Shown here piece by piece: positions 1 through 64,000 of a DNA stretch of 64,000 nucleotides. Origin of the DNA: Streptomyces sp. ERV7 (GTDB lineage Bacteria; Actinomycetota; Actinomycetes; Streptomycetales; Streptomycetaceae); the NCBI RefSeq assembly GCF_001653515.1, contig NZ_LYOY01000001.1, positions 1,133,769 through 1,197,768 on the forward strand, given 5' to 3'. The stretch's first letter is position 1. The number at the start of each line of letters is the position of its first letter. Below the pieces are notes generated by a model, which saw nothing but the letters and a program-made list of their open reading frames with translations, made no database searches and was not told where the DNA came from. A program made the translations under genes and the position numbers.

Positions 1-903
1 CAGGCCCGGGCCACGGCCGCGGACCCCGCAGTGGCGTACGTGGAGCAGGACGCCCGCCAGCACTTCTCGGCGACCCAGAGCAATCCGCCCTCCTGGGGCC
101 TGGACCGCATCGACCAGCGGGCCCTGCCGCTGGACAAGAGCTATACGTACGCCACCACCGCGAGCAACGTCACCGTGTACCTCGTCGACAGCGGACTGCG
201 CACCACCCACGCCCAGTTCCAGGGCCGGGCGAGCATCGGCGTGGACGAGGTGGGCGACGGACGCGGCGGCCAGGACTGCCTGGGCCACGGCACCCATGTG
301 GCGGGCACGGTCGGCGGCAGGGACCACGGCGTGGCCAAGGGCGTCAAGCTGGTCGCCGTCCGCGTCACCGACTGCCACGACAGCGCCAGTACGTCGGCGA
401 TCATCGCGGCGGCGGACTGGATCACCGCGCACGCGGCCAAACCGGCCGTCGTCAATATGAGCATCAACAGCACCTCGGTGATCAGCAGCGAGGACGCGGC
501 GATCAAGAAGTCCATCGCGGCCGGGATCACCTGGGTCGTCTCGTCGGGCAACAAGAACACCGACGCCTGCCACAACTCGCCGGGCGATATCGCCGAGGCC
601 GTCGTCGTCAACAACGCGGACTCCTCCGACAAACGGCGCTCCGACTCCGACTACGGGCGCTGCACCGATCTGTTCGCCCCCGGAACCGGCATCACCTCGG
701 CCTGGAACAGCGGCGACACCGCCACCAAGTCGCTCACCGGCACCTCGATGGCCGCGCCGCACGTCACCGGCGCGGCGGCCCTGTGGCTCTCCGCCCACCC
801 CGACGCCCGGCCCGCCGACGTACAGCGGCGGCTGATCGACACCGCCACCCAGGGCGCGGTCTCCAACGCCGGCAGCGGCACCCCCAACCGACTGCTCTAC
901 ACA
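1..903 (+). CDS. Secreted S8 (subtilisin/proteinase K-type) serine protease, 5' truncated by window edge
   Basis: The frame is open from base 1, so signal peptide and most of the propeptide lie outside the window; the first residues resemble the end of an I9 inhibitor propeptide. The catalytic triad is visible: Asp in VYLVDSG (about 174-194), His in GHGTHVAG (about 286-306) and Ser in GTSMAAPH (about 740-762). The oxyanion Asn lies in SSGNKN. Family members are exported and degrade extracellular protein. Recognisable protease sequence stops at LLYTP (about 903). The frame then runs on to a stop at 1216-1218 through the antisense of the neighbouring cobC, giving Pro/Arg-rich nonsense. A GTG at 31 is in frame but is not a credible start for a secreted enzyme. 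Confidence 0.85.
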
Positions 904-1759
904 CCCGTACCTCCTCGAACTCCCCGAGCCCCGCCACCAGATGCGCCCGGTCCGCGGCGAGGCGGCACGCCGCCTCCTCCGCCTCCGCCAGCGCCCGGGG
1001 CGACACACACGCCTCCGCCGCCACCAGCGCGGGAGTGGAGACGGGCCACAGGGGCTGAGCGCGGGACAGCGCGTCCACCACCGACGGCTCGGCCAGTACG
1101 TAGCCGATCCGCAGGCCCGCCAGGCCCCATGTCTTGGTCAGGCTGCGCAGGACCACCAGGCCCGGCACGTCCGTACGCCCCGCCAGCGCCTCCCGCTCGC
1201 CCGGCACCGCGTCCATGAACGCCTCGTCCACGACCAGCGTCCGCCCGGGCCGGGCGAGCGCGGCCAGGACCCCGCCGGGGTGCAGCACCGACGTGGGGTT
1301 GGTGGGGTTGCCCACCACCACGAGGTCCGCCTCGGAGGGGACCGCCGCCGGATCGAGCCGGAACCCGTCCTCCGGGCGCAGCAGTACCCGCCGCACCGAG
1401 TGCCCCGCGTCCCGCAGCGCCGCCTCGGGCTCGGTGAACTGCGGGTGCACCACCACGGGGTGGCGGAACGGCAGCGCCCGCGCGAGCAGCACGAACGCCT
1501 CCGCCGCCCCCGCCGTGAGCAGCACCCGCTCCTCGGGCAGCCCGTGCCGCCCCGCGACCGCCGCCCGCGCCGCCCGCCCGTCGGGGTAGGCGGCGAGCCC
1601 GGTCAGGGACGCGGCTATCCGCTCCCGCAGCCAGTCCGGGGGAGTGCCCGCCCGTACGTTGACCGCGAGGTCGGTCAGACCCTCGCCGCCGTCACGGACC
1701 TCCGCGTCACCGTGGTGGCGCAGATCGTGCTCAGTGATGTGCGTGCGCATGGCTGCCAT
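904..1759 (-). pseudogene. cobC: CobC-like PLP-dependent aminotransferase (cobalamin pathway), C-terminus missing
   Basis: This is a fold-type I PLP enzyme of the histidinol-phosphate aminotransferase/threonine-phosphate decarboxylase type used in cobalamin side-chain synthesis. Visible motifs are a gamma-Gly/Ala-rich TAGAAEAF cofactor site, NPTNPT, VVDEAF with the PLP-ring Asp, and SLTKTWGLAGLRIGY with the Schiff-base Lys. Homology stops at the residues GEFEEVRV (about 905). The last part of the small domain, which normally carries the substrate-carboxylate Arg, is absent because the sequence runs directly into the 3' end of the convergent subtilase. The frame continues to 764 as Arg/Cys-rich nonsense. 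It overlaps cbiX by 29 bp and is the last gene of the minus-strand cobalamin block. The upstream ATG at 1759 is used; 1750 is an alternative. The product is probably non-functional if the junction is real. Confidence 0.75.
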
Positions 1760-2642
1760 GGTGGTGATGATGGTGGCCGTCGTCGTCCGGGTGGAAGTGC
1801 GGCTGCTGGGGCAGTCCCACCTTGTCCTCGAATCCGGGCAGTGCGATCCGGTAGACGCAGGAGTCGCAGTTCATCCGCAGATCCCCCTTCACCGCCTCCT
1901 CGTACCGCTCCATGACCAGCGCGTGCAGCTCCTCGGCCGCGCCGATGACGTCGGCGGACCGGACGTCGAGGCCGGGGTGCGCCGCCGCCCACTCCTCGGT
2001 CTGCTGCCGCACCCGGTCCGGCAGGATGCCGGTGAACAGGAAGTACGGCAGGACCACGATCCGCCGCGCGCCCAGCTTCTCGCAGCGGTCCAGACCGGAC
2101 GGCACGTCCGGCGCCGCGAGCGAGACGAACGCCGTCTCCACGCCCGCGTAACCGCGCCCCTCCCAGAACAGCCGGGCCGCCTTGTGCACCTCGGAGTTGG
2201 CGTCCGGGTCGGTCGAGCCCCGGCCGACGAGCAGGACCGTCACCTCGGAGCGGTCGAGGTCGCCGATGACCTCGTCGACCCGGCGCTCCAGGACCGCGAG
2301 CAGCGACGGGTGCGGGCCGAGCGGACGCCCGTAGGTGTACGAGATGCCCGGGTGGCGCTCCTTCTCGCGGGTGAGCGCGGCCGGGATGTCGCCCTTGGCG
2401 TGCCCGGCCGACACCAGCATCAGGGGCACCGCGGCGAACCGTTTCGCGCCCCGCTCCACCAGCGAGGTCACGGCCTCGCCCAGCGGCGGCGGCGACAGCT
2501 CGATGAAGCCGCCCGCCACGGGCAGTTCGGGGTTGCGGCGGCCGAGCTCCTCGACGAACGCGCGGAACGCCTCGGCCCCGGCGTCGTCCCGGGTGCCGTG
2601 CCCGGCGATGAGCAGTGCGGGCCTGGTCTGGGGGGTGGTCAC
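1731..2642 (-). CDS. cbiX: CbiX-type sirohydrochlorin cobaltochelatase with His-rich tail
   Basis: The 303-residue protein has two CbiX/CbiK-like half-domains. The N-terminal LLIAGHGTRD motif carries the metal-coordinating His, and a second repeat begins near VTVLLVGRGS. Long CbiX enzymes insert cobalt into sirohydrochlorin or precorrin precursors in the cytoplasm. The C-terminus has MNCDSCVYR, a Cys pair reminiscent of the Fe-S site of some CbiX proteins, and then a tail with runs of His (HHHHHH and HAHAHH) that probably stores or delivers metal. It follows cobH with a 4-bp overlap (2639-2642), which implies translational coupling. Confidence 0.88.
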   Translation of the reverse strand: MTTPQTRPALLIAGHGTRDDAGAEAFRAFVEELGRRNPELPVAGGFIELSPPPLGEAVTSLVERGAKRFAAVPLMLVSAGHAKGDIPAALTREKERHPGISYTYGRPLGPHPSLLAVLERRVDEVIGDLDRSEVTVLLVGRGSTDPDANSEVHKAARLFWEGRGYAGVETAFVSLAAPDVPSGLDRCEKLGARRIVVLPYFLFTGILPDRVRQQTEEWAAAHPGLDVRSADVIGAAEELHALVMERYEEAVKGDLRMNCDSCVYRIALPGFEDKVGLPQQPHFHPDDDGHHHHHHGSHAHAHH

Positions 2643-3235
2643 TGGTTCTCCTTGGCGAGGGGGTGGTACAGAAGGGCGTTGAGCGCGGCGGACGCCACCG
2701 CCGAGCCGCCCTTCTCGGAAACGTTGCTGACGGCGGGCAGACCGCTCTCGCGCAGCGCCTGCTTGGACTCGACGGCTCCGACGAAGCCGACCGGAAGCCC
2801 GATCACCAGCGCGGGTGCGGTGTCGAGGGTGAGGAGCTCCTCAAGGGCGGTGGGCGCGTTGCCGATCACCCAGAGCGCGCCGGGGCCCACTTCCTCGTAC
2901 GCGAGCCGGACGGCGTGGGCCGAACGCGTCAGGTCCGGGCCGGACTTGGCGTCCCTGAGGCGGCAGACGGTCTCGCGCCGGGTGATCCCGGCCGCGACCA
3001 TCTCCACATCGGTGACGACCGGCGCCCCGGCGTGCAGCGCCGCGTGCGCCTTCGCCAGCGACTCCTCGTCCATGACGAGGTCCGCGGCGTAGCCGAGGTC
3101 GGCGGCGGAGTGGACGACCCGCTCCACCACGGCCCTGGTCAGCGGCGCGAAGTGGGTGGTGTCGAGGCGGGCGCGCATCCGCCGGTACGACTCCACCTCG
3201 ATCGGGTGGACCGTACGCTCCCAGGGCCTGCTCAC
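2639..3235 (-). CDS. cobH: Precorrin-8X methylmutase
   Basis: CobH/CbiC moves a methyl group from C-11 to C-12 of precorrin-8X to give hydrogenobyrinate in the cobalamin pathway. The family signatures are HPIEVESYR at the N-terminus, DLVMDEESL, VVTDVEMVAAGI, LWVIGNAPTAL and the Gly-rich LVIGLPVGFVGAVESK. Length (198 residues) is typical. The GTG start at 3235 is chosen because it overlaps the cobJ stop as GTGA and has a GAGGAGG Shine-Dalgarno just upstream. A longer open frame to 3265 lacks such support. Confidence 0.92.
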   Translation of the reverse strand: MSRPWERTVHPIEVESYRRMRARLDTTHFAPLTRAVVERVVHSAADLGYAADLVMDEESLAKAHAALHAGAPVVTDVEMVAAGITRRETVCRLRDAKSGPDLTRSAHAVRLAYEEVGPGALWVIGNAPTALEELLTLDTAPALVIGLPVGFVGAVESKQALRESGLPAVSNVSEKGGSAVASAALNALLYHPLAKENQ

Positions 3236-4455
3236 CGGGCCTCCTCGGCGGTACCGGTCTGCCACCGGTAGCCGCGCGGAGTCACCATGCGGCCGGCGAT
3301 CTCACGGGTGGCCGTGTTGCCGACGGTCACCACCGTCATCATGTCCACGCTCGCCGGGTCCAGTGCGCCGAGCGTGGTCAGCCTGCTGCTCTCGTCGGGG
3401 CGGGAGGCGTTGCGCACCACGCCGACCGGGGTGTGCGGGGCGCGGTGCTCGGCGAGGATGCCGAGCGCCTTGGGCAGCTGCCAGTCGCGGCCCCGGCTGC
3501 GCGGGTTGTAGAAGGTGACCACGATGTCGGCTTCGGCGGCGGCCTGTACACGGCGCTCGATGACCTCCCACGGCGTGTGCAGGTCGGAGAGCGAGATGGA
3601 GACGTGGTCGTGCCCCAGCGGCGCACCCAGGATCGCGGCGGCGGCCAGCGCTGCCGTCACGCCCGGCACGCCCACCACCTCGATGTCGTCGGCGGCCTCG
3701 GCGAGCGCGGGCGACGCCATCGCGTACACCCCCGCGTCGCCCGAGCCGATCAGCGCGACCGCGTGGCCCGCGCGCGCCCGGGCGACGGCGGTACGGGCCC
3801 GCTCCTCCTCGGCACCGAGCCCCGACTCCAGGACCGTGGTGCCGGGCCGCAGCAGATCGCGGATCTGGTCCACGTACTGGTCGAGCCCGACGAGCACCGA
3901 GGCCCGGCGCAGCTCGTCCTTGGCGCGCGGGGTGAGCAGGTCCCGGGCGCCGGGCCCGAGCCCGACGACCGCGAGCCGTCCGCGCGGAGCGCGCCGCACC
4001 ACGGCGCAGGTCGCCATCGCGGCCCGCCCCTCGGGGCTCGACTTCCGCTTCGGCACCAGCAGTTCGCCCCCGCCCGCGAGCGCGGCGGCCTCCGCGACGC
4101 TCGGCGTCCCGACGGCCTCCAGCGGCGCGTCCGACGGGTTCGGCACCTCGATCCCGGCGAGCTCCTGCGCGCTGTACGTGGTGAGCGGCACCCCGAGCCG
4201 GGCCGCGGCCTCCACGATCCCCGGCTCCTCGGACTTCGCGTCCACGGTGGCCAGCGCGGCCACGCTGAGCAGGCTGAGACCGGCGTCCGCGAGCGCGTCC
4301 CGGACGAGGCCGAGCACCTCCTCGACGGGCGCGCCCTTGGACGCGCCGACGCCCACGACCAGCGACTTCGGCCGCAGTACGGCTTCGTCCGGGCCGAGTT
4401 CGAGCAGCCGGTCGGTGAGGTGGAGGGCGGCGGGGCCCCCGGCGGCGGGGGTCAC
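3232..4455 (-). CDS. cobJ: CbiG C-terminal domain fused to precorrin-3B C17-methyltransferase
   Basis: The N-terminal ~130 residues match the C-terminal part of CbiG (VVGVGASKGAPVEEV, LATVDAKSEEPGI, FGxSSxAEAAAL-like TPSVAEAAALA). The rest is a SAM-dependent tetrapyrrole methylase: LAVVGLGPGARDLLTPRA, IGSGDAGVYAMA, HDHVSISLSDLHTPW, FYNPRSRGRDWQ. CobJ methylates C-17 and contracts the corrin ring. In many actinobacteria a whole CbiG is joined to CobJ; here the N-terminal and middle CbiG domains are missing, so hydrolase activity is doubtful. GTG at 4455 is the first plausible start, although the frame is open a little further upstream. About 107 bp of non-coding, GC-rich sequence separates it from the MocR gene. 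Confidence 0.85.
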   Translation of the reverse strand: MTPAAGGPAALHLTDRLLELGPDEAVLRPKSLVVGVGASKGAPVEEVLGLVRDALADAGLSLLSVAALATVDAKSEEPGIVEAAARLGVPLTTYSAQELAGIEVPNPSDAPLEAVGTPSVAEAAALAGGGELLVPKRKSSPEGRAAMATCAVVRRAPRGRLAVVGLGPGARDLLTPRAKDELRRASVLVGLDQYVDQIRDLLRPGTTVLESGLGAEEERARTAVARARAGHAVALIGSGDAGVYAMASPALAEAADDIEVVGVPGVTAALAAAAILGAPLGHDHVSISLSDLHTPWEVIERRVQAAAEADIVVTFYNPRSRGRDWQLPKALGILAEHRAPHTPVGVVRNASRPDESSRLTTLGALDPASVDMMTVVTVGNTATREIAGRMVTPRGYRWQTGTAEEAR

Positions 4456-4562
4456 GTAACTGCGCGGCCAGCCCCCACCGGAGCCGCAGGTAAGGACCGG
4501 GCCCCGGGGCGAAGCCCCCGGCCGCCCGCCAGAGGGCTTAAGGGAACGGGCGGGGTGGGGGG

Positions 4563-5984
4563 CTAAGGCAGGACCCTGCACAGGGCGTCCAGTGCCCCCG
4601 CCCAGCCCCAGTCCGGCGGCGCCGCGTACCCGACCACCAGCGCATCCCGCTCCGAACGCGTCCCCGGGTGGCGGAAGGCCGAGAGGCCCTGGAGGGCCAG
4701 GCCCTGCCAGGCCGCGGCCTGGATGACCGCGCGCTCCGTACCGGGCGGGAGCTCCAGCACCGCATGGAGCCCCGCCGCGATCCCGCTCACCCGCACCTCC
4801 GGCGCCCGCGCCGCCAGCGCCGCCACCAGCTGGTCGCGCCGCCGCCGGTAGCGCAGGCGCATCCCGCGCACATGGCGGTCGTACGCGCCGGACGCGATGA
4901 ACTCCGCAAGGGTCAGCTGGTCCAGCGCGCCGCACGACCAGTCGACGTCCCCCTTCGCCTCCGCCACCTCCCCCGCGAGCCGCTCGGGCAGCACCATCCA
5001 GGCCAGCCGCAGCCCGGGCGCCAGCGACTTGCTGGCCGTGCCGAGGTAGACGACGTGCTCGGGATCGAGGCCCTGGAGCGCGCCGACGGGCTGGCGGTCG
5101 TAGCGGAACTCGCCGTCGTAGTCGTCCTCCAGGATCAGCCCGTCCGTGGCCCGCGCCCAGTCGACGACGGCCGCGCGCCGGTCCGGCGGGAGCGCCACCC
5201 CGACCGGGAACTGGTGCGCGGGTGTCAGCAGCACCGCCCCCAGCCCCTTCGACTCCCCCAACTCGCCGGTGAGCGTGCCGTGTTCGTCGAACGGCAGCGC
5301 CGGGGTGCGCAGCCCGGCCCGCGTCAGCAGGTCCCGGTGGACGTCGAGCCCGTACGCCTCGACGCCGATCTCGCGGACCCGGCGCGCCCGCAGCACCCGC
5401 CCGAGCAGCATCAGACCGTGCACGAAGCCCGCGCAGACGACGATGCGCTCGGGGTCCGCGTGGACCCCGCGCGCCCGCGCCAGATAGTCGGCGAGGACCG
5501 TGCGCAGCTCGATGCGGCCGCGCGGGTCGCCGTAGCCGAAGGCCTCGTGGGGCGCGGCCGTCAGCGCCCGCCGGGAGGCCTTCAGCCACTCGGCACGGGG
5601 AAAGGACGCCAGGTCGGGGCTGCCCGCGATCAGGCTGTACGCGGGGGTGCGGCGCGCCGGGTGCCGGGGCCCGGACGGCTGCGGGCGGCGCGGCGCGGTC
5701 CGCTGGGCGACCCGGGTGCCGGAGCCCTGGCGGGCGGTGAGCCAGCCCTCGGCGACGAGTTCGGCGTACGCGTCGGCCACCGTGTTGCGCGCGACGCCCA
5801 GGTCCGCGGCGAGCGAGCGCGACGAGGGCAGCCGGGCGCCGGGGGCGAGCCGGCCGCTGCGGACGGCCTCGCGCAGCGCGTCCATGAGGCCGGCGCGCAG
5901 CCCGCCGGCGCCCACCTCCACATGGAGGTCGACACCGAAGACTTCGGCCAGAGTTCCGGAGGAAGTGGCCCAGGATTCCACCAT
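4563..5984 (-). CDS. MocR/PdxR-type transcriptional regulator (GntR HTH + aminotransferase domain)
   Basis: The 473-residue protein has an N-terminal winged helix of the GntR type (LREAVRSGRLAPGARLPSSR, then LGVARNTVADAYAEL) followed by a fold-type I aminotransferase-like domain. PLP-site features are DDYDGEFRYD and YLGTASKSLAPGLRL, with the lysine in TASKSL. MocR proteins sense PLP or an amino compound and usually control divergent genes. Here it diverges across a 47-bp gap from two CMD-fold genes at 6032-7014, which are its most likely targets. The start ATG at 5984 gives MVESWA. Confidence 0.9.
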   Translation of the reverse strand: MVESWATSSGTLAEVFGVDLHVEVGAGGLRAGLMDALREAVRSGRLAPGARLPSSRSLAADLGVARNTVADAYAELVAEGWLTARQGSGTRVAQRTAPRRPQPSGPRHPARRTPAYSLIAGSPDLASFPRAEWLKASRRALTAAPHEAFGYGDPRGRIELRTVLADYLARARGVHADPERIVVCAGFVHGLMLLGRVLRARRVREIGVEAYGLDVHRDLLTRAGLRTPALPFDEHGTLTGELGESKGLGAVLLTPAHQFPVGVALPPDRRAAVVDWARATDGLILEDDYDGEFRYDRQPVGALQGLDPEHVVYLGTASKSLAPGLRLAWMVLPERLAGEVAEAKGDVDWSCGALDQLTLAEFIASGAYDRHVRGMRLRYRRRRDQLVAALAARAPEVRVSGIAAGLHAVLELPPGTERAVIQAAAWQGLALQGLSAFRHPGTRSERDALVVGYAAPPDWGWAGALDALCRVLP

Positions 5985-6031
5985 GAAAATGGACCATACC
6001 CGTGTGACATGTGCCGCGTACCGTCACTTCC

Positions 6032-6568
6032 ATGACGACGAACGGGAACACGGGGACCACGGTGACGCAGAACGACGAGAGCCCGGACGCCTCCTACGCG
6101 ACGGAGCAGGCGCCCCGTCTGCACTGGGCCAAGGCGGCACCGGAGGTCTACAAGGCCATGGTCAAGCTGGAGGCGGCGGCCGGGCGCGGGGTGGACCCGG
6201 TGATCCACGAGCTGGTCAAGATCCGTGCCTCGCAGCTCAACCACTGTGCCTTCTGCCTCGACATGCACACCAAGGACGCGCTCGCGGCGGGCGAGTCGGT
6301 GGAGCGGATCGTGCAGCTCAGCGCCTGGGAGGAGTCCCAGCACTTCTACACGGCGAAGGAGCTGGCGGCGATCGAGCTGACCGAGGCGATCACCGTCCTC
6401 ACCGACGGCTTCGTGCCGGACCATGTGTACGCGAAGGCGGCCGAGCAGTTCGACGCGACCGAGCTGGGCCATCTGATCGCCGCCATCACGGTGATCAACG
6501 CCTGGAACCGCTTCGGCGTCACCACCCGGATGGTCCCGGGCCACTACACCCCCGGGATGTACAAGTGA
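6032..6568 (+). CDS. Carboxymuconolactone decarboxylase/AhpD-fold protein
   Basis: The 178-residue protein is of the alkylhydroperoxidase D fold. The redox/proton-relay motif reads LNHCAFCLDMH, a CxxC followed by His with an upstream acidic residue in the helix. Related enzymes reduce peroxides or act as small decarboxylases; the substrate cannot be told from sequence. A poorly conserved N-terminal extension of about 30 residues precedes the core. The start ATG at 6032 lies just past the divergent MocR promoter region. It is translationally coupled (GTGA, 6565-6568) to a paralog that shares about half its residues, suggesting a tandem duplication working as a heteromer or sequential pair. Confidence 0.88.
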   Translation: MTTNGNTGTTVTQNDESPDASYATEQAPRLHWAKAAPEVYKAMVKLEAAAGRGVDPVIHELVKIRASQLNHCAFCLDMHTKDALAAGESVERIVQLSAWEESQHFYTAKELAAIELTEAITVLTDGFVPDHVYAKAAEQFDATELGHLIAAITVINAWNRFGVTTRMVPGHYTPGMYK

Positions 6569-7014
6569 CGGCGCGCGCCTGGCAGGTCCCGCAGGAGGTC
6601 TACCGGGCCCTGGCGGCGGTGAGCGCGGCCGCCAAGAAGGCGCTCGACCCGACCCTGACGGAGCTGGTCATGGTCCGCGCCTCGCAGCTCAACCACTGCG
6701 CGTTCTGCCTGGACATGCACCTCGACCTCGCGCGCGACCACGGCGAGACCGAGGGACGGCTCGATCTCGTCGCGGCCTGGCACGAAGCGGGCGACCGCTT
6801 CAGCGAGCGCGAGCGTGCGGCCCTCGCACTCACCGAAGGCATAACGGTCCTGACCGACGGGTTCGTTCCCGACGAGCTGTTCGCGCTGGCGGCGAAGCAC
6901 TTCGACGAGACCGAACTGGCCCATCTCATCGCCGCGATCACCGCCATCAACAGCTGGAACCGGCTGATGGTGGCCCGCCGTACCGCACCCGGAGAGACCG
7001 AATGGCACAGCTGA
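6565..7014 (+). CDS. Second AhpD/CMD-fold protein, paralog of the upstream gene
   Basis: The 149-residue protein is close to the preceding product but lacks its N-terminal extension. It repeats the motif LNHCAFCLDMH and the C-terminal LIAAITAINSWNR. The GTG start at 6565 overlaps the stop of the upstream gene. Its own end overlaps the next gene by 13 bp, so three genes form one tight operon facing away from the MocR gene. The function is a thiol-based peroxidase or related reaction; the physiological substrate is unknown. Confidence 0.88.
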   Translation: MTARAWQVPQEVYRALAAVSAAAKKALDPTLTELVMVRASQLNHCAFCLDMHLDLARDHGETEGRLDLVAAWHEAGDRFSERERAALALTEGITVLTDGFVPDELFALAAKHFDETELAHLIAAITAINSWNRLMVARRTAPGETEWHS

Positions 7015-7730
7015 CCCCCGTCGCCGCCTTCCGCGCCCTGCACCACGGGCGCGGACCGGGCGACCCCCTGATCCTGCCCGGTCCGTGGGACGCGGCCAGT
7101 GCACGGGTCTACGAGGAGGCGGGCTTCCCGGCGCTCGCCACGCCGAGCGCCGGGGTCGCCGCCTCGCTCGGCTACGCGGACGGCGAGACGCCCGGGGACG
7201 AGATGTTCGCGGCGGTCGCCCGGATCGTCCGGGCCGTCTCCGTGCCCGTCTCGGCGGACGTCGAGGGCGGCTACGGCCTCGCCCCCAAGGAGCTGGTGGC
7301 CCGGCTGCTCGACACCGGCGCGGTCGGCTGCAACCTGGAGGACTCGGCCGACGGCGCCCTCAAGGACCCGGCGCGCCACGCCGACTGGCTGGCGGAGGTG
7401 CGCGCGGAGGCCGGGGACCGACTGTTCATCAACGCGCGCGTGGACACGTACATCGAGGGCGTGACCGACCTGGACGCGACGATCGCGCGGGCGCGCGCGT
7501 ACGTGGCGGCGGGCGCCGACTGCGTCTACCCGTACGGGGCTCCCGCCGAGCACCTGCCGAAGATCGCCGCCGCCGTACCGGCCCCGGTCAACCAGGTCGC
7601 GCTCGCGGACGGCCCGACCCCGCGCCGCCTCGGCGAACTCGGCGCGGCCCGCGTCACGTTCGGCCCGCTCCTCCAGCGCCGCGCGATGAAGGCGGTACGG
7701 GAGGCCGCGGAGCAGCTGCGCACCGGCTGA
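7002..7730 (+). CDS. Isocitrate lyase/PEP mutase superfamily enzyme
   Basis: The 242-residue TIM-barrel enzyme has the family hallmarks LPGPWDAASARVYEEAGF, PVSADVEGGYG (metal-binding acidic residues), GCNLEDS and NARVDTY. Family members cleave or form C-C or C-P bonds next to a carboxylate (2-methylisocitrate lyase, PEP mutase, oxaloacetate hydrolase). The usual lyase cysteine loop KKCGH is not present, so a classic isocitrate lyase reaction is unlikely. ATG at 7002 overlaps the CMD gene by 13 bp. It is the last gene of the MocR-linked operon and is followed by a strong hairpin. Confidence 0.88.
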   Translation: MAQLTPVAAFRALHHGRGPGDPLILPGPWDAASARVYEEAGFPALATPSAGVAASLGYADGETPGDEMFAAVARIVRAVSVPVSADVEGGYGLAPKELVARLLDTGAVGCNLEDSADGALKDPARHADWLAEVRAEAGDRLFINARVDTYIEGVTDLDATIARARAYVAAGADCVYPYGAPAEHLPKIAAAVPAPVNQVALADGPTPRRLGELGAARVTFGPLLQRRAMKAVREAAEQLRTG

Positions 7731-7748
7731 GAGCCTGTCTTTGAGGGC

Positions 7749-7783
7749 GTGCGGGGCCGGGCCCGAGGCCGCCGGCCCCGCAC
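7749..7783. terminator. GC-rich hairpin between convergent genes
   Basis: The 12-bp arms GTGCGGGGCCGG and CCGGCCCCGCAC are perfectly complementary around an 11-nt loop. It lies between the end of the PEP-mutase-type gene (7730) and the stop of the minus-strand gene at 7784, so it can serve both. Streptomyces terminators often lack the U-tract, as here. Confidence 0.75.
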
Positions 7784-8497
7784 TCACTCCGGCACGAACG
7801 TGCCGAGCACCCTGTTCAGGACCCCGAGTTGAGCCGGCCAGTCCTCGTCCGGGCCGTACACCAGCACCGTGTACGGCACCCCGTTCCCGGCGACGAAGGA
7901 GCGGGCGATGCCCTGGATGCGATCGGTCTGGACGCTGCGGTTGTACGCGTAGACCAGCTCGGCCGCGTCCGTGGCGGTCACCTCGGTCATCCGGCGCAGC
8001 GAGATCTCCTGGTACCCGCGGTGGAGGGAGAGGTTGTCCGAGGTGATGCGCAGCGCCTCGTACGGGGTGATGCCCGGTTCCGTCAGCCGGAACATCTGGA
8101 GCAGATAGCGCTGGTCGGGCGAGCGGTAGAGGGCGCTGCTGCGCTCCTCGGTGCGGGTCCAGGTGGCCGGTACGGCCACGCTCCAGCCGAGCGGGTCCTC
8201 CACCCGGCGGAAGCCGTCCGGCACCGGGGGGCCGGTGTCGGGCGTGGCGGTGTCGGTGGGCTCCCGCGTCGGCGTGGCGGTCGACTCGTCGGTGGACGTG
8301 GCCGTGGGCGAGTCCGTCGGCGTCCCGGTGGGGTCGGTCCCCTCGACCGACGCCGAGGACGAGGCGGCCGCCACTCCCCCGCTCCCGGAGCCGCCGTCCC
8401 GGCCCCACAGCAGCCAGCCACCGGCCGCGCCGCCCGCGAGGACGGCGGCGGCGACCGCGGCGACGACCGCCCGCTGCCTGCGCCGCCCCGCGTCCAC
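7784..8497 (-). CDS. Membrane-anchored protein with extracytoplasmic domain, function unknown
   Basis: Starting from the GTG at 8497 the protein has a short basic segment, one transmembrane helix (AVVAAVAAAVLAGGAAGGWLL), a Ser/Thr/Pro-rich spacer and a C-terminal globular domain of about 150 residues (from VPDGFRRVEDPLGWSVAVP). This C-terminal domain occurs in many Streptomyces secreted proteins and kinase ectodomains; its function is not known. In-frame sequence upstream of 8497 reads as a plausible Pro-rich cytoplasmic leader (AYELPRDPAHPPPYAP). It meets a stop before any start; removing one G from the G5 run near 8600 would join it to a GTG at 8615. That suggests a small indel or sequence error, and the true N-terminus may be longer. 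Confidence 0.7.
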   Translation of the reverse strand: MDAGRRRQRAVVAAVAAAVLAGGAAGGWLLWGRDGGSGSGGVAAASSSASVEGTDPTGTPTDSPTATSTDESTATPTREPTDTATPDTGPPVPDGFRRVEDPLGWSVAVPATWTRTEERSSALYRSPDQRYLLQMFRLTEPGITPYEALRITSDNLSLHRGYQEISLRRMTEVTATDAAELVYAYNRSVQTDRIQGIARSFVAGNGVPYTVLVYGPDEDWPAQLGVLNRVLGTFVPE

Positions 8498-8657
8498 CGG
8501 CGCGTACGGGGGCGGGTGCGCCGGGTCGCGCGGCAGCTCGTACGCCCCCTGGGTCTCCGCCTCGTGGTACGCGCCCGGCGCCGGCCCGGCCTGCGGGCCC
8601 CCTTGCCCCGATCACCTACGCTTTCATCGGTATTGCCCCCATCGGCGGAGGGGCCGA

Positions 8658-9698
8658 TCAGGCGGCGTCGGCCAGGGTGCCCGGGACGATCGCGGCCGGG
8701 CCGAAGCGGGCGCGGGCGCGGTCGGCGACCGCCTCGATGCGGCGGGCCCGGTCGTCCGTGGGGTCGAACGTCAGCTGCCGGGAGGCCAGTCGGGCGGGCG
8801 TCAGTCCCTCGGCCCGCAGGGAGACGCCCCGGACGCGGGCTCGCTGGAGGCCGAGCGACTCATGGATCGCGTACGCCAGCGCGGTCAGCGCCGGGGAGTG
8901 GGCCGTGGGCTCGCGCAGGGTGCGGCCACGGGTGGTGGTGGACCGGTCGGCGTACCGGACGGTGAGCGTCAGGGAGCGGCACACCTGCTCCGTGCCGCGC
9001 AGCCGGGCGCCCAGCTCCTCCGCGAGGGAGAGCAGCGCACGGCGCCGGCGGTCGGGGTCCAACTCGTCGTGGGGGAAGGAGCGTTCGGCACCGAGGGAGC
9101 GGGCCGCCGCGTTCGGCACGACGGGTGTGCGGTCGATGCCCAGGGCCCGTTCATGGAGCTCGCGCCCGGTCCGCGCGCCGACGATCCGCTGCAAGGTGGC
9201 GAGCGGGGCGGCGGCGACCCGGCCGACCGAGTCGAGCCCGTACGAGCAGAGGGTACGGGCGGTCGCGGAGCCGACGCCGTCCAGCGCGGCGACGGGCTTG
9301 CCGGCCAGGAACTCCCTCACCTCGTCCGGGGGCAGCACCAGGGTCGTGCCCGGCCGGGCGCCCCGGGCGGCCATCCGGGCCAGCATCGGGTTGGGCCCGG
9401 CCCCGATGGCGCAGTCCACTCCGCAGTGGGCGAGCGCCCTGACCCGGATGACGGAGGCGAGCTGGGCCGCGTTCCACCCGAAGTACCGTTCGGCGCCCCG
9501 GACATCGACGAGCGCGGCGTCCGGCGGGAGCGCCTGCACGACCGGGGTGAGACCGCCGAGCACCGCGAGCAGCGCGGGGAGCACGGCCTCGCACCCGCCG
9601 CCCGCACCCGCGTTCCCACCGGCAGCGCATCCCCCGCCCTCAGGAGGCACATGGAACCGGACACAGAGGATCATCCCGCGCCTCATCCCGCGCCTCAT
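8658..9698 (-). CDS. imuB: Host ImuB-like Y-family polymerase homolog (clamp-binding, probably non-catalytic)
   Basis: The protein is a Y-family homolog next to dnaE2, like ImuB of the DnaE2 mutasome. The first catalytic Asp of true DinB is missing (MILCVRFH instead of an FxDxFFA-type motif), and the palm SxDE is replaced by PPDAALVDV. It has an HhH segment (VAALDGVGSATARTLCSYG) and a C-terminal clamp-binding-like SRQLTFDP. Three possible ATGs at 9698, 9686 and 9674 sit in a triplicated 12-bp repeat. The first overlaps the dnaE2 stop as ATGA and has GGGGAG upstream; the third matches the element copy (MILY...). The operon promoter, upstream of dnaE2, is now separated from it by the 23-kb insertion. 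Confidence 0.82.
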   Translation of the reverse strand: MRRGMRRGMILCVRFHVPPEGGGCAAGGNAGAGGGCEAVLPALLAVLGGLTPVVQALPPDAALVDVRGAERYFGWNAAQLASVIRVRALAHCGVDCAIGAGPNPMLARMAARGARPGTTLVLPPDEVREFLAGKPVAALDGVGSATARTLCSYGLDSVGRVAAAPLATLQRIVGARTGRELHERALGIDRTPVVPNAAARSLGAERSFPHDELDPDRRRRALLSLAEELGARLRGTEQVCRSLTLTVRYADRSTTTRGRTLREPTAHSPALTALAYAIHESLGLQRARVRGVSLRAEGLTPARLASRQLTFDPTDDRARRIEAVADRARARFGPAAIVPGTLADAA

Positions 9699-9706
9699 CC
9701 CGCGCT
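9671..9706 (-). repeat. Three tandem 12-bp units that triplicate the imuB start codon
   Basis: The plus-strand unit TCATCCCGCGCC is present twice, followed by TCATCCCGCGCT. On the coding strand each unit contains GCGGGATGA, so each one offers an ATG in the same frame. The first unit also contains the dnaE2 stop codon. Copy-number change would lengthen the N-terminus by four residues (MRRG) per unit without changing frame. Confidence 0.9.
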
Positions 9707-11311
9707 CCCCGGGCTCTGGTGCCACAGCTTCCGGCCGGTGGCGGCCCGTTCGCCGGGGGGCTGGAGGTCGGCCCAGGGGTTCAGCTGATACCCCGTGGAC
9801 AGTTCGATACGGCGTCCGCCGCCGGGCTCCTCCCCGGGCACCCCTTCGCCCTCGCCCGCACCCTTGCCCCTGTCCTTGTCCTTGTCCTTGTCCTTGTCCT
9901 TGTCCCTGCCGTCGCCGCCGCCCTCGCCGCCGGGCGTCGCCAGACGGGCCGAGACCGCGTCCAGGCCGCCCTCGCGGCGCAGTTCCACCAGTTCGGCCAG
10001 GTTCCAGGCCGCCGCGCCCACCACGCTCAGGCTGCGTGGGCCGCGCCGTTGCACCACCCCTCGTACCAGCAGCAGCCAGGAATGGAAGACCGTGTGAGCG
10101 CAGGCGGCGTGGCTGTCGCCGAAGAAGGCGAGGTCGACCAGGCCCGTTCCATCGTCCAGCGTGGTGAAGATGACCCGCTGACCGGACCGGACGGGCGGGG
10201 TCTGGGTGGCCGCCTTGGCGCCCGCGACCAGGACGGTCTCCCCGTGCCCGGCGTCCCGCAGCCGCTTGGCCGAGACCACTCCCAGCTCCTTCAGGAACGT
10301 CTCGTGATCCACCATCAGATGGCGGGACGTGTCCATGCCGAGGATGCCCAGCTCGGCGCTGAGCCGCTCCGCCTCGTCGAGGTCGGGCAGTCCGGCGCGG
10401 GCCGTCCGCCGCCCGTCGCCGAGCGGGAGCTGGCCGCCACCGGACCCGGCCGCGCGCCGGGCGCGGTGGAGTTCGGCGAGGTGCAGCAGCAGGTCGCGCC
10501 GGTTGCCGCCGAACGCGTCGAGCGCGCCGACCTGGGCGAGCCGTTCGGCCACGGGGCGGCTCGGCCTGGCCCGCCGCCAGAAGTCGAGCAGCGAGGAGTA
10601 GGGCTGCCCCTGTGCGATCCGGGCGGTCTCGGCCTCGCTGATCCCCTGGACGTCCGCGAGCGCCAGACGGAGCCCCCAGATCCGGGAATTGGATACCAGT
10701 TCGATTCGATGGACGGCCGACGACCGGTTCACGTCCACCGGCAGGATCGGCACCCCGCGCCGCCGCGCGTCCGCGAGCAGCAGCCGCTTGGGGTACATCC
10801 CGGGGTCGTGGGTGAGCAGCCCGGCGTAGAAGGCGGCCGGGTGGTGGGCCTTGAGCCAGGCCGACTGGTAGGTCGGCACGGCGAACGCGACGGCGTGCGC
10901 CTTGCAGAAGCCGTACGAGCCGAAGGCCTTGATGATCTCCCAGGTTCGGTCGATCACTTCGGGTGTGTACGAGCGCCCGGCCGCGCACGCGGCGAACCAG
11001 ACGCGGATCTTCTCCTGCGACTCGGGGTCGGAGAGCGCACGCCGCGCCTGGTCGGCCTTGGCCCGGTCGCAGCCGGTCATCACGGACACCATCTCGATGA
11101 GCTGCTCGTGGAAGACGACGACGCCGTAGGTCTCCCCCAGGACGCCCGCCAGGTCCTCGTGCGGATGGCGCACCGGGGCCCGCCCGTGGCGCGCCTCGAT
11201 GAACGGCCGGACCATGTCGGCGGCGACCGGCCCCGGCCGGAAGAGCGAGATGTCCACGACCAGGTCGTGGAAGGTCGAGGGCTGGAGCCGCCCGATCAGA
11301 TCGCGCTGGCC
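9695..11311 (-). pseudogene. dnaE2: 3' fragment of host dnaE2 (C-terminal 538 residues)
   Basis: The frame starts at the Gly-Gln-Arg codons at the element junction and continues GRLQPSTFHDLVVDISLFRP, the conserved C-family polymerase block. It includes the fingers (YGFCKAHAVAFAVPTYQSAW), helix-hairpin-helix, and the OB/tail region ending in LWHQSPGSAG. It lacks PHP and palm domains. The frame is intact with no stops, so the disruption looks recent. A GTG at 11257 could only start a catalytically dead piece. A (GAC-AAG) microsatellite encodes a Lys-Asp repeat linker. The missing N-terminal part lies at 34,625-36,579. DnaE2 is the error-prone replicative-type polymerase of SOS mutagenesis. Confidence 0.95.
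9870..9907 (-). repeat. Hexanucleotide microsatellite in dnaE2 3' fragment
   Basis: The plus-strand unit CCTTGT is repeated about six times, encoding alternating Asp-Lys in the linker near the DnaE2 C-terminus. The element-borne dnaE2 lacks this charged insert at the same place. Confidence 0.85.
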
Positions 11312-11313
11312 CG
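11308..11313. repeat. Left junction core GGCCCG (att site)
   Basis: This is the 6-bp core at the boundary between the dnaE2 3' fragment and the element. On the dnaE2 strand it reads CGGGCC and spans the Pro-Gly-Gln codons. The identical hexamer is at 34623-34628, in direct orientation. Confidence 0.85.
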
Positions 11314-11325
11314 TTCATTAGTCAA

Positions 11326-11352
11326 GTCATGTGTCGGGTTTCTATGTGTCGG
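11326..11352 (+). repeat. Left subterminal sites, candidate recombinase binding repeats
   Basis: ATGTGTCGG occurs twice, at 11329-11337 and 11344-11352, 15 bp apart start to start. The block GTCATGTGTCGGGTTTC (11326-11342) matches, in inverted orientation, GTCACTGTCGGTTTTC near the right end (34592-34607). Both ends also begin with TTC right after the core. These short, imperfect matches suggest arm-type binding sites rather than classic terminal inverted repeats. Confidence 0.6.
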
Positions 11353-11398
11353 CTTCCCTGCTGGCCCCGGGCCCTCTTGAACCGTCCCCGATACCTCG

Positions 11399-12826
11399 TC
11401 AAATGGAGCGGTAGCCGGGCGGCCGCCGACGGATACCGATGAGAGCCTCACGCACCTGGTCCACCAGGGCAGAATCCGGATCGCGCCTATCTACCAGGTC
11501 GTTGTACAGGCTGCCCAACTCCCGGGCTGCGTCCGCGAAGCGGTGCACGTCGCGGAGCAACAGGCCGACGTACAGACGTACCTCCAAGACCACAGTGTTC
11601 GTGGGCGCCCGGTGAGCGCGCAACTGGGTCAGTTCACGCTGGAGGTCATCCAGTGCGCGCTGGTGCTGGCCGAGTCCGATACGACAGCGGGCGGCCTGAA
11701 TGCGGCAGGCGCGGGCGTCGTCCGCCGCCTGTGCGCCGAGGAGCCCGAGTTCGGCGGCCAAGGCGTCATAGGCTGGCAGTGCCGAACTCAGTTTGCCCGC
11801 CTCAAACAGGGCCTGGGCGGCTGCTAGGCGGTCGGCCCGTCCCTCCGCGCTGACCTGCGTGTGGCGCTGCTGAGGACCGGTTGTCGACGTGGCGGCCGAC
11901 AAGCGTAGTGCGTCGCCAGGTATCGGCACCGGGGGCAGCGTCAAGGTCGGCAGGTCGGGGAAGAACAGGTAGCCGGGATGCTGGTGTGGCAGGTGGCCCA
12001 GGAGCTCGTCGATCACGTGGCGAGCACTGTTGGGGCGATCGTCGGCGCGCTTGGCCAGCAGGTCCAGAACGAGCCGTTCCAGTCGCGGGTCAACGTCCCT
12101 GCGGGCGCTGCGCAACGGTGAGGGGGGCTGGAGCACGTGCGCGCACATCAGGTTGACGATGTTGTCCCCGTCGAACAGCCGCTCACCTGCCAGAAGCTCG
12201 TACAGGACCACGCCCAGGGCGTAGAGGTCGGTCTGTGGCGTGATATGACCCGCATCGAACTGTTCGGGGGCCATGTAGTGCGGGCTGCCGATGATCTGTT
12301 GGGGTTTCGTCAGGCGGGTGGGCGCATCCGCTCCCAGGGCCATGGCGATGCCAAAGTCGAGAACCTTCACAGTGCCGTCGACCGCGATCATGATATTGGC
12401 TGGCTTGATGTCGCGGTGGATCACGTGGACTTCGTGGGCGTGGTGCAGGGCGGCGCATACGTGCAAGGCCAGACATACGGCCCACACTGGAGGCACGCTC
12501 CCAGAAGCGTCGATCACCCGCTTCAGGGAGACGCCCTGTACGAGTTCCATGACCATGAACATGCGATCTGCGGTGCCGTCAAGGAAGGCGTCGTGCACCT
12601 GGGGGATGCCCGGGTGGTGCAGCTGCGCGGTCACGCGCACCTCCCGTTGGAAGCGTTCCACGAAGGCGGCAGCGTCATGGTGGGCGGCGAGGTCATCCAG
12701 GATGAGTTTGACGGCGACATCGCGGCCCAAGAGCAGATCGTAGGCGCGCCAGACCTGCCCCATGCCGCCTTCGTCGAGCGATTCGCGCAGCGCGTAGCGC
12801 TTGGCGATGATCCGTGGCTCAGGCAC
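11399..12826 (-). CDS. Cytoplasmic Hanks-type Ser/Thr protein kinase with TPR-like C-terminus
   Basis: The first ~270 of 475 residues form a complete kinase domain: glycine loop LDEGGMGQVWRAYD, VAVKL lysine, HRDIKPANIM catalytic loop, DFG, and YMAPEQ. After a Pro-rich linker the C-terminal ~150 residues form helical repeats resembling tetratricopeptides (SALPAYDALAAELGLLG and following). No transmembrane helix is seen, unlike the PASTA/PknB class. Its start overlaps the end of the AIPR-family gene by 8 bp, so the two are probably translated together. Kinase-containing phage-defence systems are known; its role here as a regulator or effector is inferred only from context. It is the first element gene next to the left junction. 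Confidence 0.88.
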   Translation of the reverse strand: MPEPRIIAKRYALRESLDEGGMGQVWRAYDLLLGRDVAVKLILDDLAAHHDAAAFVERFQREVRVTAQLHHPGIPQVHDAFLDGTADRMFMVMELVQGVSLKRVIDASGSVPPVWAVCLALHVCAALHHAHEVHVIHRDIKPANIMIAVDGTVKVLDFGIAMALGADAPTRLTKPQQIIGSPHYMAPEQFDAGHITPQTDLYALGVVLYELLAGERLFDGDNIVNLMCAHVLQPPSPLRSARRDVDPRLERLVLDLLAKRADDRPNSARHVIDELLGHLPHQHPGYLFFPDLPTLTLPPVPIPGDALRLSAATSTTGPQQRHTQVSAEGRADRLAAAQALFEAGKLSSALPAYDALAAELGLLGAQAADDARACRIQAARCRIGLGQHQRALDDLQRELTQLRAHRAPTNTVVLEVRLYVGLLLRDVHRFADAARELGSLYNDLVDRRDPDSALVDQVREALIGIRRRPPGYRSI

Positions 12827-14990
12827 CGTTCGTGCCGTCCTCCCGCCTCACGTCCCCACCGCTCTCGCCCGGGTACGACTCAGCCGTCTGGGTCTCGTGC
12901 CACAGTTCCTGCGCAAGGTCGCTCAGTGTGGGGCCGCCGGGCATAGCCCAGCGCGTGCTGCCCTGGACCGCGAGCGGGGCGTCGTCCCAGCCAGCCTGCC
13001 GCCACATGTGCACGATCAGACCGGCAAGGGAGTAGCGGCCTCCGTCCGCCGCCCACAGCAGCGGCTTGGCCGTGTCGTTGGTCCATGTCGCCATGAACCG
13101 GTTCGGGTCGGCATTCAGCCACTCCCCGATCGCCTCGTCCTCCCGGGGGCCGGGGTGGTACATGAGCTGGGTGCCCTCTGGCAGCCGGCGCTGATCGACC
13201 AGGAGCCGCACGGGGTTGGGACGCCGCCCGCGGCGCGACTCGGGGGGACGCTGATAGACGGCGAGCTCGGGGTCGTGCCCCGGTCGTTCGAACGACTCCA
13301 GGACGGCTGCCGCCAGGTCCCGGCAAACGGCCGCCTGTGAGAACGTGCGCGAGACGAAGCTGTGCGGCCCGTACAGCAGATCGACTTCGGCGATGAGGTG
13401 GGCCAGGGCCTGAGCAGTGAGTTTCACGGCAGCGTCCAGCATGGGCTGCCAGTCCGCATCAAGGTCGTCGATAGCCTCAATGTCCGTGCGCTGGAACACC
13501 AGATGAGCCACCAGGAGGGCACCGCTCTCCGCGATTGCGGCAGCCCGGCCGGGCAAGGTCGCGGCCAGGTCGTGGACGGTCTGCTGCACGGTGCGTAGCA
13601 GCTGCACCGAGCGCCAGATCTGCACGGCGGAGGGCGGCTCGGCAAACAGCTGCGTATAGCCGCCCTCCGGGGCAGACTGCCACAGGAAGTCGGTGGAGGC
13701 ACGAGTCCCTGCAACCATCCGTGCGTCGGAGTGAGCGCAGGCCAGGGCGGTGGCTGCTTCCAATACGGTGCAGCCCGCGTCGGGCGCGGGCTCAAGTTCA
13801 CCGCGCTTGACGATGTAGTCCTTCTCAAGGGTGAGCCGGAAGTCGTCGCGGATGTAGGCCTGCACCGGATCCAGTGCGATGAAGTCGCGTTGCTCCACAT
13901 GGTTTTGGGTGTTGGTGGCCACCGTGACAGAGCTGGCAAACCCGGGCGGGGTCTGTCCGACGGTGATGATCCTTACCATGACCTTCACCTCGGCGAGCGC
14001 CTGCGGATCGTCCGCGAAAGCGCGGTACAGCGATGCCACAGTCTGTGCACCATTAACGATCTGCGCGTCGGTCAGGGTGAGGCGCACCGGCGCGCCCTGG
14101 GCGCGGCGACCGAAGTACTCGGCGGTGGCCGACTCGCACAGCACCGTGATCCCGTTGTTGAAGTACCAGAATTTCTCGGGGTTTTTGGCCAGGCTGTCGT
14201 CCAGCGTGGCGTTGACCGATGTGTGCCCCAGCGAGCGGCGTACGTTGACGTTAAATAGTTCTCCGCCGTGCCGCTCGTACCAGTGGGCGATCTCGTCGGC
14301 GGTGACCGTGCCGACATGGGCGGGATACGGCAGATCCTGCCCGTACCAGCCGTCGACGAAGGTGGCCGTCACGGTCACTGGCTGTGGCGCCAGGTCCTGG
14401 CGGATCGCCGCGACCAGATCGCTGCTCGCGAGCACCGTCAGATTGGTGCGGGTGTCCAAGTCGGGAGACTCGCGGTGGATCAGCTGCAGGGCGCTCGTCG
14501 CCGGTGCCGCCGGCCCCATGACGGCAGCAACGAGGTGGACCTGGGGCATGGGCTGGGCAAGCACACGGTGGATTCGATCCGCGAAGCCCTGGAATCGGGC
14601 GTTGAAGCGGTCGAAGTCCAGGTTGTCCAGCATCCGGAAGGCGTTGAGGAGCTTAGAGGCGTCGGCGGACGTGAACCGGGCAGCGCCCTGGTCACTCCAC
14701 TTGGCCTGGATCAACCACAACTCACCTGTAGCCTGCGACACGGCCACGGCATCGATGCCGAAGTCATCAGCTCCGTCGGTGACAGCGGCGGCCGCCTCCT
14801 GCGAGGTGCAGTCTGTCGCGATCCGTACTGCCTTCGCCGCGAGGGCACGGGAGAAGAACAGGGTCTCGCGGTTGCGGGCGAACTCGCTCTCCCCCAGGTC
14901 GATCAGCCCGTCGAACTCACTCGCGAGAGCCTGCCGGACCTGCCGCACCTGCAGGGGCGTAGCCGCCTCTGGGTTACTCCCTGCCGTCAC
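12819..14990 (-). CDS. AIPR-family abortive-infection/phage-resistance-like protein with nuclease-like N-terminus
   Basis: The central region carries the AIPR signature (KFWYFNNGITVLCE, then AQIVNGAQTVASLYRAF, and TNTQNHVEQRDF). The N-terminus has a PD-(D/E)xK-like pattern: Asp in DDFGIDAVAV followed by LWLIQAKW. The last ~110 residues (LLVDQRRLPEGTQLMYHPG to GSTRWAMPGGP) resemble a RAMA/DUF4357-type nucleic-acid-binding module. AIPR proteins are named from an Abi plasmid gene and are associated with phage defence. GTG at 14990 is preferred over GTG 15020 because GGAG precedes it at good spacing. It overlaps the kinase gene by 8 bp. Confidence 0.82.
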   Translation of the reverse strand: MTAGSNPEAATPLQVRQVRQALASEFDGLIDLGESEFARNRETLFFSRALAAKAVRIATDCTSQEAAAAVTDGADDFGIDAVAVSQATGELWLIQAKWSDQGAARFTSADASKLLNAFRMLDNLDFDRFNARFQGFADRIHRVLAQPMPQVHLVAAVMGPAAPATSALQLIHRESPDLDTRTNLTVLASSDLVAAIRQDLAPQPVTVTATFVDGWYGQDLPYPAHVGTVTADEIAHWYERHGGELFNVNVRRSLGHTSVNATLDDSLAKNPEKFWYFNNGITVLCESATAEYFGRRAQGAPVRLTLTDAQIVNGAQTVASLYRAFADDPQALAEVKVMVRIITVGQTPPGFASSVTVATNTQNHVEQRDFIALDPVQAYIRDDFRLTLEKDYIVKRGELEPAPDAGCTVLEAATALACAHSDARMVAGTRASTDFLWQSAPEGGYTQLFAEPPSAVQIWRSVQLLRTVQQTVHDLAATLPGRAAAIAESGALLVAHLVFQRTDIEAIDDLDADWQPMLDAAVKLTAQALAHLIAEVDLLYGPHSFVSRTFSQAAVCRDLAAAVLESFERPGHDPELAVYQRPPESRRGRRPNPVRLLVDQRRLPEGTQLMYHPGPREDEAIGEWLNADPNRFMATWTNDTAKPLLWAADGGRYSLAGLIVHMWRQAGWDDAPLAVQGSTRWAMPGGPTLSDLAQELWHETQTAESYPGESGGDVRREDGTNGA

Positions 14991-15268
14991 GCCCCGTCTC
15001 CGTCCGTTTGCGACCAGCACTATACGAACGAGGACGCGCCCAGCTCCACGAGGGTTCCCAGAGGCTCGGCGCGCCCAGAACGGGCCAGTTCCAGAAATGT
15101 AGTGCCACCTACGGCGACCAGCACAGGGCCTGGCTACAAGTCGCTCTTAGGCAGATCCGTCACGAATAGAACACACCATTAGCAACTATGCAACAGGCTC
15201 CCTTAATGCCCAACGCCTTGGAGATTCCCTCTCATTCCTAAAGTCCGAGTTGCTGGATGGTATGGATG

Positions 15269-18200
15269 TCACCAGGCGGCCCGCAGGCTCAAAGTGAGCC
15301 GGTCGTCAGTGAGGGTCGCGTCGAAATCGATTCCGCTGTCGATAATCGTGAGGACGTCGAGATACGTGTCGGCCGGGATGATAGCCACAGTGTCTTGGTT
15401 TGCGTCGGCGGTCAGGGGTGACGGCTGAGGACCGGCGGAGAACCTCAACTGGACGGGGAGGCCGTCAGCGACGGCCACTCCGGTGGTCGTGACATGCAAG
15501 GAGGTATGTCTGGCATCGAGCAGGCTGCCGATCATACTGGGGCGGCGAGTGCGGACGTATTCCAGCAGGTCGTTGATCTCATAGGAGGTGGCGGAAAATT
15601 CGCGGCGCCATCCGTCAATGTGGAGGTCGGTCAGCCAGGCGCGCAGTTCATCAGCGCCAATGTTCCGGTCGTTGGCCGACCGGCCGATCTGGTGGGCGAG
15701 GCGGCGGGAGGTGACACCAGCGTTTAGCAGGGCGAGGGCCTGAGCGGTGTCAACACCGTGGCGCAGGTGCCAACCGACGGTGGCGGGCAGCCTGATCTCG
15801 GCCCGGGCTTGTTCCAGACGAGTGTTGATGAGGTTGGTCAGCGCGCCGAGGGTCCAGGCGAGATAGTGCTCGAAGGTAACGCTGATGTTGCTGACGGTCT
15901 GTTCCAAAGCCCATTCGCGAGGCAGACCCGGCAGCCAGGCGTCGGCGAGGTCGGGGATGGTCGTACCACCGGTCCATCCGGTGATCGCCGCGGCAATGTC
16001 TACGTGGCGGCGAGCGCTGGTGCTGGTCCGCTTCTCAGTGAAAGTCCACGCTTCCTTGGCTTCTGGGAAAGTCAGCAGAACGCCGTACACGCCGTACTGG
16101 GTGAAGAAGTCCAGAGTCCGCTGGAGTGGCCATTCGTCAGGGAGCACGCCAGCCAAGACCTCTGCCCAGATGCCCTCGTAGGCCGGCGCGGTGGCGGCGG
16201 GGTCTCGCAGGAGGGCCTGGGCGAGGGCTTCGGCGATCGAGTCCAGGGCGCGGGCGGTGCCGATGCTGGTGCCCGGGGTGGTCCAGCGCCGCCGGGCGGC
16301 CGGTTCGGTGGCCTCGTACTGTTCGGCGACCTTTGTGGCCAGTTGCAGCCAGCGGTCCTTGAGATCGGGCGGTAGCTGTCGCATGGCCAACAGCCGCTCG
16401 ACGGCGGCCATCGGCTCGATGGCCGTGAGGGTGGGAACGCGGGAGAGCGCGTCTAGGGTGAACCACACGTAGGAGGCGAAGTTGGCAGCGTGATTCTCGG
16501 CGAGCTTGAAGATGGCATCGGCGGTCTCAGCAATCAGCTGTTCGGCGGCGGCGAGGTCGGTCAGGGCGTCGTCGGTGCCGAGCGCGGACAGCACCTGCAG
16601 GCGCTCCGCGCCAGGTTCGAGCAGGGAAAAGTCGGGGGAGCGCGGGTCGCGGTGGCGGGTGAGCAGGATCCAGCCTTCGCTTTCGCGTCCGGCCCGTCCG
16701 GCACGGCCAACGGCGTTGAGCAGTTGCGCTGGTCCCATTTGCGGCTGGCCGGACCAGGTGCGTGGCAGACCGTCGTCGACCTCACTGTTGATGATGACGG
16801 AGCGCACCGGCAGGTTGACGCCGTCGGTGAGCGTGCTGGTACAGCACAGTGCTTTGAGCTGGTCGCTGCGCAGGGCGTCCTCGACGGCGTGCAGGACTTC
16901 GGCGGGCAGTTGGGCGTGGTGGTAGGCGACCCCGTGTCGGGCGCAGTCCACGATCGGGTGGTCGGCGCCGAGGGTGTCGGCGAGGAAGCCAGCGAGTGGG
17001 GCTGCGGGCGGGAATTCGGGCAGGAGAGCGGCGATGGCCTGGGCGGTGTTGCGTGTGGCGAGGCGGGAGGTGCAGACCACCAGGACACTGCCAGTGCGGG
17101 ATAGGTGTGCAGCCCCAAATGCGAATAGGGCGTAGTTCGTCACCGATGAGGCCTGCTTGCCGGTGGTGTCGCCGGGGAACTTCTCACGGTAGACCCGCTG
17201 CCCTAGCGGCTGGTCACGCTGAGTGGCCATGTGAAAAGTCTTGCCGGCCGAGGTCGGGCGGACGCTGATGCGCAGGCCCATCGGCAGGACCGCCTCTGTG
17301 TTGCGGGTCCGGTTTGCGCGCGGCGGGAGCTTGGTACGGGTGAGCTGGTCAGAGAACTTGATTGGGCTCAGAAGACCGTGCAACCGACGGGGCCCGCGCC
17401 ATTGCGAGGTGAACACGACGTCCTCGGCGGGCTGGCTGGGGTCGAGCCAGGCTGCGAGCTCAGCGTGGTTGCCGACCGCGGCAGACAGCAGGACCAGCCG
17501 CGGTGGGCTCGGATGGGCCTGGCAGAACGCCAAGAGTCCTTCGAGGAGGAAGCCGCGCTCCGTGTGCTGCATGTGATGAGCCTCGTCGACCACGATCAGG
17601 CCCACCCCCTCCAGTGCTGCATTCGCGTCCTGCCGCAGGGCGTGCATCAGCCGCTCGGGAGTGAGGACCTCCACATCTCCATCGCCGACTGTGGCTTGGG
17701 CGCCCGGCGCGGGGAAGTCGGGCAGGTCGTCGCCAAGTTTGCGGCCCAGCACTCGTAGCCGGGAGCGAAGGGCCTGGCGCATCTCCCGGCCCAGGCTGCG
17801 CAGCGGCGAGACATACAGCACCCGACCGGCACCAGCAGCCAGATGGGCGCAGATGACTAGCTGTGCCATGAGCGTCTTGCCAGCACTGGTCGGCACGCTG
17901 ATCAGCAGCCGGGAGGTGGCTGGGTCCAGCGGGCGGGACTGTCGCAGCAGTTCCCGCTGCGGCGGCCACAGCGTCATCACTGGAGGGTCGGAGAGGGCGA
18001 AGGCCTGGGCGAGTGCTGGCGGGGTATCGGGAGGCAGCAGCCGCTGGAGACTGCCGTCGGCCAGGTCGTCCAGGAGTTCCAGCAGATGGGCGGCTACCCA
18101 GCGGGCGGAGCGGTCCGCTATGCCGGCGCTGCCAGTGACCACATCCCGCAGATGAGTCCGAGCGGTCTCCAATGCTGCGGGGTCGGCACGGGTAAGAAAC

Positions 18201-18916
18201 AGTGTCAGGTTGTGAACCGCCTCAATGACGGCCTGCGCTGGGCCGTACATACTCTCTCGTAGATCGGTGACGCCAGCCAGCCGCTGCAGGTCACCCAACT
18301 GCCGTCGCCACACGCGCACCACCCGGGTCAGCCTGCGCCGCTGCAAACCCAAAAATGCCACCCCGGCCTCAACCGCGAGGGTGTCCAGGTGAGAGGCAAG
18401 TGATTCCTCGGTGACCAGGAGCGGGTCGACCTGCCGGAAGACCGCGGCAGCGTTCGGGTCCTGCTCGCATCGCCGGTAGCCAACCTGGGCGCCGAACGCC
18501 AGTGACAGCCGGCGGGCTCGAACCTCATCGGGATCCTGTGGCGTGCCCGTGGTTTCCGCGTCCGCTGTCTCCGCCAGGTCGTCCTCTTCGCCGGTCCTGT
18601 CGTCCTCGGGACCGTTGGTGGTGTCGAGACGATTACGGCGGTCGTCCAGAGCCAGTTCAAGGATGTGGGCACTGACGGCAAAGGCGTGTCGGCGCCGGAC
18701 CGGGTCATACAAGTCGGTGCCCTCAAGTGCCGCAGCGACCCCGTGCAGGTACCAGGCCGTCCCTAGCAGTTGGTCCGGAACGCCAGCCTCGGACCTGATA
18801 GCGCCGACCTCAACCTCGGCGATCAGTGCGGCGAGTTCGTCTGGGGACGGCAGCAGGCCAGCCTCGTGGACGCCGAGCGCGATCGCAAGGATTTCGGGGT
18901 TTACAGTGCGGTCCAC
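15269..18916 (-). CDS. Large Ski2-like DEAD/DEAH helicase (Hachiman HamB-like)
   Basis: The 1,215-residue SF2 helicase has motif I SVPTSAGKTLMAQ (about residues 340-350), Ia-type YVSPLRSLGREM, motif II VVDEAHHM, motif III LLSAAVG, and motif VI QLLNAVGRAGRAGRE. A long N-terminal helical region of ~330 residues precedes the motor, and a long C-terminal region follows it. It overlaps the upstream nuclease-like gene by 16 bp (GTG start at 18916 inside the upstream stop region), so the two are coupled. A two-gene nuclease plus Ski2-like helicase is the layout of Hachiman defence (HamA DUF1837 + HamB). This identification is a family-level inference, not a demonstrated match. Confidence 0.8.
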   Translation of the reverse strand: MDRTVNPEILAIALGVHEAGLLPSPDELAALIAEVEVGAIRSEAGVPDQLLGTAWYLHGVAAALEGTDLYDPVRRRHAFAVSAHILELALDDRRNRLDTTNGPEDDRTGEEDDLAETADAETTGTPQDPDEVRARRLSLAFGAQVGYRRCEQDPNAAAVFRQVDPLLVTEESLASHLDTLAVEAGVAFLGLQRRRLTRVVRVWRRQLGDLQRLAGVTDLRESMYGPAQAVIEAVHNLTLFLTRADPAALETARTHLRDVVTGSAGIADRSARWVAAHLLELLDDLADGSLQRLLPPDTPPALAQAFALSDPPVMTLWPPQRELLRQSRPLDPATSRLLISVPTSAGKTLMAQLVICAHLAAGAGRVLYVSPLRSLGREMRQALRSRLRVLGRKLGDDLPDFPAPGAQATVGDGDVEVLTPERLMHALRQDANAALEGVGLIVVDEAHHMQHTERGFLLEGLLAFCQAHPSPPRLVLLSAAVGNHAELAAWLDPSQPAEDVVFTSQWRGPRRLHGLLSPIKFSDQLTRTKLPPRANRTRNTEAVLPMGLRISVRPTSAGKTFHMATQRDQPLGQRVYREKFPGDTTGKQASSVTNYALFAFGAAHLSRTGSVLVVCTSRLATRNTAQAIAALLPEFPPAAPLAGFLADTLGADHPIVDCARHGVAYHHAQLPAEVLHAVEDALRSDQLKALCCTSTLTDGVNLPVRSVIINSEVDDGLPRTWSGQPQMGPAQLLNAVGRAGRAGRESEGWILLTRHRDPRSPDFSLLEPGAERLQVLSALGTDDALTDLAAAEQLIAETADAIFKLAENHAANFASYVWFTLDALSRVPTLTAIEPMAAVERLLAMRQLPPDLKDRWLQLATKVAEQYEATEPAARRRWTTPGTSIGTARALDSIAEALAQALLRDPAATAPAYEGIWAEVLAGVLPDEWPLQRTLDFFTQYGVYGVLLTFPEAKEAWTFTEKRTSTSARRHVDIAAAITGWTGGTTIPDLADAWLPGLPREWALEQTVSNISVTFEHYLAWTLGALTNLINTRLEQARAEIRLPATVGWHLRHGVDTAQALALLNAGVTSRRLAHQIGRSANDRNIGADELRAWLTDLHIDGWRREFSATSYEINDLLEYVRTRRPSMIGSLLDARHTSLHVTTTGVAVADGLPVQLRFSAGPQPSPLTADANQDTVAIIPADTYLDVLTIIDSGIDFDATLTDDRLTLSLRAAW

Positions 18917-19827
18917 ACCAGTTCCTGAACGTGCCGGGCGAAATCGGGGAAGTCATCGATGGCCACGATCATGCCTTCGAGTTGACCATCGTGCCGTAGG
19001 TGAGGAATCCGTTCGTGAGCCGTGGTGAAGGCGCGCTGTTTGGGAGCCGCAGACGTGTTAGTGGCCACGCTCACCCCGGCACCGCTGCTGGGATGCCCCT
19101 CCAGCCACAGATCGGCCAGCTCGCTGACGAATATACCGACGTCGCCAGAGACTTCCCGGTCGGCCCAGGCGATCTGGGAGATCACGTAGTTGATGCCGTG
19201 TTCCGATAGCTGATCCCACGCACCGCGGACCGTGTCGGTGACTGAATCATCCTTCCCGGTGTATTTCTTCATCTCCCACAGACGGAAGAGAAGTTCTGGT
19301 CCGGTACCTGAACGTGAGCGGTAGATGACCAGACCGTCTCCGCCGGAGTCGTTGACGTTGTCCTTGGGCGGGGTCAGGTACTCCCGTACCCGTGCGGGCG
19401 TATCCGGGCTCTCCAACGCCAGCAAGTACCAGAGCCATTCACCTACATGACCCGGCACTCCGTGATGCGGCTTAGCCGCCGGATCGATCTGCGGCTTGAA
19501 TACCGGTTCCGCAAACGCCGTGACCAACTGCCGGCGTTGCCCAGTCAGCGGAGTGCCGCCCAGCGTGGCCGCTCTCCAAGAGTCGAATGCGTGTGTCACC
19601 TTGCCGCACCGCTGCCGCATCAAAGCCTCCGCGATGATCCATGCCACCGCCCCGCGCTCGGAGTCCGAATGCCCACCCATAGACACCAGCTCCCACGGGC
19701 ATCGCTGGCCGGCTCCCCGACTGGCCCGAGTCGCGAACGCCGACACCTGCCCACCCCGGGCGGCCGCGAACTGCTCCGCTACCGCTGCCGGAACCCGGCT
19801 TCGAGGAGTGGGAACAGCTATGGACAT
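18901..19827 (-). CDS. HamA/DUF1837-like PD-(D/E)xK nuclease
   Basis: The 308-residue protein has features of HamA: GEWLWYLLAL in the position of the family's GE-hydrophobic helix, NDSGGDGLVIYR with an Asp, and LFRLWEMKKY giving the E-x-K half of a PD-(D/E)xK centre. Hachiman HamA is a nuclease held by the HamB helicase and released on DNA damage or phage signals. Here the next gene is a large helicase with a 16-bp overlap, supporting a two-subunit system. The N-terminal ~100 residues are not recognised. Other possibilities are the related AbpA or a generic restriction-type nuclease. Confidence 0.65.
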   Translation of the reverse strand: MSIAVPTPRSRVPAAVAEQFAAARGGQVSAFATRASRGAGQRCPWELVSMGGHSDSERGAVAWIIAEALMRQRCGKVTHAFDSWRAATLGGTPLTGQRRQLVTAFAEPVFKPQIDPAAKPHHGVPGHVGEWLWYLLALESPDTPARVREYLTPPKDNVNDSGGDGLVIYRSRSGTGPELLFRLWEMKKYTGKDDSVTDTVRGAWDQLSEHGINYVISQIAWADREVSGDVGIFVSELADLWLEGHPSSGAGVSVATNTSAAPKQRAFTTAHERIPHLRHDGQLEGMIVAIDDFPDFARHVQELVWTAL

Positions 19828-19994
19828 GCGTACGCTCCGCTTCTACCCGTCACCGGCGAGTCCTCCTAGCATCGAAGACTATCTGGCCGCCCAAGCGTAT
19901 GGCGGAACCTTCCTTTTCATCCGGAATCCCCTTACCCACTGCCTCGCCACCCCTGCTTCCCACCCCCTCCTGAACAAGGCCCAGGCCACCACCC

Positions 19995-20240
19995 TGTGGT
20001 CGAGCAGGTCTTCCTCGCCCAACTCGAACACGCCACAACGCCGCGTACGACCCCAGCGGCCGCGACCGCCGGGAATGGGCATCAGTGAAGATCGCCGCGG
20101 ACTTCGAACCACCGCCCCTCCGCGAACCCAATGGCACACAGCCCACCGTGCCCCCACCAATCAACGGCAGCGAAGCCCGGCTCGCCTACGTTGTCGTCAC
20201 CCGCACACGTCGACGCCTCGATCTCGGCGACCTGCCCTAG
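19995..20240 (+). pseudogene. Degraded 3' remnant of a UvrD/SF1-type helicase gene
   Basis: The 537-bp gap between the nuclease gene and dnaE2 is not empty. One frame reads HPVVEQVFLAQLEH and then, after a frameshift near 20,035, another reads AAYDPSGRDRREWASVKIAA and ends ARLAYVVVTRTRRRLDLGDLP before a TAG at 20238-20240. The last block matches helicase motif VI (VAVTRARRRLDL) at the usual C-terminal position in UvrD-like proteins. It has no start and is broken by a frameshift, so it is a relic of an earlier element gene. The 5' part (19,828-19,990) shows nothing recognisable. Confidence 0.6.
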
Positions 20241-20270
20241 CTCAAGCCGCCCCTCGAGGCTTCCAGCCCA

Positions 20271-20286
20271 TCGAACGAATGTGCGA
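20271..20286. promoter_or_regulatory. Putative LexA (SOS) box upstream of element dnaE2
   Basis: TCGAACGAATGTGCGA matches the actinobacterial SOS consensus TCGAAC-N4-GTTCGA at 11 of the 12 defined positions. It lies 78 bp before the dnaE2 ATG. The host dnaE2 has an equally good site at 36630-36645, so both copies are expected to be DNA-damage inducible. Confidence 0.65.
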
Positions 20287-20364
20287 ACATTGAGTTAGGG
20301 TGCTCCTCATAGTCGAGACGACATAGATGATCCAAAGGGGGGTTATGGGCAACAGGAGGTGTGT

Positions 20365-23300
20365 ATGTCGTTTACGCATCTCCGTGCAGCGAGCGGCTAT
20401 TCGCTGCGCTACGGGGCCAGCCGCCCGCAGGCACTGGCAGAGCGGGCTGCAGAGCGGGGTCTCGACGCCCTGGCGCTGACCGATCGGGACTCTCTCGCAG
20501 GTGCGGTGCGCTTCGCCAAGGCGTGCGCGAAAGTCGGGGTCAGGCCTCTCTTCGGCGTTGATCTGGCCGTGCCTGGCGCGTCCCCGTCCGGGGCGGCGTC
20601 GGCGGTGCGGCAGCGGACCCCCGCCAGGGGCGGTGCGTTCGTGACGGAGGCGCCACTGCGGGCGGTGTTCCTGGCCCGGACCGCACACGGCTGGGCCGAG
20701 CTGTGCCGTCTCGTGTCGGCGGCGTCCGATCAGGGCGTCACCTGGGAGGACCTGGCCTGCGCGAACGGCGAGGTGTTCGTGCTGCTCGGGGCCGATTCCG
20801 AGGTGGGGCAGGCGCTGGCGTCGGGACGTCCCGACCGGGCCACTGCCCTACTTGATCCGTGGCGTGAGCGGTTCGGCCGGTCGTTGCGCCTTGAGGTGTC
20901 GTGGCACGGGCGGACCGGTACGGGTCCGGGTTCGTTGCGTCTTGCGGCACGGATGGCGGGTTTCGCCGCCGAACAGCAGGTGGAGGCTGTGCTGAGCAAC
21001 GCCGTGCGGTATGCCGACCCGCATCAGGGTGAGGTCGCCGACATCCTGGACTCCGCCCGTTCGCTGGTGCCGATCGACGGCCGGGACGCGTCTCGTCTCG
21101 ACGGCGGGCAGCGGTGGCTGAAGGATGCCGGGGAGATGGAGCGGATCGCCGGGCGGATCGCCGAGGCAGTGGGCGGCCGGGGCCTTCAGGCGCGGCGGCT
21201 GCTCGCAGTGACCGAGGAGACGGCGGCAGCCTGCGTGGTCGACCCGGGCGAGGCGTTCGGTCTGGGCCGGCTGAATCTTCCCGAGGCCGAGCTGGTGGGC
21301 GCGCGGGCGGACACCGCCGACCGCGTTCTCGCCGAGAAGTGCGCGGCGGGCATGATGAACCGCGGCTACCACCGGGAGGTGGAGCGCTGGGACCGGCTCG
21401 AGGACGAGCTGAGGATCATCGCCGGGCACGGTTTCGCCGGGTACTTCCTGACCGTCGCCGAGGTCGCGGCGGGGGCTCAGCGACTTGGCATCCGGGTCGC
21501 GGCCCGCGGCTCGGGCGTGGGCTCCCTCGTCACACATCTTCTGGGCATCAGCCCGGTCGACCCGGTGGCGCACGGCCTGCTCATGGAGCGGTTCCTGTCC
21601 GCACGGCGGTCCGCGCTGCCCGATATCGACCTGGATGTGGAGTCGGCCCGCCGCCTGGAGGTGTATCAGGCGGTACAGGAGCGGTTCGGGGCCGACCGGG
21701 TGGCGACGCTCGCGGTCTACAAGACGTACCGGGCGCGCGGGGCGATCGAGGACGTGGCCCGCGCCCGCGGCATGGCGCCGGACGAGGCGGCCCGGCTCGG
21801 CAAGGCGTTCCCGCACATCCGGGCGAAGGACGTGCGGGCCGCGCTCGCCGAGCTGCCGGAGCTGCGCGAGGTCGCCGCCGAGGACCACGGCCGGCTATGG
21901 GAGCTGGTGGAGGCGCTCGACGGGCTGCCGCACGAGGCGGCGATGCATCCGTGCGGACTGCTCGTCTCCAACGCGGGACTGCTGCGGCGCACCCCGGTGG
22001 CGCCGACCACGGTGGAGAACATCGCCATGTCTCAGTTCGACAAGGAAGACATCGAGGACACCGGCCACCCGAAGATCGACGTCATCGGCGTACGGATGCA
22101 GTCGGCGCTCGCGCACGCGGCCGCCGAGATAGAACGCGTCACCGGAGAACGGTTCGACCTGGACGACCCCGCGCAGGTGCCGCCGGACGACCCGGCCACC
22201 TACGACCTGATCACCTCCGGGGACACCCTGGGGACCTTCCAATTGGAAAGTCCGGGGCAGAGAGAGATGGTGCAGAATCTGCGGCCGCGGTCGTTCGACG
22301 ACCTGGCGCTCGACATCAGCCTGTTTCGGCCGGGACCGGTCGCGGCGAATATGGTGGAGCCGTTGATCAAGGCCCGCGACGGCCAGAACCGTCCCCATTA
22401 CGCGCATCCGGACCTGAAGCCGATCCTCGAGGAGACCGAGGGGCAGGTCGTCTTCCACGAGCAGGTCATCGCGATCATGACGACGCTGACCGGCTGCGAC
22501 CGGGGCACGGCCGACGAGGCACGGCGTGCCCTGTCGGACCCCGAGCGGCAGGGCCGGGTACGAGCCTGGTTCGCGGACCGGGCTCGGAAGCGCGGCTATC
22601 CGGTCCAGGCCGTGCGCGACGTGTGGAAGATCCTGGAGGGCTTCGGCAGCTTCGGCTTCGCCAAGGCGCACGCCGCGGCGTTCGCGCAGCCCGCGTACCA
22701 GTCGAGCTGGCTCAAGGCCCATCGGATGGCGGCCCTGCTCGCGGGGCTGCTCACTCACGATCCGGGGATGTACCACAAGCGCGTTCTGGCCGCGGACGCG
22801 CGGCGTCACGGGGTGCCGCTGCTGCTGCCCGACATCAATGAGTCCCGGTCCGCACACATAATCGAACTGGCGTCTGACAGGTGGGGGGTGCGGATCGGCC
22901 TGTCGCAGGTCCGCGGCATCACGGAGGCCGAGAGCGGGCGCATCACCGCCGGGCAGCCGTACACCTCGCTCGAGGACTTCTGGCAGCGCGCCCGCCCCAG
23001 CCACCCGCTGGCCGAACGCCTGGCGCAGGTCGGTGCGTTGGACGCGTTCGGTCCCCGCCGCGAGCTGCTGCTGAAGGTCGCCGAGCTGCACCGCTCGGGT
23101 CGCAGCAAGGGCGGCTCGACCGCAGGCCAACTCCCCATGGAGAACACGGAGAGCGCAGAGGACGCCGGCGCCGGGCCGGACTGCACCGGCGCAGCCATCA
23201 CCACGGGCCTGCCGGCTATGAGCGGCTCGGAGCAGCTCGCCGCCGAACTGGACGTGCTCGGCATGGATATCTCCCGCCACCTCCTCGACGAGCACCGGTC

Positions 23301-23853
23301 CCTGCTCGCCGAGATCGGCGCGACCCCCGCCGCCGATCTGCCACGGCTCCGGCACGGCGCAACCGTGCTCGTCGCCGGCGTCAAGGTCGCCACCCAGACC
23401 CCGCCGATCCGCTCCGGTAAGCGCGTCATCTTCGCCACCCTGGACGACCCCACCGGCCTGTCCGATCTGGCGTTCTTCGAGGACAGCCACGCGCGCTGCG
23501 CCCATACGGTGTTCCACAGCAGCCTGCTTCTCGTCCGCGGCACCCTGGCCCGCCGCGCGCCGCGCGCCTTCAGCATCACCGGCACCGCCGCCTGGAACCT
23601 GGCCGAGCTGATCGACCTGTACCGCGAAGGCGGCCCCGGCGCCGTCGCCGATCGCCTCACCCGCCCCGAGACCGCCGCACGCCGGACGGGCCCGCGCCGC
23701 ACCATCACCCAGCCGACCGGCTACGCCCTGCACCCCTGGGCCGATCTGCAGCCGCCCGGCACCTCCGCCTCGGCCGCCCTGACCGCAGGGAACACTCTCG
23801 ACCCCCTCAAGGGAAGGTCCTTCCACCATGCGAGTCCCGGAAGCGCGGGGTGA
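20365..23853 (+). CDS. dnaE2: Element-borne full-length error-prone DNA polymerase DnaE2
   Basis: The 1,162-residue C-family polymerase has an N-terminal PHP domain (FTHLRAASGYSLRYGAS, ALTDRDSLAGAVRFAKAC). Palm Asp residues lie in ALPDIDLDVE and HPKIDVIGVRM, the fingers in DISLFRPGPVAANMVEP and FGFAKAHAAAFAQPAYQSSW, and HhH and OB domains follow. It ends ASPGSAG, like the host copy's QSPGSAG. ATG 20365 is preceded by AGGAGG at 20354-20359. It is complete, unlike the host gene that the element interrupts. At codons 626-636 (TTC to GAG) the DNA abruptly uses rare A/T-ending codons (CAA TTG GAA AGT and AGA), and the core-equivalent reads CGGGGC instead of CGGGCC. Six bases separate it from imuB. 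Confidence 0.95.
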   Translation: MSFTHLRAASGYSLRYGASRPQALAERAAERGLDALALTDRDSLAGAVRFAKACAKVGVRPLFGVDLAVPGASPSGAASAVRQRTPARGGAFVTEAPLRAVFLARTAHGWAELCRLVSAASDQGVTWEDLACANGEVFVLLGADSEVGQALASGRPDRATALLDPWRERFGRSLRLEVSWHGRTGTGPGSLRLAARMAGFAAEQQVEAVLSNAVRYADPHQGEVADILDSARSLVPIDGRDASRLDGGQRWLKDAGEMERIAGRIAEAVGGRGLQARRLLAVTEETAAACVVDPGEAFGLGRLNLPEAELVGARADTADRVLAEKCAAGMMNRGYHREVERWDRLEDELRIIAGHGFAGYFLTVAEVAAGAQRLGIRVAARGSGVGSLVTHLLGISPVDPVAHGLLMERFLSARRSALPDIDLDVESARRLEVYQAVQERFGADRVATLAVYKTYRARGAIEDVARARGMAPDEAARLGKAFPHIRAKDVRAALAELPELREVAAEDHGRLWELVEALDGLPHEAAMHPCGLLVSNAGLLRRTPVAPTTVENIAMSQFDKEDIEDTGHPKIDVIGVRMQSALAHAAAEIERVTGERFDLDDPAQVPPDDPATYDLITSGDTLGTFQLESPGQREMVQNLRPRSFDDLALDISLFRPGPVAANMVEPLIKARDGQNRPHYAHPDLKPILEETEGQVVFHEQVIAIMTTLTGCDRGTADEARRALSDPERQGRVRAWFADRARKRGYPVQAVRDVWKILEGFGSFGFAKAHAAAFAQPAYQSSWLKAHRMAALLAGLLTHDPGMYHKRVLAADARRHGVPLLLPDINESRSAHIIELASDRWGVRIGLSQVRGITEAESGRITAGQPYTSLEDFWQRARPSHPLAERLAQVGALDAFGPRRELLLKVAELHRSGRSKGGSTAGQLPMENTESAEDAGAGPDCTGAAITTGLPAMSGSEQLAAELDVLGMDISRHLLDEHRSLLAEIGATPAADLPRLRHGATVLVAGVKVATQTPPIRSGKRVIFATLDDPTGLSDLAFFEDSHARCAHTVFHSSLLLVRGTLARRAPRAFSITGTAAWNLAELIDLYREGGPGAVADRLTRPETAARRTGPRRTITQPTGYALHPWADLQPPGTSASAALTAGNTLDPLKGRSFHHASPGSAG
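22236..22281 (+). other. dnaE2: Recoded target-site segment within element dnaE2
   Basis: This segment encodes the same peptide block in which the host gene was interrupted (FQ-ES-PGQ). The host uses GC-rich codons TCG CCG GGC CAG; the element uses AGT CCG GGG CAG, flanked by TTG, GAA and AGA, which are rare in this genome type. The core hexamer differs by one synonymous base (22257). Such local recoding would make the element's own copy a poor insertion target. Confidence 0.7.
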
Positions 23854-23859
23854 CCGGCG

Positions 23860-24834
23860 ATGATCCTCTACCTTCACTTCGGCGACCCACAGCCCGACGC
23901 CACCTACCGTCAACTCCTCGACATGATCGGCGAGTTCACGCCCGTCGCGCAGGCCCTGCCGCCGGACGCGGCGCTCGCTGACGTGTCCGGGAGCACCCGC
24001 TATTTCGACCGCGACGCCGCCGGGCTCGCGGCCCTGATCCGGATGCGCGCGGCGGCGGTCCACGGCCTCGACGTGACGGTCGGCATCGGCCCCAACCCGC
24101 TGCTCGCCCAGCTCGCCGCGCACCGCGGGGCGCCCGGCGCCATCCGTTCCATACCCGATGATCCCGAGGCCATCGTCCGGTTCCTCACCGGCCTTCCGGC
24201 CGCGGCACTGCCCGGCGTGGGCCCGGCCACCGCCCGCACTCTGGCCTCGTACGGCCTGCACACCGCCGACCAGATCGCCGCCACCCCGCTGCTGACGCTC
24301 CAGCGCATCCTGGGCACGGCGACCGGCCGCACGATCCGCGAGCGCGCGGCCGGCATCGACCCCGCGCGGGTCGTTGCGGGCGCCCCGCCCCGTACGTTCT
24401 GCGCCGAGCACCGCTTCACCCGCGACGAGCTCGACTCCGGGCGCCAGCGCGCCGCTCTGACCCATCTCGCCGAACAACTCGGCGCCCGGCTCCGCGACGA
24501 GCGGCAGGCGTGTCGTTCACTGGCACTGACCGTCCAGTACGCCGACCGTTCGACGACCACCCGCAGCCGCACCCTGTCCGAGTCCACAGCGCACAGCCCG
24601 CAGCTTCGAGCAGCTGCCCACGCGTTGCACTGGTCCCTGGGGCTGCAACGAGCCCGCGTCCGCTCGTTGACCCTGCGTGCGGACAAGCTCGGTGGCACCT
24701 CATCGGCCTCCCGGCAGTTGACCTTCGGCCCCGACGACGACAAGAACCGCCGCATCGAAGCCGCGGCCGACCGGGCCCGCGCCCGCTTCGGACCGGGCGC
24801 GGTGCGACCCGCCAGCACCGCGGGTCTGCAGTGA
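23860..24834 (+). CDS. imuB: Element-borne ImuB-like Y-family polymerase homolog
   Basis: The 324-residue protein is colinear with the host ImuB at 8658-9698. It begins MILYLHFGD, without the catalytic Asp of DinB, and has PPDAALADVSG at the palm, an HhH block (AALPGVGPATARTLASYG) and the clamp-binding-like SRQLTFGP near the C-terminus. ImuB bridges DnaE2 to the sliding clamp in the mutasome; the third partner ImuA/ImuA' is not encoded nearby. It starts 6 bp after the dnaE2 stop, so it shares the SOS-controlled transcript. Confidence 0.88.
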   Translation: MILYLHFGDPQPDATYRQLLDMIGEFTPVAQALPPDAALADVSGSTRYFDRDAAGLAALIRMRAAAVHGLDVTVGIGPNPLLAQLAAHRGAPGAIRSIPDDPEAIVRFLTGLPAAALPGVGPATARTLASYGLHTADQIAATPLLTLQRILGTATGRTIRERAAGIDPARVVAGAPPRTFCAEHRFTRDELDSGRQRAALTHLAEQLGARLRDERQACRSLALTVQYADRSTTTRSRTLSESTAHSPQLRAAAHALHWSLGLQRARVRSLTLRADKLGGTSSASRQLTFGPDDDKNRRIEAAADRARARFGPGAVRPASTAGLQ

Positions 24835-24894
24835 GCGACTGGCGGCGACGAACCCCCTGCAGGCAGAAAGAACCGAAGGATTCGGACCGGCATC

Positions 24895-24932
24895 TTGACA
24901 CATGAACAGTGATAAACGAATCATGAATCATG
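24895..24932 (+). promoter_or_regulatory. Probable sigma-70-type promoter giving a leaderless transcript, with direct repeat
   Basis: TTGACA (24895-24900) is followed after 18 bp by AATCAT (24919-24924), a 4/6 match to TATAAT. The ATG of the HTH gene is at 24930, where transcription should start, so the message is probably leaderless. AATCATG is repeated directly at 24919-24925 and 24926-24932, overlapping -10 and start codon, a natural position for autorepression. Confidence 0.55.
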
Positions 24933-25259
24933 TCTCAAAGTGCACCCGAGGGAATGCGGGAACTCTCGGTGAGCCTCTTCGGGAACCGCTACCGGGCGGA
25001 AGTGCTGCTCGCGCTCGCCCAGGCCGATGACCGGGGTGTCTGCATGGGAGACCTGGCGGCTTCCTACGGGATCTCCGCCAGCCTCTATCAGGCTCCGATT
25101 CGGGCGCTGGTGCGGGCGGGGCTGGCCGTACGGCTTCCGCGGAGTCCTGGGGAGCGGCGTCAGCACTACCGCCGCAGTGACGACAACGAGCTCTGGCAGT
25201 ACCTGGAGGGCGTCTTGTGTCGTTTGGCAGCGGTGACAGGAACGGAACGGGTTGGATGA
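24930..25259 (+). CDS. Small winged-helix transcriptional regulator
   Basis: The 109-residue protein has a winged-helix fold of the ArsR/PadR-like sort: LFGNRYRAEVLLALAQ (helix 1), MGDLAASYGISASLYQAPIR (helix-turn-helix) and LVRAGLAVRL with a basic wing. It lacks an obvious metal site. No Shine-Dalgarno precedes the ATG, consistent with leaderless translation. The next gene begins 42 bp downstream, and the two probably form one unit, possibly a regulator with its effector. Confidence 0.75.
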   Translation: MSQSAPEGMRELSVSLFGNRYRAEVLLALAQADDRGVCMGDLAASYGISASLYQAPIRALVRAGLAVRLPRSPGERRQHYRRSDDNELWQYLEGVLCRLAAVTGTERVG

Positions 25260-25301
25260 CCGACGGGGCCGGTGTTTGCGGTCACGGCCGGGTGAGGCAG
25301 G

Positions 25302-25925
25302 GTGGAGACCATGATGACCTCGGTGGGTTCCGTGCTCGACGGCTCGGTGAAAACGGTGTCCGCCCAGCTTGCGGAGCAGGGCGCGCAGACAGTGTTTGCC
25401 GAGGTCATGGGGGAAAAGGCGTTGTTCTTCTACCGCCTGGACCCTATCGAGGACGAGCGTCGCCGGGAGGTCGGCGCGGAACACCTGGACCAGCGGCGGC
25501 CTCTGGAGACGCTGCTGTCGCTTCCGGTTGGCATGCCGGTTCCGCTGGCCTCATTGGACCAGCACGAGAAGCGGGCGCTGCGTTCCTTGCCGACCGGAGC
25601 GGCGGACCGTGACCGCCGGACGGTGACGCGGCGTGCGGTGCGCCCCTTGCAGGTGGATCTCGCCGTGGTGCCGGCGTCCGGGTGGCGCCAGGGACTGGAG
25701 AGGGCCGGTCGGTTCGCCCCGTTCTGCCGTCGGGCCATGCTGCTCAGCCGTCGTCCCGCGCGCCTGGACGAGGTGCTGGCCGAAGCGGATTTCTACGGCA
25801 TCGGAGTTCTCATCGACCGGGGGGACGAGATCGAGATGGCGCTGGAACCTGAGGCCCACCGGCCGCAGCGGCATACCGCGGCGGCCTGGCGGTTCGTGGA
25901 GGAGCTGTATCAGCGGGTGCGCTGA
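25302..25925 (+). CDS. Protein of unknown function paired with the HTH regulator
   Basis: I do not recognise this 207-residue protein. The N-terminal third is mildly amphipathic (VLDGSVKTVSAQLAEQG) and followed by LFFYRLDPIEDE. The C-terminal half has a hydrophobic-basic pattern (FAPFCRRAMLLSRRPARLDEV, then FYGIGVLIDRGDEIEM) and ends in EELYQRVR. There are no transmembrane helices or signal peptide. Starts are GTG 25302 or ATG 25311, the latter with GGTGGAG just upstream. The 3' end overlaps the convergent TGT-like gene by 16 bp. A toxin or effector role with the small regulator is conceivable but only by context. Confidence 0.6.
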   Translation: METMMTSVGSVLDGSVKTVSAQLAEQGAQTVFAEVMGEKALFFYRLDPIEDERRREVGAEHLDQRRPLETLLSLPVGMPVPLASLDQHEKRALRSLPTGAADRDRRTVTRRAVRPLQVDLAVVPASGWRQGLERAGRFAPFCRRAMLLSRRPARLDEVLAEADFYGIGVLIDRGDEIEMALEPEAHRPQRHTAAAWRFVEELYQRVR

Positions 25926-27109
25926 ATACATGGGGCTTCGGCCGCGGCGGGGGTGGCTTCAGGCGCGGCGAGGGCCCATCGGTTGAGCTGCTCGGGCACC
26001 TTGAAGGCGCCGGGCTGCCGGAGGGTGGCGTTCACCAAGGGGTACTGGTCGACGGCAGTGAGGCACCGGTTGTGCCACCACCGCTCCCGTTCGATCCCCG
26101 CGGGAATCGCGCGGAGATCGCGGAGCCAGCTCATGAGCACGGCGATGTTGTGGGCGGTGGCCTGCGCGGGCAGGGGCGCGTGGTTGCTGGTGAAAATGTC
26201 CAGGGCCCTCCCTTCGCAGGCGTAGCACTCGCAGATGGGTGCGGGGCCTCCACCGTACTTGTCCGCCAGGTTGTCCCCCAGGTAGAAGTCCATCAACTCG
26301 GGGTGAAGCACGTGCGGCGCCGTGGGCCCGCCGCCCCCTTTCCTGCTGGTCTGCGCCTTCTCCCCGGGAGCGACGATGTGCCGCAGGCCGCTGCTCCCGC
26401 CGAAAGCGGTGAAGAGCGCACCGGCTGCCAGAGCGCCGAAGGCGGCGAGATCGGCGCGAACCAGCGCGGCGTCCGACACTTCGGTGATCAGCAGGCGCAG
26501 GTGGGTGACTGCCTTCGCGTATCGCGAAAGCGGGTCCATCTGCCCGCCCAGCATGATCGCTTTGGGGCCCGGGACCAGCTGAAGGAAGCTGATCAACTGT
26601 TTTGTCGACTCCTCGTTCCGGAGCCATGCCACGTCGATCGGCACCGAGAAGATCACGGACGGGTCGCCGAGCTCGACCATGCGGCGGGCTGCGGCCCGGA
26701 GCGCGTCGGAGTCTTCGGCCTGGATATAGCCGGTCGGGGAGATCGGCACGGTGACGCCAGCCGCCCGCTGCCGGGAGAGGGAGACCTCCAGCGGGTCGTT
26801 CATGAAGAACCCGTCCGGTTCGTTCTCGGGGAACGGGGCCTCCTCAGTGGCGGGAGTCGATTCGTAGCAGGCCGGATCGGCAAGCAGGACTCCGCTGTAC
26901 CCCTCGTTCCGTCGCATCCGCTGCGCCGTCCGCGCGGCAGTGTCGCCACACAGGAGCAGGCCGCTGAGGCTGGGGGCGATCTGTTCCGACACCCTCTTGA
27001 CAAGGGTGGGGCGGGTCTGGATCAGCATGCGGCCGCGCAGCAGGCCGATACCGTCCGGAGTCGAGTCGGAGGGGCGAGGACGGGGCGGGACGGCGGAAGG
27101 GTCGGTCAT
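25910..27109 (-). CDS. Possible tRNA-guanine transglycosylase-like (TGT/DpdA-type) protein
   Basis: The 399-residue protein is unfamiliar overall but has a C-terminal CECYAC followed after 21 residues by HN. This resembles the CxCxxC...H zinc site of TGT enzymes, which exchange guanine for 7-deazaguanine bases in tRNA or, in DpdA proteins, in DNA. The core looks like an alpha/beta barrel (LLLCGDTAARTAQRM, VIFSVPIDVAWLRN, KAIMLGGQMDPLSRY). The usual SGGFQ and catalytic DxxxPTR motifs are not evident, so activity is uncertain. It lies 10 bp after the XRE-ImmA/IrrE gene in the same operon. Confidence 0.45.
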   Translation of the reverse strand: MTDPSAVPPRPRPSDSTPDGIGLLRGRMLIQTRPTLVKRVSEQIAPSLSGLLLCGDTAARTAQRMRRNEGYSGVLLADPACYESTPATEEAPFPENEPDGFFMNDPLEVSLSRQRAAGVTVPISPTGYIQAEDSDALRAAARRMVELGDPSVIFSVPIDVAWLRNEESTKQLISFLQLVPGPKAIMLGGQMDPLSRYAKAVTHLRLLITEVSDAALVRADLAAFGALAAGALFTAFGGSSGLRHIVAPGEKAQTSRKGGGGPTAPHVLHPELMDFYLGDNLADKYGGGPAPICECYACEGRALDIFTSNHAPLPAQATAHNIAVLMSWLRDLRAIPAGIERERWWHNRCLTAVDQYPLVNATLRQPGAFKVPEQLNRWALAAPEATPAAAEAPCIQRTR

Positions 27110-27119
27110 GGACGGTCCT

Positions 27120-28217
27120 TCAATGCGACGACAACGGTGACGTGCGGTGACCTTCGACGTACAAGTGCTGGAAGTCCTCTGGCAGCAACCGGGCGCAGCC
27201 GGCTGCCGATTCGAGGGTAAGCCCGCGCTCGTCGAGCAATGTTCGTACGAGTGCGGGGACGGTCCGGGGTTGCTCGCGGGGGATCTCGACGGGTTCGGCC
27301 GTGCGGTAGCCGAGCGCGGACATCTCGATGACGAGGGTGCGGTGCTGCCATTCGGTCAGCGCGTTCAGGTCAAGGGCGCGGCGCAACAATGCGCTCATGG
27401 ACACTCGCCAGGTCCGCTTGAGCTCCATGAGCCGTTGCAGATCGACACCGCCCTTGAAGGCGTTCCGGATATCCGCGGCCGGCATGAGCAGCTCCGCCGC
27501 GAAGGCGTCGGCCTGCTTCTCCTGCCGGGATCCGGTACCGGGTTCCACGTGCATGACCAGGTGGCCGAGTTCATGGGCGACGCTGAACCGGCAACGGTCA
27601 CCGGGCGCCTGACCGTTGACCAGAAGCAGCGGCGAACCGCTCCCGTCCCACTGGCTGACGGCGTCCAGCAGATCGCTGCCGAGATCGCGTACGACCACCA
27701 GGGCGCCGGCGTTCTCGACCGCCTTGATCACATCCGGGAGCGGTCCGGGCGGCAACCGCCACGCTTTGCGTACTTGCCGTGCAGCATCCTTCGGGGTCGT
27801 GAGCAGATCCAGTGGAACGCGCAGGAAATCAGAGGCTTGATCAGAAGCCCCTGCCGCCGACGTGATCCCCTCCAACTGCATGCGAGTCAGGGCCAGTTGA
27901 GCGTGCACCTGGCGCAGCACGGAGGCGGACAGGGCGGCCTTCTTGCGGTGATGGATCAGCCCGACACCAACCCCTCCCACCTGCGGATCGACGCACAGCA
28001 GGTCTTGCGGGTAGCCCAGCGCGGCCGCATACCACTCCAGTCGGTCGTCGCAGACGGCGAGTCGTCCGGACTCCGCTCGGCTCACGTATCCCTGCGACAC
28101 CGCCGTCGCCCCCATGGGAGATGCCTTGGTCATGGCGACAGAGACGTCCACCTGCGTGAGTCCGCGGGACTCACGCAGCAGAACGAGCATTCCGGGATGG
28201 GCTTGCCTGCCGGCCAT
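27120..28217 (-). CDS. XRE-family regulator fused to ImmA/IrrE-type zinc protease
   Basis: The 365-residue protein has an N-terminal helix-turn-helix (GMLVLLRESRGLTQVDVSVA, then AVSQGYVSRAESGR) and a central ImmA/IrrE metallopeptidase domain with HELGHLVMH and a downstream acidic ligand region (EKQADAFAAELLMPA). ImmA/IrrE proteases cleave a partner repressor to switch on mobile elements or stress genes. ATG 28217 has AAGGAGG 7 bases upstream. It precedes the TGT-like gene in one operon. It may sense damage or control excision of the element; no cleavable partner is identified. Confidence 0.85.
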   Translation of the reverse strand: MAGRQAHPGMLVLLRESRGLTQVDVSVAMTKASPMGATAVSQGYVSRAESGRLAVCDDRLEWYAAALGYPQDLLCVDPQVGGVGVGLIHHRKKAALSASVLRQVHAQLALTRMQLEGITSAAGASDQASDFLRVPLDLLTTPKDAARQVRKAWRLPPGPLPDVIKAVENAGALVVVRDLGSDLLDAVSQWDGSGSPLLLVNGQAPGDRCRFSVAHELGHLVMHVEPGTGSRQEKQADAFAAELLMPAADIRNAFKGGVDLQRLMELKRTWRVSMSALLRRALDLNALTEWQHRTLVIEMSALGYRTAEPVEIPREQPRTVPALVRTLLDERGLTLESAAGCARLLPEDFQHLYVEGHRTSPLSSH

Positions 28218-28338
28218 TCCTTCACCTCCTTCGACCTCAATCCAATCCTCAGAATAGCACCTCGGATTATTCCACACTCGATGCCGCCAATGATTGCCCT
28301 GTGTGAGGACCGTCTGCGCAGGTCGGGGCCATGGCAGA

Positions 28339-28800
28339 TCAGTCCTCCGGGTTCGCCGACAGGGACCTGCGACCGGGCCCGCGCCGCCGCGGCATGGACA
28401 CCACCGTGGCGTCGGCCACGTCCTCCTGGTCGCGGCGCAGGTTCTCCACCTCGACCGCGAGCTCCACCGCAGTCCGGCGCAGGAAAGCGGTCAACTCCCT
28501 TTCCGCTACGAGCTGTTGCTTTGTCTCCTTCAATTCATCGACGACGGCCGCGTACCGCTCCGCGAGTTCTTGGGCGGCAGTCGGCACGCGGTCCTGCGCC
28601 TGGGCGCGAAGCCGGAACTCATCGACCAGGTCCTGGTGGTGGGGATAGACCACGTCCCGGCGCAACCCCGACTCGACGATGAGCTCGGTGGCGGTCAGCT
28701 TGCCCGAGGCCGAGCGCAGGGGAGTGCCGGCCAGCAGCCGCTCGGCCGCCGCTTTGATCGCGGTGGCGTCTCTGTCCCGGTCACGAGGTCTGCGCCCCAT
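28339..28800 (-). CDS. TnpC-like accessory protein (DUF6262 type) of the recombinase module
   Basis: The 153-residue protein starts MGRRPRDRD and has a helix-turn-helix-like section (AAAERLLAGTPLRSASGKLT, then TATELIVESGLRRDVVY) followed by a long coiled coil (about residues 65-125, rich in E, R and L). Small proteins of this type follow tyrosine recombinases in Tn554-like elements, where TnpC affects orientation and efficiency. It overlaps the upstream recombinase by 20 bp. The match to DUF6262 is from memory of the family layout. Confidence 0.7.
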   Translation of the reverse strand: MGRRPRDRDRDATAIKAAAERLLAGTPLRSASGKLTATELIVESGLRRDVVYPHHQDLVDEFRLRAQAQDRVPTAAQELAERYAAVVDELKETKQQLVAERELTAFLRRTAVELAVEVENLRRDQEDVADATVVSMPRRRGPGRRSLSANPED

Positions 28801-30976
28801 CGAGCCGCTCCTTTCCCGCTTGCTTCTGTCGGCTGCTTCCGTGCCGCCCCAGCTCATGTGCGGCGATCACCGCGCGCGCCCGGGCGGCTTTCGCCGCCTC
28901 CCGTTCCCTCAGGGGCCTGGGCGACAGCGGATCGGCTGCGGCGGCCTCGTGCCGGGTGAGTTCTCTCTTCTTGTCCTCGATGTCGCGGTCGGTGTAGGCG
29001 AGGTTGACGCATGCGGTGCGGCAGAGCGGCTCGTCCGGTCCGTGCACGTCCACCCCGGCTGCTTCGCGTTCCTCTCGGCAGCCCGCGGTCTCGTATCGCC
29101 ATACGCAGGTCATGCCCCGTCCGTGGTGGATGTCGGGATGTTTGCTGGACAGCAGCCGTTGGGCGTTGTCGGCGTGGATGACGACGCGCCCGGTGAACAC
29201 GGCCGCCGACTTCCGGACCCGGTGGCGGTACTCCTGTGCGGAGGGTCCGCTGACGTGTTCGCCGTCGTCGAGCGCTCGCAGGTCCTCGTCCACCTGCTCG
29301 CTGACCATCTCCAGTTCCTCGAGGGCGAGGTCCTCCATCCAGCTGGTGTCGGCGTCTCCGGCGTAGCCGAGGGTCACCTTGGCCCGGATGTGCCCGTACT
29401 GCGCTTGCGCCGCCGCGAGTCCGCCCGGGCGTCGCACCACGAAGTAGGCGAGCGTACGGCGGAAACGTGCCGCGTGAATGTCCTTCGTCGGGTCGGGCGG
29501 GATGGCCGGATCGTCCCGACCGGAGAACTGGGCGTTCACCCAGCCCATGAACTCCCGGATGTCGTCGTTCATCGTGCCCGACGGCTTCGACTGCTTCCGG
29601 CGTGAGCGGACCGTGGTGGTACGTTGCCGGCTCGGCGGGAACAGCAGCTCGGCATCGGAAAGCGACTCCAGTATCCGCACGACCGGAGCGACCGCGCCGA
29701 CCACGGCCCACGCCCGTTCCTCCGTCTCCTCCGGGTCGGGATCAGGATCATGGTCGGAGCCTTTGCTGCGCCGCCCGACGAGTACAAGTCCGCCGTACTC
29801 GTCCTCGCGCAGGCATCCGCGGCGGAGCTGCAGAACTTCACCGCTGCGCATGCCGGAGAGGTAGCAGATGACGATGAAGCATGCGGCCGTCAGGTAGCGC
29901 ACCAACTGGTTGACCTCGCGCACGCCGATCGGGCGGTCGCGCCACGGGGCGCCCTGGAAGCTGCCGGTGATCGGACCGAGGAAGTAGGCGTCGGATTCCA
30001 GTTCAAGGCCGTAGTCCTCGGCCATGGACAGCAGCAGGCCGTCGTACGGCTTCACATGGGGTCCGGTGGACGCCACCATACGGGCGATGTGCTGGTGATC
30101 CACTCCGAGCCGGCCGCCGTGCCGCTCGCGGCGTTTCGTGCCGGGCAGCCCGCGGCCCGCGCGGTGAAGTTCGGCCACGTAGACCGCCAGACGCCCCTTC
30201 AAGGAACCGGAGCTGAATCGGTCGCGTGCCGCCAGGGTCGCCGGGTGCCGCCCGTCCAAGAGCAGTCGTGCTTCCCGGGCCGCGTCGCGGATGTCGGGCC
30301 CGAAGTCCTCAACCATCCGAAGGGCCCACGCCAGCAAGGCATCCATGGTGACGGGATCGATGCGCGGCGTCTTGTTGTACCGGCTCTGAACGCGCTTGAC
30401 GCCGACCAGGTCATCCGCCGAGGCGGCACCCCATGGTCTGCGGTGCGGGAGACGGTGCTCGTCGGGCAGCGTGTCCCGGTAACCCCAGACGACCCGAACT
30501 GCGTGCAACAGGCGCCGCTTGTCCTCCGTGGAGTTGGTCAGGGCAAGGACGTGACTCTTGTACAGGCCCAGGTCCCGACTGCTGACATCGCACAAGCGCG
30601 TAAACCCGCGCGTATCCAGCCATGCAGCAAAGGGTGACATGGACATGATCCATTTGTGAATCGTCAGGACCTCGGGTTGCTCATCGATCAGTCCAGGCCG
30701 CAGTTGAGCGGGCCAGTTGGTGTTGAGCGCGACCCATGCACACGTCGTGAAGCCTTCCCGCAAGGAGTCGGGCATCAGGCGCGGCCAGTTCTCACTGACC
30801 GGACACAACTGATCATCAAGCAGCCCGGGGCCCAGGTGCCAGACCGGGTCCCCGAACCGGGACAGTGTGGCCTTGTCCGTCGAGTCGCGGAGCGGTCGGT
30901 GAGCCAGGACCACGGTGTCCGGTCCCGGCAGCAGCGCTGCCCCGACCGAGGGGTCGGATGTCGGCACGGAGGTCAT
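28781..30976 (-). CDS. Large tyrosine recombinase, third gene of the integration module (TnpB-like)
   Basis: The 731-residue protein has a helical N-terminal DNA-binding region and a catalytic domain with Arg in YLSGMRSGEVLQLRRG, the HxxR box in DIHAARFRRTLAYF, and the nucleophile Tyr probably in KVTLGYAGDADTSW. A Cys-rich stretch near the end (CVWRYETAGC and LCRTACVNLAYTD) looks like a zinc knuckle common in these large recombinases. Start ATG 30976 overlaps the upstream stop (ATGA). Its length is near that of Tn554 TnpB (about 630). Confidence 0.85.
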   Translation of the reverse strand: MTSVPTSDPSVGAALLPGPDTVVLAHRPLRDSTDKATLSRFGDPVWHLGPGLLDDQLCPVSENWPRLMPDSLREGFTTCAWVALNTNWPAQLRPGLIDEQPEVLTIHKWIMSMSPFAAWLDTRGFTRLCDVSSRDLGLYKSHVLALTNSTEDKRRLLHAVRVVWGYRDTLPDEHRLPHRRPWGAASADDLVGVKRVQSRYNKTPRIDPVTMDALLAWALRMVEDFGPDIRDAAREARLLLDGRHPATLAARDRFSSGSLKGRLAVYVAELHRAGRGLPGTKRRERHGGRLGVDHQHIARMVASTGPHVKPYDGLLLSMAEDYGLELESDAYFLGPITGSFQGAPWRDRPIGVREVNQLVRYLTAACFIVICYLSGMRSGEVLQLRRGCLREDEYGGLVLVGRRSKGSDHDPDPDPEETEERAWAVVGAVAPVVRILESLSDAELLFPPSRQRTTTVRSRRKQSKPSGTMNDDIREFMGWVNAQFSGRDDPAIPPDPTKDIHAARFRRTLAYFVVRRPGGLAAAQAQYGHIRAKVTLGYAGDADTSWMEDLALEELEMVSEQVDEDLRALDDGEHVSGPSAQEYRHRVRKSAAVFTGRVVIHADNAQRLLSSKHPDIHHGRGMTCVWRYETAGCREEREAAGVDVHGPDEPLCRTACVNLAYTDRDIEDKKRELTRHEAAAADPLSPRPLREREAAKAARARAVIAAHELGRHGSSRQKQAGKERLDGAQTS

Positions 30977-32943
30977 CGCAGATCCATCCTTCCGTTGATG
31001 AGGTCGTCCACGAGCGCCCGCTCGGCGGCCGTGACGCGGTCGCGGGCGGCGGAGCGCTCGGCCGGGGTGTAATCCCTCAGCAGGTTGGACAGGCGAGCGA
31101 ACGTCTCGGCGTGGAGGTGGGCCCACAGGCGCGGATCGAGGTCGCGCTTCAGATGCTTGAGTCGACCGTGTGCCTCGACTTGGACCGGCAGCTGGTGGGG
31201 CAGTGCACGCGCGTTCTCGCACCGCAGACAGTCGTCGAGAAAAGAGGCGCCGCACGGCTTCCCGGGCCCCGTGAACGGGCTGTCCTCCGGGGCCGTGCAG
31301 CCCACCAGCACGGTGTCCTGCTCACCGGAGATCAGTCGGGCTAGAGTCTTCGTGTCTACGCCAATATCGGCCGCGGCCTGCTCCGGGGCCTCGGCGGCGC
31401 GTGCGAGGAAGTCGTCGGTCAGCACCGGAACCTCCTGCACCGCCCGCGCCTTGGTGACCTCCTCCTCCAGAGCTTCGCGCATGACCGTGCGCCCGCGCTC
31501 GGTCGCCGGCCGGCTCGTCCGTAGATAGTTCTGGTAGGTCTCCCTGGTGTGCGCCACGGGCCTTCCCCCGCGTTCCAGCGCCGCCCGCCGAAGCCGGTGC
31601 ACATTGACCGACAGCCCCTTGTCCTCCGCCTCTTCGGCCTTCTCCTTCCCCCTGTCCTGCTCGGTCGTCGCACCATCGTCATCGTCAGGGAGTTCACCAG
31701 GTGAACCACCCCCGCGCTCCGGGCGGTCGGCTCTCACCTCAGGACGGAAGTCGTGCCCCGCCGCCCAGGCCACGATCCCGCTCCGATGGGTGCCGTTCCC
31801 CCACGCGAGACCTCCCCGAGCGCGGACTTTCGGATAGCAGAAGGCGTGTGTTTCTCCGCCGTGGCGTCTCGCCAACTCCGTCAGGTCCAGCAGCAGTTGG
31901 TAGACGCGGAAGGCGGAACGGAACAGATGCTTGTCGTCATCCTCCGTCTGCAGGACGCCGACAAGCGATGCGGGCACGTCCTCCAATGATGTCACCATGA
32001 ACTCCAACGACGGCCCGCGCCGTGGCTTCACCTCGTCCACGAGAGCCAGTGCGGGCCCTCCGAGGTCACCGTCCGGCCGGAAGTGCGCCGCCGGCCATTC
32101 CCCGATGGTGCCGAAGTTCTCGCTGGTGAGATCGATGAACATCAAGCAGAACGCCACCGTCTCCGTGCGCGTCAGCGTCAGCCGGGACACAAGTTCGTGG
32201 GTCCCGCCCAGTGCCTGCACCCAGGAAGGGATGCCACCCTGCGGCTTCGACGGCGTCACGCGCCGCAGCACGTCTCCAGTCCGGTCGAGGGTGTCCAGCA
32301 CGCGGCCGAGCTTTTCGGCATGGTTGAAGCGGCCGGGTGGGCCGAGGTCGCCGCGGCGGTACGCGGCCAGGACCTCACGCCCAGCCTGGATCCGGTCACG
32401 GGCGACGCGGATGTCGTGACGGACCGCGGTCATGAGCTCCTGATGTTCGTCGTGGCTGTACGGCTGCACCTTCGACTCGTACGCGGGCAACCGCCCGTGC
32501 AGGATGGCGTTCCGCGCCTCGGTCGACAGCTCCTTGTCTGCACGGAAGGTCGCCCGCAGCCGCTCTACGTGGGACTTCCTGGAGCCCAGCGAAACTGCGA
32601 GCAAGCTCTCCTTGATGTGGACGGCCGTAATGTGCGCGGGCTCGTGCACAACCGGGTCCACCTTCGCGAGATATCCCGCCAGGAGCTGCACACCGGACCA
32701 GAGCCCCTCGGCAGCGCTGGCCCGCTTGACTCCGGAAGTCGGTCCAGTAGCCCGCGCGAAGGACCGGGCCAACCACCGCTGAATGCCGGTACTGACCTGC
32801 AGTTTCGTGAAGTCGTAGACCTTGCTGCGCCGCCCCTTCTCCTCGACGAAGAAGACGCTGCACTCGTCCTCGGTAATGATGAGCCGCTCCGGCGACTGCC
32901 AGTTCCCGGGAGGCACGCTCGCCTTACGACCTCTGCGGCTCAC
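30973..32943 (-). CDS. Large middle protein of the recombinase module, catalytic residues not evident
   Basis: The 656-residue protein is coupled by ATGA overlaps on both sides to true recombinases, so it belongs to the same machine. It has a basic N-terminus, long helical segments and a C-terminal four-Cys cluster (VGCTAPE, KPCGA, DDCLRCENA) resembling a zinc ribbon. I cannot find a convincing Arg...HxxR...Tyr set, so it may be an inactive recombinase or structural subunit. In recombinase-in-trio elements all three genes are normally recombinases, which makes the missing catalytic box notable. Confidence 0.7.
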   Translation of the reverse strand: MSRRGRKASVPPGNWQSPERLIITEDECSVFFVEEKGRRSKVYDFTKLQVSTGIQRWLARSFARATGPTSGVKRASAAEGLWSGVQLLAGYLAKVDPVVHEPAHITAVHIKESLLAVSLGSRKSHVERLRATFRADKELSTEARNAILHGRLPAYESKVQPYSHDEHQELMTAVRHDIRVARDRIQAGREVLAAYRRGDLGPPGRFNHAEKLGRVLDTLDRTGDVLRRVTPSKPQGGIPSWVQALGGTHELVSRLTLTRTETVAFCLMFIDLTSENFGTIGEWPAAHFRPDGDLGGPALALVDEVKPRRGPSLEFMVTSLEDVPASLVGVLQTEDDDKHLFRSAFRVYQLLLDLTELARRHGGETHAFCYPKVRARGGLAWGNGTHRSGIVAWAAGHDFRPEVRADRPERGGGSPGELPDDDDGATTEQDRGKEKAEEAEDKGLSVNVHRLRRAALERGGRPVAHTRETYQNYLRTSRPATERGRTVMREALEEEVTKARAVQEVPVLTDDFLARAAEAPEQAAADIGVDTKTLARLISGEQDTVLVGCTAPEDSPFTGPGKPCGASFLDDCLRCENARALPHQLPVQVEAHGRLKHLKRDLDPRLWAHLHAETFARLSNLLRDYTPAERSAARDRVTAAERALVDDLINGRMDLR

Positions 32944-34562
32944 GCGTCGCCCTCCGGGTCGTCGAGAAGCTCCACATCCTCGGGAACCGGAGACAGGACC
33001 AGCTCACTGTCCGCAGCGACCTTCCCCAGCAGGATGTCAACGGCCTCCCGCTGATCACCATCGACCAGCGCCATCAGGTAGTCGACTTCCAGCGCCGTGA
33101 AGGGAGCCAGGTACCAGTCCCTGGTGGTCTGCGGGTTGCGATGCCCGAGCATCGTCGCCAACTGGTACCAGACATCGCCGAACTGCTCACGGAACGCATG
33201 CTTCTCGGCCTCGGTGAACCCTTGGAGGCGCTGCTCCCACACGGCGCTCAGGATCGAGTACCAGACCAGCGCGTAGGAGTGCCGCAACATGTGCGGCCGA
33301 GCCCACAGCGGGCACTGGGCTGCCCGCCTCTCCCGCTCCTCCGCCTCCAGGTCGTCGAACCCGGGCCACCGCGAGCGCGCCCACGCCTGGGCGACCCGGG
33401 AGTTGGCGGTGGTAAACGTGTTCTCCCAGCTGTGGGCCCGATGCGGCATGCCGTCGACGCTCAGCCAGACGGCGAGCGGCTCCAGCCCGCCCGCCGTCTC
33501 CCGGAACAAACGGATCCGCTCCTGCGGCCCCAGAACATCAAGGGACAGCGTCGCGGAACTCCCGAGCGGGGCCTGCACTTTGAGTGTCTTCGACCGCGGG
33601 TTGTGCCCGGTCACGATCACCAGGCCGGGCACCCGCTCGTACCGGCCGGCCCGCTGCGCCCGCCCGATCGCCTCCGCCCGCGAACCCTCCATCGGGTCCA
33701 TGTAGCCTGCCACGGCTTTCACAACCGCCCGCGGAATCCGGAAGTTACGTCCGTAGCGCCGCCCCTTGGCGCAGGACTGCGCCAGCCACACCTTCGGGTA
33801 CCTGCTCGTCACGGGTGTCGGCGGCAGCTCGACATCCAGGACGCTCGCCCACTCCTCCAGCCGAAGCCCCGTACCCCACAGCCCCTCGACGAACGCCGTG
33901 TTCCGGTCCTCGTTGAAGCCGTGCCAGCTCCCCGGACGCAGGCCGTCGAACCCGTAGCCCCTCAGCCCCACGTCCTTCCACTGCTCGAAAGCCTTGCGCA
34001 GCAGCCACTTCACCTGACGGCGAGGCGCTCCAGCCGGACGAGACGGGTCCCGGCGCGCCGTCCCGTGCCCGCCGTTGCCACCGGACTGCGCGGACTGGGA
34101 CGGGATCGGGTTGAAGACCTCGTACTCGCCAGAGGCCCACGCGTAGAACCTCTTGAGCCCCGCCCTGTCGGTGTCGAAGGACGTCCCCTCCACCCGCCAG
34201 TAATTACGGGCATCAGTCATCCGCCAGTGCTTGAAGTCCGTGTAGTCGCGCTTGCTCGCCTCGTACCAGAGCCGTCCCCGCTGCTCCAGGAAGTTCAGCC
34301 AGACGACGAGCGCGTACGCATACCGGCGCCACGTGGTCCGCTGCTTGGATACGATCTCGTCAGCACGGAAGAAGAGGTTGATCCACGGATCCGTGCCGTG
34401 TCGCCTTGACCAGATGATGGGTGTGCCGTCCCGCGCGCCGTTCTCGCGTGCTCTTTCGTGTACGTCGCCCAGCTGTCCCAGATCCACACCGCCCGCAGGG
34501 ACAGGGAAGTCCCGGCTCAGGTCGTAGAACTCGACAGCCCAGGAACCCTCGGGCTCCTCCAT
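32940..34562 (-). CDS. Tyrosine recombinase, first gene of the integration module (TnpA-like)
   Basis: The 540-residue protein has an N-terminal SAM-like core-binding domain (RRYAYALVVWLNFLEQRG) and a catalytic domain with Arg in GTGLRLEEWASVL, the HxxR box in PHMLRHSYALVWY, then LGHRNPQTTRDWY with the second His and Tyr nucleophile. All catalytic residues are present. Its ATG (34562) is only about 60 bp inside the right junction, with GGAGG upstream, so promoter and attachment site are interlaced. The following two genes overlap by ATGA, indicating a single polycistronic message. Confidence 0.9.
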   Translation of the reverse strand: MEEPEGSWAVEFYDLSRDFPVPAGGVDLGQLGDVHERARENGARDGTPIIWSRRHGTDPWINLFFRADEIVSKQRTTWRRYAYALVVWLNFLEQRGRLWYEASKRDYTDFKHWRMTDARNYWRVEGTSFDTDRAGLKRFYAWASGEYEVFNPIPSQSAQSGGNGGHGTARRDPSRPAGAPRRQVKWLLRKAFEQWKDVGLRGYGFDGLRPGSWHGFNEDRNTAFVEGLWGTGLRLEEWASVLDVELPPTPVTSRYPKVWLAQSCAKGRRYGRNFRIPRAVVKAVAGYMDPMEGSRAEAIGRAQRAGRYERVPGLVIVTGHNPRSKTLKVQAPLGSSATLSLDVLGPQERIRLFRETAGGLEPLAVWLSVDGMPHRAHSWENTFTTANSRVAQAWARSRWPGFDDLEAEERERRAAQCPLWARPHMLRHSYALVWYSILSAVWEQRLQGFTEAEKHAFREQFGDVWYQLATMLGHRNPQTTRDWYLAPFTALEVDYLMALVDGDQREAVDILLGKVAADSELVLSPVPEDVELLDDPEGDA

Positions 34563-34591
34563 GCATATGCCTCCGCGCCGATGTCCGAGCC

Positions 34592-34607
34592 GAAAACCGA
34601 CAGTGAC
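34592..34607 (-). repeat. Right subterminal site matching left end
   Basis: On the minus strand this reads GTCACTGTCGGTTTTC, an imperfect inverted match to 11326-11342. It lies between the tnpA-like start and the right core. Confidence 0.5.
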
Positions 34608-34622
34608 TCAGACAGTAGAGAA

Positions 34623-34628
34623 GGCCCG
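34623..34628. repeat. Right junction core GGCCCG (att site)
   Basis: This is the direct copy of the left core at 11308-11313. It forms the last codons of the dnaE2 5' fragment before element sequence begins. Confidence 0.85.
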
Positions 34629-36579
34629 GCGACTCGATCTGGAAGCAGCCGAGCGTCTCGGTGGAACGGATGAGCCGGTAGGTCGGCAGGTCCCCCTCGG
34701 GGACCTGGCGCGGGTCGTCGAGGTCCAGCTTCCGGCCGGTGGTGCGGCCGATCTCGGCGACCGCGTGCGCCATCGCCGACTGCATCCGTACGCCGAGGAC
34801 GTCCAGCTTGAGCAGTCCGAGGTCCTCCACGTCCTCCTTGTCGAACTGGGACATGGGGATGGGGGCACCTCCCTGGCCCTTGAGGCCTTGGGGGACCTCG
34901 CCGCTGGTCGGGACCACCGGGGTGCGGCGCAGCAGCGTGATGTTCGAGAGCAGCACTCCGCACGGGTGCATGGCGATCCCGCGCGGCAGCCCGTCCAGCG
35001 CCTCGACCAGCTCCCACAGCCTGCCGTGCCGCCCCTGCTCCGCCGCGATCTCGCGCAGCTCCGGCAGTTCGGCCATCGCGGTGCGGGCGTCGCGGGCCCG
35101 GATGTGCGGGAAGGACTTGGCGATCCGGTCGATCTCGGCCGGGTCCATGGACAGTGCGGCGCCCACGTCGCGTACGGCGTGGCGGACCCGGTAGGTCTCG
35201 GGCATGGCGACGGCGGCGACACGTTCGCTGCCGAAGCGGCCGATGATCGCGCGGTAGACGTCGAGGCGGCGGGCGGACTCGACGTCGATGTCGATGTCCG
35301 GCAGCGCATAGCGCCGGGCGGACAGGAAGCGCTCCATCAGCAGGCCGTGTGCGACGGGGTCGGCGTGGGCGATGCCGAGGAGGTGGTTGACGAGCGACCC
35401 GGCGCTGGAGCCGCGCGCGGCCACCCGGATGCCCATCTCCCGTATGTCGTCGACGACTCGGGCGACGGTGAGGAAGTACGCGGCGAAGCCGTGGGCGGCG
35501 ATGACGTCCAGTTCCCGGTGCATCCGCTCCCAGTACGCGCGGTCGCCGTCGTAGCCGCGCAGCACCATGCCGGCGGCGGCCCGGGAGGCGAGGACCCGCT
35601 GCGGGGCGCGGTCGGCGGCGCCGACGAGGTGGGGCTCGGGGAAGTAGCTGTACGTCTTGATGCCCAGCTCCTCGCCGGGGTCGACCAGGCACGCGGCGGC
35701 GGTCTCCTCGGTCGTGGCGAGCAGCCGGTGCGCGGTGTCCCGGCGGAACCCGGCGGCCTCGGCGACCTGTTCGGCGGCCCGGGCCATGGCGGCGGGATCC
35801 TTGAGCCAGCGCTCGCCGCTGTCCAGCCCCCGGCGCGGATCGACGGGGACGAGCCTGCGGGCCGCGTCCAGGACGTCGGCGACCGGCCCGAGCCCGGCGT
35901 CCGCGTACCGCACGGCGTTGGTCAGCACGGCCGGTACGCCCTGTTCGGCGGCGAGGCCGAGGGTGCGGGCGGCGAGCCGCAGCGAGCCGGGCCCGGTGCC
36001 CGGGCGCCCGTGGTGCACGACCTCAAGGCGCAGGGCGTCGCCGTACAGCTCGCGCCAGGGGGCGAGGAGGTGTACGGCCCGGTCCGGGCGGCCGGCGGCG
36101 AGCGCCCTGCCCACCTCGGAGGCCGGTCCGAGCAGCACGGTGAGTCCGTCGGCGGGCAGCGCGGACCAGGAGAGGGCGGGCTGTCCGGTGGCGGTGTGGG
36201 CGGCGGTGATCAGCCGGCAGAGCTCCGCCCAGCCGGCGGCGCCGTCCCGGGCGAGGAAGGTGGCGCGCGGCGCCGACTCGTCGACGAAGGCGCCGCCCCG
36301 CACCGGGGTGCGCGGACGCCGGGCCGGGGCGCCCCCCTCCGCTTGTTCGGGGAGGTGTCCGGGGACGGCGAGGTCAGTGCCGAAGAGCGGGCGCACCCCC
36401 GCCGCCGCACACGCCTTGGCGAAGCGCACGGCGCCGGCGAGGGTGTCCCGGTCGGTGAGGGCGAGTGCGTCCATCCCCAGGTCGGCGGCGCGCTCGACCA
36501 GCCGTTCCGGGTGGGAAGCCCCGTACCGCAGGGAGTAACCCGAAACCGTGCGCAGATGCGTGAAGCCGGGCACCCGCAC
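34625..36579 (-). pseudogene. dnaE2: 5' fragment of host dnaE2 (N-terminal ~651 residues)
   Basis: The fragment encodes the PHP domain (FTHLRTVSGYSLRYGAS, ALTDRDTLAGAVRFAKAC) and the palm with catalytic Asp residues in ALPDIDIDVE and LLKLDVLGVRM. It stops at FQIESPG exactly at the element core. Translation would continue into element DNA to a stop near 34360, adding an unrelated tail. Fingers, clamp-binding and OB regions are on the far side of the insertion, so the product cannot polymerise, but the reading frame is undamaged. The GTG at 36579 is the listed start; the GTG at 36573 fits the AGGAGG better. Joined with the 3' fragment the protein would be about 1,190 residues. Confidence 0.95.
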
Positions 36580-36629
36580 CTCCTGGACCAGTCGTTCTCA
36601 CTTCCCCCTCCTTTCACCATAGACCAATT

Positions 36630-36645
36630 TCGAACGCACGTACGA
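36630..36645. promoter_or_regulatory. Putative LexA (SOS) box upstream of host dnaE2
   Basis: TCGAACGCACGTACGA matches TCGAAC-N4-GTTCGA at 11 of 12 defined positions. It lies about 50 bp before the dnaE2 start on the minus strand, within the divergent gap shared with the membrane-protein gene at 36747. Confidence 0.7.
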
Positions 36646-36746
36646 CACACATGTTCGATACGTATGGGGCACCTCGCTCCGCGGACGTCAGCCATTCGGC
36701 CCCGCCCCGACTGCGCCGCCCTGCCGCGCCCCGGAGCGTGAGGGAC

Positions 36747-37790
36747 ATGACGTTCGTCGACGAGGTGAAGAGCGCCGTCACCGTGCGGGCCGCGCTGCTG
36801 GTCATCGGGGTGCTCGGACTGATGGTCGCGTTCATCGCGTCCTATGCCGGGGCCTTCCACAGCCCCAAGCCGAAGGACGTCCCGTTCGGGGTGGTCGCGC
36901 CCGCGGAGATCAGCGCCCAGGCCGTGCAGCGGCTGAACGCGCTCCCCGGCGGCGCGCTGGACGCCCGTGCGGTCAAGGACCGGGCCGAGGCGACCCGGAA
37001 GCTGCGCGACCGCGACATCGACGGCGCGCTGATCGTCGACCCGGGGTCCACCACCGACACCCTGCTCGTCGCGGGCGGTGGCGGGGCGTCCCTCTCGCAG
37101 GCCGTCGAGCTGGTGGTCACCGCGATCGAGAAGGCCGAGCAGCGCACCGTGAAGGTGGTCGACGTCGCTCCGGCCGACCGGCAGGACGCTCGCGGTCTGT
37201 CCTCGTTCTACCTGGTCGTCGGCTGGTGCGTGGGCGGCTATCTGTGCGCCGCGATCCTGGCGATCAGCCATGGCGCCCGGCCCGCCAACACCCAGCGGGC
37301 GGTGATCCGCCTCGCCGCGCTCGCGGTGTACTCGATCGCCGCCGGGCTGCTCGGCGCCCTGATCATCGGGCCGGTGCTCGGTGCGCTGCCGGGCAGCTAT
37401 CCGAGCCTGGCGGGCCTGGGCGCCCTGGTGGTGTTCGCCGTCGGCGCCACCACCCTGGCCTTCCAGGGCCTCGCCGGGATCGTCGGCATCGGCCTCGCGA
37501 TCCTGGTCGTCGTCGTCCTGGGCAACCCGAGCGCGGGCGGCGCCTATCCGTATCCGCTGCTGCCGCCGTTCTGGAAGGCGATCGGCCCCGCGCTGCCCCC
37601 GGGCGCGGGCACCTGGGTGGCGCGCTCCATCGCGTACTTCCGGGGCAACTCGGTCACCGGCCCGCTCCTGGTGCTCTCCGCCTGGGCGGTGGGCGGGGCC
37701 GTGGTCACCCTGGTCATGGCCGGGCTGCGCAAGAGGGACGAGGGCGCGGGGGACGACCCGCTCGAAGTGGGCGCCCGCGCCGACGCCTGA
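36747..37790 (+). CDS. ABC-2/YhgE-like multi-pass membrane protein (DUF3533-type)
   Basis: The 347-residue protein begins with a transmembrane helix (AALLVIGVLGLMVAFIASYA), then an extracytoplasmic domain of ~130 residues (IDGALIVDPGSTTDTLLVAG). A cluster of about five helices follows (LVVGWCVGGYLCAAILAI through LLVLSAWAVGGAVVTLVMAG). This topology is that of ABC-2-type permease-like proteins such as YhgE/Pip; no ATPase is adjacent. ATG at 36747 with GTGAGGGAC before it is chosen; the frame is open upstream to 36651. It diverges from dnaE2 and shares the SOS-box region. Confidence 0.8.
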   Translation: MTFVDEVKSAVTVRAALLVIGVLGLMVAFIASYAGAFHSPKPKDVPFGVVAPAEISAQAVQRLNALPGGALDARAVKDRAEATRKLRDRDIDGALIVDPGSTTDTLLVAGGGGASLSQAVELVVTAIEKAEQRTVKVVDVAPADRQDARGLSSFYLVVGWCVGGYLCAAILAISHGARPANTQRAVIRLAALAVYSIAAGLLGALIIGPVLGALPGSYPSLAGLGALVVFAVGATTLAFQGLAGIVGIGLAILVVVVLGNPSAGGAYPYPLLPPFWKAIGPALPPGAGTWVARSIAYFRGNSVTGPLLVLSAWAVGGAVVTLVMAGLRKRDEGAGDDPLEVGARADA

Positions 37791-37825
37791 GCCCCCTCCT
37801 GGAACTCGCTCCGGATTCCCCTGAG

Positions 37826-38698
37826 TTACGGAGCCTTGCCTTCACTTTCGGCACCGGCTGCCGCCTCCACGCCGGTTGCCGCCTCCGCACCAGCCGCCGT
37901 CTCCGTACCCGTCACCACCGAGGGTGGCTGCGCCGCCTGCGGGGCCGCCCGTTCCAGGAACCTCAGCAGCTCCACCGGGAACGGCAGGACCAGTGTCGAG
38001 TTCTTCTCGGCCGCCACCGCCACCACCGTCTGGAGCAGCCGCAGTTGGAGGGCCGCGGGCTGCTGCGACATCACCCCGGCCGCCTCGGCCAGCTTCTTGG
38101 AGGCCTGGAGCTCCGCGTCCGCGTTGATCACCCGCGCCCGGCGCTCCCGGTCGGCCTCGGCCTGACGGGCCATCGAGCGCTTCATCGTCTCCGGCAGCGA
38201 GACGTCCTTGATCTCCACCCGGTCGATCTGCACGCCCCACCCCATCGCCGGGCTGTCGATCATCAGCTCCAGACCCTGGTTGAGCTTCTCGCGGTTGGAG
38301 AGCAGATCGTCGAGGTCGCTCTTGCCGATGATCGAGCGCAGTGAGGTCTGGGCCATCTGGGAGACCGCGAAGCGGTAGTCCTCGACCTGGATGACCGCGT
38401 CGGACGGGTCGACCACCTTGAAGTAGATCACCGCGTCCACCCGGACCGTGACGTTGTCCCGGGTGATCCCGTCCTGCGCCGGGACCGGCATCGTCACAAT
38501 CTGCATGTTCACCTTGTGGAGACGGTCGGCGAACGGAAGGATCAGGGTGAATCCCGGGCCGCGCACCGATCCCCTGAGTTTGCCCAGCCGGAAGACCACA
38601 CCGCGTTCGTACTGCTTGACGACCCGGGCCGCCGCCATCACATACACGATGCCGACGGAACCGACGGCCACGGCCGTCGCCACCACTGCTTCGACCAT
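37826..38698 (-). CDS. SPFH/Band 7 domain protein (slipin-like)
   Basis: The 290-residue protein has one N-terminal transmembrane helix (VVATAVAVGSVGIVYVMAAA) and a full SPFH domain: VVKQYERGVVFRLGKLRG, GPGFTLILPF, DNVTVRVDAVIYFKVVDP, and a coiled-coil with RQAEADRERRARVINADAEL. Slipins form membrane-microdomain scaffolds. The tail (residues ~255-290) is Ala/Thr/Glu-rich with low complexity. ATG 38698 gives MVEAVVAT. It is convergent with the preceding membrane-protein gene and divergent from the hydrolase. Confidence 0.9.
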   Translation of the reverse strand: MVEAVVATAVAVGSVGIVYVMAAARVVKQYERGVVFRLGKLRGSVRGPGFTLILPFADRLHKVNMQIVTMPVPAQDGITRDNVTVRVDAVIYFKVVDPSDAVIQVEDYRFAVSQMAQTSLRSIIGKSDLDDLLSNREKLNQGLELMIDSPAMGWGVQIDRVEIKDVSLPETMKRSMARQAEADRERRARVINADAELQASKKLAEAAGVMSQQPAALQLRLLQTVVAVAAEKNSTLVLPFPVELLRFLERAAPQAAQPPSVVTGTETAAGAEAATGVEAAAGAESEGKAP

Positions 38699-38811
38699 CA
38701 CGGCCCCCAAGGGTCCGAATCGGACGTGTACTTCGACGGTAACTCCGCTTCCGTCCCAGGGGGAGTCCCGGTCACACTCCACTGAATGGGTAAACCGCGG
38801 GCGGGAGGGGA

Positions 38812-39780
38812 ATGCCGCAACAGTCGATGCCTGTATACGACAACCGATATGGGCGGTACGAGCACGGGCCCGGCGATCGGTATCGCGATCCACGACCTCA
38901 GGGGGCACGAGTGCGCGGTCGGGTGCGCGCGGCCGACGGCCGGCATCTGATGGTGGAGCGCTTCGGGGACCCGCGGGGCAGGCCGGTCTTCCTGCTGCAC
39001 GGCACCCCGGGCAGCCGTCTCGGCCCCGCGCCGCGCGGCATGGTGCTCTACCAGCGCCGGATGCAGCTGATCGCCTACGACCGGCCCGGCTACGGCGGCT
39101 CCGACCGGCTGGAGGGCCGCAGCGTCGCCGACGTCGTCCAGGACGTGAAGACGATCGCGGACAGTTACGGGCTGGAACGCTTCGCCGTCGTCGGCCGCTC
39201 CGGCGGCGCCCCGCACGCGCTGGCCTGCGCCGCCCTGCTGCCCGAGCGGGTCACCAGAACCGCGGCGCTGGTCACCCTGGCGCCCCGGGACGCGGCCGGG
39301 CTCGACTGGTTCGACGGGATGACCGCCTACAACGTGGAGGAGTACACCACCGCCACGGTCGACCCCGAGGAGTTCGCGGCCCGGCTCATCCCGCGCTCCG
39401 ACGAGATCCGCAAGAACCCCATCCAGCTCCTGGACGAGCTGCGCCGCGACCTCACCCACGCCGACCGGATGGTGGTCAAGGACGCGGGTGTGCGCTCCAT
39501 GCTGCTGCGCAACTACCAGGAGGCGCTGCGCACTTCGGCGTACGGGTGGATCGACGACGCGCTCGCCCTGAGCAGCCCATGGGGGTTCGACCCCGCCGAC
39601 ATCATCGGCGAGGTGCTGCTCTGGCACGGCGTCAAGGACGTGTTCTCACCGGTCGGCCACTCCCGTTGGCTCGCCGAACGCATCCCGGGCGCCACGGCCG
39701 TACTGGAGCCGGCCGCCGCCCACTTCGACGCCCTGCACGCCCTGCCCGACATCCTCACCTGGCTGATCGAGGAGGACTGA
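38812..39780 (+). CDS. Alpha/beta hydrolase
   Basis: The 322-residue protein has the alpha/beta hydrolase fold: oxyanion HGTPGSR, YDRPGYGGSD, nucleophile elbow VVGRSGGAPHA (GxSxG), acid in HGVKDVFSP and catalytic His in AAHFDALH. A disordered leader of ~35 residues precedes the core. The substrate is unknown. ATG 38812 is preceded by GGGAGGGGA. A hairpin follows before the convergent fxsT. Confidence 0.88.
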   Translation: MPQQSMPVYDNRYGRYEHGPGDRYRDPRPQGARVRGRVRAADGRHLMVERFGDPRGRPVFLLHGTPGSRLGPAPRGMVLYQRRMQLIAYDRPGYGGSDRLEGRSVADVVQDVKTIADSYGLERFAVVGRSGGAPHALACAALLPERVTRTAALVTLAPRDAAGLDWFDGMTAYNVEEYTTATVDPEEFAARLIPRSDEIRKNPIQLLDELRRDLTHADRMVVKDAGVRSMLLRNYQEALRTSAYGWIDDALALSSPWGFDPADIIGEVLLWHGVKDVFSPVGHSRWLAERIPGATAVLEPAAAHFDALHALPDILTWLIEED

Positions 39781-39805
39781 CCGCACGCGGTACCCGGCGA
39801 GGGAA

Positions 39806-39832
39806 CCGGTGCGATCACTCCGGTCGCACCGG
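39806..39832. terminator. Hairpin between hydrolase and fxsT 3' ends
   Basis: The 9-bp arms CCGGTGCGA and TCGCACCGG are separated by 9 nt, between convergent genes. Confidence 0.6.
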
Positions 39833-39862
39833 CCGTCCCCTCGTCTCACACCGCCGGTCGTC

Positions 39863-42800
39863 TCACACCGCCAGCGGCTCCAGGTCCCGCTGCACCCTGC
39901 GCTCGTCCCGGGCGATCCGGACGAACGCGTGCTCGTCGCCGAGCAGACGCTGGAGCTCCTCCACGGCCTCCGCCCGTACGTGCGTCGCCTCCTCCTTGCG
40001 ACCCAGCCCGTCGAGCGTCACCGCCATGTTCGCGGCGCAGGCGAGCGTCTCGGGGTGGTGCGCCCCCAGCACCTCCCGCAGCCGTGCGACCGCGTTGCGC
40101 TCGATCTCCAGGGCGCTCTCCAGATCACCCATGTCGGCCTTCACATTGGCGAGGTTGACGGTGGCGAACAACGCGTGCGGATGGTTCTCGCCGAGTATGT
40201 CGCGCATCGTCCGTATGGTGTTCTCCAACAGGGTGTCGGCGGCGTCGAGCGACCCGCAGCCCCACTGGTAGATGCCCAGGTTGTTGGTGGCCGCCAGGGT
40301 GTACGGATGCCGCTCCCCCGGCACCTTGATGTACTGGTCGACGACCTCCTGGGCCGCGTCCCGCGCCGCCGCCGAGTCCCCGGCCGCGAACAGGTCGGCG
40401 GCCATGTTGAGGTCGCAGGCCAGCCAGTCGGGGTTGGCGGAGGTGTACTTGGCGCGGTAGCGGTTGCGGGTCGCGGTGGTCAGCCGCCGCGCGTCGTCGA
40501 GCCGGCCCGCCCGGCGCAGCGACACGGCGAGGCTCTTGGCCGCCGCCAGGGTGCCCGGGAAGGCCCGGCCCAGCTGCTGCTTGTAGAGGTCGTAGGTCCG
40601 GCTGAGCAGCGCCACCGAGTCCTCGTAGCGCCCCACCTCCCGCAGGTCCCGCGCCAGGTTCATCGCGGAGGAGAGGGTGTAGGGGTGCTCCGGGCCCAGC
40701 ACCTCGGTGCGCCGGTCGTAGACGTCCTGGTCGAGCTCGCGGGCCCGGGCGTACTGGCCGAGCATCCGCATGTTCAGGGCGAGGTTGTTGGCGGCGGCGA
40801 GGGTGCGCGGGTGCGACTCGTCGAAGATCTGCCGGAACCCCTCGTGCGCCTCGGTCGCCAGCTCCATCGCCTTGCTGTACTGGCCGAGCGCGCCGAGGTC
40901 CATCGCCAGGGCGCTGGTGGTCATGTACGTGTGCGGGTGCGAGGCGCCGAGCACCTCCGTCTGACGGGACAGGGTCTCCTCGTCCAGCTCCATCGCCTCG
41001 ACGTAACGGCCGCGCGAGCGAAGGATGTTGGAGAGGTGGAAGCGCAGATACAGATACTGGAGGTCGTTGGGCCCCAGCTTCTCGCGCCACTCCTCGCGCA
41101 GGTCCTCGGCGAGGTTGGCGGCCGCGTTGAAGTCACCGCGCTTCCACAGATAGCGCACCCGGTCGATGAGCAGCCGACGGGTCTCCGGCTCGTCGCACAG
41201 GCGCGCCCCCGACGGGGTCAGATGCGGCCAGATGGTGTTGAACTGCGCCCAGGTCTCCGGGTTGTCGATCGGCTCGTCGGCGTCCGGCCGGGCGCCCGCG
41301 AGGATGCGGTGGACGGCGTGCCGGGCGTCCATCTGCTCCTCGTCGCTCAACTGCGCCCGGATCACGGCCTGGACCAGCCGGTGCACCTGGATGGAGCTGC
41401 CGACCTGGTCGACCTTGGCGAGGGCGAACCGGCCGATCTCCCGGATGACCCGGCCGAGCACCAGCTTCTCCTGGAGCGTGGCGTCGTACGGCTTGAGCGC
41501 GTCGATCATCTCCTTGCTGTAGAGGAGATTGGCGGAGATCGGCTCGGGCGCGAAGAAGGCGCAGAGCTGGAGCAGGCGGACCGCCGCGGGTGAGCGCTGC
41601 TTCAGCCGCTCGATGGAGACGTTCCAGGTGGCGGCGACCGGCTCGGGGTATCCGGCGGGCTGGTTGAGCGCCAGGACGCTGGGGGCCTGCTGGGCCAGCT
41701 GCTCCAGATAGGCGGCGACCGGCGTCGCGGTCTCCGCGATCCACGCCGCCGCCTGCTCGACGGCGAGCGGCAGGTCGCCCACCGCGATGGCGACCTGGTC
41801 GGCGTCGTCCACGGAGAGCCCGGGGGCACGCCGCTGGAGGTGCTCGACGGACTCCTCGCGCAGGAACACGTCGACGGGCAGCGCGTCGCCGTACTGCGAC
41901 CAGGTCTGGTTCCTTGAGGTGACCAGGACATGGCCCGGGCCGCCCGGCGGGAAGAACCGCTTGAGCTGCTCGGGGTCGTCCGCGTTGTCGAAGACCAGCA
42001 GCCAGCGGGAGGTGGGCACCCCGCGCCGCAGCAGGTCGATGGCCTCGCGGGAGGCGGAGTTCATGTCGTCGCCGCCCTGCACCCCGAGCCGTACGCCGAG
42101 TTCGGCGAGGCCGGCCACCACGTCGTCGGGCTGCTCGGCGGAGATCCACCAGACCAGGTCGTAGTCGGCCATGAACCGGTGGACGTACTCCAGGGCCACC
42201 TGGGTCTTGCCGACGCCGCCGAGTCCGTACAGCGTCTGCGGCTGCGGCAGGACGACGGCGAGGCCGCCGCCGAGCTGGTCGCGCATCCGCTCCAGGACCA
42301 GCGAGCGGCCGGTGAAGCCGGGGTTGCGCGGCGGTGCGTTCCAGATCTTGGGGACGGTGCCGGGGAACCGCGGTCCGGGCGCCACCCCGTCGCTGATCTG
42401 CACCGGCCGCTCCAGGGCCCGCAGCAGCGCGGTGGTGGCGTGCACCTCGTCGAGCCGGAACAGGTCCACCGGGTTGCGGTCGATGTAGGGCGCGGTGAGC
42501 CGGACGTCGCCGACCCGCAGCGGCAGCAGCTGGCGGCGGGCGCCCGAGGGGTCCTCGGCGGCGGCCCGGGACCAGATCTCCACGGCGCGGGCCGACTTGA
42601 GGTAGGCGCTGGAGAGCAGGACCACGGTACGGGCGGCGCTCTCGGCGGCGACCGCCTCCCCGTCGGCGCTGCTGGGCTCGGCCGACACATCGCGGGGCAC
42701 CACCCGGAACCCGGCCCGGGTCAGCACGGACTCGATCCAGTCCGCCCACATCCGGTTCTCGGCCACATAGCTGAGGAACAGATCGGCCGGAAGGGCGGGC

Positions 42801-43798
42801 CTGCGGCGGGTGAAGGCGTCCCGGATCCGCAGCCGGATCTCCTCGTTGACCGTCGGCATCGAGGTGATCCGGCCCTCGGTGACCACGGAGGCGAGGCGCT
42901 CGAAGGCGGAGAGCAGCGAGTTGGAGAGCCCGGCCTCGTCGCCGAAGGTCGCCAGCGTCTCCTCGTAGGCGTAGTAGGGGCGGTACGGGATCTCCACCGC
43001 GCCCCAGTACGTGGTGAGTTCATCACCCGAGAGTCCGGCCGGGAAGCGGTCGAACTTGAGGCGGGCGAGCGCCCGGCCGGCGTCGGCCTTCTCCTTCTCG
43101 CCCTCGTCGATGCGCATCGGGACGGGCAGGATGCGGATGTTCTGGCCGCTGTAGCGCTCGTCGATCTGGCGGGCCACGGAGGCGGCGCCGTCTATGGACT
43201 GGTCGCTGAGGGTGAAGCAGTCCACCAGGACGTCGGGGAGGTGGACGGTGCAGATGTCGGCGATGTCGCTGAGACCGGTGCGGCTGTCGATCAGGACGTA
43301 GTCGTAGTTCTCCTTCATGTCCTCGCGCAGGGCGTCGAAGAAGTGGCCGCCGCCGAGCCGGTCGTAGAAGTTGTCCCAGTCGAACGTGGAGACGGTCGCC
43401 GAGTACTCGCGGTTCTGCCGGCCGGCGGAGACGAAGTCCAGGGTGCCGCCGTCGGGGAACTGCCAGCCGAGCGCCTCGGGTGTGAGGGAGACCGCGTGCG
43501 GCTGGATGCGCGCGTAGTCGCGGTGCCAGTCGTCCGAGCGCGGCACGGGACTGGTGGCGGCCCAGGCGTACTCGGTGATGAGATCGATGACCCCGGTGGT
43601 GGCGCCGAGCGTCGAGGGGTCCAGGAACGGGTGGAAGAAGCGGTGCAGCCCCGGGGCCTCCAGGTCCCAGTCCACCGCGAGGACCCGCTTGCCGTTGGCG
43701 GCAAGGATCCAGGCCGTGTTGGCGAGGGCCATGGTGCGGCCCGTACCACCCTTGTACGAGTAGAACGTGACGATGCGTCCGTCACGACTGGCTGTCAT
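39863..43798 (-). CDS. fxsT: FxsT: MinD/ParA-like ATPase + TIR + NB-ARC + TPR protein of the FxSxx-COOH system
   Basis: The 1,311-residue protein has four parts. First is an N-terminal ParA/MinD-type ATPase with deviant Walker A (FYSYKGGTGRTMALAN) and VLIDSRTGLSD. Second is a TIR-like domain (about 340-470, LPADLFLSYVAENRMWADWI). Third is an NB-ARC STAND ATPase (LYGLGGVGKTQVALEYV, LLVFDNADD). Fourth is ~450 residues of TPRs of the kinesin-light-chain type (LGPEHPYTLSSAMNLA repeated). FxsT is the known large partner in FxSxx-COOH RiPP loci; its job is unknown but looks like a signalling or assembly hub. It overlaps fxsC by 17 bp. The start ATG at 43798 gives MTASRDG. Confidence 0.9.
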   Translation of the reverse strand: MTASRDGRIVTFYSYKGGTGRTMALANTAWILAANGKRVLAVDWDLEAPGLHRFFHPFLDPSTLGATTGVIDLITEYAWAATSPVPRSDDWHRDYARIQPHAVSLTPEALGWQFPDGGTLDFVSAGRQNREYSATVSTFDWDNFYDRLGGGHFFDALREDMKENYDYVLIDSRTGLSDIADICTVHLPDVLVDCFTLSDQSIDGAASVARQIDERYSGQNIRILPVPMRIDEGEKEKADAGRALARLKFDRFPAGLSGDELTTYWGAVEIPYRPYYAYEETLATFGDEAGLSNSLLSAFERLASVVTEGRITSMPTVNEEIRLRIRDAFTRRRPALPADLFLSYVAENRMWADWIESVLTRAGFRVVPRDVSAEPSSADGEAVAAESAARTVVLLSSAYLKSARAVEIWSRAAAEDPSGARRQLLPLRVGDVRLTAPYIDRNPVDLFRLDEVHATTALLRALERPVQISDGVAPGPRFPGTVPKIWNAPPRNPGFTGRSLVLERMRDQLGGGLAVVLPQPQTLYGLGGVGKTQVALEYVHRFMADYDLVWWISAEQPDDVVAGLAELGVRLGVQGGDDMNSASREAIDLLRRGVPTSRWLLVFDNADDPEQLKRFFPPGGPGHVLVTSRNQTWSQYGDALPVDVFLREESVEHLQRRAPGLSVDDADQVAIAVGDLPLAVEQAAAWIAETATPVAAYLEQLAQQAPSVLALNQPAGYPEPVAATWNVSIERLKQRSPAAVRLLQLCAFFAPEPISANLLYSKEMIDALKPYDATLQEKLVLGRVIREIGRFALAKVDQVGSSIQVHRLVQAVIRAQLSDEEQMDARHAVHRILAGARPDADEPIDNPETWAQFNTIWPHLTPSGARLCDEPETRRLLIDRVRYLWKRGDFNAAANLAEDLREEWREKLGPNDLQYLYLRFHLSNILRSRGRYVEAMELDEETLSRQTEVLGASHPHTYMTTSALAMDLGALGQYSKAMELATEAHEGFRQIFDESHPRTLAAANNLALNMRMLGQYARARELDQDVYDRRTEVLGPEHPYTLSSAMNLARDLREVGRYEDSVALLSRTYDLYKQQLGRAFPGTLAAAKSLAVSLRRAGRLDDARRLTTATRNRYRAKYTSANPDWLACDLNMAADLFAAGDSAAARDAAQEVVDQYIKVPGERHPYTLAATNNLGIYQWGCGSLDAADTLLENTIRTMRDILGENHPHALFATVNLANVKADMGDLESALEIERNAVARLREVLGAHHPETLACAANMAVTLDGLGRKEEATHVRAEAVEELQRLLGDEHAFVRIARDERRVQRDLEPLAV

Positions 43799-45122
43799 CC
43801 GTCTCCTCCGCATCGGGCGCGTGATCGAGCCTGTCGGGGATGTACTGCGTGGTGCCGAAATCGGTGCCCATCGGCCCGACCAGGCGCGGCCGTTCGGTGT
43901 GCCCGCCCCCTGCGGGCGGATAGACCGTCGCGTGTCTCAGATACTGCTGTGCCGCCGCTTCCACGACCTGGGGCAGTATCTGCCCGAAGGCCTCCATGCT
44001 CGGCACGCCCTTGGCTGCGGCCCGGCACGCGGCCCGCCCCTGGCGCATCTTGGACGGCATGGTCTCTTCCAGCCGGTGCGACAACTCGGTCTCCGACGCC
44101 CGGCTCTGCTGGTCGTCCCGGTTCCACGGGACGACCACGCTCACCCAGGGCCGGTGCTCGGCGTCGAAGGCCGCGAGCCGGGCCCGCCGGTCGTCGTCCT
44201 CCAGGGCCCACCGGTCCACCAGCAGCACCTCGGGCCGCGAGGGCGGCTGCTTGCCGTCGAGGTGCAGCACCTCCTCGTCGAAGGAGGAGACGGTGGTCTG
44301 GTAGTTGAGCGAGCGCACCATGTCCTCCGCCACCAGCGCCAGCGGCCGGGCGGAGATGGGATGGTAGGGGTTCCACTCCAGCGGGCTGTCGCCGTAGTAC
44401 ACGTCGTCGCGGCCCTCGGGCAGCTCGTGGCGGGTGGGTGCGGCGACGGTGACGTGCATGGGGCGGGGCCCCTCGCTGGGGGCCGCGCCGAAGGCGCTGG
44501 GCGCCAGCCGGTAGTCGACGTGGCGGCCGGGCCGTATGGCGGTGGCGTCGGCGACGCTGACGATCCGTTTGGCGAGCTCGTAGACCGCGCGTTCGTACTC
44601 CTCGGCGAATATGCGCAGCTTGATGAGCCCATAGAGGCCGTCGCTGACATAGCGGTCGCCGAAGGCCCGGTGATTGAACTGCAACCGCTCGGCGGGCCCG
44701 GGCAGTTGCTCGGGCGGGACCGGCACCCACAGGGCCGGCACGATCGCCTCGGCCGGGCGGTTGGTGTACGCCTGGTGCTGGATGGTCCGCTGTTCGAACG
44801 CGTACCACTCACGGCCGCACATCTCGCTCGCGAAGTAGCGCGGCGAGAACAGCGGTACGAACACCCGGCAGGAGGCGAGGACTTCGCCGAGGCGCTCCGA
44901 CCAGCCCTCGCCGGAGCGTATCTCCCGGTCCATGAAGCCGGCGGGCGCACCGGCGGGCAGGTCGGTCATGGCCATCACATGGCCGCAGAGATCACGGAAG
45001 AGCCGCTCCACCCACATGTCGGGGTCCGGGCCGCCCGCCCCGTACCTCGGCGTATGCGCGTAACTCAGAAAGAAGTAGGGCCGATGTTGGTCGGCCGGAC
45101 GCGGCTGCGCTGATGCGTGCAC
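43782..45122 (-). CDS. fxsC: FxsC: TIR-like protein of the FxSxx-COOH system
   Basis: The 446-residue protein opens with a TIR-like domain (YFFLSYAHTPRYG, FMDREIRSGEGWSERLGEVL, VFVPLFSPRYFASEMCGREW). A C-terminal region follows that is typical of FxsC (VSVVVPWNRDDQQS, and the helical stretch around LSHRLEETM). The GTG start at 45122 follows GGACGGGGG. It is encoded with fxsT (17-bp overlap) and 60 bp from the AAC(3)-like gene. The role in RiPP biosynthesis is not known. Confidence 0.88.
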   Translation of the reverse strand: MHASAQPRPADQHRPYFFLSYAHTPRYGAGGPDPDMWVERLFRDLCGHVMAMTDLPAGAPAGFMDREIRSGEGWSERLGEVLASCRVFVPLFSPRYFASEMCGREWYAFEQRTIQHQAYTNRPAEAIVPALWVPVPPEQLPGPAERLQFNHRAFGDRYVSDGLYGLIKLRIFAEEYERAVYELAKRIVSVADATAIRPGRHVDYRLAPSAFGAAPSEGPRPMHVTVAAPTRHELPEGRDDVYYGDSPLEWNPYHPISARPLALVAEDMVRSLNYQTTVSSFDEEVLHLDGKQPPSRPEVLLVDRWALEDDDRRARLAAFDAEHRPWVSVVVPWNRDDQQSRASETELSHRLEETMPSKMRQGRAACRAAAKGVPSMEAFGQILPQVVEAAAQQYLRHATVYPPAGGGHTERPRLVGPMGTDFGTTQYIPDRLDHAPDAEETDDSQS

Positions 45123-45182
45123 ACGACCCCCGTCCTGCAGTATTGAAGAACATCATTCCGGAGCGCACGGCGCTCCATCCCC

Positions 45183-45998
45183 TCACCGTTCGGTCAAACA
45201 AGGCCGCTTTTCGGTCATCCAGTCCACCGCATGGTCCACCGCCCCCTTGATCGAAAACAACCGGGCGGTTCTCCGTCCCAGCTGCCACCCTTTGCGCATT
45301 TCCTCCGGAAGGTCGGCCCCGACCGCCTCGAAGTCACTGTCGTCGAGATCGACGTCGGGATAGTGGAACCATCCCCGGCGCCCGCTCCCGTCCCGCACCA
45401 CACAGCTGTACACCTTCTTGGGCGGGTTCGACAGATAGCGGTATTCCGCGAGGTGAAAGGCGGTGCAGACATCGAATCCGACATTGATCATGAGAACCCG
45501 GGCATCGGCGCGGTACAGCGCCCCCAGCGGCGACTTCTCGCCCAGATGGCAATCGGGCTCATGTCCTTCCATCAGCTCCAGGGCACGGCAGCCCCAGGCG
45601 GCGAAGGAGGTCTGGGGATGGGTGCTGCGCACCGTCCCTTCGGAGGTGCGCACCCACTCCGCCAACCGGCCCATTCCCTGACTTCGGGTCAGGTCGGGGT
45701 CGAAAGGCGGCATTCGCCGCTTGAAGTCCCGGTACGCGGCAGAGCCCCGCGCATTTCTGGCCCGGCGCAGATGGGCCGTGGAGGTGAGCGAGTTCTCCGC
45801 GGTGAAGACCGGGACCACCAGGGTGCCCTTGAGCGAGCCGCCGACCGCCGACCGCAGGGCCTGGCCCAGCACTCTCGGGCCGTGCCCCAGACCGCTCATC
45901 GAGGCGTGCACCAGCAGGGTGTCCCCCTCCTTGACCCCCATGGCGACCAGGTCGTCGCGTAACTCGCTCTCCAGCGCCGCACGGGCTCGCTCATCCAC
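45183..45998 (-). CDS. Aminoglycoside N(3)-acetyltransferase (AAC(3)) family protein in RiPP cluster
   Basis: The 271-residue protein shows the antibiotic_NAT fold: LLVHASMSGLGH, LVVPVFTAENS, the HPQTSFAAWG block and ADARVLMINVGFDVCTAFHLAEYR. AAC(3)-like enzymes recur in FxSxx-COOH loci, so it probably acetylates the peptide or a related amine rather than giving drug resistance. GTG 45998 overlaps the end of fxsB by 8 bp. Confidence 0.85.
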   Translation of the reverse strand: MDERARAALESELRDDLVAMGVKEGDTLLVHASMSGLGHGPRVLGQALRSAVGGSLKGTLVVPVFTAENSLTSTAHLRRARNARGSAAYRDFKRRMPPFDPDLTRSQGMGRLAEWVRTSEGTVRSTHPQTSFAAWGCRALELMEGHEPDCHLGEKSPLGALYRADARVLMINVGFDVCTAFHLAEYRYLSNPPKKVYSCVVRDGSGRRGWFHYPDVDLDDSDFEAVGADLPEEMRKGWQLGRRTARLFSIKGAVDHAVDWMTEKRPCLTER

Positions 45999-47780
45999 GG
46001 GCTGCCTCTTCCCACTCCAGCAGGACGTCGGCGACCAGGCTCTTCCCGCCCACGGTGAGTTCGGCCGCCCCCTGAAGAGCTTCCAGCGCGCGCCGGGTCT
46101 CCGCCAGAGTGCGTGCACTCCTGTCGTACGCGGCGACCGCCACCCGCTCATGCGTTTCGGCCAGCAGGACCGAAACCGGTACCGGCTCCTCCCGCCAGTC
46201 GGCCCGGTGGTGCCAGCCGCCGTCCAGCGCGTACAGGTCCGCCACATCGCGCAGGGCCCGGAACCTGGCCCTGCGGAAGCCGCGCAGCAGCCCCAGGGCC
46301 AACGCGTCCCCCGTGAGCCCCACCGGCACCCCCAGCGCCCCGTAGCCGTGCCGCCCGGCCACCGTCCCGCCGTCGCCGGCGAGCGGGGTGAGGGTGGTCA
46401 GCGCGGCGGCCGCGGCGGCCGCGTGGCCCGGCACAGTGGCCGAGAGCAGCCCCCAGGCCGCGCCCAGGTGTCCGCTCCACTCGTCGGCCTCGGCGAGCCC
46501 CAGGCGCGGCAGCACCGGGGTGCCGAAGCAGTCGCGGTAGGGGTCGAGGCCAGATCGGCGTGGAGGCGGGCGAGCAGGGTGCGGGTGAGCTCGTGCTCGG
46601 CCGCGAGGAGTTCACCGGGGTCGGTGAGGGTGGCCGGAACGAGACGGGCGGCCGTGCGGGTCTCGATGCCCCGTACCAGCGCCTCCAGGTCCTCGCAGTA
46701 GACCGAGGGCCCGTCGAAGGCGTCCCGGCCCGCCGTCTCGTTCGCCGAGCGGTAGCGGTGGGTGTAGAGCCCGCCGCCGCAGGAGCGGACGACCGGGCAC
46801 CCCTGGCACTCGGGTCCGACCCCGGCCAGGCCCAGCTGGCGCACCCGTACGCCGGGATGGGCGGCGACCTCGTCGAAGGAGTGCCGGAAGACGTCGAACC
46901 CGGTGGCGGCGGCGCCGTCGTAGGCGCTCTTGAGCGAGTCGACCTGCTCCAGGGTGCCGTCGGTCTCCACCACGACCAGGTCGGTGGGGGCCAGGCCCAG
47001 GGACTCGGTGAGGCTGGGGCCGCCGTTCAACGTCGACAGTACGGACTCGAACAGCCGGACCGGAACCGGTCTGCCCTGTTCCTCCCAGCGGTCGAAGACC
47101 TTGAGGATCCACTCGGCGTACTCGGTCGGGGAGCCGCCCGGCCGGGCCGGGGGCGCGTCCCAGGTGGCGTGCGGCAGCAGGTAGTCGATGCGCGGCGGGT
47201 CGAGGGCGATCAGCGCGTCATGGACGGCGACCGGGTCGTTGGCCACGTCGATGGTGCAGAGCAGCCCGAGGAAGAGATGGCGGTAGCGCTCGCTCTGGAG
47301 CAGTTCGACGGCCCTGAGGACCAGGGGATGGCTGGTGCGGCCGTCGGCGAAGCGGCGGTGGCGGTCGTTGGCGGCCTTGTCCCCGTCCAGGGAGATGCCG
47401 ACGCGGACGTTGAACTCGTCGAAGAGATCGAGGTAGCGGGGGCTCAACTGGAGGCCGTTGGTGTGGATGCGCAGATCGAGCTCCGCGACGCCGTCGAGGG
47501 CGGCGGTCAGCTCCTCGCAGACCCTCCGCAGCCGGGCGGGGCCCGCCAGCAGCGGCTCCCCTCCGTGCAGGATCACTGACACGGAGGGCAGTACGTGTTT
47601 CTCGGCGTGCTCGGCCAGTCGCCGGGCCGTCCAGGAAATCGCCTCGTCAGAGATTGCCTTGGGGCGGGTACGCCAACTCTGATCAGGGGCTTCGTAGATA
47701 TAGCAGTGATCACAAGCAAGATCGCATCTGCTGTGAACCTTGAGCACGATCTCGCGGAAAGGGACCACGGGTCCAGTCAT
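45991..47780 (-). pseudogene. fxsB: FxsB radical SAM/SPASM maturase, split by a 1-nt frameshift
   Basis: The first frame (47780 down to about 46550) has the radical SAM motif CDLACDHC, HGGEPLLAG, and SPASM cysteines (CQGCPVVRSCGGG, VYCEDLE). FxsB-type enzymes form a cyclophane crosslink in the FxS motif. After LLARLHADL the product shifts frame: the sequence CTGGCCTCG would read correctly as Leu-Gly-Leu if one more G were present near 46550. The second frame then continues LDPYRDCFGTPVLPRLGLAE to a natural end at 45991, matching the helical C-terminal extension known in longer FxsB forms. It is either a real mutation or a homopolymer sequencing error. All N-terminal catalytic parts remain intact. 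Confidence 0.85.
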
Positions 47781-47807
47781 TCCGCCAGTCTAGAGCTCTC
47801 CGACAGA

Positions 47808-47975
47808 CTAGAGCGCCGAGTTGAAGGTCGATGCCTGCACCGGGCGGCCGAGGGACGAGGGCAGCACGCGGCCGAGCTTCCTGGCGGCGTCGGCGCCGCG
47901 GACGTCGATCTCGGCCAGGGGCACACGGCTCTTCTTCGCAGGGGCGAAGGAGAGAGAATTCACGGAGGTCTTCAC
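47808..47975 (-). CDS. fxsA: FxsA: FxSxx-COOH RiPP precursor peptide
   Basis: The 55-residue peptide ends STFNSAL, exactly the F-x-S-x-x-COOH signature. It has a leader-like first half (MKTSVNSLSFAPAKKSR) and a hydrophobic/basic mid section (VPLAEIDVRGADAARKLGRV). GTG 47975 with AAGGA 6 bases upstream is the start; an upstream in-frame ATG at 48050 would give an unlikely extension. It lies 27 bp before fxsB. FxsB is expected to join the Phe ring to the Ser beta-carbon of the FxS core. Confidence 0.92.
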   Translation of the reverse strand: MKTSVNSLSFAPAKKSRVPLAEIDVRGADAARKLGRVLPSSLGRPVQASTFNSAL

Positions 47976-48182
47976 GGCCGTCCTTGATGGGTAATTCCTG
48001 CATGTGGACAGTGGTACCGACGACATGCACCGTTGCAGTGTCGGCGGCACGACTTTACTCTCTTGGCCACTGTTGGCAACTGAGCACGACCGCTTGCCGC
48101 AAAGGCGTGACCCAGCAATGCCGGAAGGTGTACGGAACGGGTCGTTCCATCGAAAGAGTGATGACTAAAACCGCAGACAGGG
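47976..48182. other. Divergent intergenic region, fxsA / SLATT gene
   Basis: This 207-bp gap must hold the promoters of the RiPP operon (minus) and the SLATT gene (plus). It is less G+C-rich than its surroundings. I see no clear repeated operator or riboswitch. Confidence 0.5.
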
Positions 48183-49124
48183 GTGGATGTGACGGCGATT
48201 CCCGGTCCTCTGCAAAGCATGGTCTTCCGCAACGCCGACCTGCCGGGTCTCTTCCATCACGCGGACTCACTCGCGATAGGGCGCCAGCGGGCCGCGGTGA
48301 ACAGCACCCGCTGGCAGTTGTGCCTGCTGGTGGTGGGGGCGGCGCTGGCGGCACTGCCCTGGAAGATGACGCTCGGTGGTGACTTCCAGCTGACCAGCGC
48401 GCTCAGCGCACTGGCGTACGCGGGGGTGCTCGCGGTGAGCTTCCACGCCGCCCGCGGGCACGCGAAATCGCATTGGCAACTGAACCGGTCGGCCGCCGAG
48501 TTCATCAAATCCATGTCGTGGAGGTACGCCGTCCACGGCACCCCCTTCGATTCCCAGGCGGCCGATCCCGAAGGTCTGTTCACCCTCCGTCTGGAGGAGG
48601 GACTGCGGGAACTGCGCAAGGTCGGCTGGCGGGATCCGCGCGAGGACCGGGCATCGGGCCTGGCCGATGTGCCCCTCGTCACCGCGCCCATGCGGGAGTT
48701 ACGGGCGAAGGCGTTCGCCGTACGCAAGGAGACGTACGTCCGGGACCGTCTGATCGAGCAGCGCAACTGGTACCGGCGCCGACAGGAGGCGTCCCGGCGG
48801 GCCACCGCGCTGTGGACCTCGGCGATCACCCTGCTCACCGTTCTCGCCTTGCTCTTCGCGACGCTGCACATGTTCGGCGCGGCCCAGGACGTCAAGGTCG
48901 CCGGGCTGCTCTCGGCGGCGGCGGCCGCGTGTCTGGCGTGGAGCGAGATCCGCCGCCACCAGCCGCTGATCTCGGCGCACTCCCTGGTGGAGCAGGACCT
49001 CAAGGAGATGCACGTGGCCATGGAGAACACGGTCAGCGAACGGGAGTGGCCGGCGGCGGTCTACGAGACCGAGCGGGTCGTGTCGCCCCAGCACACCGAC
49101 TGGCTGGTCCGGCTCCGCAGTTGA
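48183..49124 (+). CDS. DUF4231/SLATT-type two-helix membrane protein
   Basis: The 313-residue protein has two pairs of transmembrane helices (LCLLVVGAALAALPW and AYAGVLAVSFHAA; ALWTSAITLLTVLALLFATL and VAGLLSAAAAACLAW). Between them are the conserved charged stretches of DUF4231 (KSHWQLNRSAAEFIKSMSWR, VRDRLIEQRNWYRRRQ). SLATT proteins are predicted pore-forming effectors usually linked to nucleotide-sensing SLOG or SMODS proteins. The next gene, convergent and 16 bp away, is a SLOG-like protein. GTG 48183 or 48189 is the start. Confidence 0.85.
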   Translation: MDVTAIPGPLQSMVFRNADLPGLFHHADSLAIGRQRAAVNSTRWQLCLLVVGAALAALPWKMTLGGDFQLTSALSALAYAGVLAVSFHAARGHAKSHWQLNRSAAEFIKSMSWRYAVHGTPFDSQAADPEGLFTLRLEEGLRELRKVGWRDPREDRASGLADVPLVTAPMRELRAKAFAVRKETYVRDRLIEQRNWYRRRQEASRRATALWTSAITLLTVLALLFATLHMFGAAQDVKVAGLLSAAAAACLAWSEIRRHQPLISAHSLVEQDLKEMHVAMENTVSEREWPAAVYETERVVSPQHTDWLVRLRS

Positions 49125-49140
49125 CTGTCCTGATGGGGCG

Positions 49141-49620
49141 TCAGGGACGTCGTACCCCGTCGCACCACACCACCGTGACCGACTTCCCCAGGCCGCGGGC
49201 GTACTGGACGATGTCGCCGGTGCCGCCGAGCCCGCGCGCGGGCTGGCCGTCCCAGACGGCCACCAGACGGTCGCAGTTGTCCGCGATATAGGCGCCGGCC
49301 GCGTAGTAGGCCTCGTCCGTGGCGTGCGGGAAGTCCATCCGGACCTCCTGGCTGGCCCGCCTCTTCAGCCCCTGGTAGCGGGCGAGTTCGGCGGGCTCGG
49401 CGAAGCCCGTCTCGTAGTCGCCGCTGGGGATGACCACGGTCAGGGCGGCGCCGCACTCCAGGGCGATGGCCGCGAACAGCTGGTCCGCGCCGGCCGCGAG
49501 ACTGGAGAGGGCCTCCAGCGACCCGTCGTGTCCGCACAGCAGGCTCCGCAGACAGGTGCGGATCTCCCCCAGCGCCTCGGAGGGAATGTCTCGGTGACCG
49601 GTCACTCCGATGCGTTTCAC
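49141..49620 (-). CDS. SLOG-domain nucleotide-sensing protein
   Basis: The 159-residue Rossmann-like protein has the SLOG pattern: RIGVTGHRDIP at the start, LSSLAAGADQLFA, ALTVVIPSGDYETGF, and ADNCDRLVAVWDGQPARGLGGTGD with the phosphate-binding Gly-rich loop. SLOG domains bind or cleave nucleotide derivatives and are known to pair with SLATT effectors in predicted conflict systems. GTG at 49620 with GGGGTGA upstream is preferred over an earlier ATG at 49680. It is convergent with the SLATT gene. Confidence 0.82.
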   Translation of the reverse strand: MKRIGVTGHRDIPSEALGEIRTCLRSLLCGHDGSLEALSSLAAGADQLFAAIALECGAALTVVIPSGDYETGFAEPAELARYQGLKRRASQEVRMDFPHATDEAYYAAGAYIADNCDRLVAVWDGQPARGLGGTGDIVQYARGLGKSVTVVWCDGVRRP

Positions 49621-49716
49621 TGACTCACCCCGTGTGTCCGGTCGCCTCTCCGCCGTGAACATCCTCCCAAAAAGGCGCATCGCGTCCAGTCCGGCCCGTC
49701 GGACGGGCGCAGGGAA

Positions 49717-49749
49717 CGAGCCCCCGTCCGGTGGCCGGACGAGGGCTCG
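49717..49749. terminator. Hairpin downstream of the S1 protease
   Basis: The sequence CGAGCCCCCGTCCGG, a short loop and CCGGACGAGGGCTCG pair with one mismatch. It lies just after the protease stop (minus strand). Confidence 0.7.
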
Positions 49750-49778
49750 CGCTGCCGCGGCAGCGGGATGTTCGACCG

Positions 49779-50669
49779 TCAGAAGAGACTGACGCCGTAG
49801 GCGTTCATGGCCTCGACCACGGGCTGGAAGAAGGTCGTGCCGCCGGAGGAGCAGTTGCCGCTGCCGCCGGAGGTGAGGCCGAGGGCGGTCGAGCCGGCGT
49901 AGAGCGGGCCGCCGGAGTCACCGGGCTCGGCGCACACCGTGGTCCTGATGAGGCCGTACACGATGTCGCCGCCGCCGTAGTTGACGGTGGCGTTGAGCGC
50001 GGTGACCCGGCCGCTGTGGATGCCGGTGGTCGAGCCGCGCCGGGTGACCGTCTGGCCGACCGTGGGGTTGGCCGCGCTGCTGATGTGCTGGCTGCCCACG
50101 GCACTCGGGTGGGAGAGCGAGGTGTTGCTGTACTGCACCAGGCCGTAGTCGTTGCCCGGGAAGCTGGTGCCGACCGTCGGGCCGATGCTCGTGGAGTGCG
50201 AGGAGCTGGTGTAGTAGTTCGGGTAGCCCTCGGTGCAGTGACCGGCCGTCAGGAAGTAGTAGGTGCTGCCCTTCTTGACGTTGAAGCCGAGGGAGCAGCG
50301 CCAGCTCGGCGCGTAGATGGCGTCACCGCCGGACAGCAGCTTGCTGAACCTGCCCGGGGTCCGCTCGACACGTATGGCGGACGCGTTGGCGCCGGCCTGC
50401 CGCTTGATCTTGGCTATGTCGGCCTTGCTGACGCTGGAGTCGGCGGTCACGACCAGCGTGTGGGTGGCGGGGTCGACGTTCCAGGCGGTGCCCGCGACAT
50501 CGGCGCCGAGCACGGCGGCACCGGCCGCGGAGAGCTGGGAGGCGCTGAACGCCTGGGACGGGGTGGCGTGTGCGGTGGGGACCGCGAGGGCGCCGGCGGC
50601 GAGGAGCCCTGCGGCGAGGGCGACTGCCTTGGTGCGTCTCGCGAGACCGCGGTGGCGGGTGGGGGTCGG
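49779..50669 (-). CDS. Streptogrisin-like S1 serine protease, start codon lost
   Basis: The mature protease region is complete: LTAGHC (His), NDYGLVQY (Asp), [10 protein letters not shown] (Ser) and the terminal [17 protein letters not shown], resembling S. griseus SprB. A propeptide ([20 protein letters not shown]) and a secretion signal ([20 protein letters not shown], cleavage after AHA) precede it. Upstream, no ATG, GTG or TTG is in frame before the sequence becomes the antisense-free coding region of the DUF5685 gene on the same strand. The first in-frame start, GTG 50513, falls inside the propeptide. The 5' end seems deleted or misjoined; coordinates there are approximate. Confidence 0.8.
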
Positions 50670-51252
50670 CGTTGTGCGGCCGTCCGGCGAGTACGGCGGT
50701 GTGCGCGAAGGCCGCCGCGGTGGCCGTCTCGGTCGGCTCGGTGACGGTGAGCAGGGGGGTGCCCGGCCCCGCCAGCGCCTCGATCCCGGTCTGCCGGTCG
50801 ACCGCGTCGACCAGGACCGCCGTGTCGAACCCGAGGGAGGCGCCGGTACGGGCGCCCGCCCGGTCCCAGCTCGCGGCGAGCCGGCGGGCGGCGAGCGCCA
50901 CCGGCCTGCGCTTCAACAGGCCGTCCCGGTCGGCCACGTGGTCGCGGACCTTCGCCGAGGCCAGGACCAGCGAGACGGCCGCGGCGAGCCGGGCGCCCTC
51001 GCCCTGGGCGACCGGGGCCGTCCGCATCGCGCGCAGCGGACAGGGCCCGGCGGTGCGCCTGCGCCCGGTGGCGCTCTCGACCTGAGCCTCCGTCAGCACC
51101 GAGACGATCAGGCCGTCGTAGTTGGTCACCACCCGGGCGAGCTGGCCGTGGTCGGAGCGAAGTGCCAGGCAGAGCCCGCAGAGATGGGCCATCCACTCGG
51201 TCCGCAGCCCCTCGGTGAGCCGATGCGAGCAGGGCCTGACGATTCCGAACAC
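50668..51252 (-). pseudogene. DUF5685 family protein, C-terminus missing
   Basis: GTG 51252 gives MFGIVRPC, the usual start of this Streptomyces family, with GGGGGAGC upstream. Conserved parts are MAHLCGLCLALRSDHGQLAR, VVTNYDGLIVSVLTEAQ and [17 protein letters not shown]. Family members continue for about 150 more residues, but here the sequence passes directly into the signal peptide region of the S1 protease. The function of the family is unknown; CxxC pairs suggest metal binding. Confidence 0.72.
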
Positions 51253-51564
51253 GACGCTCCCCCGGGTGCCGTGGAGCACCCCGCCCCACGCCTCGTTCAA
51301 CAGTGCGGCAGGCATCGTATCGAGCGATCCGTTCACCCGTACGTCTGCCGCATCACCCGTCTGGACGGAAGTTCATATTTTGTATCCGTTACCCGTCATA
51401 CAGCGGAAGAAAGCTGACGATTCGCCACATCTTCTGCACCAGTCCCGTCACGAATCCCCTGCACGGCGGCTATCCACTTGGCGCGGTATCCGCATCATGG
51501 ACGACCATAGGGGTGCGGAACGCGAGAAGTAGCTAGAAGAAGTCCGCTGTGAGAGGAGGCGTCC
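51253..51564. other. Divergent intergenic region, DUF5685 / sepF-like
   Basis: This 312-bp gap includes an A/T-richer patch (about 51370-51410), a likely promoter zone. GAGAGGAGG immediately before 51565 is a strong ribosome binding site for the sepF-like gene. No other structure is seen. Confidence 0.6.
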
Positions 51565-51999
51565 ATGGGATCGGTGCGCAAGGCGAGTGCCTGGCTGGGA
51601 CTTGTCGAGGACAACGACGACCGCTACTACGACGACGAGTACACCGAGGAAGCCGCGTCCGGCGAAGCCTGGGTGACGGACCCGCGGGTGCGGGTGGCCT
51701 CCGACGCGGCCCAGGAGCAGGGCCGCCGGATCGCCACGGTCACGCCCGACGGCTTCCGTGACGCGCGCGGCATCGGCGAGCTCTTCCGCGAGGGCGTCCC
51801 GGTCATCGTGAACCTCACGGCCATGGAGCCCGGTGACGCCAAGCGCGTCGTGGACTTCGCGGCCGGTCTGACGTTCGGGCTGCGCGGCTCCATCGAGCGC
51901 GTGGCGACGAGGGTCTTCCTGCTGACCCCCGCCGACACCCAGATCCTCAGCGGCGAGGCCGCGGGCCGCGCCACCGGCGGCTTCTTCAACCAGAGCTGA
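51565..51999 (+). CDS. SepF-like cell division protein
   Basis: The 144-residue SepF/DUF552 protein has an acidic N-terminal stretch ([17 protein letters not shown]) and the SepF core ([40 protein letters not shown]). The first residues [13 protein letters not shown] could be an amphipathic membrane anchor. SepF links FtsZ to the membrane. Streptomyces have several paralogs; this short one sits near dnaE2 as does the paralog I recall as sepF2 in S. coelicolor. Confidence 0.9.
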
Positions 52000-52039
52000 G
52001 CGAGGTGCTCACCGGACCGCCGCGGCCCCCGGCGCCGTC

Positions 52040-53236
52040 CTAGCGGAACGCGTCGAGCCCGGTGAGCGCCTTGCCCAGCACCAGCTGGTGCATCTCCACG
52101 GTGCCCTCATAGGTGAGCACCGACTCCAGATTGGTGGCGTGCCGCATCACGGGGTACTCCAGCGAGATCCCGTTGGCCCCGAGGATCGTGCGCGAGGTGC
52201 GGCAGATCTCGATCGCCTCCCGGACGTTGTTGAGCTTTCCGAAGCTGACCTGTTCCGGACGGAGCCTGCCCGCGTCCATCCGCAGGCCGAGATGGTGGGC
52301 GAGCAGGACGCCCTTGTGGAGCTCGACCGCCATGTCGGCGAGCTTGGCCTGGGTGAGCTGGAAGCCGCCGATGGGCCTGTCGAACTGCTCGCGGGTCTTC
52401 GCGTACTCCACCGCCGACTCGAACGAGGCGCGGGCCGCGCCCATCGCGCCCCACACGATTCCGTACCGCGCGTGCGAGAGACAGCTCAGCGGGCCCTTGA
52501 GCCCGGTGACCCCCGGCAGCACCGCGTCGGCGGGCAGCCGCACCTCGTCCATGACCAGCTCGCTGGTGACCGAGGCCCGCAGCGACCACTTGTGCTTGAT
52601 CTCCGGCGCCGAGAAGCCGGGGGTGTCGGTGGGGACGACGAATCCCCTGATCCCGCCGCTGCCGTCGTCGGTCTGCGCCCAGACCACCGCGACCCCGGCG
52701 ACCGAGCCGTTGGTGATCCACATCTTGCGGCCGCTGAGCACCCAGTCGGTGCCGTCCTTCTTCGCGTAGGTACGCATCCCGGCCGGGTCGGAGCCGTGGT
52801 CCGGCTCGGTGAGGCCGAAGCAGCCGATGATCTCGCCCGCCGCCATACCGGGCAGCCAGCGCTCCTTCTGCTCGTCGGACCCGTACTTCCAGATCGCGTA
52901 CATCGCCAGCGAGCCCTGGACCGAGACGAGCGAGCGGATGCCGGAGTCGGCGGCCTCCAGCTCCAGACAGGCCAGTCCGTACTGGACGGCGGTGGCGCCC
53001 GCGCAGCCATAGCCGGTCAGGGACATGCCCAGCGCGCCGATGCCGCCGAGTTCGAGGGCGAGCTCGCGGATGGGCGCCTCGCCCTTCTCGTACCACTCGG
53101 CGATGTGCGGCTGGACCCGGTCGGCGGCCCAGGAGCGGACGGTGTCGCGGATCGCGAGGTCCTCGTCGCTCAGCAGGTCGTCGATCCCGAGGGGGTCGGC
53201 CGGGTCGAAGGGGGGCAGCTTGGCGGGTGCGGACAT
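52040..53236 (-). CDS. Acyl-CoA dehydrogenase (glutaryl-CoA dehydrogenase-like)
   Basis: The 398-residue protein is a full-length FAD-dependent acyl-CoA dehydrogenase. Motifs are FGLTEPDHGSDPAGMRT (FAD/substrate loop), WITNGSVAGVAVVWA, REQFDRPIGGFQLTQ, GANGISLEYPVMRH and the catalytic-Glu block LTYEGTVEMHQL, typical of glutaryl-CoA dehydrogenases. Start ATG 53236 follows GGAGGC. Confidence 0.92.
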   Translation of the reverse strand: MSAPAKLPPFDPADPLGIDDLLSDEDLAIRDTVRSWAADRVQPHIAEWYEKGEAPIRELALELGGIGALGMSLTGYGCAGATAVQYGLACLELEAADSGIRSLVSVQGSLAMYAIWKYGSDEQKERWLPGMAAGEIIGCFGLTEPDHGSDPAGMRTYAKKDGTDWVLSGRKMWITNGSVAGVAVVWAQTDDGSGGIRGFVVPTDTPGFSAPEIKHKWSLRASVTSELVMDEVRLPADAVLPGVTGLKGPLSCLSHARYGIVWGAMGAARASFESAVEYAKTREQFDRPIGGFQLTQAKLADMAVELHKGVLLAHHLGLRMDAGRLRPEQVSFGKLNNVREAIEICRTSRTILGANGISLEYPVMRHATNLESVLTYEGTVEMHQLVLGKALTGLDAFR

Positions 53237-53420
53237 GAGGATGCCTCCGGCGTCCCTGAGAACCTGTGCGGCTCAGCTAAAACTAGCAGTGGTAGTTATT
53301 GCTGACCGCAGACGTTACGGCTCAGTGTGCCGCGCGTCCAGACCCGCCCGTCCGCGCGGGGCTCGCCGCCGGCGTGCGTGCCGGGCGTCGGGGCGCGGGC
53401 GGTGGTTCAAAGACAGGCCC

Positions 53421-55079
53421 TCAGTGGCCGCCGGGCCCGGATCCCGCCGCCTCGGTGGCCGCGATCCCGGCCGCCGCGGGCACCCTCATCTGGAGCTCGG
53501 CACGCTGCTCGGGCAGCCCGGGCGCGAGCTCGGTGGGCTGCGCCCCGCACTCCATCACCCGGGGCAGCCGCAGCGCGGCCAGCGCGCCCAGGACCAGCAG
53601 ACCGGCGCTGACCAGCAGCGTCACATGCAGACCGTGGACGAAGGAGTGCTGTGCGGCGCCGCGCAGGGCCGCGCCCGCGGGGCCGCCGAGGCGGTCCGCG
53701 ATGTCATAGGCCTCGCCCAGCGAGTTGGCCGCACCGGCCGAGGCCTCGTGCGGGACGCCGGGGACCGAGGCGAGCCCGGGGGCGTAGGCCGCGTTCATCA
53801 CGCTGCCGAGCAGGGCGATGCCCATCCCGGCGCCGAGCTGGTAGGAGGTCTCGCCGATCGCGGCGGCCCCGCCCGCGCAGTCGGCGGGCGCCTCGCTCAG
53901 CATCGACTCGTATGCCCCGAAGAGCGTCGTCTGGAGGCCGAAGCCCAGGACTATGAAGGCGCTGGTGAGCAGCAGCGGCCGGTCGTGCTGGCCCATCAGG
54001 ACGAGCAGCAGCACGGCGGCGGCGGTCAGCGCGAACCCGCAGCCGACCATCCTGCGCGGGCCGAACCGGCGCAGGGTGTACGAACCGGTGGCCCCGGCGG
54101 CCATCGCCGCGAAGGTGAGCGGCAGCAGCCGCAGCCCGGTTTCGAGCGGGCTGAGCCCGAGGACCAGCTGGAGGTACTGGACGGCTATGAGCTCCAGGCC
54201 GACCAGCGCCAGCATGGCGAGGACGATGCACCCCACCGAGGTGGAGAAGGTGGGCCGGGCGAACATCCGCATGTCGACGAGCGGATGCGCGCGCCGCTTC
54301 TGGCGTCGTACGAACAGGACGATCAGGGCGGTGCCCGCGCACAGCGGCGCCAGGGTGAGGAGGTCGAGCGGCCCGTGGCCCGCGCCGAGCCGCTTCACTC
54401 CGAGGACCAGGGTGATCACTCCGGCGGCGGCCGTCAGCGCGCCGAGCACGTCCCACGGCCCGTCGGCGCTCCCCTTCGACTCGGGCAGCAGCCTGCGGCC
54501 CAGCGGCAGGATCAGCGCCATCAGCGGGATGTTGATCAGGAAGACCGAGCCCCACCAGAAGTGCTGGACGAGGAAGCCGCCGAGCACGGGTCCGGTGGCG
54601 GCGCCTATCGCGGCGGTCGCGGTCCACACGCCGATCGCGGTGGCGCGTTCACGACGGTCCGGGAAGACCGCGCGGAGGATGGAGAGCGTGGCGGGCATGA
54701 TCATCGCGCCGCCGACGCCGAGCAGCGCACGGGCCACGATCAGGAGCTCGGCCGACCCGGCCAGGGCCGCCACCGCGGACGCCAGGCCGAAGATGCCGTA
54801 GCCGAGCAGCAGCACCCGGCGGCGGCCGATGCGGTCGCCGAGGGTGCCGAAGAGGATGAGGAGGGCGGCGCAGACCAGCGGGTAGGCGTCGACGATCCAC
54901 AGCAGGGCGGTGGCGCTGGGGCGCAGGTCCTCGGTGACCGAGGGGACGGCGACGTGCAGGACGGTCGCGTCCAGCGCGACGAGCAGCAGACTCACACAGA
55001 GGACGACGAGGACGACCCAGCGGTTGGCCCCGCCGGCGGTCGCACGCGCGCGTGCGGCGTCCGTGGTCGTTCCTGCCAT
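53421..55079 (-). CDS. MFS drug exporter, DHA2 (14-helix) family
   Basis: The 552-residue protein has about 14 transmembrane segments and the DHA2 signatures LDATVLHVAVPSVTEDL (motif D1-like), LGDRIGRRRVLLLG (motif A) and GVGGAMIMPATLSILRAVFP (motif C). ATG 55079 has AGGAGG upstream. Two perfect palindromes in the 524-bp upstream region suggest control by a local repressor; no regulator gene is adjacent. Confidence 0.92.
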   Translation of the reverse strand: MAGTTTDAARARATAGGANRWVVLVVLCVSLLLVALDATVLHVAVPSVTEDLRPSATALLWIVDAYPLVCAALLILFGTLGDRIGRRRVLLLGYGIFGLASAVAALAGSAELLIVARALLGVGGAMIMPATLSILRAVFPDRRERATAIGVWTATAAIGAATGPVLGGFLVQHFWWGSVFLINIPLMALILPLGRRLLPESKGSADGPWDVLGALTAAAGVITLVLGVKRLGAGHGPLDLLTLAPLCAGTALIVLFVRRQKRRAHPLVDMRMFARPTFSTSVGCIVLAMLALVGLELIAVQYLQLVLGLSPLETGLRLLPLTFAAMAAGATGSYTLRRFGPRRMVGCGFALTAAAVLLLVLMGQHDRPLLLTSAFIVLGFGLQTTLFGAYESMLSEAPADCAGGAAAIGETSYQLGAGMGIALLGSVMNAAYAPGLASVPGVPHEASAGAANSLGEAYDIADRLGGPAGAALRGAAQHSFVHGLHVTLLVSAGLLVLGALAALRLPRVMECGAQPTELAPGLPEQRAELQMRVPAAAGIAATEAAGSGPGGH

Positions 55080-55279
55080 GTGTGTACCTCCTGTACGGCG
55101 GCCCCTGCCGGGGTCCCGGGACGCGCCGGCCTCGCGGTGGCGCATCGTCCCCCGCTCTCGGCGGACCCTGGACCTGCACGGTCTCCATGGGCCCGGCATC
55201 GACGAGCGAGTGATTCGTCAGCGTACGCGAGTTCCGGCCATCAGCACGTGGTACACCTCTCACCCCATTGGGCGCACCC

Positions 55280-55295
55280 TGTGGCGTACGCCACA
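55280..55295. promoter_or_regulatory. Perfect 16-bp palindrome, candidate repressor operator
   Basis: TGTGGCGTACGCCACA is an uninterrupted inverted repeat about 200 bp upstream of the MFS start. Size and symmetry fit a TetR- or GntR-type dimer site. Confidence 0.55.
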
Positions 55296-55360
55296 TCGGC
55301 CGAAGCGGGGCGGGCGCGGCCCCGGCGCATTAATGATCTTGGCACGCCGTGTCGGTGAAT

Positions 55361-55379
55361 CCTGGCACCCGGTGCCAGG
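55361..55379. promoter_or_regulatory. Perfect inverted repeat with 3-bp spacer
   Basis: CCTGGCAC-CCG-GTGCCAGG could be an operator or a short hairpin between the divergent genes. No U-tract follows. Confidence 0.5.
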
Positions 55380-55603
55380 CCCGATGGAGGAACGATGAAT
55401 TCCGACCCGCTTCCCGGAGAACCTATTCAACGGATTCAAAGAGCGTTCCCGAGCGGCCTGCGGCGGAATAGATTCCAAGGTCATCCACGCATTTAGCGGG
55501 CCCGGGAATAAACCGTGGCGTGAGACATACTCCACATCACATCGTCATCACAAACCCGCCGGATCGGCCTGGGCCGTCACTCACTCGCTGTAACGTCGAT
55601 TGA

Positions 55604-56524
55604 GTGCGTACCGACCGAATCTTCGCCCGTCTGGACCGGGAGCCCGAGCCGCCGAAGATAGCGATCCCGCGGATGAGCCGTCATCGCGTGATCCTCTTCA
55701 GCGCGACGATGGCGTTCTACGTCGCCATCGTCGTCGCCGTGCTCGCCTCGTCCTGGCTCGTCGAGCTGGACTGGAAGGTCATGCTGTTCCGGCCGTACGA
55801 GCAGTGGCCGCAGATGCACGCCTTCCTCGACTACTTCGTGGTCCTGGGCCAGCGCGGCCCCACCGCGGTGATGGTCGCGGCCTGGCTGGGCTGGCGCTCC
55901 TGGCGGCAGCACACCCTGCGCCCGCTGCTCGCACTCGGCGCCTCACTGCTGCTCCTGAACATCACGGTCGGCGCGGTCAAGCTCGGCCTGGGGCGCCTCG
56001 GCCCGCACTACGCGACGCAGATCGGCTCGGCCGAACTGTTCGCGGGCGGCGATATATTCCCCTCCGGCCACACCGCCAACGCGGTCGTGACCTGGGGCAT
56101 CCTCGCCTATCTGGCCACCACCCCGCGGGCCCGGCGCTGGCTGTCGGTGATCTCGGCCGTGGTCGCCCTCGGCGTCGGCGCCACCACCGTCTACCTCGGT
56201 ACGCACTGGGTGAGCGACGTGCTCCTCGGCTGGGCGGCCGGACTGCTCATCCTGCTGGCCCTGCCCTGGTGCGAGCCGCTGATCGCCCGCGCCGAGGCGC
56301 TGGTCTTCGCGCTGCGGGCCAAGTGGCGCGCACGCGGAACTGCCGCTCCCGCACTGCCCGTTCCGGCCGGCACGCTGCCCGGCGTGTTCGCCCAGCGCAC
56401 CGCGAGCGAGGACGACACCCCCGTGCGCGAGCCGGTGGCCGACTGCCCGCTGGTGGCCGGGCGGGCGGACGCGCGGCCGGCGGACGGGGCGCCGCTGGAG
56501 CCCTGCCCCGTGTGCGAGCCCTGA
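55604..56524 (+). CDS. PAP2-family membrane phosphatase
   Basis: The 306-residue protein has about six transmembrane helices. The three PAP2 motifs are KLGLGRLGPH (motif 1 variant), FPSGHTANAV (motif 2) and GTHWVSDVLLGW (motif 3). Such enzymes dephosphorylate lipid phosphates such as undecaprenyl pyrophosphate or phosphatidate. The C-terminal ~70 residues are a Pro/Ala-rich cytoplasmic tail ending CPVCEP. GTG 55604 is the start. It overlaps the transporter gene by 13 bp. Confidence 0.88.
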   Translation: MRTDRIFARLDREPEPPKIAIPRMSRHRVILFSATMAFYVAIVVAVLASSWLVELDWKVMLFRPYEQWPQMHAFLDYFVVLGQRGPTAVMVAAWLGWRSWRQHTLRPLLALGASLLLLNITVGAVKLGLGRLGPHYATQIGSAELFAGGDIFPSGHTANAVVTWGILAYLATTPRARRWLSVISAVVALGVGATTVYLGTHWVSDVLLGWAAGLLILLALPWCEPLIARAEALVFALRAKWRARGTAAPALPVPAGTLPGVFAQRTASEDDTPVREPVADCPLVAGRADARPADGAPLEPCPVCEP

Positions 56525-59013
56525 CCGTGGCGTCCCTGACGTACGACCTGACCCTCGCGGGACTCACGGTCGGCAGCGCCGCGGCCCTCACCGGCATGGG
56601 GCTCGTCGTCACCTACCGGGCCACCGGCGTGCTCAATCTGGCGCACGGCGCGATCGCCATGGTCTGCGCCTATGTGCTGCGCCAGCTGGTGGTCGAGTGG
56701 CACTGGCCGCTCCTCCCGGCCGCCGCCGTCACCCTGCTCCTGGCCGCCCCGGGCCTGGGCGTGCTGCTCGACGTGCTGGTCTTCCGGCCGCTGTCCGTCC
56801 AGGGCAACGACCCGGCCCGCACCCTGGTCGCCTCGATCGGCGTGTTCGTGCTGCTCGTCGGGGGCGCCGCGCTGCTCTGGGGCCCGGGCGCACGGGCCGA
56901 CGCCCCCGCCCTGGTGACCGGCGAGCCCTGGGGCCAGCTCGCGGTGGTGGCGGCCCTGGCCGCGCTGGTGGGCGCGGTGACCCGCTGGACGCGGTTCGGC
57001 GGCGAGGTGCGGGCGGTCGTCGACGACCGCGAACTGGCCGCGCTCGGCGGCATCGACACCGACCGGGTGGCGTCGGTGGGCTGGGCGTTCGGCGCCTTCA
57101 CCGCCGGGCTCACCGGTGTGCTGCTCGCGCCCTATGTACGCCTCGACCCGTACGGTCTGCCCCTGCTCGTCGTCGAGGTGATCGCGGTCGCGGTGATCGC
57201 CAGGATGCGCGGTGTGGTGGTCGCGGCGGGCGCCGCGCTGCTGATCGGGGTGGCGCAGGCGCAGTTGACCCGGTTCCATCCGGCCGGGCGCGCCGAACCG
57301 CTGGTCCAGGCGGTAGGAGCGAATCTGTTCGTGGTGGCGCTGCTGGTCGCCGCGCTCGTGCTGCCGGGGGTCGGGACGCGGGACGCGCTGTCGCGGACGA
57401 CGGTCGCCGCGGTGCGGATACCGCCCGCCGCCTGGCTGGTGGCGGGCGTCCTGTTCCTGTTGCCGCTGGGCTTCGCGGGCTCCGATCTGCACACCTCGGT
57501 GCAGGTCCCGGCCCTGGCGATCGTGCTGCTCTCGCTGGTCGTGGTGAGCGGCCGGGGCGGCCAGATCTCCCTGGGCCAGACCGCGTACGCGGGTCTGGGC
57601 GCCCTGTTCACGGGCCGGCTCTCGCAGTCCGTGCCCGAGCTGGTCGCCCTGCTGCTCGCGGTCCTGCTCGTCGCCCCGCTGGGCCTGTTGACGGGCCGGC
57701 CCGCGATCCACCGCCACGGTCTCGCGCTCGCCCTGGCCACGCTCGCGGTGTCCGTGGCTACCAGCCGCTTCGTCTTCGCCCAGCCGTACGCGACCTCGGG
57801 CCTGACCCTGACCCGCCCGGCGGGCCTGGGCGACGACCGCGCGTACTACGCCGTCGAACTCGCCCTGCTCGTCTGCGCGCTGCTCGCCGTGGCGGCCCTG
57901 CGCCGGGGTCGTACGGGCCGTGCCCTCGCGGCGATGCGCGACCACGAGGAGGGCGCGCGGGCGGCGGGCGTGCCCGTCCCCGCGCTCAAGGTCGTCGCGT
58001 TCGTGACCGGCGCCGCCCTCGCCGCGCTCGGCGGCGGGCTGCTCTCGATGGGGCTGCGCGCCTTCGACCCGGGCGCCTACGACCCGGTGCGCGGGCTGCT
58101 CTGGTTCGCGGCCGTGGTGGTCCTGGGCGCCGACAACCTGCTCGGCGCCCCGGCCGCGGCCGCCCTTCTGGTGGGCTTGGACGCGGGCACCCGGGGCGGG
58201 GTGGCGGCGGCCGCCGTCGGACTGCTCGCCCTGCTCGTCGGCCGCTTCCCCCAGACGCACGAGCTGCTCTCGCGCTGGCGCAGACCCCCGAAGGCGCCGC
58301 CGGCCCCGGTACGGAAGGTGTACGCGCTCCCGGCGGGCCCGGCCCCGGCGGCGGCACCCGAACTCGCCGCGCACGCGGTGCGGCTCTCGTACGGCTCGTA
58401 CACCGTCCTCGCGGGCGTCGACCTCACCGTGCCGCCCGGCCGGGTCACCGCGCTGATCGGCGGCAACGGCGCCGGGAAGACCACGCTGTTCCACTGTCTG
58501 TGCGGCACCCTGCGCCCCGACGCCGGGCGGGTCGCGTTCGGCGGGACCGACATCACCCGCCGCCCGGCCCACGCCCGCACCCGGCTCGGCATCGCCCGGA
58601 CCTTCCAGCAGATCGCGGTGTTCCCTTCGCTGACGGTGGAGGAGAACGTACGGATCGGGGCCGAGCAGGGCCGGGTGCGCGACCCGGCGGCGGTGGAGCA
58701 GGCACTGCGGCTGATGGGGCTCGCGGGCGGGGTGCGGCGGCTGCCCGCCGCCGGGCTGCCCACCGGCACCCTGCGCCGCGTCGAGCTGGGCCGGGCGCTG
58801 GCGGGCCGCCCGCACACGCTCCTGCTCGACGAGCCCGCCGCCGGACTCGACACCGCCGAGGCCGGGGAGCTGGCCCGGGTGCTGCGGGCGCTGGCCGCCG
58901 ACGGCATGGCCGTACTGGTCGTCGAGCACGACCTCGACCTGGTCGCGGACATCGCGGACACGGTCCATGTGATGCGGGCGGGACGGATCGGCGGTCAGGG
59001 GCCCGGGAGATGA
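56512..59013 (+). CDS. Fused branched-chain amino acid-type ABC transporter: LivH + LivM permeases + LivG ATPase
   Basis: The 833-residue polypeptide joins three subunits usually separate. LivH-like permease covers residues ~1-290 (GVLNLAHGAIAMVCAYVL). LivM-like permease covers ~300-590 (GQISLGQTAYAGLGALFTG, AMRDHEEGARAAGVP). A LivG-like ATPase covers ~615-833 (IGGNGAGKTTLFHCLCG, RTFQQIAVFPSLTVEEN, LLLDEPAAGLDTAEA, VVEHDLDLV). The ABC signature is weak: PTGTLRRVELGRAL in place of LSxGxxR. Starts are GTG 56512 or 56527. It is coupled to livF by ATGA. No periplasmic-type binding protein gene lies nearby. Confidence 0.88.
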   Translation: MRALTVASLTYDLTLAGLTVGSAAALTGMGLVVTYRATGVLNLAHGAIAMVCAYVLRQLVVEWHWPLLPAAAVTLLLAAPGLGVLLDVLVFRPLSVQGNDPARTLVASIGVFVLLVGGAALLWGPGARADAPALVTGEPWGQLAVVAALAALVGAVTRWTRFGGEVRAVVDDRELAALGGIDTDRVASVGWAFGAFTAGLTGVLLAPYVRLDPYGLPLLVVEVIAVAVIARMRGVVVAAGAALLIGVAQAQLTRFHPAGRAEPLVQAVGANLFVVALLVAALVLPGVGTRDALSRTTVAAVRIPPAAWLVAGVLFLLPLGFAGSDLHTSVQVPALAIVLLSLVVVSGRGGQISLGQTAYAGLGALFTGRLSQSVPELVALLLAVLLVAPLGLLTGRPAIHRHGLALALATLAVSVATSRFVFAQPYATSGLTLTRPAGLGDDRAYYAVELALLVCALLAVAALRRGRTGRALAAMRDHEEGARAAGVPVPALKVVAFVTGAALAALGGGLLSMGLRAFDPGAYDPVRGLLWFAAVVVLGADNLLGAPAAAALLVGLDAGTRGGVAAAAVGLLALLVGRFPQTHELLSRWRRPPKAPPAPVRKVYALPAGPAPAAAPELAAHAVRLSYGSYTVLAGVDLTVPPGRVTALIGGNGAGKTTLFHCLCGTLRPDAGRVAFGGTDITRRPAHARTRLGIARTFQQIAVFPSLTVEENVRIGAEQGRVRDPAAVEQALRLMGLAGGVRRLPAAGLPTGTLRRVELGRALAGRPHTLLLDEPAAGLDTAEAGELARVLRALAADGMAVLVVEHDLDLVADIADTVHVMRAGRIGGQGPGR

Positions 59014-59669
59014 GCGTCGAGATCGAGCTGAGGGGCGCGCGGGTGCGGTACGGCCCGCTGGAGGCGCTGCACGGCGTCGACCTGGCCGTGCCCGACCGCG
59101 CCCTGACCGTTCTGCTCGGCCGCAACGGCTCCGGCCGCACGACCGCGCTGCGCGCCCTGGCGGGGACGGTGGCGCTGACGGCGGGGCGGGTGGTGTGGCG
59201 CGGCGCCGACGTCACCCGGGTGCCCGTCCACCACCGCGCGCGCCGCGGCCTGTGCCTCGTCCCGGACGCACGGGCGGTGCACGCCGGGCTCACCGTCGCC
59301 GAGAACCTCCGACTCGCCGCCCCCGGCGGGGACTTCACGGCCGCGCTCGACGGCTATCCGGCGCTGCGCCCGCTGCTGCCCCGGCGGGCGGGCACCCTGT
59401 CGGGCGGCGAGCAGCGCATGCTCGCGGTGTCGCGCGCGCTGGTCGGCGGCGCCCGGCTCGTCCTGCTCGACGAGCCGGTCCAGGGCATGTCCCCCGAAGT
59501 GGCCGAGCGCACCTACGACCTGCTGGCCGAGCTCGCGCGGGAGCGGGCCGTGGTGGTCGCGGAGCAGCGGCTGCCGCCCGGCCGCAGGGCGATCGTGCAC
59601 CGGCTGCGGCGCGGGAGCGTGGTCTTCAGCGGCGAGAGCACGGAGCCGGCGGCGTCGGCGCCGGAGTGA
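59010..59669 (+). CDS. LivF-like ABC ATPase with atypical nucleotide-binding motifs
   Basis: The 219-residue partner of the fused LivHMG has Walker A GRNGSGRTT, where the invariant Lys is Arg, and the Q-loop position reads LVPDARAVHAG rather than VPQ. The signature LSGGEQRMLAVSRAL and Walker B LVLLDEPVQGMSP are normal. A Lys-to-Arg Walker A usually abolishes ATP hydrolysis, so this half may be catalytically silent with LivG doing the work. The ATG overlaps the upstream stop. Confidence 0.85.
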   Translation: MSVEIELRGARVRYGPLEALHGVDLAVPDRALTVLLGRNGSGRTTALRALAGTVALTAGRVVWRGADVTRVPVHHRARRGLCLVPDARAVHAGLTVAENLRLAAPGGDFTAALDGYPALRPLLPRRAGTLSGGEQRMLAVSRALVGGARLVLLDEPVQGMSPEVAERTYDLLAELARERAVVVAEQRLPPGRRAIVHRLRRGSVVFSGESTEPAASAPE

Positions 59670-59734
59670 GCGGGCTGTCGCTTCCGGGCGTGCCCACGGC
59701 GGGCCCGGCCCGGCCACCGCGCGGAGCGCACCAC

Positions 59735-59766
59735 GGCCCCGCCCGGTCGAAGGAACGGGCGGGGCC
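59735..59766. terminator. GC-rich hairpin between livF and rpf 3' ends
   Basis: The perfect 11-bp arms GGCCCCGCCCG and CGGGCGGGGCC enclose a 10-nt loop between convergent genes. Confidence 0.75.
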
Positions 59767-59798
59767 ACGGCCGTACGGACCGGCGGGTGCGGCGGAGC

Positions 59799-61035
<1,237 letters not shown>

Positions 61036-61809
61036 GTGCCGCGCATGCTCGACGTCAGCGAGGACGTCCGCGCCGAGATCGGCGACGAAGAAGCCGACCG
61101 GCTGCTCGCCGGCGAGAACGCCCCGGGCAGCTACGACTGCACCTCCTGCCGCACCCCGGGCGACTCCGAGCACGAAGCCACCAGCACCGTGCTCTTCGTC
61201 GGCGAGGAGACCGCGGTCCTCGCCTTCGCCCACGCCTCCTGCATCCCCTCCCAGGTCGTCCAGGTCTCCGAGGAGCAGCTGCAGGGGGCCGTCCGGTCCA
61301 TCACCGGCGACGAGTTCGGGGGCGCGGCGCCCGAGCAGGCCGTGCTCGGCATCACCAGCGGTCTGATCCTGATCGAGGGCGCGCTGCACCCGGCGCTCGT
61401 CGTGGAGCCCACCGCCCCGATCGCCCGCCCCGGCTCGGGCGGCACCACGGACGAGTTCCTGCCGCTCCTGATCGAGCAGGGCTTCGTCCCGGTCACCGAC
61501 GTCGGCCGGATGCCCTCGGTGCTCTCCGGCTGGTCGGTGCTGCTCGCCATGGGCCAGCTGCACGCGATCCTGCAGCCCGGCACCGGCGGCAGCGGCAGCC
61601 CGGTCTCCTGGTGGCAGGCCCACCAGCCGCTCCAGGTGACCGAGGGCTGGCGCGCGGCCGCCAACCGCACCCAGCGCGTCCTGGTCTTCGCGGCCCCGGT
61701 CGGCTCCATCGGCCAGCAGCCCCGCGAGGACCTGCTGCGCGACGCCCTGGAGAAGGCCGCCTCGGACGGCACCCTGGTGTCGGCGGCGATGCCCCTGGCG
61801 GGCACGTGA
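61036..61809 (+). CDS. Conserved actinobacterial protein of unknown function
   Basis: The 257-residue protein begins MPRMLDVSEDV. An N-terminal Cys pattern (YDCTSCRTPGD, then HASCIPSQV) resembles a small zinc site. Two similar alpha/beta segments (around LILIEGALHPALVVEP and LLAMGQLHAILQPG) suggest an internal repeat. No signal peptide or membrane helix is seen. GTG 61036 has TAGGAG upstream. It is followed by a very strong hairpin. Confidence 0.75.
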   Translation: MPRMLDVSEDVRAEIGDEEADRLLAGENAPGSYDCTSCRTPGDSEHEATSTVLFVGEETAVLAFAHASCIPSQVVQVSEEQLQGAVRSITGDEFGGAAPEQAVLGITSGLILIEGALHPALVVEPTAPIARPGSGGTTDEFLPLLIEQGFVPVTDVGRMPSVLSGWSVLLAMGQLHAILQPGTGGSGSPVSWWQAHQPLQVTEGWRAAANRTQRVLVFAAPVGSIGQQPREDLLRDALEKAASDGTLVSAAMPLAGT

Positions 61810-61826
61810 GCTGACCCGTCCCACAG

Positions 61827-61881
61827 CCCCGACGGATCCGGGGCCGGACCGCTTACCGGTCCGGCCCCGGATCCGTCGGGG
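61827..61881. terminator. Perfect 25-bp-stem terminator hairpin
   Basis: The arms at 61827-61851 and 61857-61881 are fully complementary with a 5-nt loop (CTTAC). It lies directly after the conserved gene; its right edge coincides with the point where the convergent tetR loses homology. Confidence 0.9.
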
Positions 61882-62285
61882 GCGAGCACCTCCGCCACGC
61901 CCTCGGTCCACTCGGCGGCGACCGGCCGCAGCGGGGGCCGCCGGAGCGCCGCCAGATACAGCTCGTACTCCAGCTCCACCCGCGCCCGGTCGCCCGCGAT
62001 CCACTCGCCCATCAGCCGCGCGAGCTCGGCGGCCACGTCCACGCCCGGCTCCGCCAGGGCCCCGCTGTCGCGGATCGCGGCGGCGAAGCCCTCGTTGGCC
62101 TGGCGCAGCGCGGCGACCATCAGCTCGTCGAGCGTCGTGAAGTGGTACGTGGTGGAGCCGAGCGGCACATCGGCCTCGGCGGCGACGCTGCGGTGGCTGA
62201 GCCCGGAGATCCCGCGCTCGGCCACCACCCGGATCGCGGCGTCGATGATGCGGCGCCGCCGGTCGGGGTCGTACCGTCGGGCCAT
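61881..62285 (-). pseudogene. TetR-family regulator, C-terminal end missing
   Basis: ATG 62285 gives MARRYDPDRRRRIIDAA. The HTH is clear (ISGLSHRSVAAEADVPLGST, then TTYHFTTLDELM), and the ligand domain runs to EWTEGVAEVLA (135 residues). TetR proteins of this type need about 50 more residues for the dimerisation helices. Instead the frame enters the terminator hairpin and continues antisense through the neighbouring gene to 61131. This is either a deletion up to the hairpin or an assembly fault, since long perfect hairpins break short-read assemblies. Confidence 0.75.
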
Positions 62286-62362
62286 CAGTCGCACGCTCCT
62301 GGGACGGGGGCCATGCCACGACCGTACCCGGCACCCGGTGACGGGACGGCGGCCGCCCGGGG

Positions 62363-63757
62363 TCAGCCGGTGACGGTGAACCAGGTGGCGCGGGACTTCT
62401 TCCACTCGGGGTGGGTGAGGTCCTTGGCATCGGTCCCGTCGCCGTACAGGTCGGCCGAGCCGTTGTCGGTGATCAGCTGGGCGCGGGCGCCCGGCGCCGA
62501 CAGGTCCGGCACCTCCACGACGGCCTCCCAGCCGCCCGGGTCGCTGGTGGGCAGGTCGCGCAGCTTCACGGGAGCGTGGGCGGCGACCCCGTCCCACGAG
62601 TACAGGGCGTACGGGTCGGAGTTGTCGTCGGCGGCCCACGACCCGGCGACGATCAGATACTGGTCGGCGGCGTTCTTACGGATGTCCCGGATGCTCAGCC
62701 CGCCCAGATCGAGCTCGACGGGCGCCCCGAAGGCGGCCTTGACCCCGCTGCCCACCACCTTGTCGATGTTGGTGACGGGCACGATGAGCGCCTTGCCGCC
62801 GCTCGCCGGCGGCACCAGCGGCGCGCGGAACCCGATGTACGCGGTGGTGGTCGAGCCGGGCGCGAACTCCAGGCCCTCCACGTTGAACCCGTCGATCTGC
62901 TTGGGCGCCTGTCCGGCGGCGGTCGCGGCGGCGAAGCCGTACCGGTCGCCGTTGGCGCGGTCCCAGGCGACGAGGTCGTCGCGCAGCTTCTTGTACGAGC
63001 GGCCGACGGTGAGCTGGGTGCTCGCGCCCGACCCGGTGACGGTGGTGGTGAAGACGGTGTTGCGGTCGGCCTTGTACTCGCCGTCCTTGTTGTTGCCGAG
63101 CGAGCCGGTCCAGTAGACGGTGTCGCCGACCCGGGCCGCGCCCTCGATGTCGATCTCCTTGGAGACCCCGAGCTGGGAGCTGAAGTCCCAGGTCCGCACG
63201 GGCGCCCCGGAGGCCGAACGGTCGTACAGCCGCAGGGTGTTGGACTCGTCGTCCGCGACGACGACATGACCGCCGCCCACGTCGACGGCGGCGGAGGCGT
63301 CGCTGGACCCGGTGAAGTAGCGGGTGTCGGCGGCGTCCCGCACCGCGCCCGAGGCGGCGTAGTGCAGTGTCTTGGTGACGCTCTTGCCGCCGAGCCCGGT
63401 GAGCTTGAGGGTGAGGTCGGTGTACCCGCGCCCGCGCGCGGCCACCGCCACCTGCCGGGTGGCCCCGGTCCCGGTGACCCTCACGTCCCCGGTCCCGGCG
63501 ACGGAGGACTTGGTGCTGGCCGAGGCGGCGACGGTGAGCGCGGAGGCGTCGGCCCCGCTCTGCCCCACGGTCACGGTCACCACGGGGTCCCCGGTGGCCC
63601 CCACGGCCCCCGAGAGATATCCGGCCGAAAGCGAGAGGGTCGGGGTGCCGTATCCGGCCGCGTGCGCGGGTGCGTTCAGGCCCATGCCGGCCAGCGTAAG
63701 ACCCCCGCTCACCACCACAAGGGCAACGCGCCTGGTACGGGAAACGTGATGCAGCAC
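62363..63757 (-). CDS. Secreted beta-propeller-like protein (DUF3616-type)
   Basis: The 464-residue protein has a signal peptide (RRVALVVVSGGLTLAGMGLN, cleavage near AHA) and an N-terminal Ig-like or bacterial repeat domain (PVVTVTVGQSGADASALTV). A propeller-like domain follows with DUF3616-like motifs (VVVADDESNTLRLYDR, EIDIEGAARVGDTVYWTGS, FNVEGLEFAPGST, SDPGGWEAVVEVP). It is probably extracellular with an unknown ligand. GTG 63757 has GAGAGG upstream. Confidence 0.85.
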   Translation of the reverse strand: MLHHVSRTRRVALVVVSGGLTLAGMGLNAPAHAAGYGTPTLSLSAGYLSGAVGATGDPVVTVTVGQSGADASALTVAASASTKSSVAGTGDVRVTGTGATRQVAVAARGRGYTDLTLKLTGLGGKSVTKTLHYAASGAVRDAADTRYFTGSSDASAAVDVGGGHVVVADDESNTLRLYDRSASGAPVRTWDFSSQLGVSKEIDIEGAARVGDTVYWTGSLGNNKDGEYKADRNTVFTTTVTGSGASTQLTVGRSYKKLRDDLVAWDRANGDRYGFAAATAAGQAPKQIDGFNVEGLEFAPGSTTTAYIGFRAPLVPPASGGKALIVPVTNIDKVVGSGVKAAFGAPVELDLGGLSIRDIRKNAADQYLIVAGSWAADDNSDPYALYSWDGVAAHAPVKLRDLPTSDPGGWEAVVEVPDLSAPGARAQLITDNGSADLYGDGTDAKDLTHPEWKKSRATWFTVTG

Positions 63758-63847
63758 TGGGTGCCTCTCGTCGACGCGATGTCGACGAGAAGACTCCGGT
63801 GCGTGCGCCAATTCCGGCCGTACGGGGTACGTACGGAAGACGAACAA

Positions 63848-63893
63848 CGCCGGACGGCCCGCACGCGCCAAAGCGCGTGCGGGCCGTCCGGCG
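63848..63893. terminator. Perfect 21-bp-stem hairpin upstream of the secreted protein gene
   Basis: The arms at 63848-63868 and 63873-63893 are fully complementary with loop CAAA. It follows the end of the minus-strand SufT-like gene and should terminate it before the secreted protein's transcription unit. Confidence 0.85.
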
Positions 63894-63913
63894 TACTGGT
63901 GCGACCGGAGAGG

Positions 63914-64000
63914 TCAGACGTTGAACCCCAGCGCCCGCAGCTGCTCGCGGCCATCGTCCGTGATCTTGTCCGGGCCCCACGGCGGCATCCAGACCCAGTT
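63914..64000 (-). CDS. Metal-sulfur cluster assembly factor (DUF59/SufT-like), C-terminus only
   Basis: The window ends inside this gene. The visible 28 codons read WVWMPPWGPDKITDDGREQL...ALGFNV and stop, the typical end of Streptomyces DUF59/SufT proteins located after the suf operon. They assist Fe-S cluster assembly. Confidence 0.8.
   Translation of the reverse strand, partial: NWVWMPPWGPDKITDDGREQLRALGFNV

What the first reader, a model, noticed from the sequence alone, without database searches (positions are those of the whole stretch)
11308..34628. A mobile element interrupts dnaE2 while carrying a complete replacement dnaE2-imuB pair
The two ends of the element split a host dnaE2 precisely at the Pro-Gly-Gln codons; joining 34,629 to 11,308 restores an intact ~1,190-residue polymerase. 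The element itself encodes full-length DnaE2 (20365-23853) and ImuB (23860-24834). Elements that insert in tRNA genes and rebuild them are well known, but I know of no described case that targets the SOS mutagenic polymerase and supplies a whole substitute. It would let the element take over host mutagenesis and make excision or loss neutral.
Basis: partly seen in the sequence, partly recalled or inferred. Interest (0 to 1): 0.97.

Follow-up and report, generated by a model that had tools for sequence, protein, structure and literature searches.

The report
Polymerase-swapping mobile island in dnaE2
A 23-kb DNA island, predicted to be mobile, has cut a Streptomyces strain's SOS-type DNA polymerase gene (dnaE2) in two while carrying its own complete copy behind a predicted DNA-damage switch, and three similar islands in two other bacterial genomes suggest that such elements likely replace the polymerase they break.

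Summary
A 23.3-kb island interrupts the syntenic chromosomal dnaE2 at the ESPG|Q codons, with the 6-bp core CGGGCC at both junctions; joining the flanks gives an open 1,189-residue frame. A four-gene tyrosine-recombinase operon (GInt/SE-like) lies at one end. The cargo includes an intact dnaE2 plus its Y-family partner (DinB2-type rather than true ImuB). The only two perfect LexA boxes in the 64 kb precede the two dnaE2 genes.

The pattern recurs. In Streptomyces sp. AC550_RSS872 (G157) a related operon sits at the same codons; between the host flanks a plasmid-type dnaE2 is itself split by a second, intact island carrying a third dnaE2 pair. Among 87 fetched gin loci only these abut a DnaE gene.

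Best reading: islands that replace the SOS polymerase they break. Mobility, loss of host function and cargo activity are inferred. Cargo-type pairs also occupy the dnaE2 locus without an adjacent operon in three strains, so the direction of transfer is unsettled, and G157 was found through its cargo.

The parts
11308..34628 (.). whole island (23.3 kb) with one 6-bp core copy at each end
11308..11313 (.). core GGCCCG (+ strand), junction with host dnaE2 C-part
34623..34628 (.). core GGCCCG (+ strand), junction with host dnaE2 N-part
34629..36579 (-). N-part of host dnaE2 (PHP, catalytic domain, start of fingers)
9695..11308 (-). C-part of host dnaE2
32940..34562 (-). first recombinase gene (GinA/IntA-like); R234, K266, H424, R427, H474, Y484 invariant in the 11 aligned sequences (read by me as the catalytic set)
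30973..32943 (-). second gene of the operon, no recognisable catalytic set, invariant Cys cluster; fold match to tyrosine recombinases weak
28781..30976 (-). third gene, tyrosine-recombinase-like (R377, K405, R506/R507, H529, Y538 invariant in the 11 aligned sequences)
28339..28857 (-). fourth small gene of the operon (172 aa, GinD/Srap position)
20365..23853 (+). cargo dnaE2, complete (GTG start possible at 20359)
20271..20286 (+). perfect match to the Streptomyces LexA motif, beginning 94 bp upstream of cargo dnaE2
   Evidence: motif from PMC9380542
36630..36645 (+). perfect LexA-motif match upstream of host dnaE2
15269..18916 (-). cargo: HamB-like DEAD-box helicase (defence type); neighbour 18901-19827 without a match
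12819..15020 (-). cargo: AIPR / AbiU-like protein
11399..12826 (-). cargo: Ser/Thr protein kinase
27120..28277 (-). cargo: RmrA-like HTH + ImmA/IrrE peptidase

Best explanation
Window 11,308-34,628 is a 23.3-kb three-recombinase (GInt/SE-like) island that has split the resident dnaE2 between its ESPG and Q codons and that carries a complete second dnaE2 with its Y-family partner behind a perfect LexA-motif match, so it likely replaces the SOS polymerase that it breaks. Shown by sequence: the split, the 6-bp core at both ends, the open rejoined frame, the operon, the intact cargo under purifying selection, and insertion at the same or homologous codons in two further genomes. Inferred: the recombinases exchange strands within the 6-bp core in the fingers-domain codons of dnaE2. 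Inferred: the split gene no longer gives a working polymerase. Inferred: LexA releases the cargo pair on DNA damage and it takes over the host's role. Inferred: exact excision would restore the host gene. Repeated rounds, in which a substitute gene is itself hit (G157) or the island decays around a retained substitute (as yr375 suggests), would leave the host with a swapped polymerase.
For: Exact junctions, core and rejoined frame. Host copy is the syntenic chromosomal gene. G157: GinA 86% identical over residues 91-539, same codons, 78% DNA identity over 9.4 kb across the junction. G157 island B: intact four-gene operon of another subfamily splits a plasmid-type dnaE2 at GFCRA|H with core CGCGCC and carries a cargo-type pair. 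The window's island and B share the end layout GAA-[6 bp]-TTC. G525: GinA 61-62%, DnaE2A split at ESRA|Q. A second contig has the rest of ginA and the other three operon genes (55-64%), ImuA', ImuB and DnaE2; the two contigs end in the two sides of one IS insertion in ginA (12-bp duplication, exact inverted ends). Two perfect LexA boxes in 64 kb, both at dnaE2 promoters (chance mean 0.29, 3 of 100 shuffles reach 2). Both nested polymerases of G157 have one, as do 4 of 6 other cargo-type genes, the other 2 having one mismatch at that position (5.4% of random 300-bp stretches have a site at one mismatch or less). Cargo dnaE2 dN/dS 0.08-0.23. Of 87 fetched gin loci (84 distinct, usually 1.5 kb of flank) only those of G000, G157 and G525 hold a DnaE match. 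None of 28 other gin operons tabulated lies within 100 kb of a listed dnaE2 (15 testable on one contig).
Against: The halves of the host gene show no decay in G000 (no stops, dN/dS 0.23-0.32 against 0.26 for an intact pair), so loss of function is recent or only assumed. Cargo-type pairs occur outside islands: at the dnaE2 locus (AW19M42, 150FB, yr375) and away from its flank genes in others, and dnaE2 is common on Streptomyces plasmids, so the pair could be ordinary cargo. G157 was found through its cargo. In G157 island A the left end with the host C-part is gone and about 59 kb lie between the plasmid-type pair and the operon, so that this pair was island A's cargo is inferred from order and orientation. 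In G525 the contig join is inferred, the cargo DnaE2 runs off its contig, and no LexA box was seen in the 300 bp upstream of its ImuA'. The dnaE2 list behind one search was capped. No mobility data.
Confidence: 0.72

Rival explanations
1. The dnaE2 pair is incidental cargo: dnaE2 cassettes circulate widely in Streptomyces, these islands pick up genes from relatives, and the meeting of target and cargo is coincidence.
For: dnaE2-like genes on many plasmids; cargo-type pairs away from the dnaE2 flank genes; GInt cargo is drawn mostly from related bacteria (PMC5385486, Results read).
Against: All four dnaE2-splitting islands have or appear to have a dnaE2 set, against 0 of 28 gin operons elsewhere within 100 kb (15 testable); the type matches in G525 (DnaE2A target, ImuA'-ImuB-DnaE2 on the contig with the operon).
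Confidence: 0.15
2. Survivor bias at the level of the host: the recombinases hit several sites, and only insertions that bring a spare polymerase persist in dnaE2; the element has no special strategy.
For: Relatives of both operons sit elsewhere, so target choice is flexible; the outcome would look the same.
Against: Not excluded. dnaE2 is regarded as non-essential (PMC12926913, passage seen), so selection against bare insertions may be weak; the same or homologous codons are hit in G000, G157 and G525.
Confidence: 0.3
3. The cargo-type pair was already a resident of the dnaE2 locus and the island's ends enclosed it later (reverse direction), as in AW19M42 or 150FB where it sits beside the same flank gene.
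For: Cargo-type pair beside the flank gene g18 in AW19M42 and 150FB with no gin operon beside it.
Against: In G157 the cargo-type pair is inside island B with an intact operon, within another dnaE2; in yr375 a host partner remnant flanks it; AW19M42 keeps an extra LexA box upstream of the cargo-type one, which fits later arrival.
Confidence: 0.1
4. Assembly or contamination artefact (G000 is rated 5.04% contaminated).
For: Contamination value; the window lies at a contig end.
Against: An independent assembly shows the same junction at 78% DNA identity and another a homologous one (G525).
Confidence: 0.02

Closest known systems
GInts (genomic islands with three integrases, ginABCD; PMC5385486, abstract and Results read, passages of the Discussion)
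   Same: Four-gene operon at one end with tyrosine-recombinase proteins and a small fourth protein; diverse cargo; 6-nt exchange region; site-specific use of genes as targets.
   Different: Here the protein without a catalytic set is the second, not the third; the target is cut in its middle, whereas the authors think insertion probably does not completely inactivate targets (passage seen); the cargo includes a copy of the target. The words Actinobacteria and Streptomyces do not occur in the paper's main text.
SEs, strand-biased circularizing integrative elements (intA-tfp-intB + srap; PMC10214605, abstract and section 12 read)
   Same: Operon order with a recombinase-fold protein (Tfp, the GinC counterpart) in the middle.
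   Different: Reported from Gammaproteobacteria but not other taxa and sequence-distinct from GInts; not compared by sequence here.
Elements in tRNA or 3' gene ends that rebuild the target (recalled)
   Same: Insertion compensated by element-borne sequence.
   Different: They restore a few bases or an end; here a whole separate gene pair with its own LexA box is supplied.
DnaE2B-iPolY-RecA (Streptomyces) and ImuA-ImuB-DnaE2A polymerase modules (PMC12926913, section 20 and passages read)
   Same: Cargo in G000/G157 is of the first kind, in G525 of the second.
   Different: In the parts seen they are not described as cargo of an island that splits the same gene; 'plasmid' does not occur in the main text and 'mobile' once.

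Membership tests
GInt | operon of three integrase-type genes plus a small fourth gene at one end of the island | tested here: met
   (two of the three have recombinase residues, the second only a weak fold match); homologous four-gene sets in plasmid and chromosomal islands
GInt | degenerate recombinase is the third gene (GinC lacks the first Arg / the Tyr) | tested here: not met
   here the second gene lacks the catalytic set and the third keeps R, K, R, H, Y
GInt | imperfect direct repeats of 10-17 nt with a 6-nt exchange region | tested here: inconclusive
   exact 6-bp core only; G525 cores differ at 2 of 6 positions
GInt | sequence homology to published GinABCD | not tested
   reference sequences were not obtained
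GInt | excision to a circle needing all four genes | not testable with these tools
   -
SE | intA-tfp-intB-srap order | tested here: inconclusive
   order of active and degenerate proteins fits; identity to Tfp/Srap not tested; host range reported as Gammaproteobacteria
DnaE2 error-prone polymerase (cargo) | C-family domains; groups with DnaE2 and not with the genome's DnaE1 | tested here: met
   (28% to the fourth, DnaE1-like place against 60-66% to the split gene)
ImuB (cargo partner in the window) | part of an ImuA-ImuB-DnaE2A module | tested here: inconclusive
   the next ORFs 24921-25484 and 25302-25925 have no Pfam match; ImuA was not searched for in the genome; best fit is the DinB2-type partner of Streptomyces DnaE2B

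The most novel reading that the evidence does not exclude
A class of recombinase-driven islands specialised on the SOS polymerase gene: each insertion destroys the resident dnaE2 and installs a matched, self-regulated replacement (DnaE2B with DinB2-type partner into DnaE2B, ImuA'-ImuB-DnaE2 into DnaE2A). Rival islands then hit each other's substitutes, as in the nested case of G157, and over time the island decays and leaves the host with a swapped mutagenic polymerase, as at the yr375 locus. The substitute makes the host depend on the island, a natural counterpart of a gene drive's rescue copy.
Probability: 0.45. Interest if true: 0.93.

Novelty: new variant of a known kind. Interest (0 to 1): 0.86.

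Why it matters
If true, a mobile element controls by replacement which error-prone polymerase a bacterium uses under DNA damage, and solves the cost of breaking a gene by bringing a whole substitute. It would help explain the patchy, swapped dnaE2 alleles of Streptomyces and give a testable case of target-gene rescue by an integrative element. I found no such description in the searches, which cover an open-licence library only and of which I saw listings.

Tried and rejected
Serine recombinase or conjugative element: no Pfam match above cut-off for the operon (one sub-cut-off hit for the fourth gene); weak XerC-type matches for the first gene; many GinA homologues carry precomputed PF02899/PF13495 (integrase SAM-like domains by recall). 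RIT and Tn554-type trios were considered from memory only and not tested.

GInt-wide rule ('every such island carries a copy of its target'): for 12 other gin loci the ORFs of the 1.5 kb before ginA were compared with 20-40 kb of the cargo side. 11 of 12 gave nothing; G295 gave a 72% paralogue, but that flank gene ends 327 bp before the ginA match and is not split. Rejected as a general rule.

Self-immunity by recoding: the cargo reads AGT CCG GGG CAG AGA where intact chromosomal genes read TCG or TCA CCN GGN CAG CGN. The other cargo-type genes printed there also use AGY, so this is not evidence of design; left open.

Decay of the split gene: not seen in G000. The joined host gene has the longest end branch of its 19-row group (0.28), but only slightly.

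Structure of the second operon protein: mean pLDDT 67, best PDB match XerA with E 0.74; not used as proof.

First genome-contig scan with the single partner protein found nothing; the second, with a three-sequence alignment, gave 38 loci, of which 12 at 69-84% were taken as cargo-type.

Sampling (each count includes the starting genome where it lies in the set; the sets overlap): GinA at E<=1e-3 in 41 of 150 genomes of the genus and at E<=1e-60 in 26 of 392; second-subfamily GinA at E<=1e-70 in 20 of 392; first-family GinA at E<=1e-150 in 3 of 199 relatives of G157, E<=1e-100 in 6 of 384 of the family, E<=1e-110 in 3 of 293 relatives of G525. The 28 operons were picked by me from the places listed (most fragments and weak hits left out), the dnaE2 places, whose list was cut; the numbers were typed.
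Full report
What is there. The window is the last 64 kb of a 1.2-Mb contig of genome G000. Host dnaE2 is on the minus strand, in two parts: 34629-36579 (N) and 9695-11308 (C). Between them lie 23.3 kb. The 6-bp core GGCCCG stands at 11308-11313 and 34623-34628. Joining the flanks at one core gives an open frame of 1,189 residues whose junction reads IESPGQRDLIGRL, like intact genes. Upstream genes (ABC-2-type protein, trypsin-like proteins, sepF, acyl-CoA dehydrogenase) are those found next to dnaE2 in other genomes of the genus. So the broken copy is the ordinary chromosomal one.

The recombinase end. Immediately inside the N-side junction are four genes reading inward. The first protein keeps R, K, H, R, H and Y in all of 11 aligned sequences. 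The third keeps R, K, R, H, Y. The second has no such set, and a model of it matches XerA only weakly. The fourth is small. The same four-gene set with other cargo (mercury genes, transporters) is found on Streptomyces and Rhodococcus plasmids. This is the layout of GInts (PMC5385486) and SEs (PMC10214605); the position of the degenerate protein fits SEs better, and homology to the published sets was not tested. I therefore say 'works like a GInt/SE' and do not file it as a member.

The cargo. Besides the dnaE2 pair there is a set of defence-type genes: a HamB-like helicase, an AIPR/AbiU-like protein, a kinase and an RmrA-like protein. The cargo dnaE2 evolves under purifying selection (dN/dS 0.17-0.23 against three relatives; 0.08 for the G157/yr375 pair). 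Its partner is of the DinB2 type that PMC12926913 (section 20) pairs with Streptomyces DnaE2B. The LexA motif of S. venezuelae (tCGAAC-N4-GNNCGa; PMC9380542, passages, whose Table 1 gives dnaE2 a fold change of 30.62) has exactly two perfect matches in the window, one before each dnaE2. Both nested polymerases of G157 have a perfect match upstream, as do four of six other cargo-type genes; AW19M42 and globisporus have a 1-mismatch version at that position. The two intact host-type genes checked have 1-mismatch sites. The cargo ImuA' of G525 has none in 300 bp.

Recurrence 1 and 2: Streptomyces sp. AC550_RSS872 (G157). It was found because it has a cargo-type partner gene and then proved to have GinA at 86%. 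Its contig C94 shows, in order: host flank genes; a truncated host partner gene (82345-83169); the N-part of a plasmid-type dnaE2 (87450-89777); an intact four-gene operon of another subfamily (89845-95846); a cargo-type dnaE2 pair (115236-119638); the C-part of the plasmid-type dnaE2 with its partner (125947-128054); about 59 kb of other genes; the first-family operon, broken by frameshifts (187077-193266); and the host dnaE2 N-part, also frameshifted (193289-195222), followed by the normal upstream genes. Island B (36 kb) splits its target at GFCRA|H with core CGCGCC. Its ends, like those of the window's island, read GAA-[6 bp]-TTC. The plasmid-type pair lies between the host flanks in the same orientation as the window's cargo, so I take it as island A's cargo. 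This is inference, because island A's left end is lost.

Recurrence 3: G525, an unnamed relative, found with GinA alone. GinA (61-62%) abuts the N-part of a DnaE2A-type polymerase (the three closest plasmid matches are annotated error-prone DNA polymerase), cut at the homologous codons, ESRA|Q. The C-part is on another contig behind a right end that matches the window's (CTTGACTARTGAA). A third contig continues ginA across what the sequence shows to be one IS insertion (12-bp duplication, exact inverted ends). It carries the other three operon genes (55%, 57% and 64% identity), an AbiEi-like gene, ImuA' (above the NCBIfam cut-off), ImuB and a DnaE2 that is 52% identical to the split one and runs off the contig. 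So a different polymerase class is hit at the same place and the matching module is at hand.

Specificity. Of 87 gin loci fetched (84 distinct; mostly with 1.5 kb of flank), only those of G000, G157 (A and B) and G525 hold a DnaE match; two more loci fetched later do not. Of 28 other gin operons tabulated, 0 lies within 100 kb of a listed dnaE2 (15 have a dnaE2 on the same contig; Fisher p 2.6e-4 with four islands, 1.2e-3 with three).

Where the cargo type comes from. In the tree of 80 dnaE2 rows (70 different) the cargo type is a distinct group of 17 (support 100) apart from the chromosomal and the plasmid type; how these groups join is unsure (midpoint root, long-branch warning). Of the 12 genomes with a cargo-type pair, six (G150, G153, G154, G155, G158, G160) have it as their only dnaE2 besides a DnaE1-like gene. 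It sits at the normal dnaE2 locus in AW19M42, 150FB and yr375; in G152, G153, G155, G156, G159 and G160 no dnaE2 flank gene was found in the stretches fetched, and G151 and G161 were not followed beyond 10 kb. In yr375 the order host-partner remnant, cargo pair, two dehydrogenase genes, flank protease is collinear with the window minus the operon, which fits a decayed island. In AW19M42 the pair has the host's orientation, not that of the window's cargo. This speaks for repeated swaps but leaves the direction open: islands may seed the locus, or pick the pair up from it.

Mechanism. Most likely the operon's recombinases exchange strands in a 6-bp core within conserved fingers-domain codons of dnaE2 (inferred from the ends). 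The host gene is then in two pieces and likely inactive (inferred). The substitute with its own LexA box would be released on damage and do the work (inferred from box, intactness and selection). Loss by exact excision would restore the host gene (sequence shows an open frame), while decay of the island would leave the substitute in place.

Known or new. I found no description of such an island in six library searches. The GInt paper holds that insertion probably does not completely inactivate targets. It also mentions two GInts at the end of a duplicated ribonucleotide reductase gene, a possible parallel that I could not examine. From memory, deletion of dnaE2 in S. coelicolor had little effect on UV mutagenesis, so 'takes over mutagenesis' should not be assumed.

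Noticed in passing
window 39863-49124: Genes reading like an FxSxx-type cluster (ParA/TPR-like 39863-43813, TIR-like 43782-45122, radical SAM 46398-47780) between the dnaE2 flank genes; names are recalled, from the translations.
   Followed up: no
L078 (G097:C69:128001-147000) 5721-12241: An intact dnaE2 pair lies between an N-terminal dnaE2 fragment (residues 1-268, next to g18) and a C-terminal partner-gene fragment, all at the normal locus: looks like another past replacement.
   Followed up: no
L079 (G021:C4:404001-424000) 7754-12147: The chromosomal dnaE2 pair is inverted in place relative to its flanks in other genomes.
   Followed up: no
window 11399-28277: The island is also a defence-type cluster (HamB-like, AIPR/AbiU-like, kinase, RmrA-like); the 308-aa neighbour 18901-19827 of the HamB-like gene has no match and could be its partner.
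   Followed up: partly
L225 (G101), L227 (G128), L228 (G081), L233 (G156): Several genomes hold partial plasmid-type dnaE2 copies, with no match to either gin operon in the fetched stretch.
   Followed up: partly
L137 (G157:C94 59845-60534) and window 11399-12826: A Ser/Thr kinase gene 43% identical to the island kinase lies on the G157 contig outside its islands.
   Followed up: no
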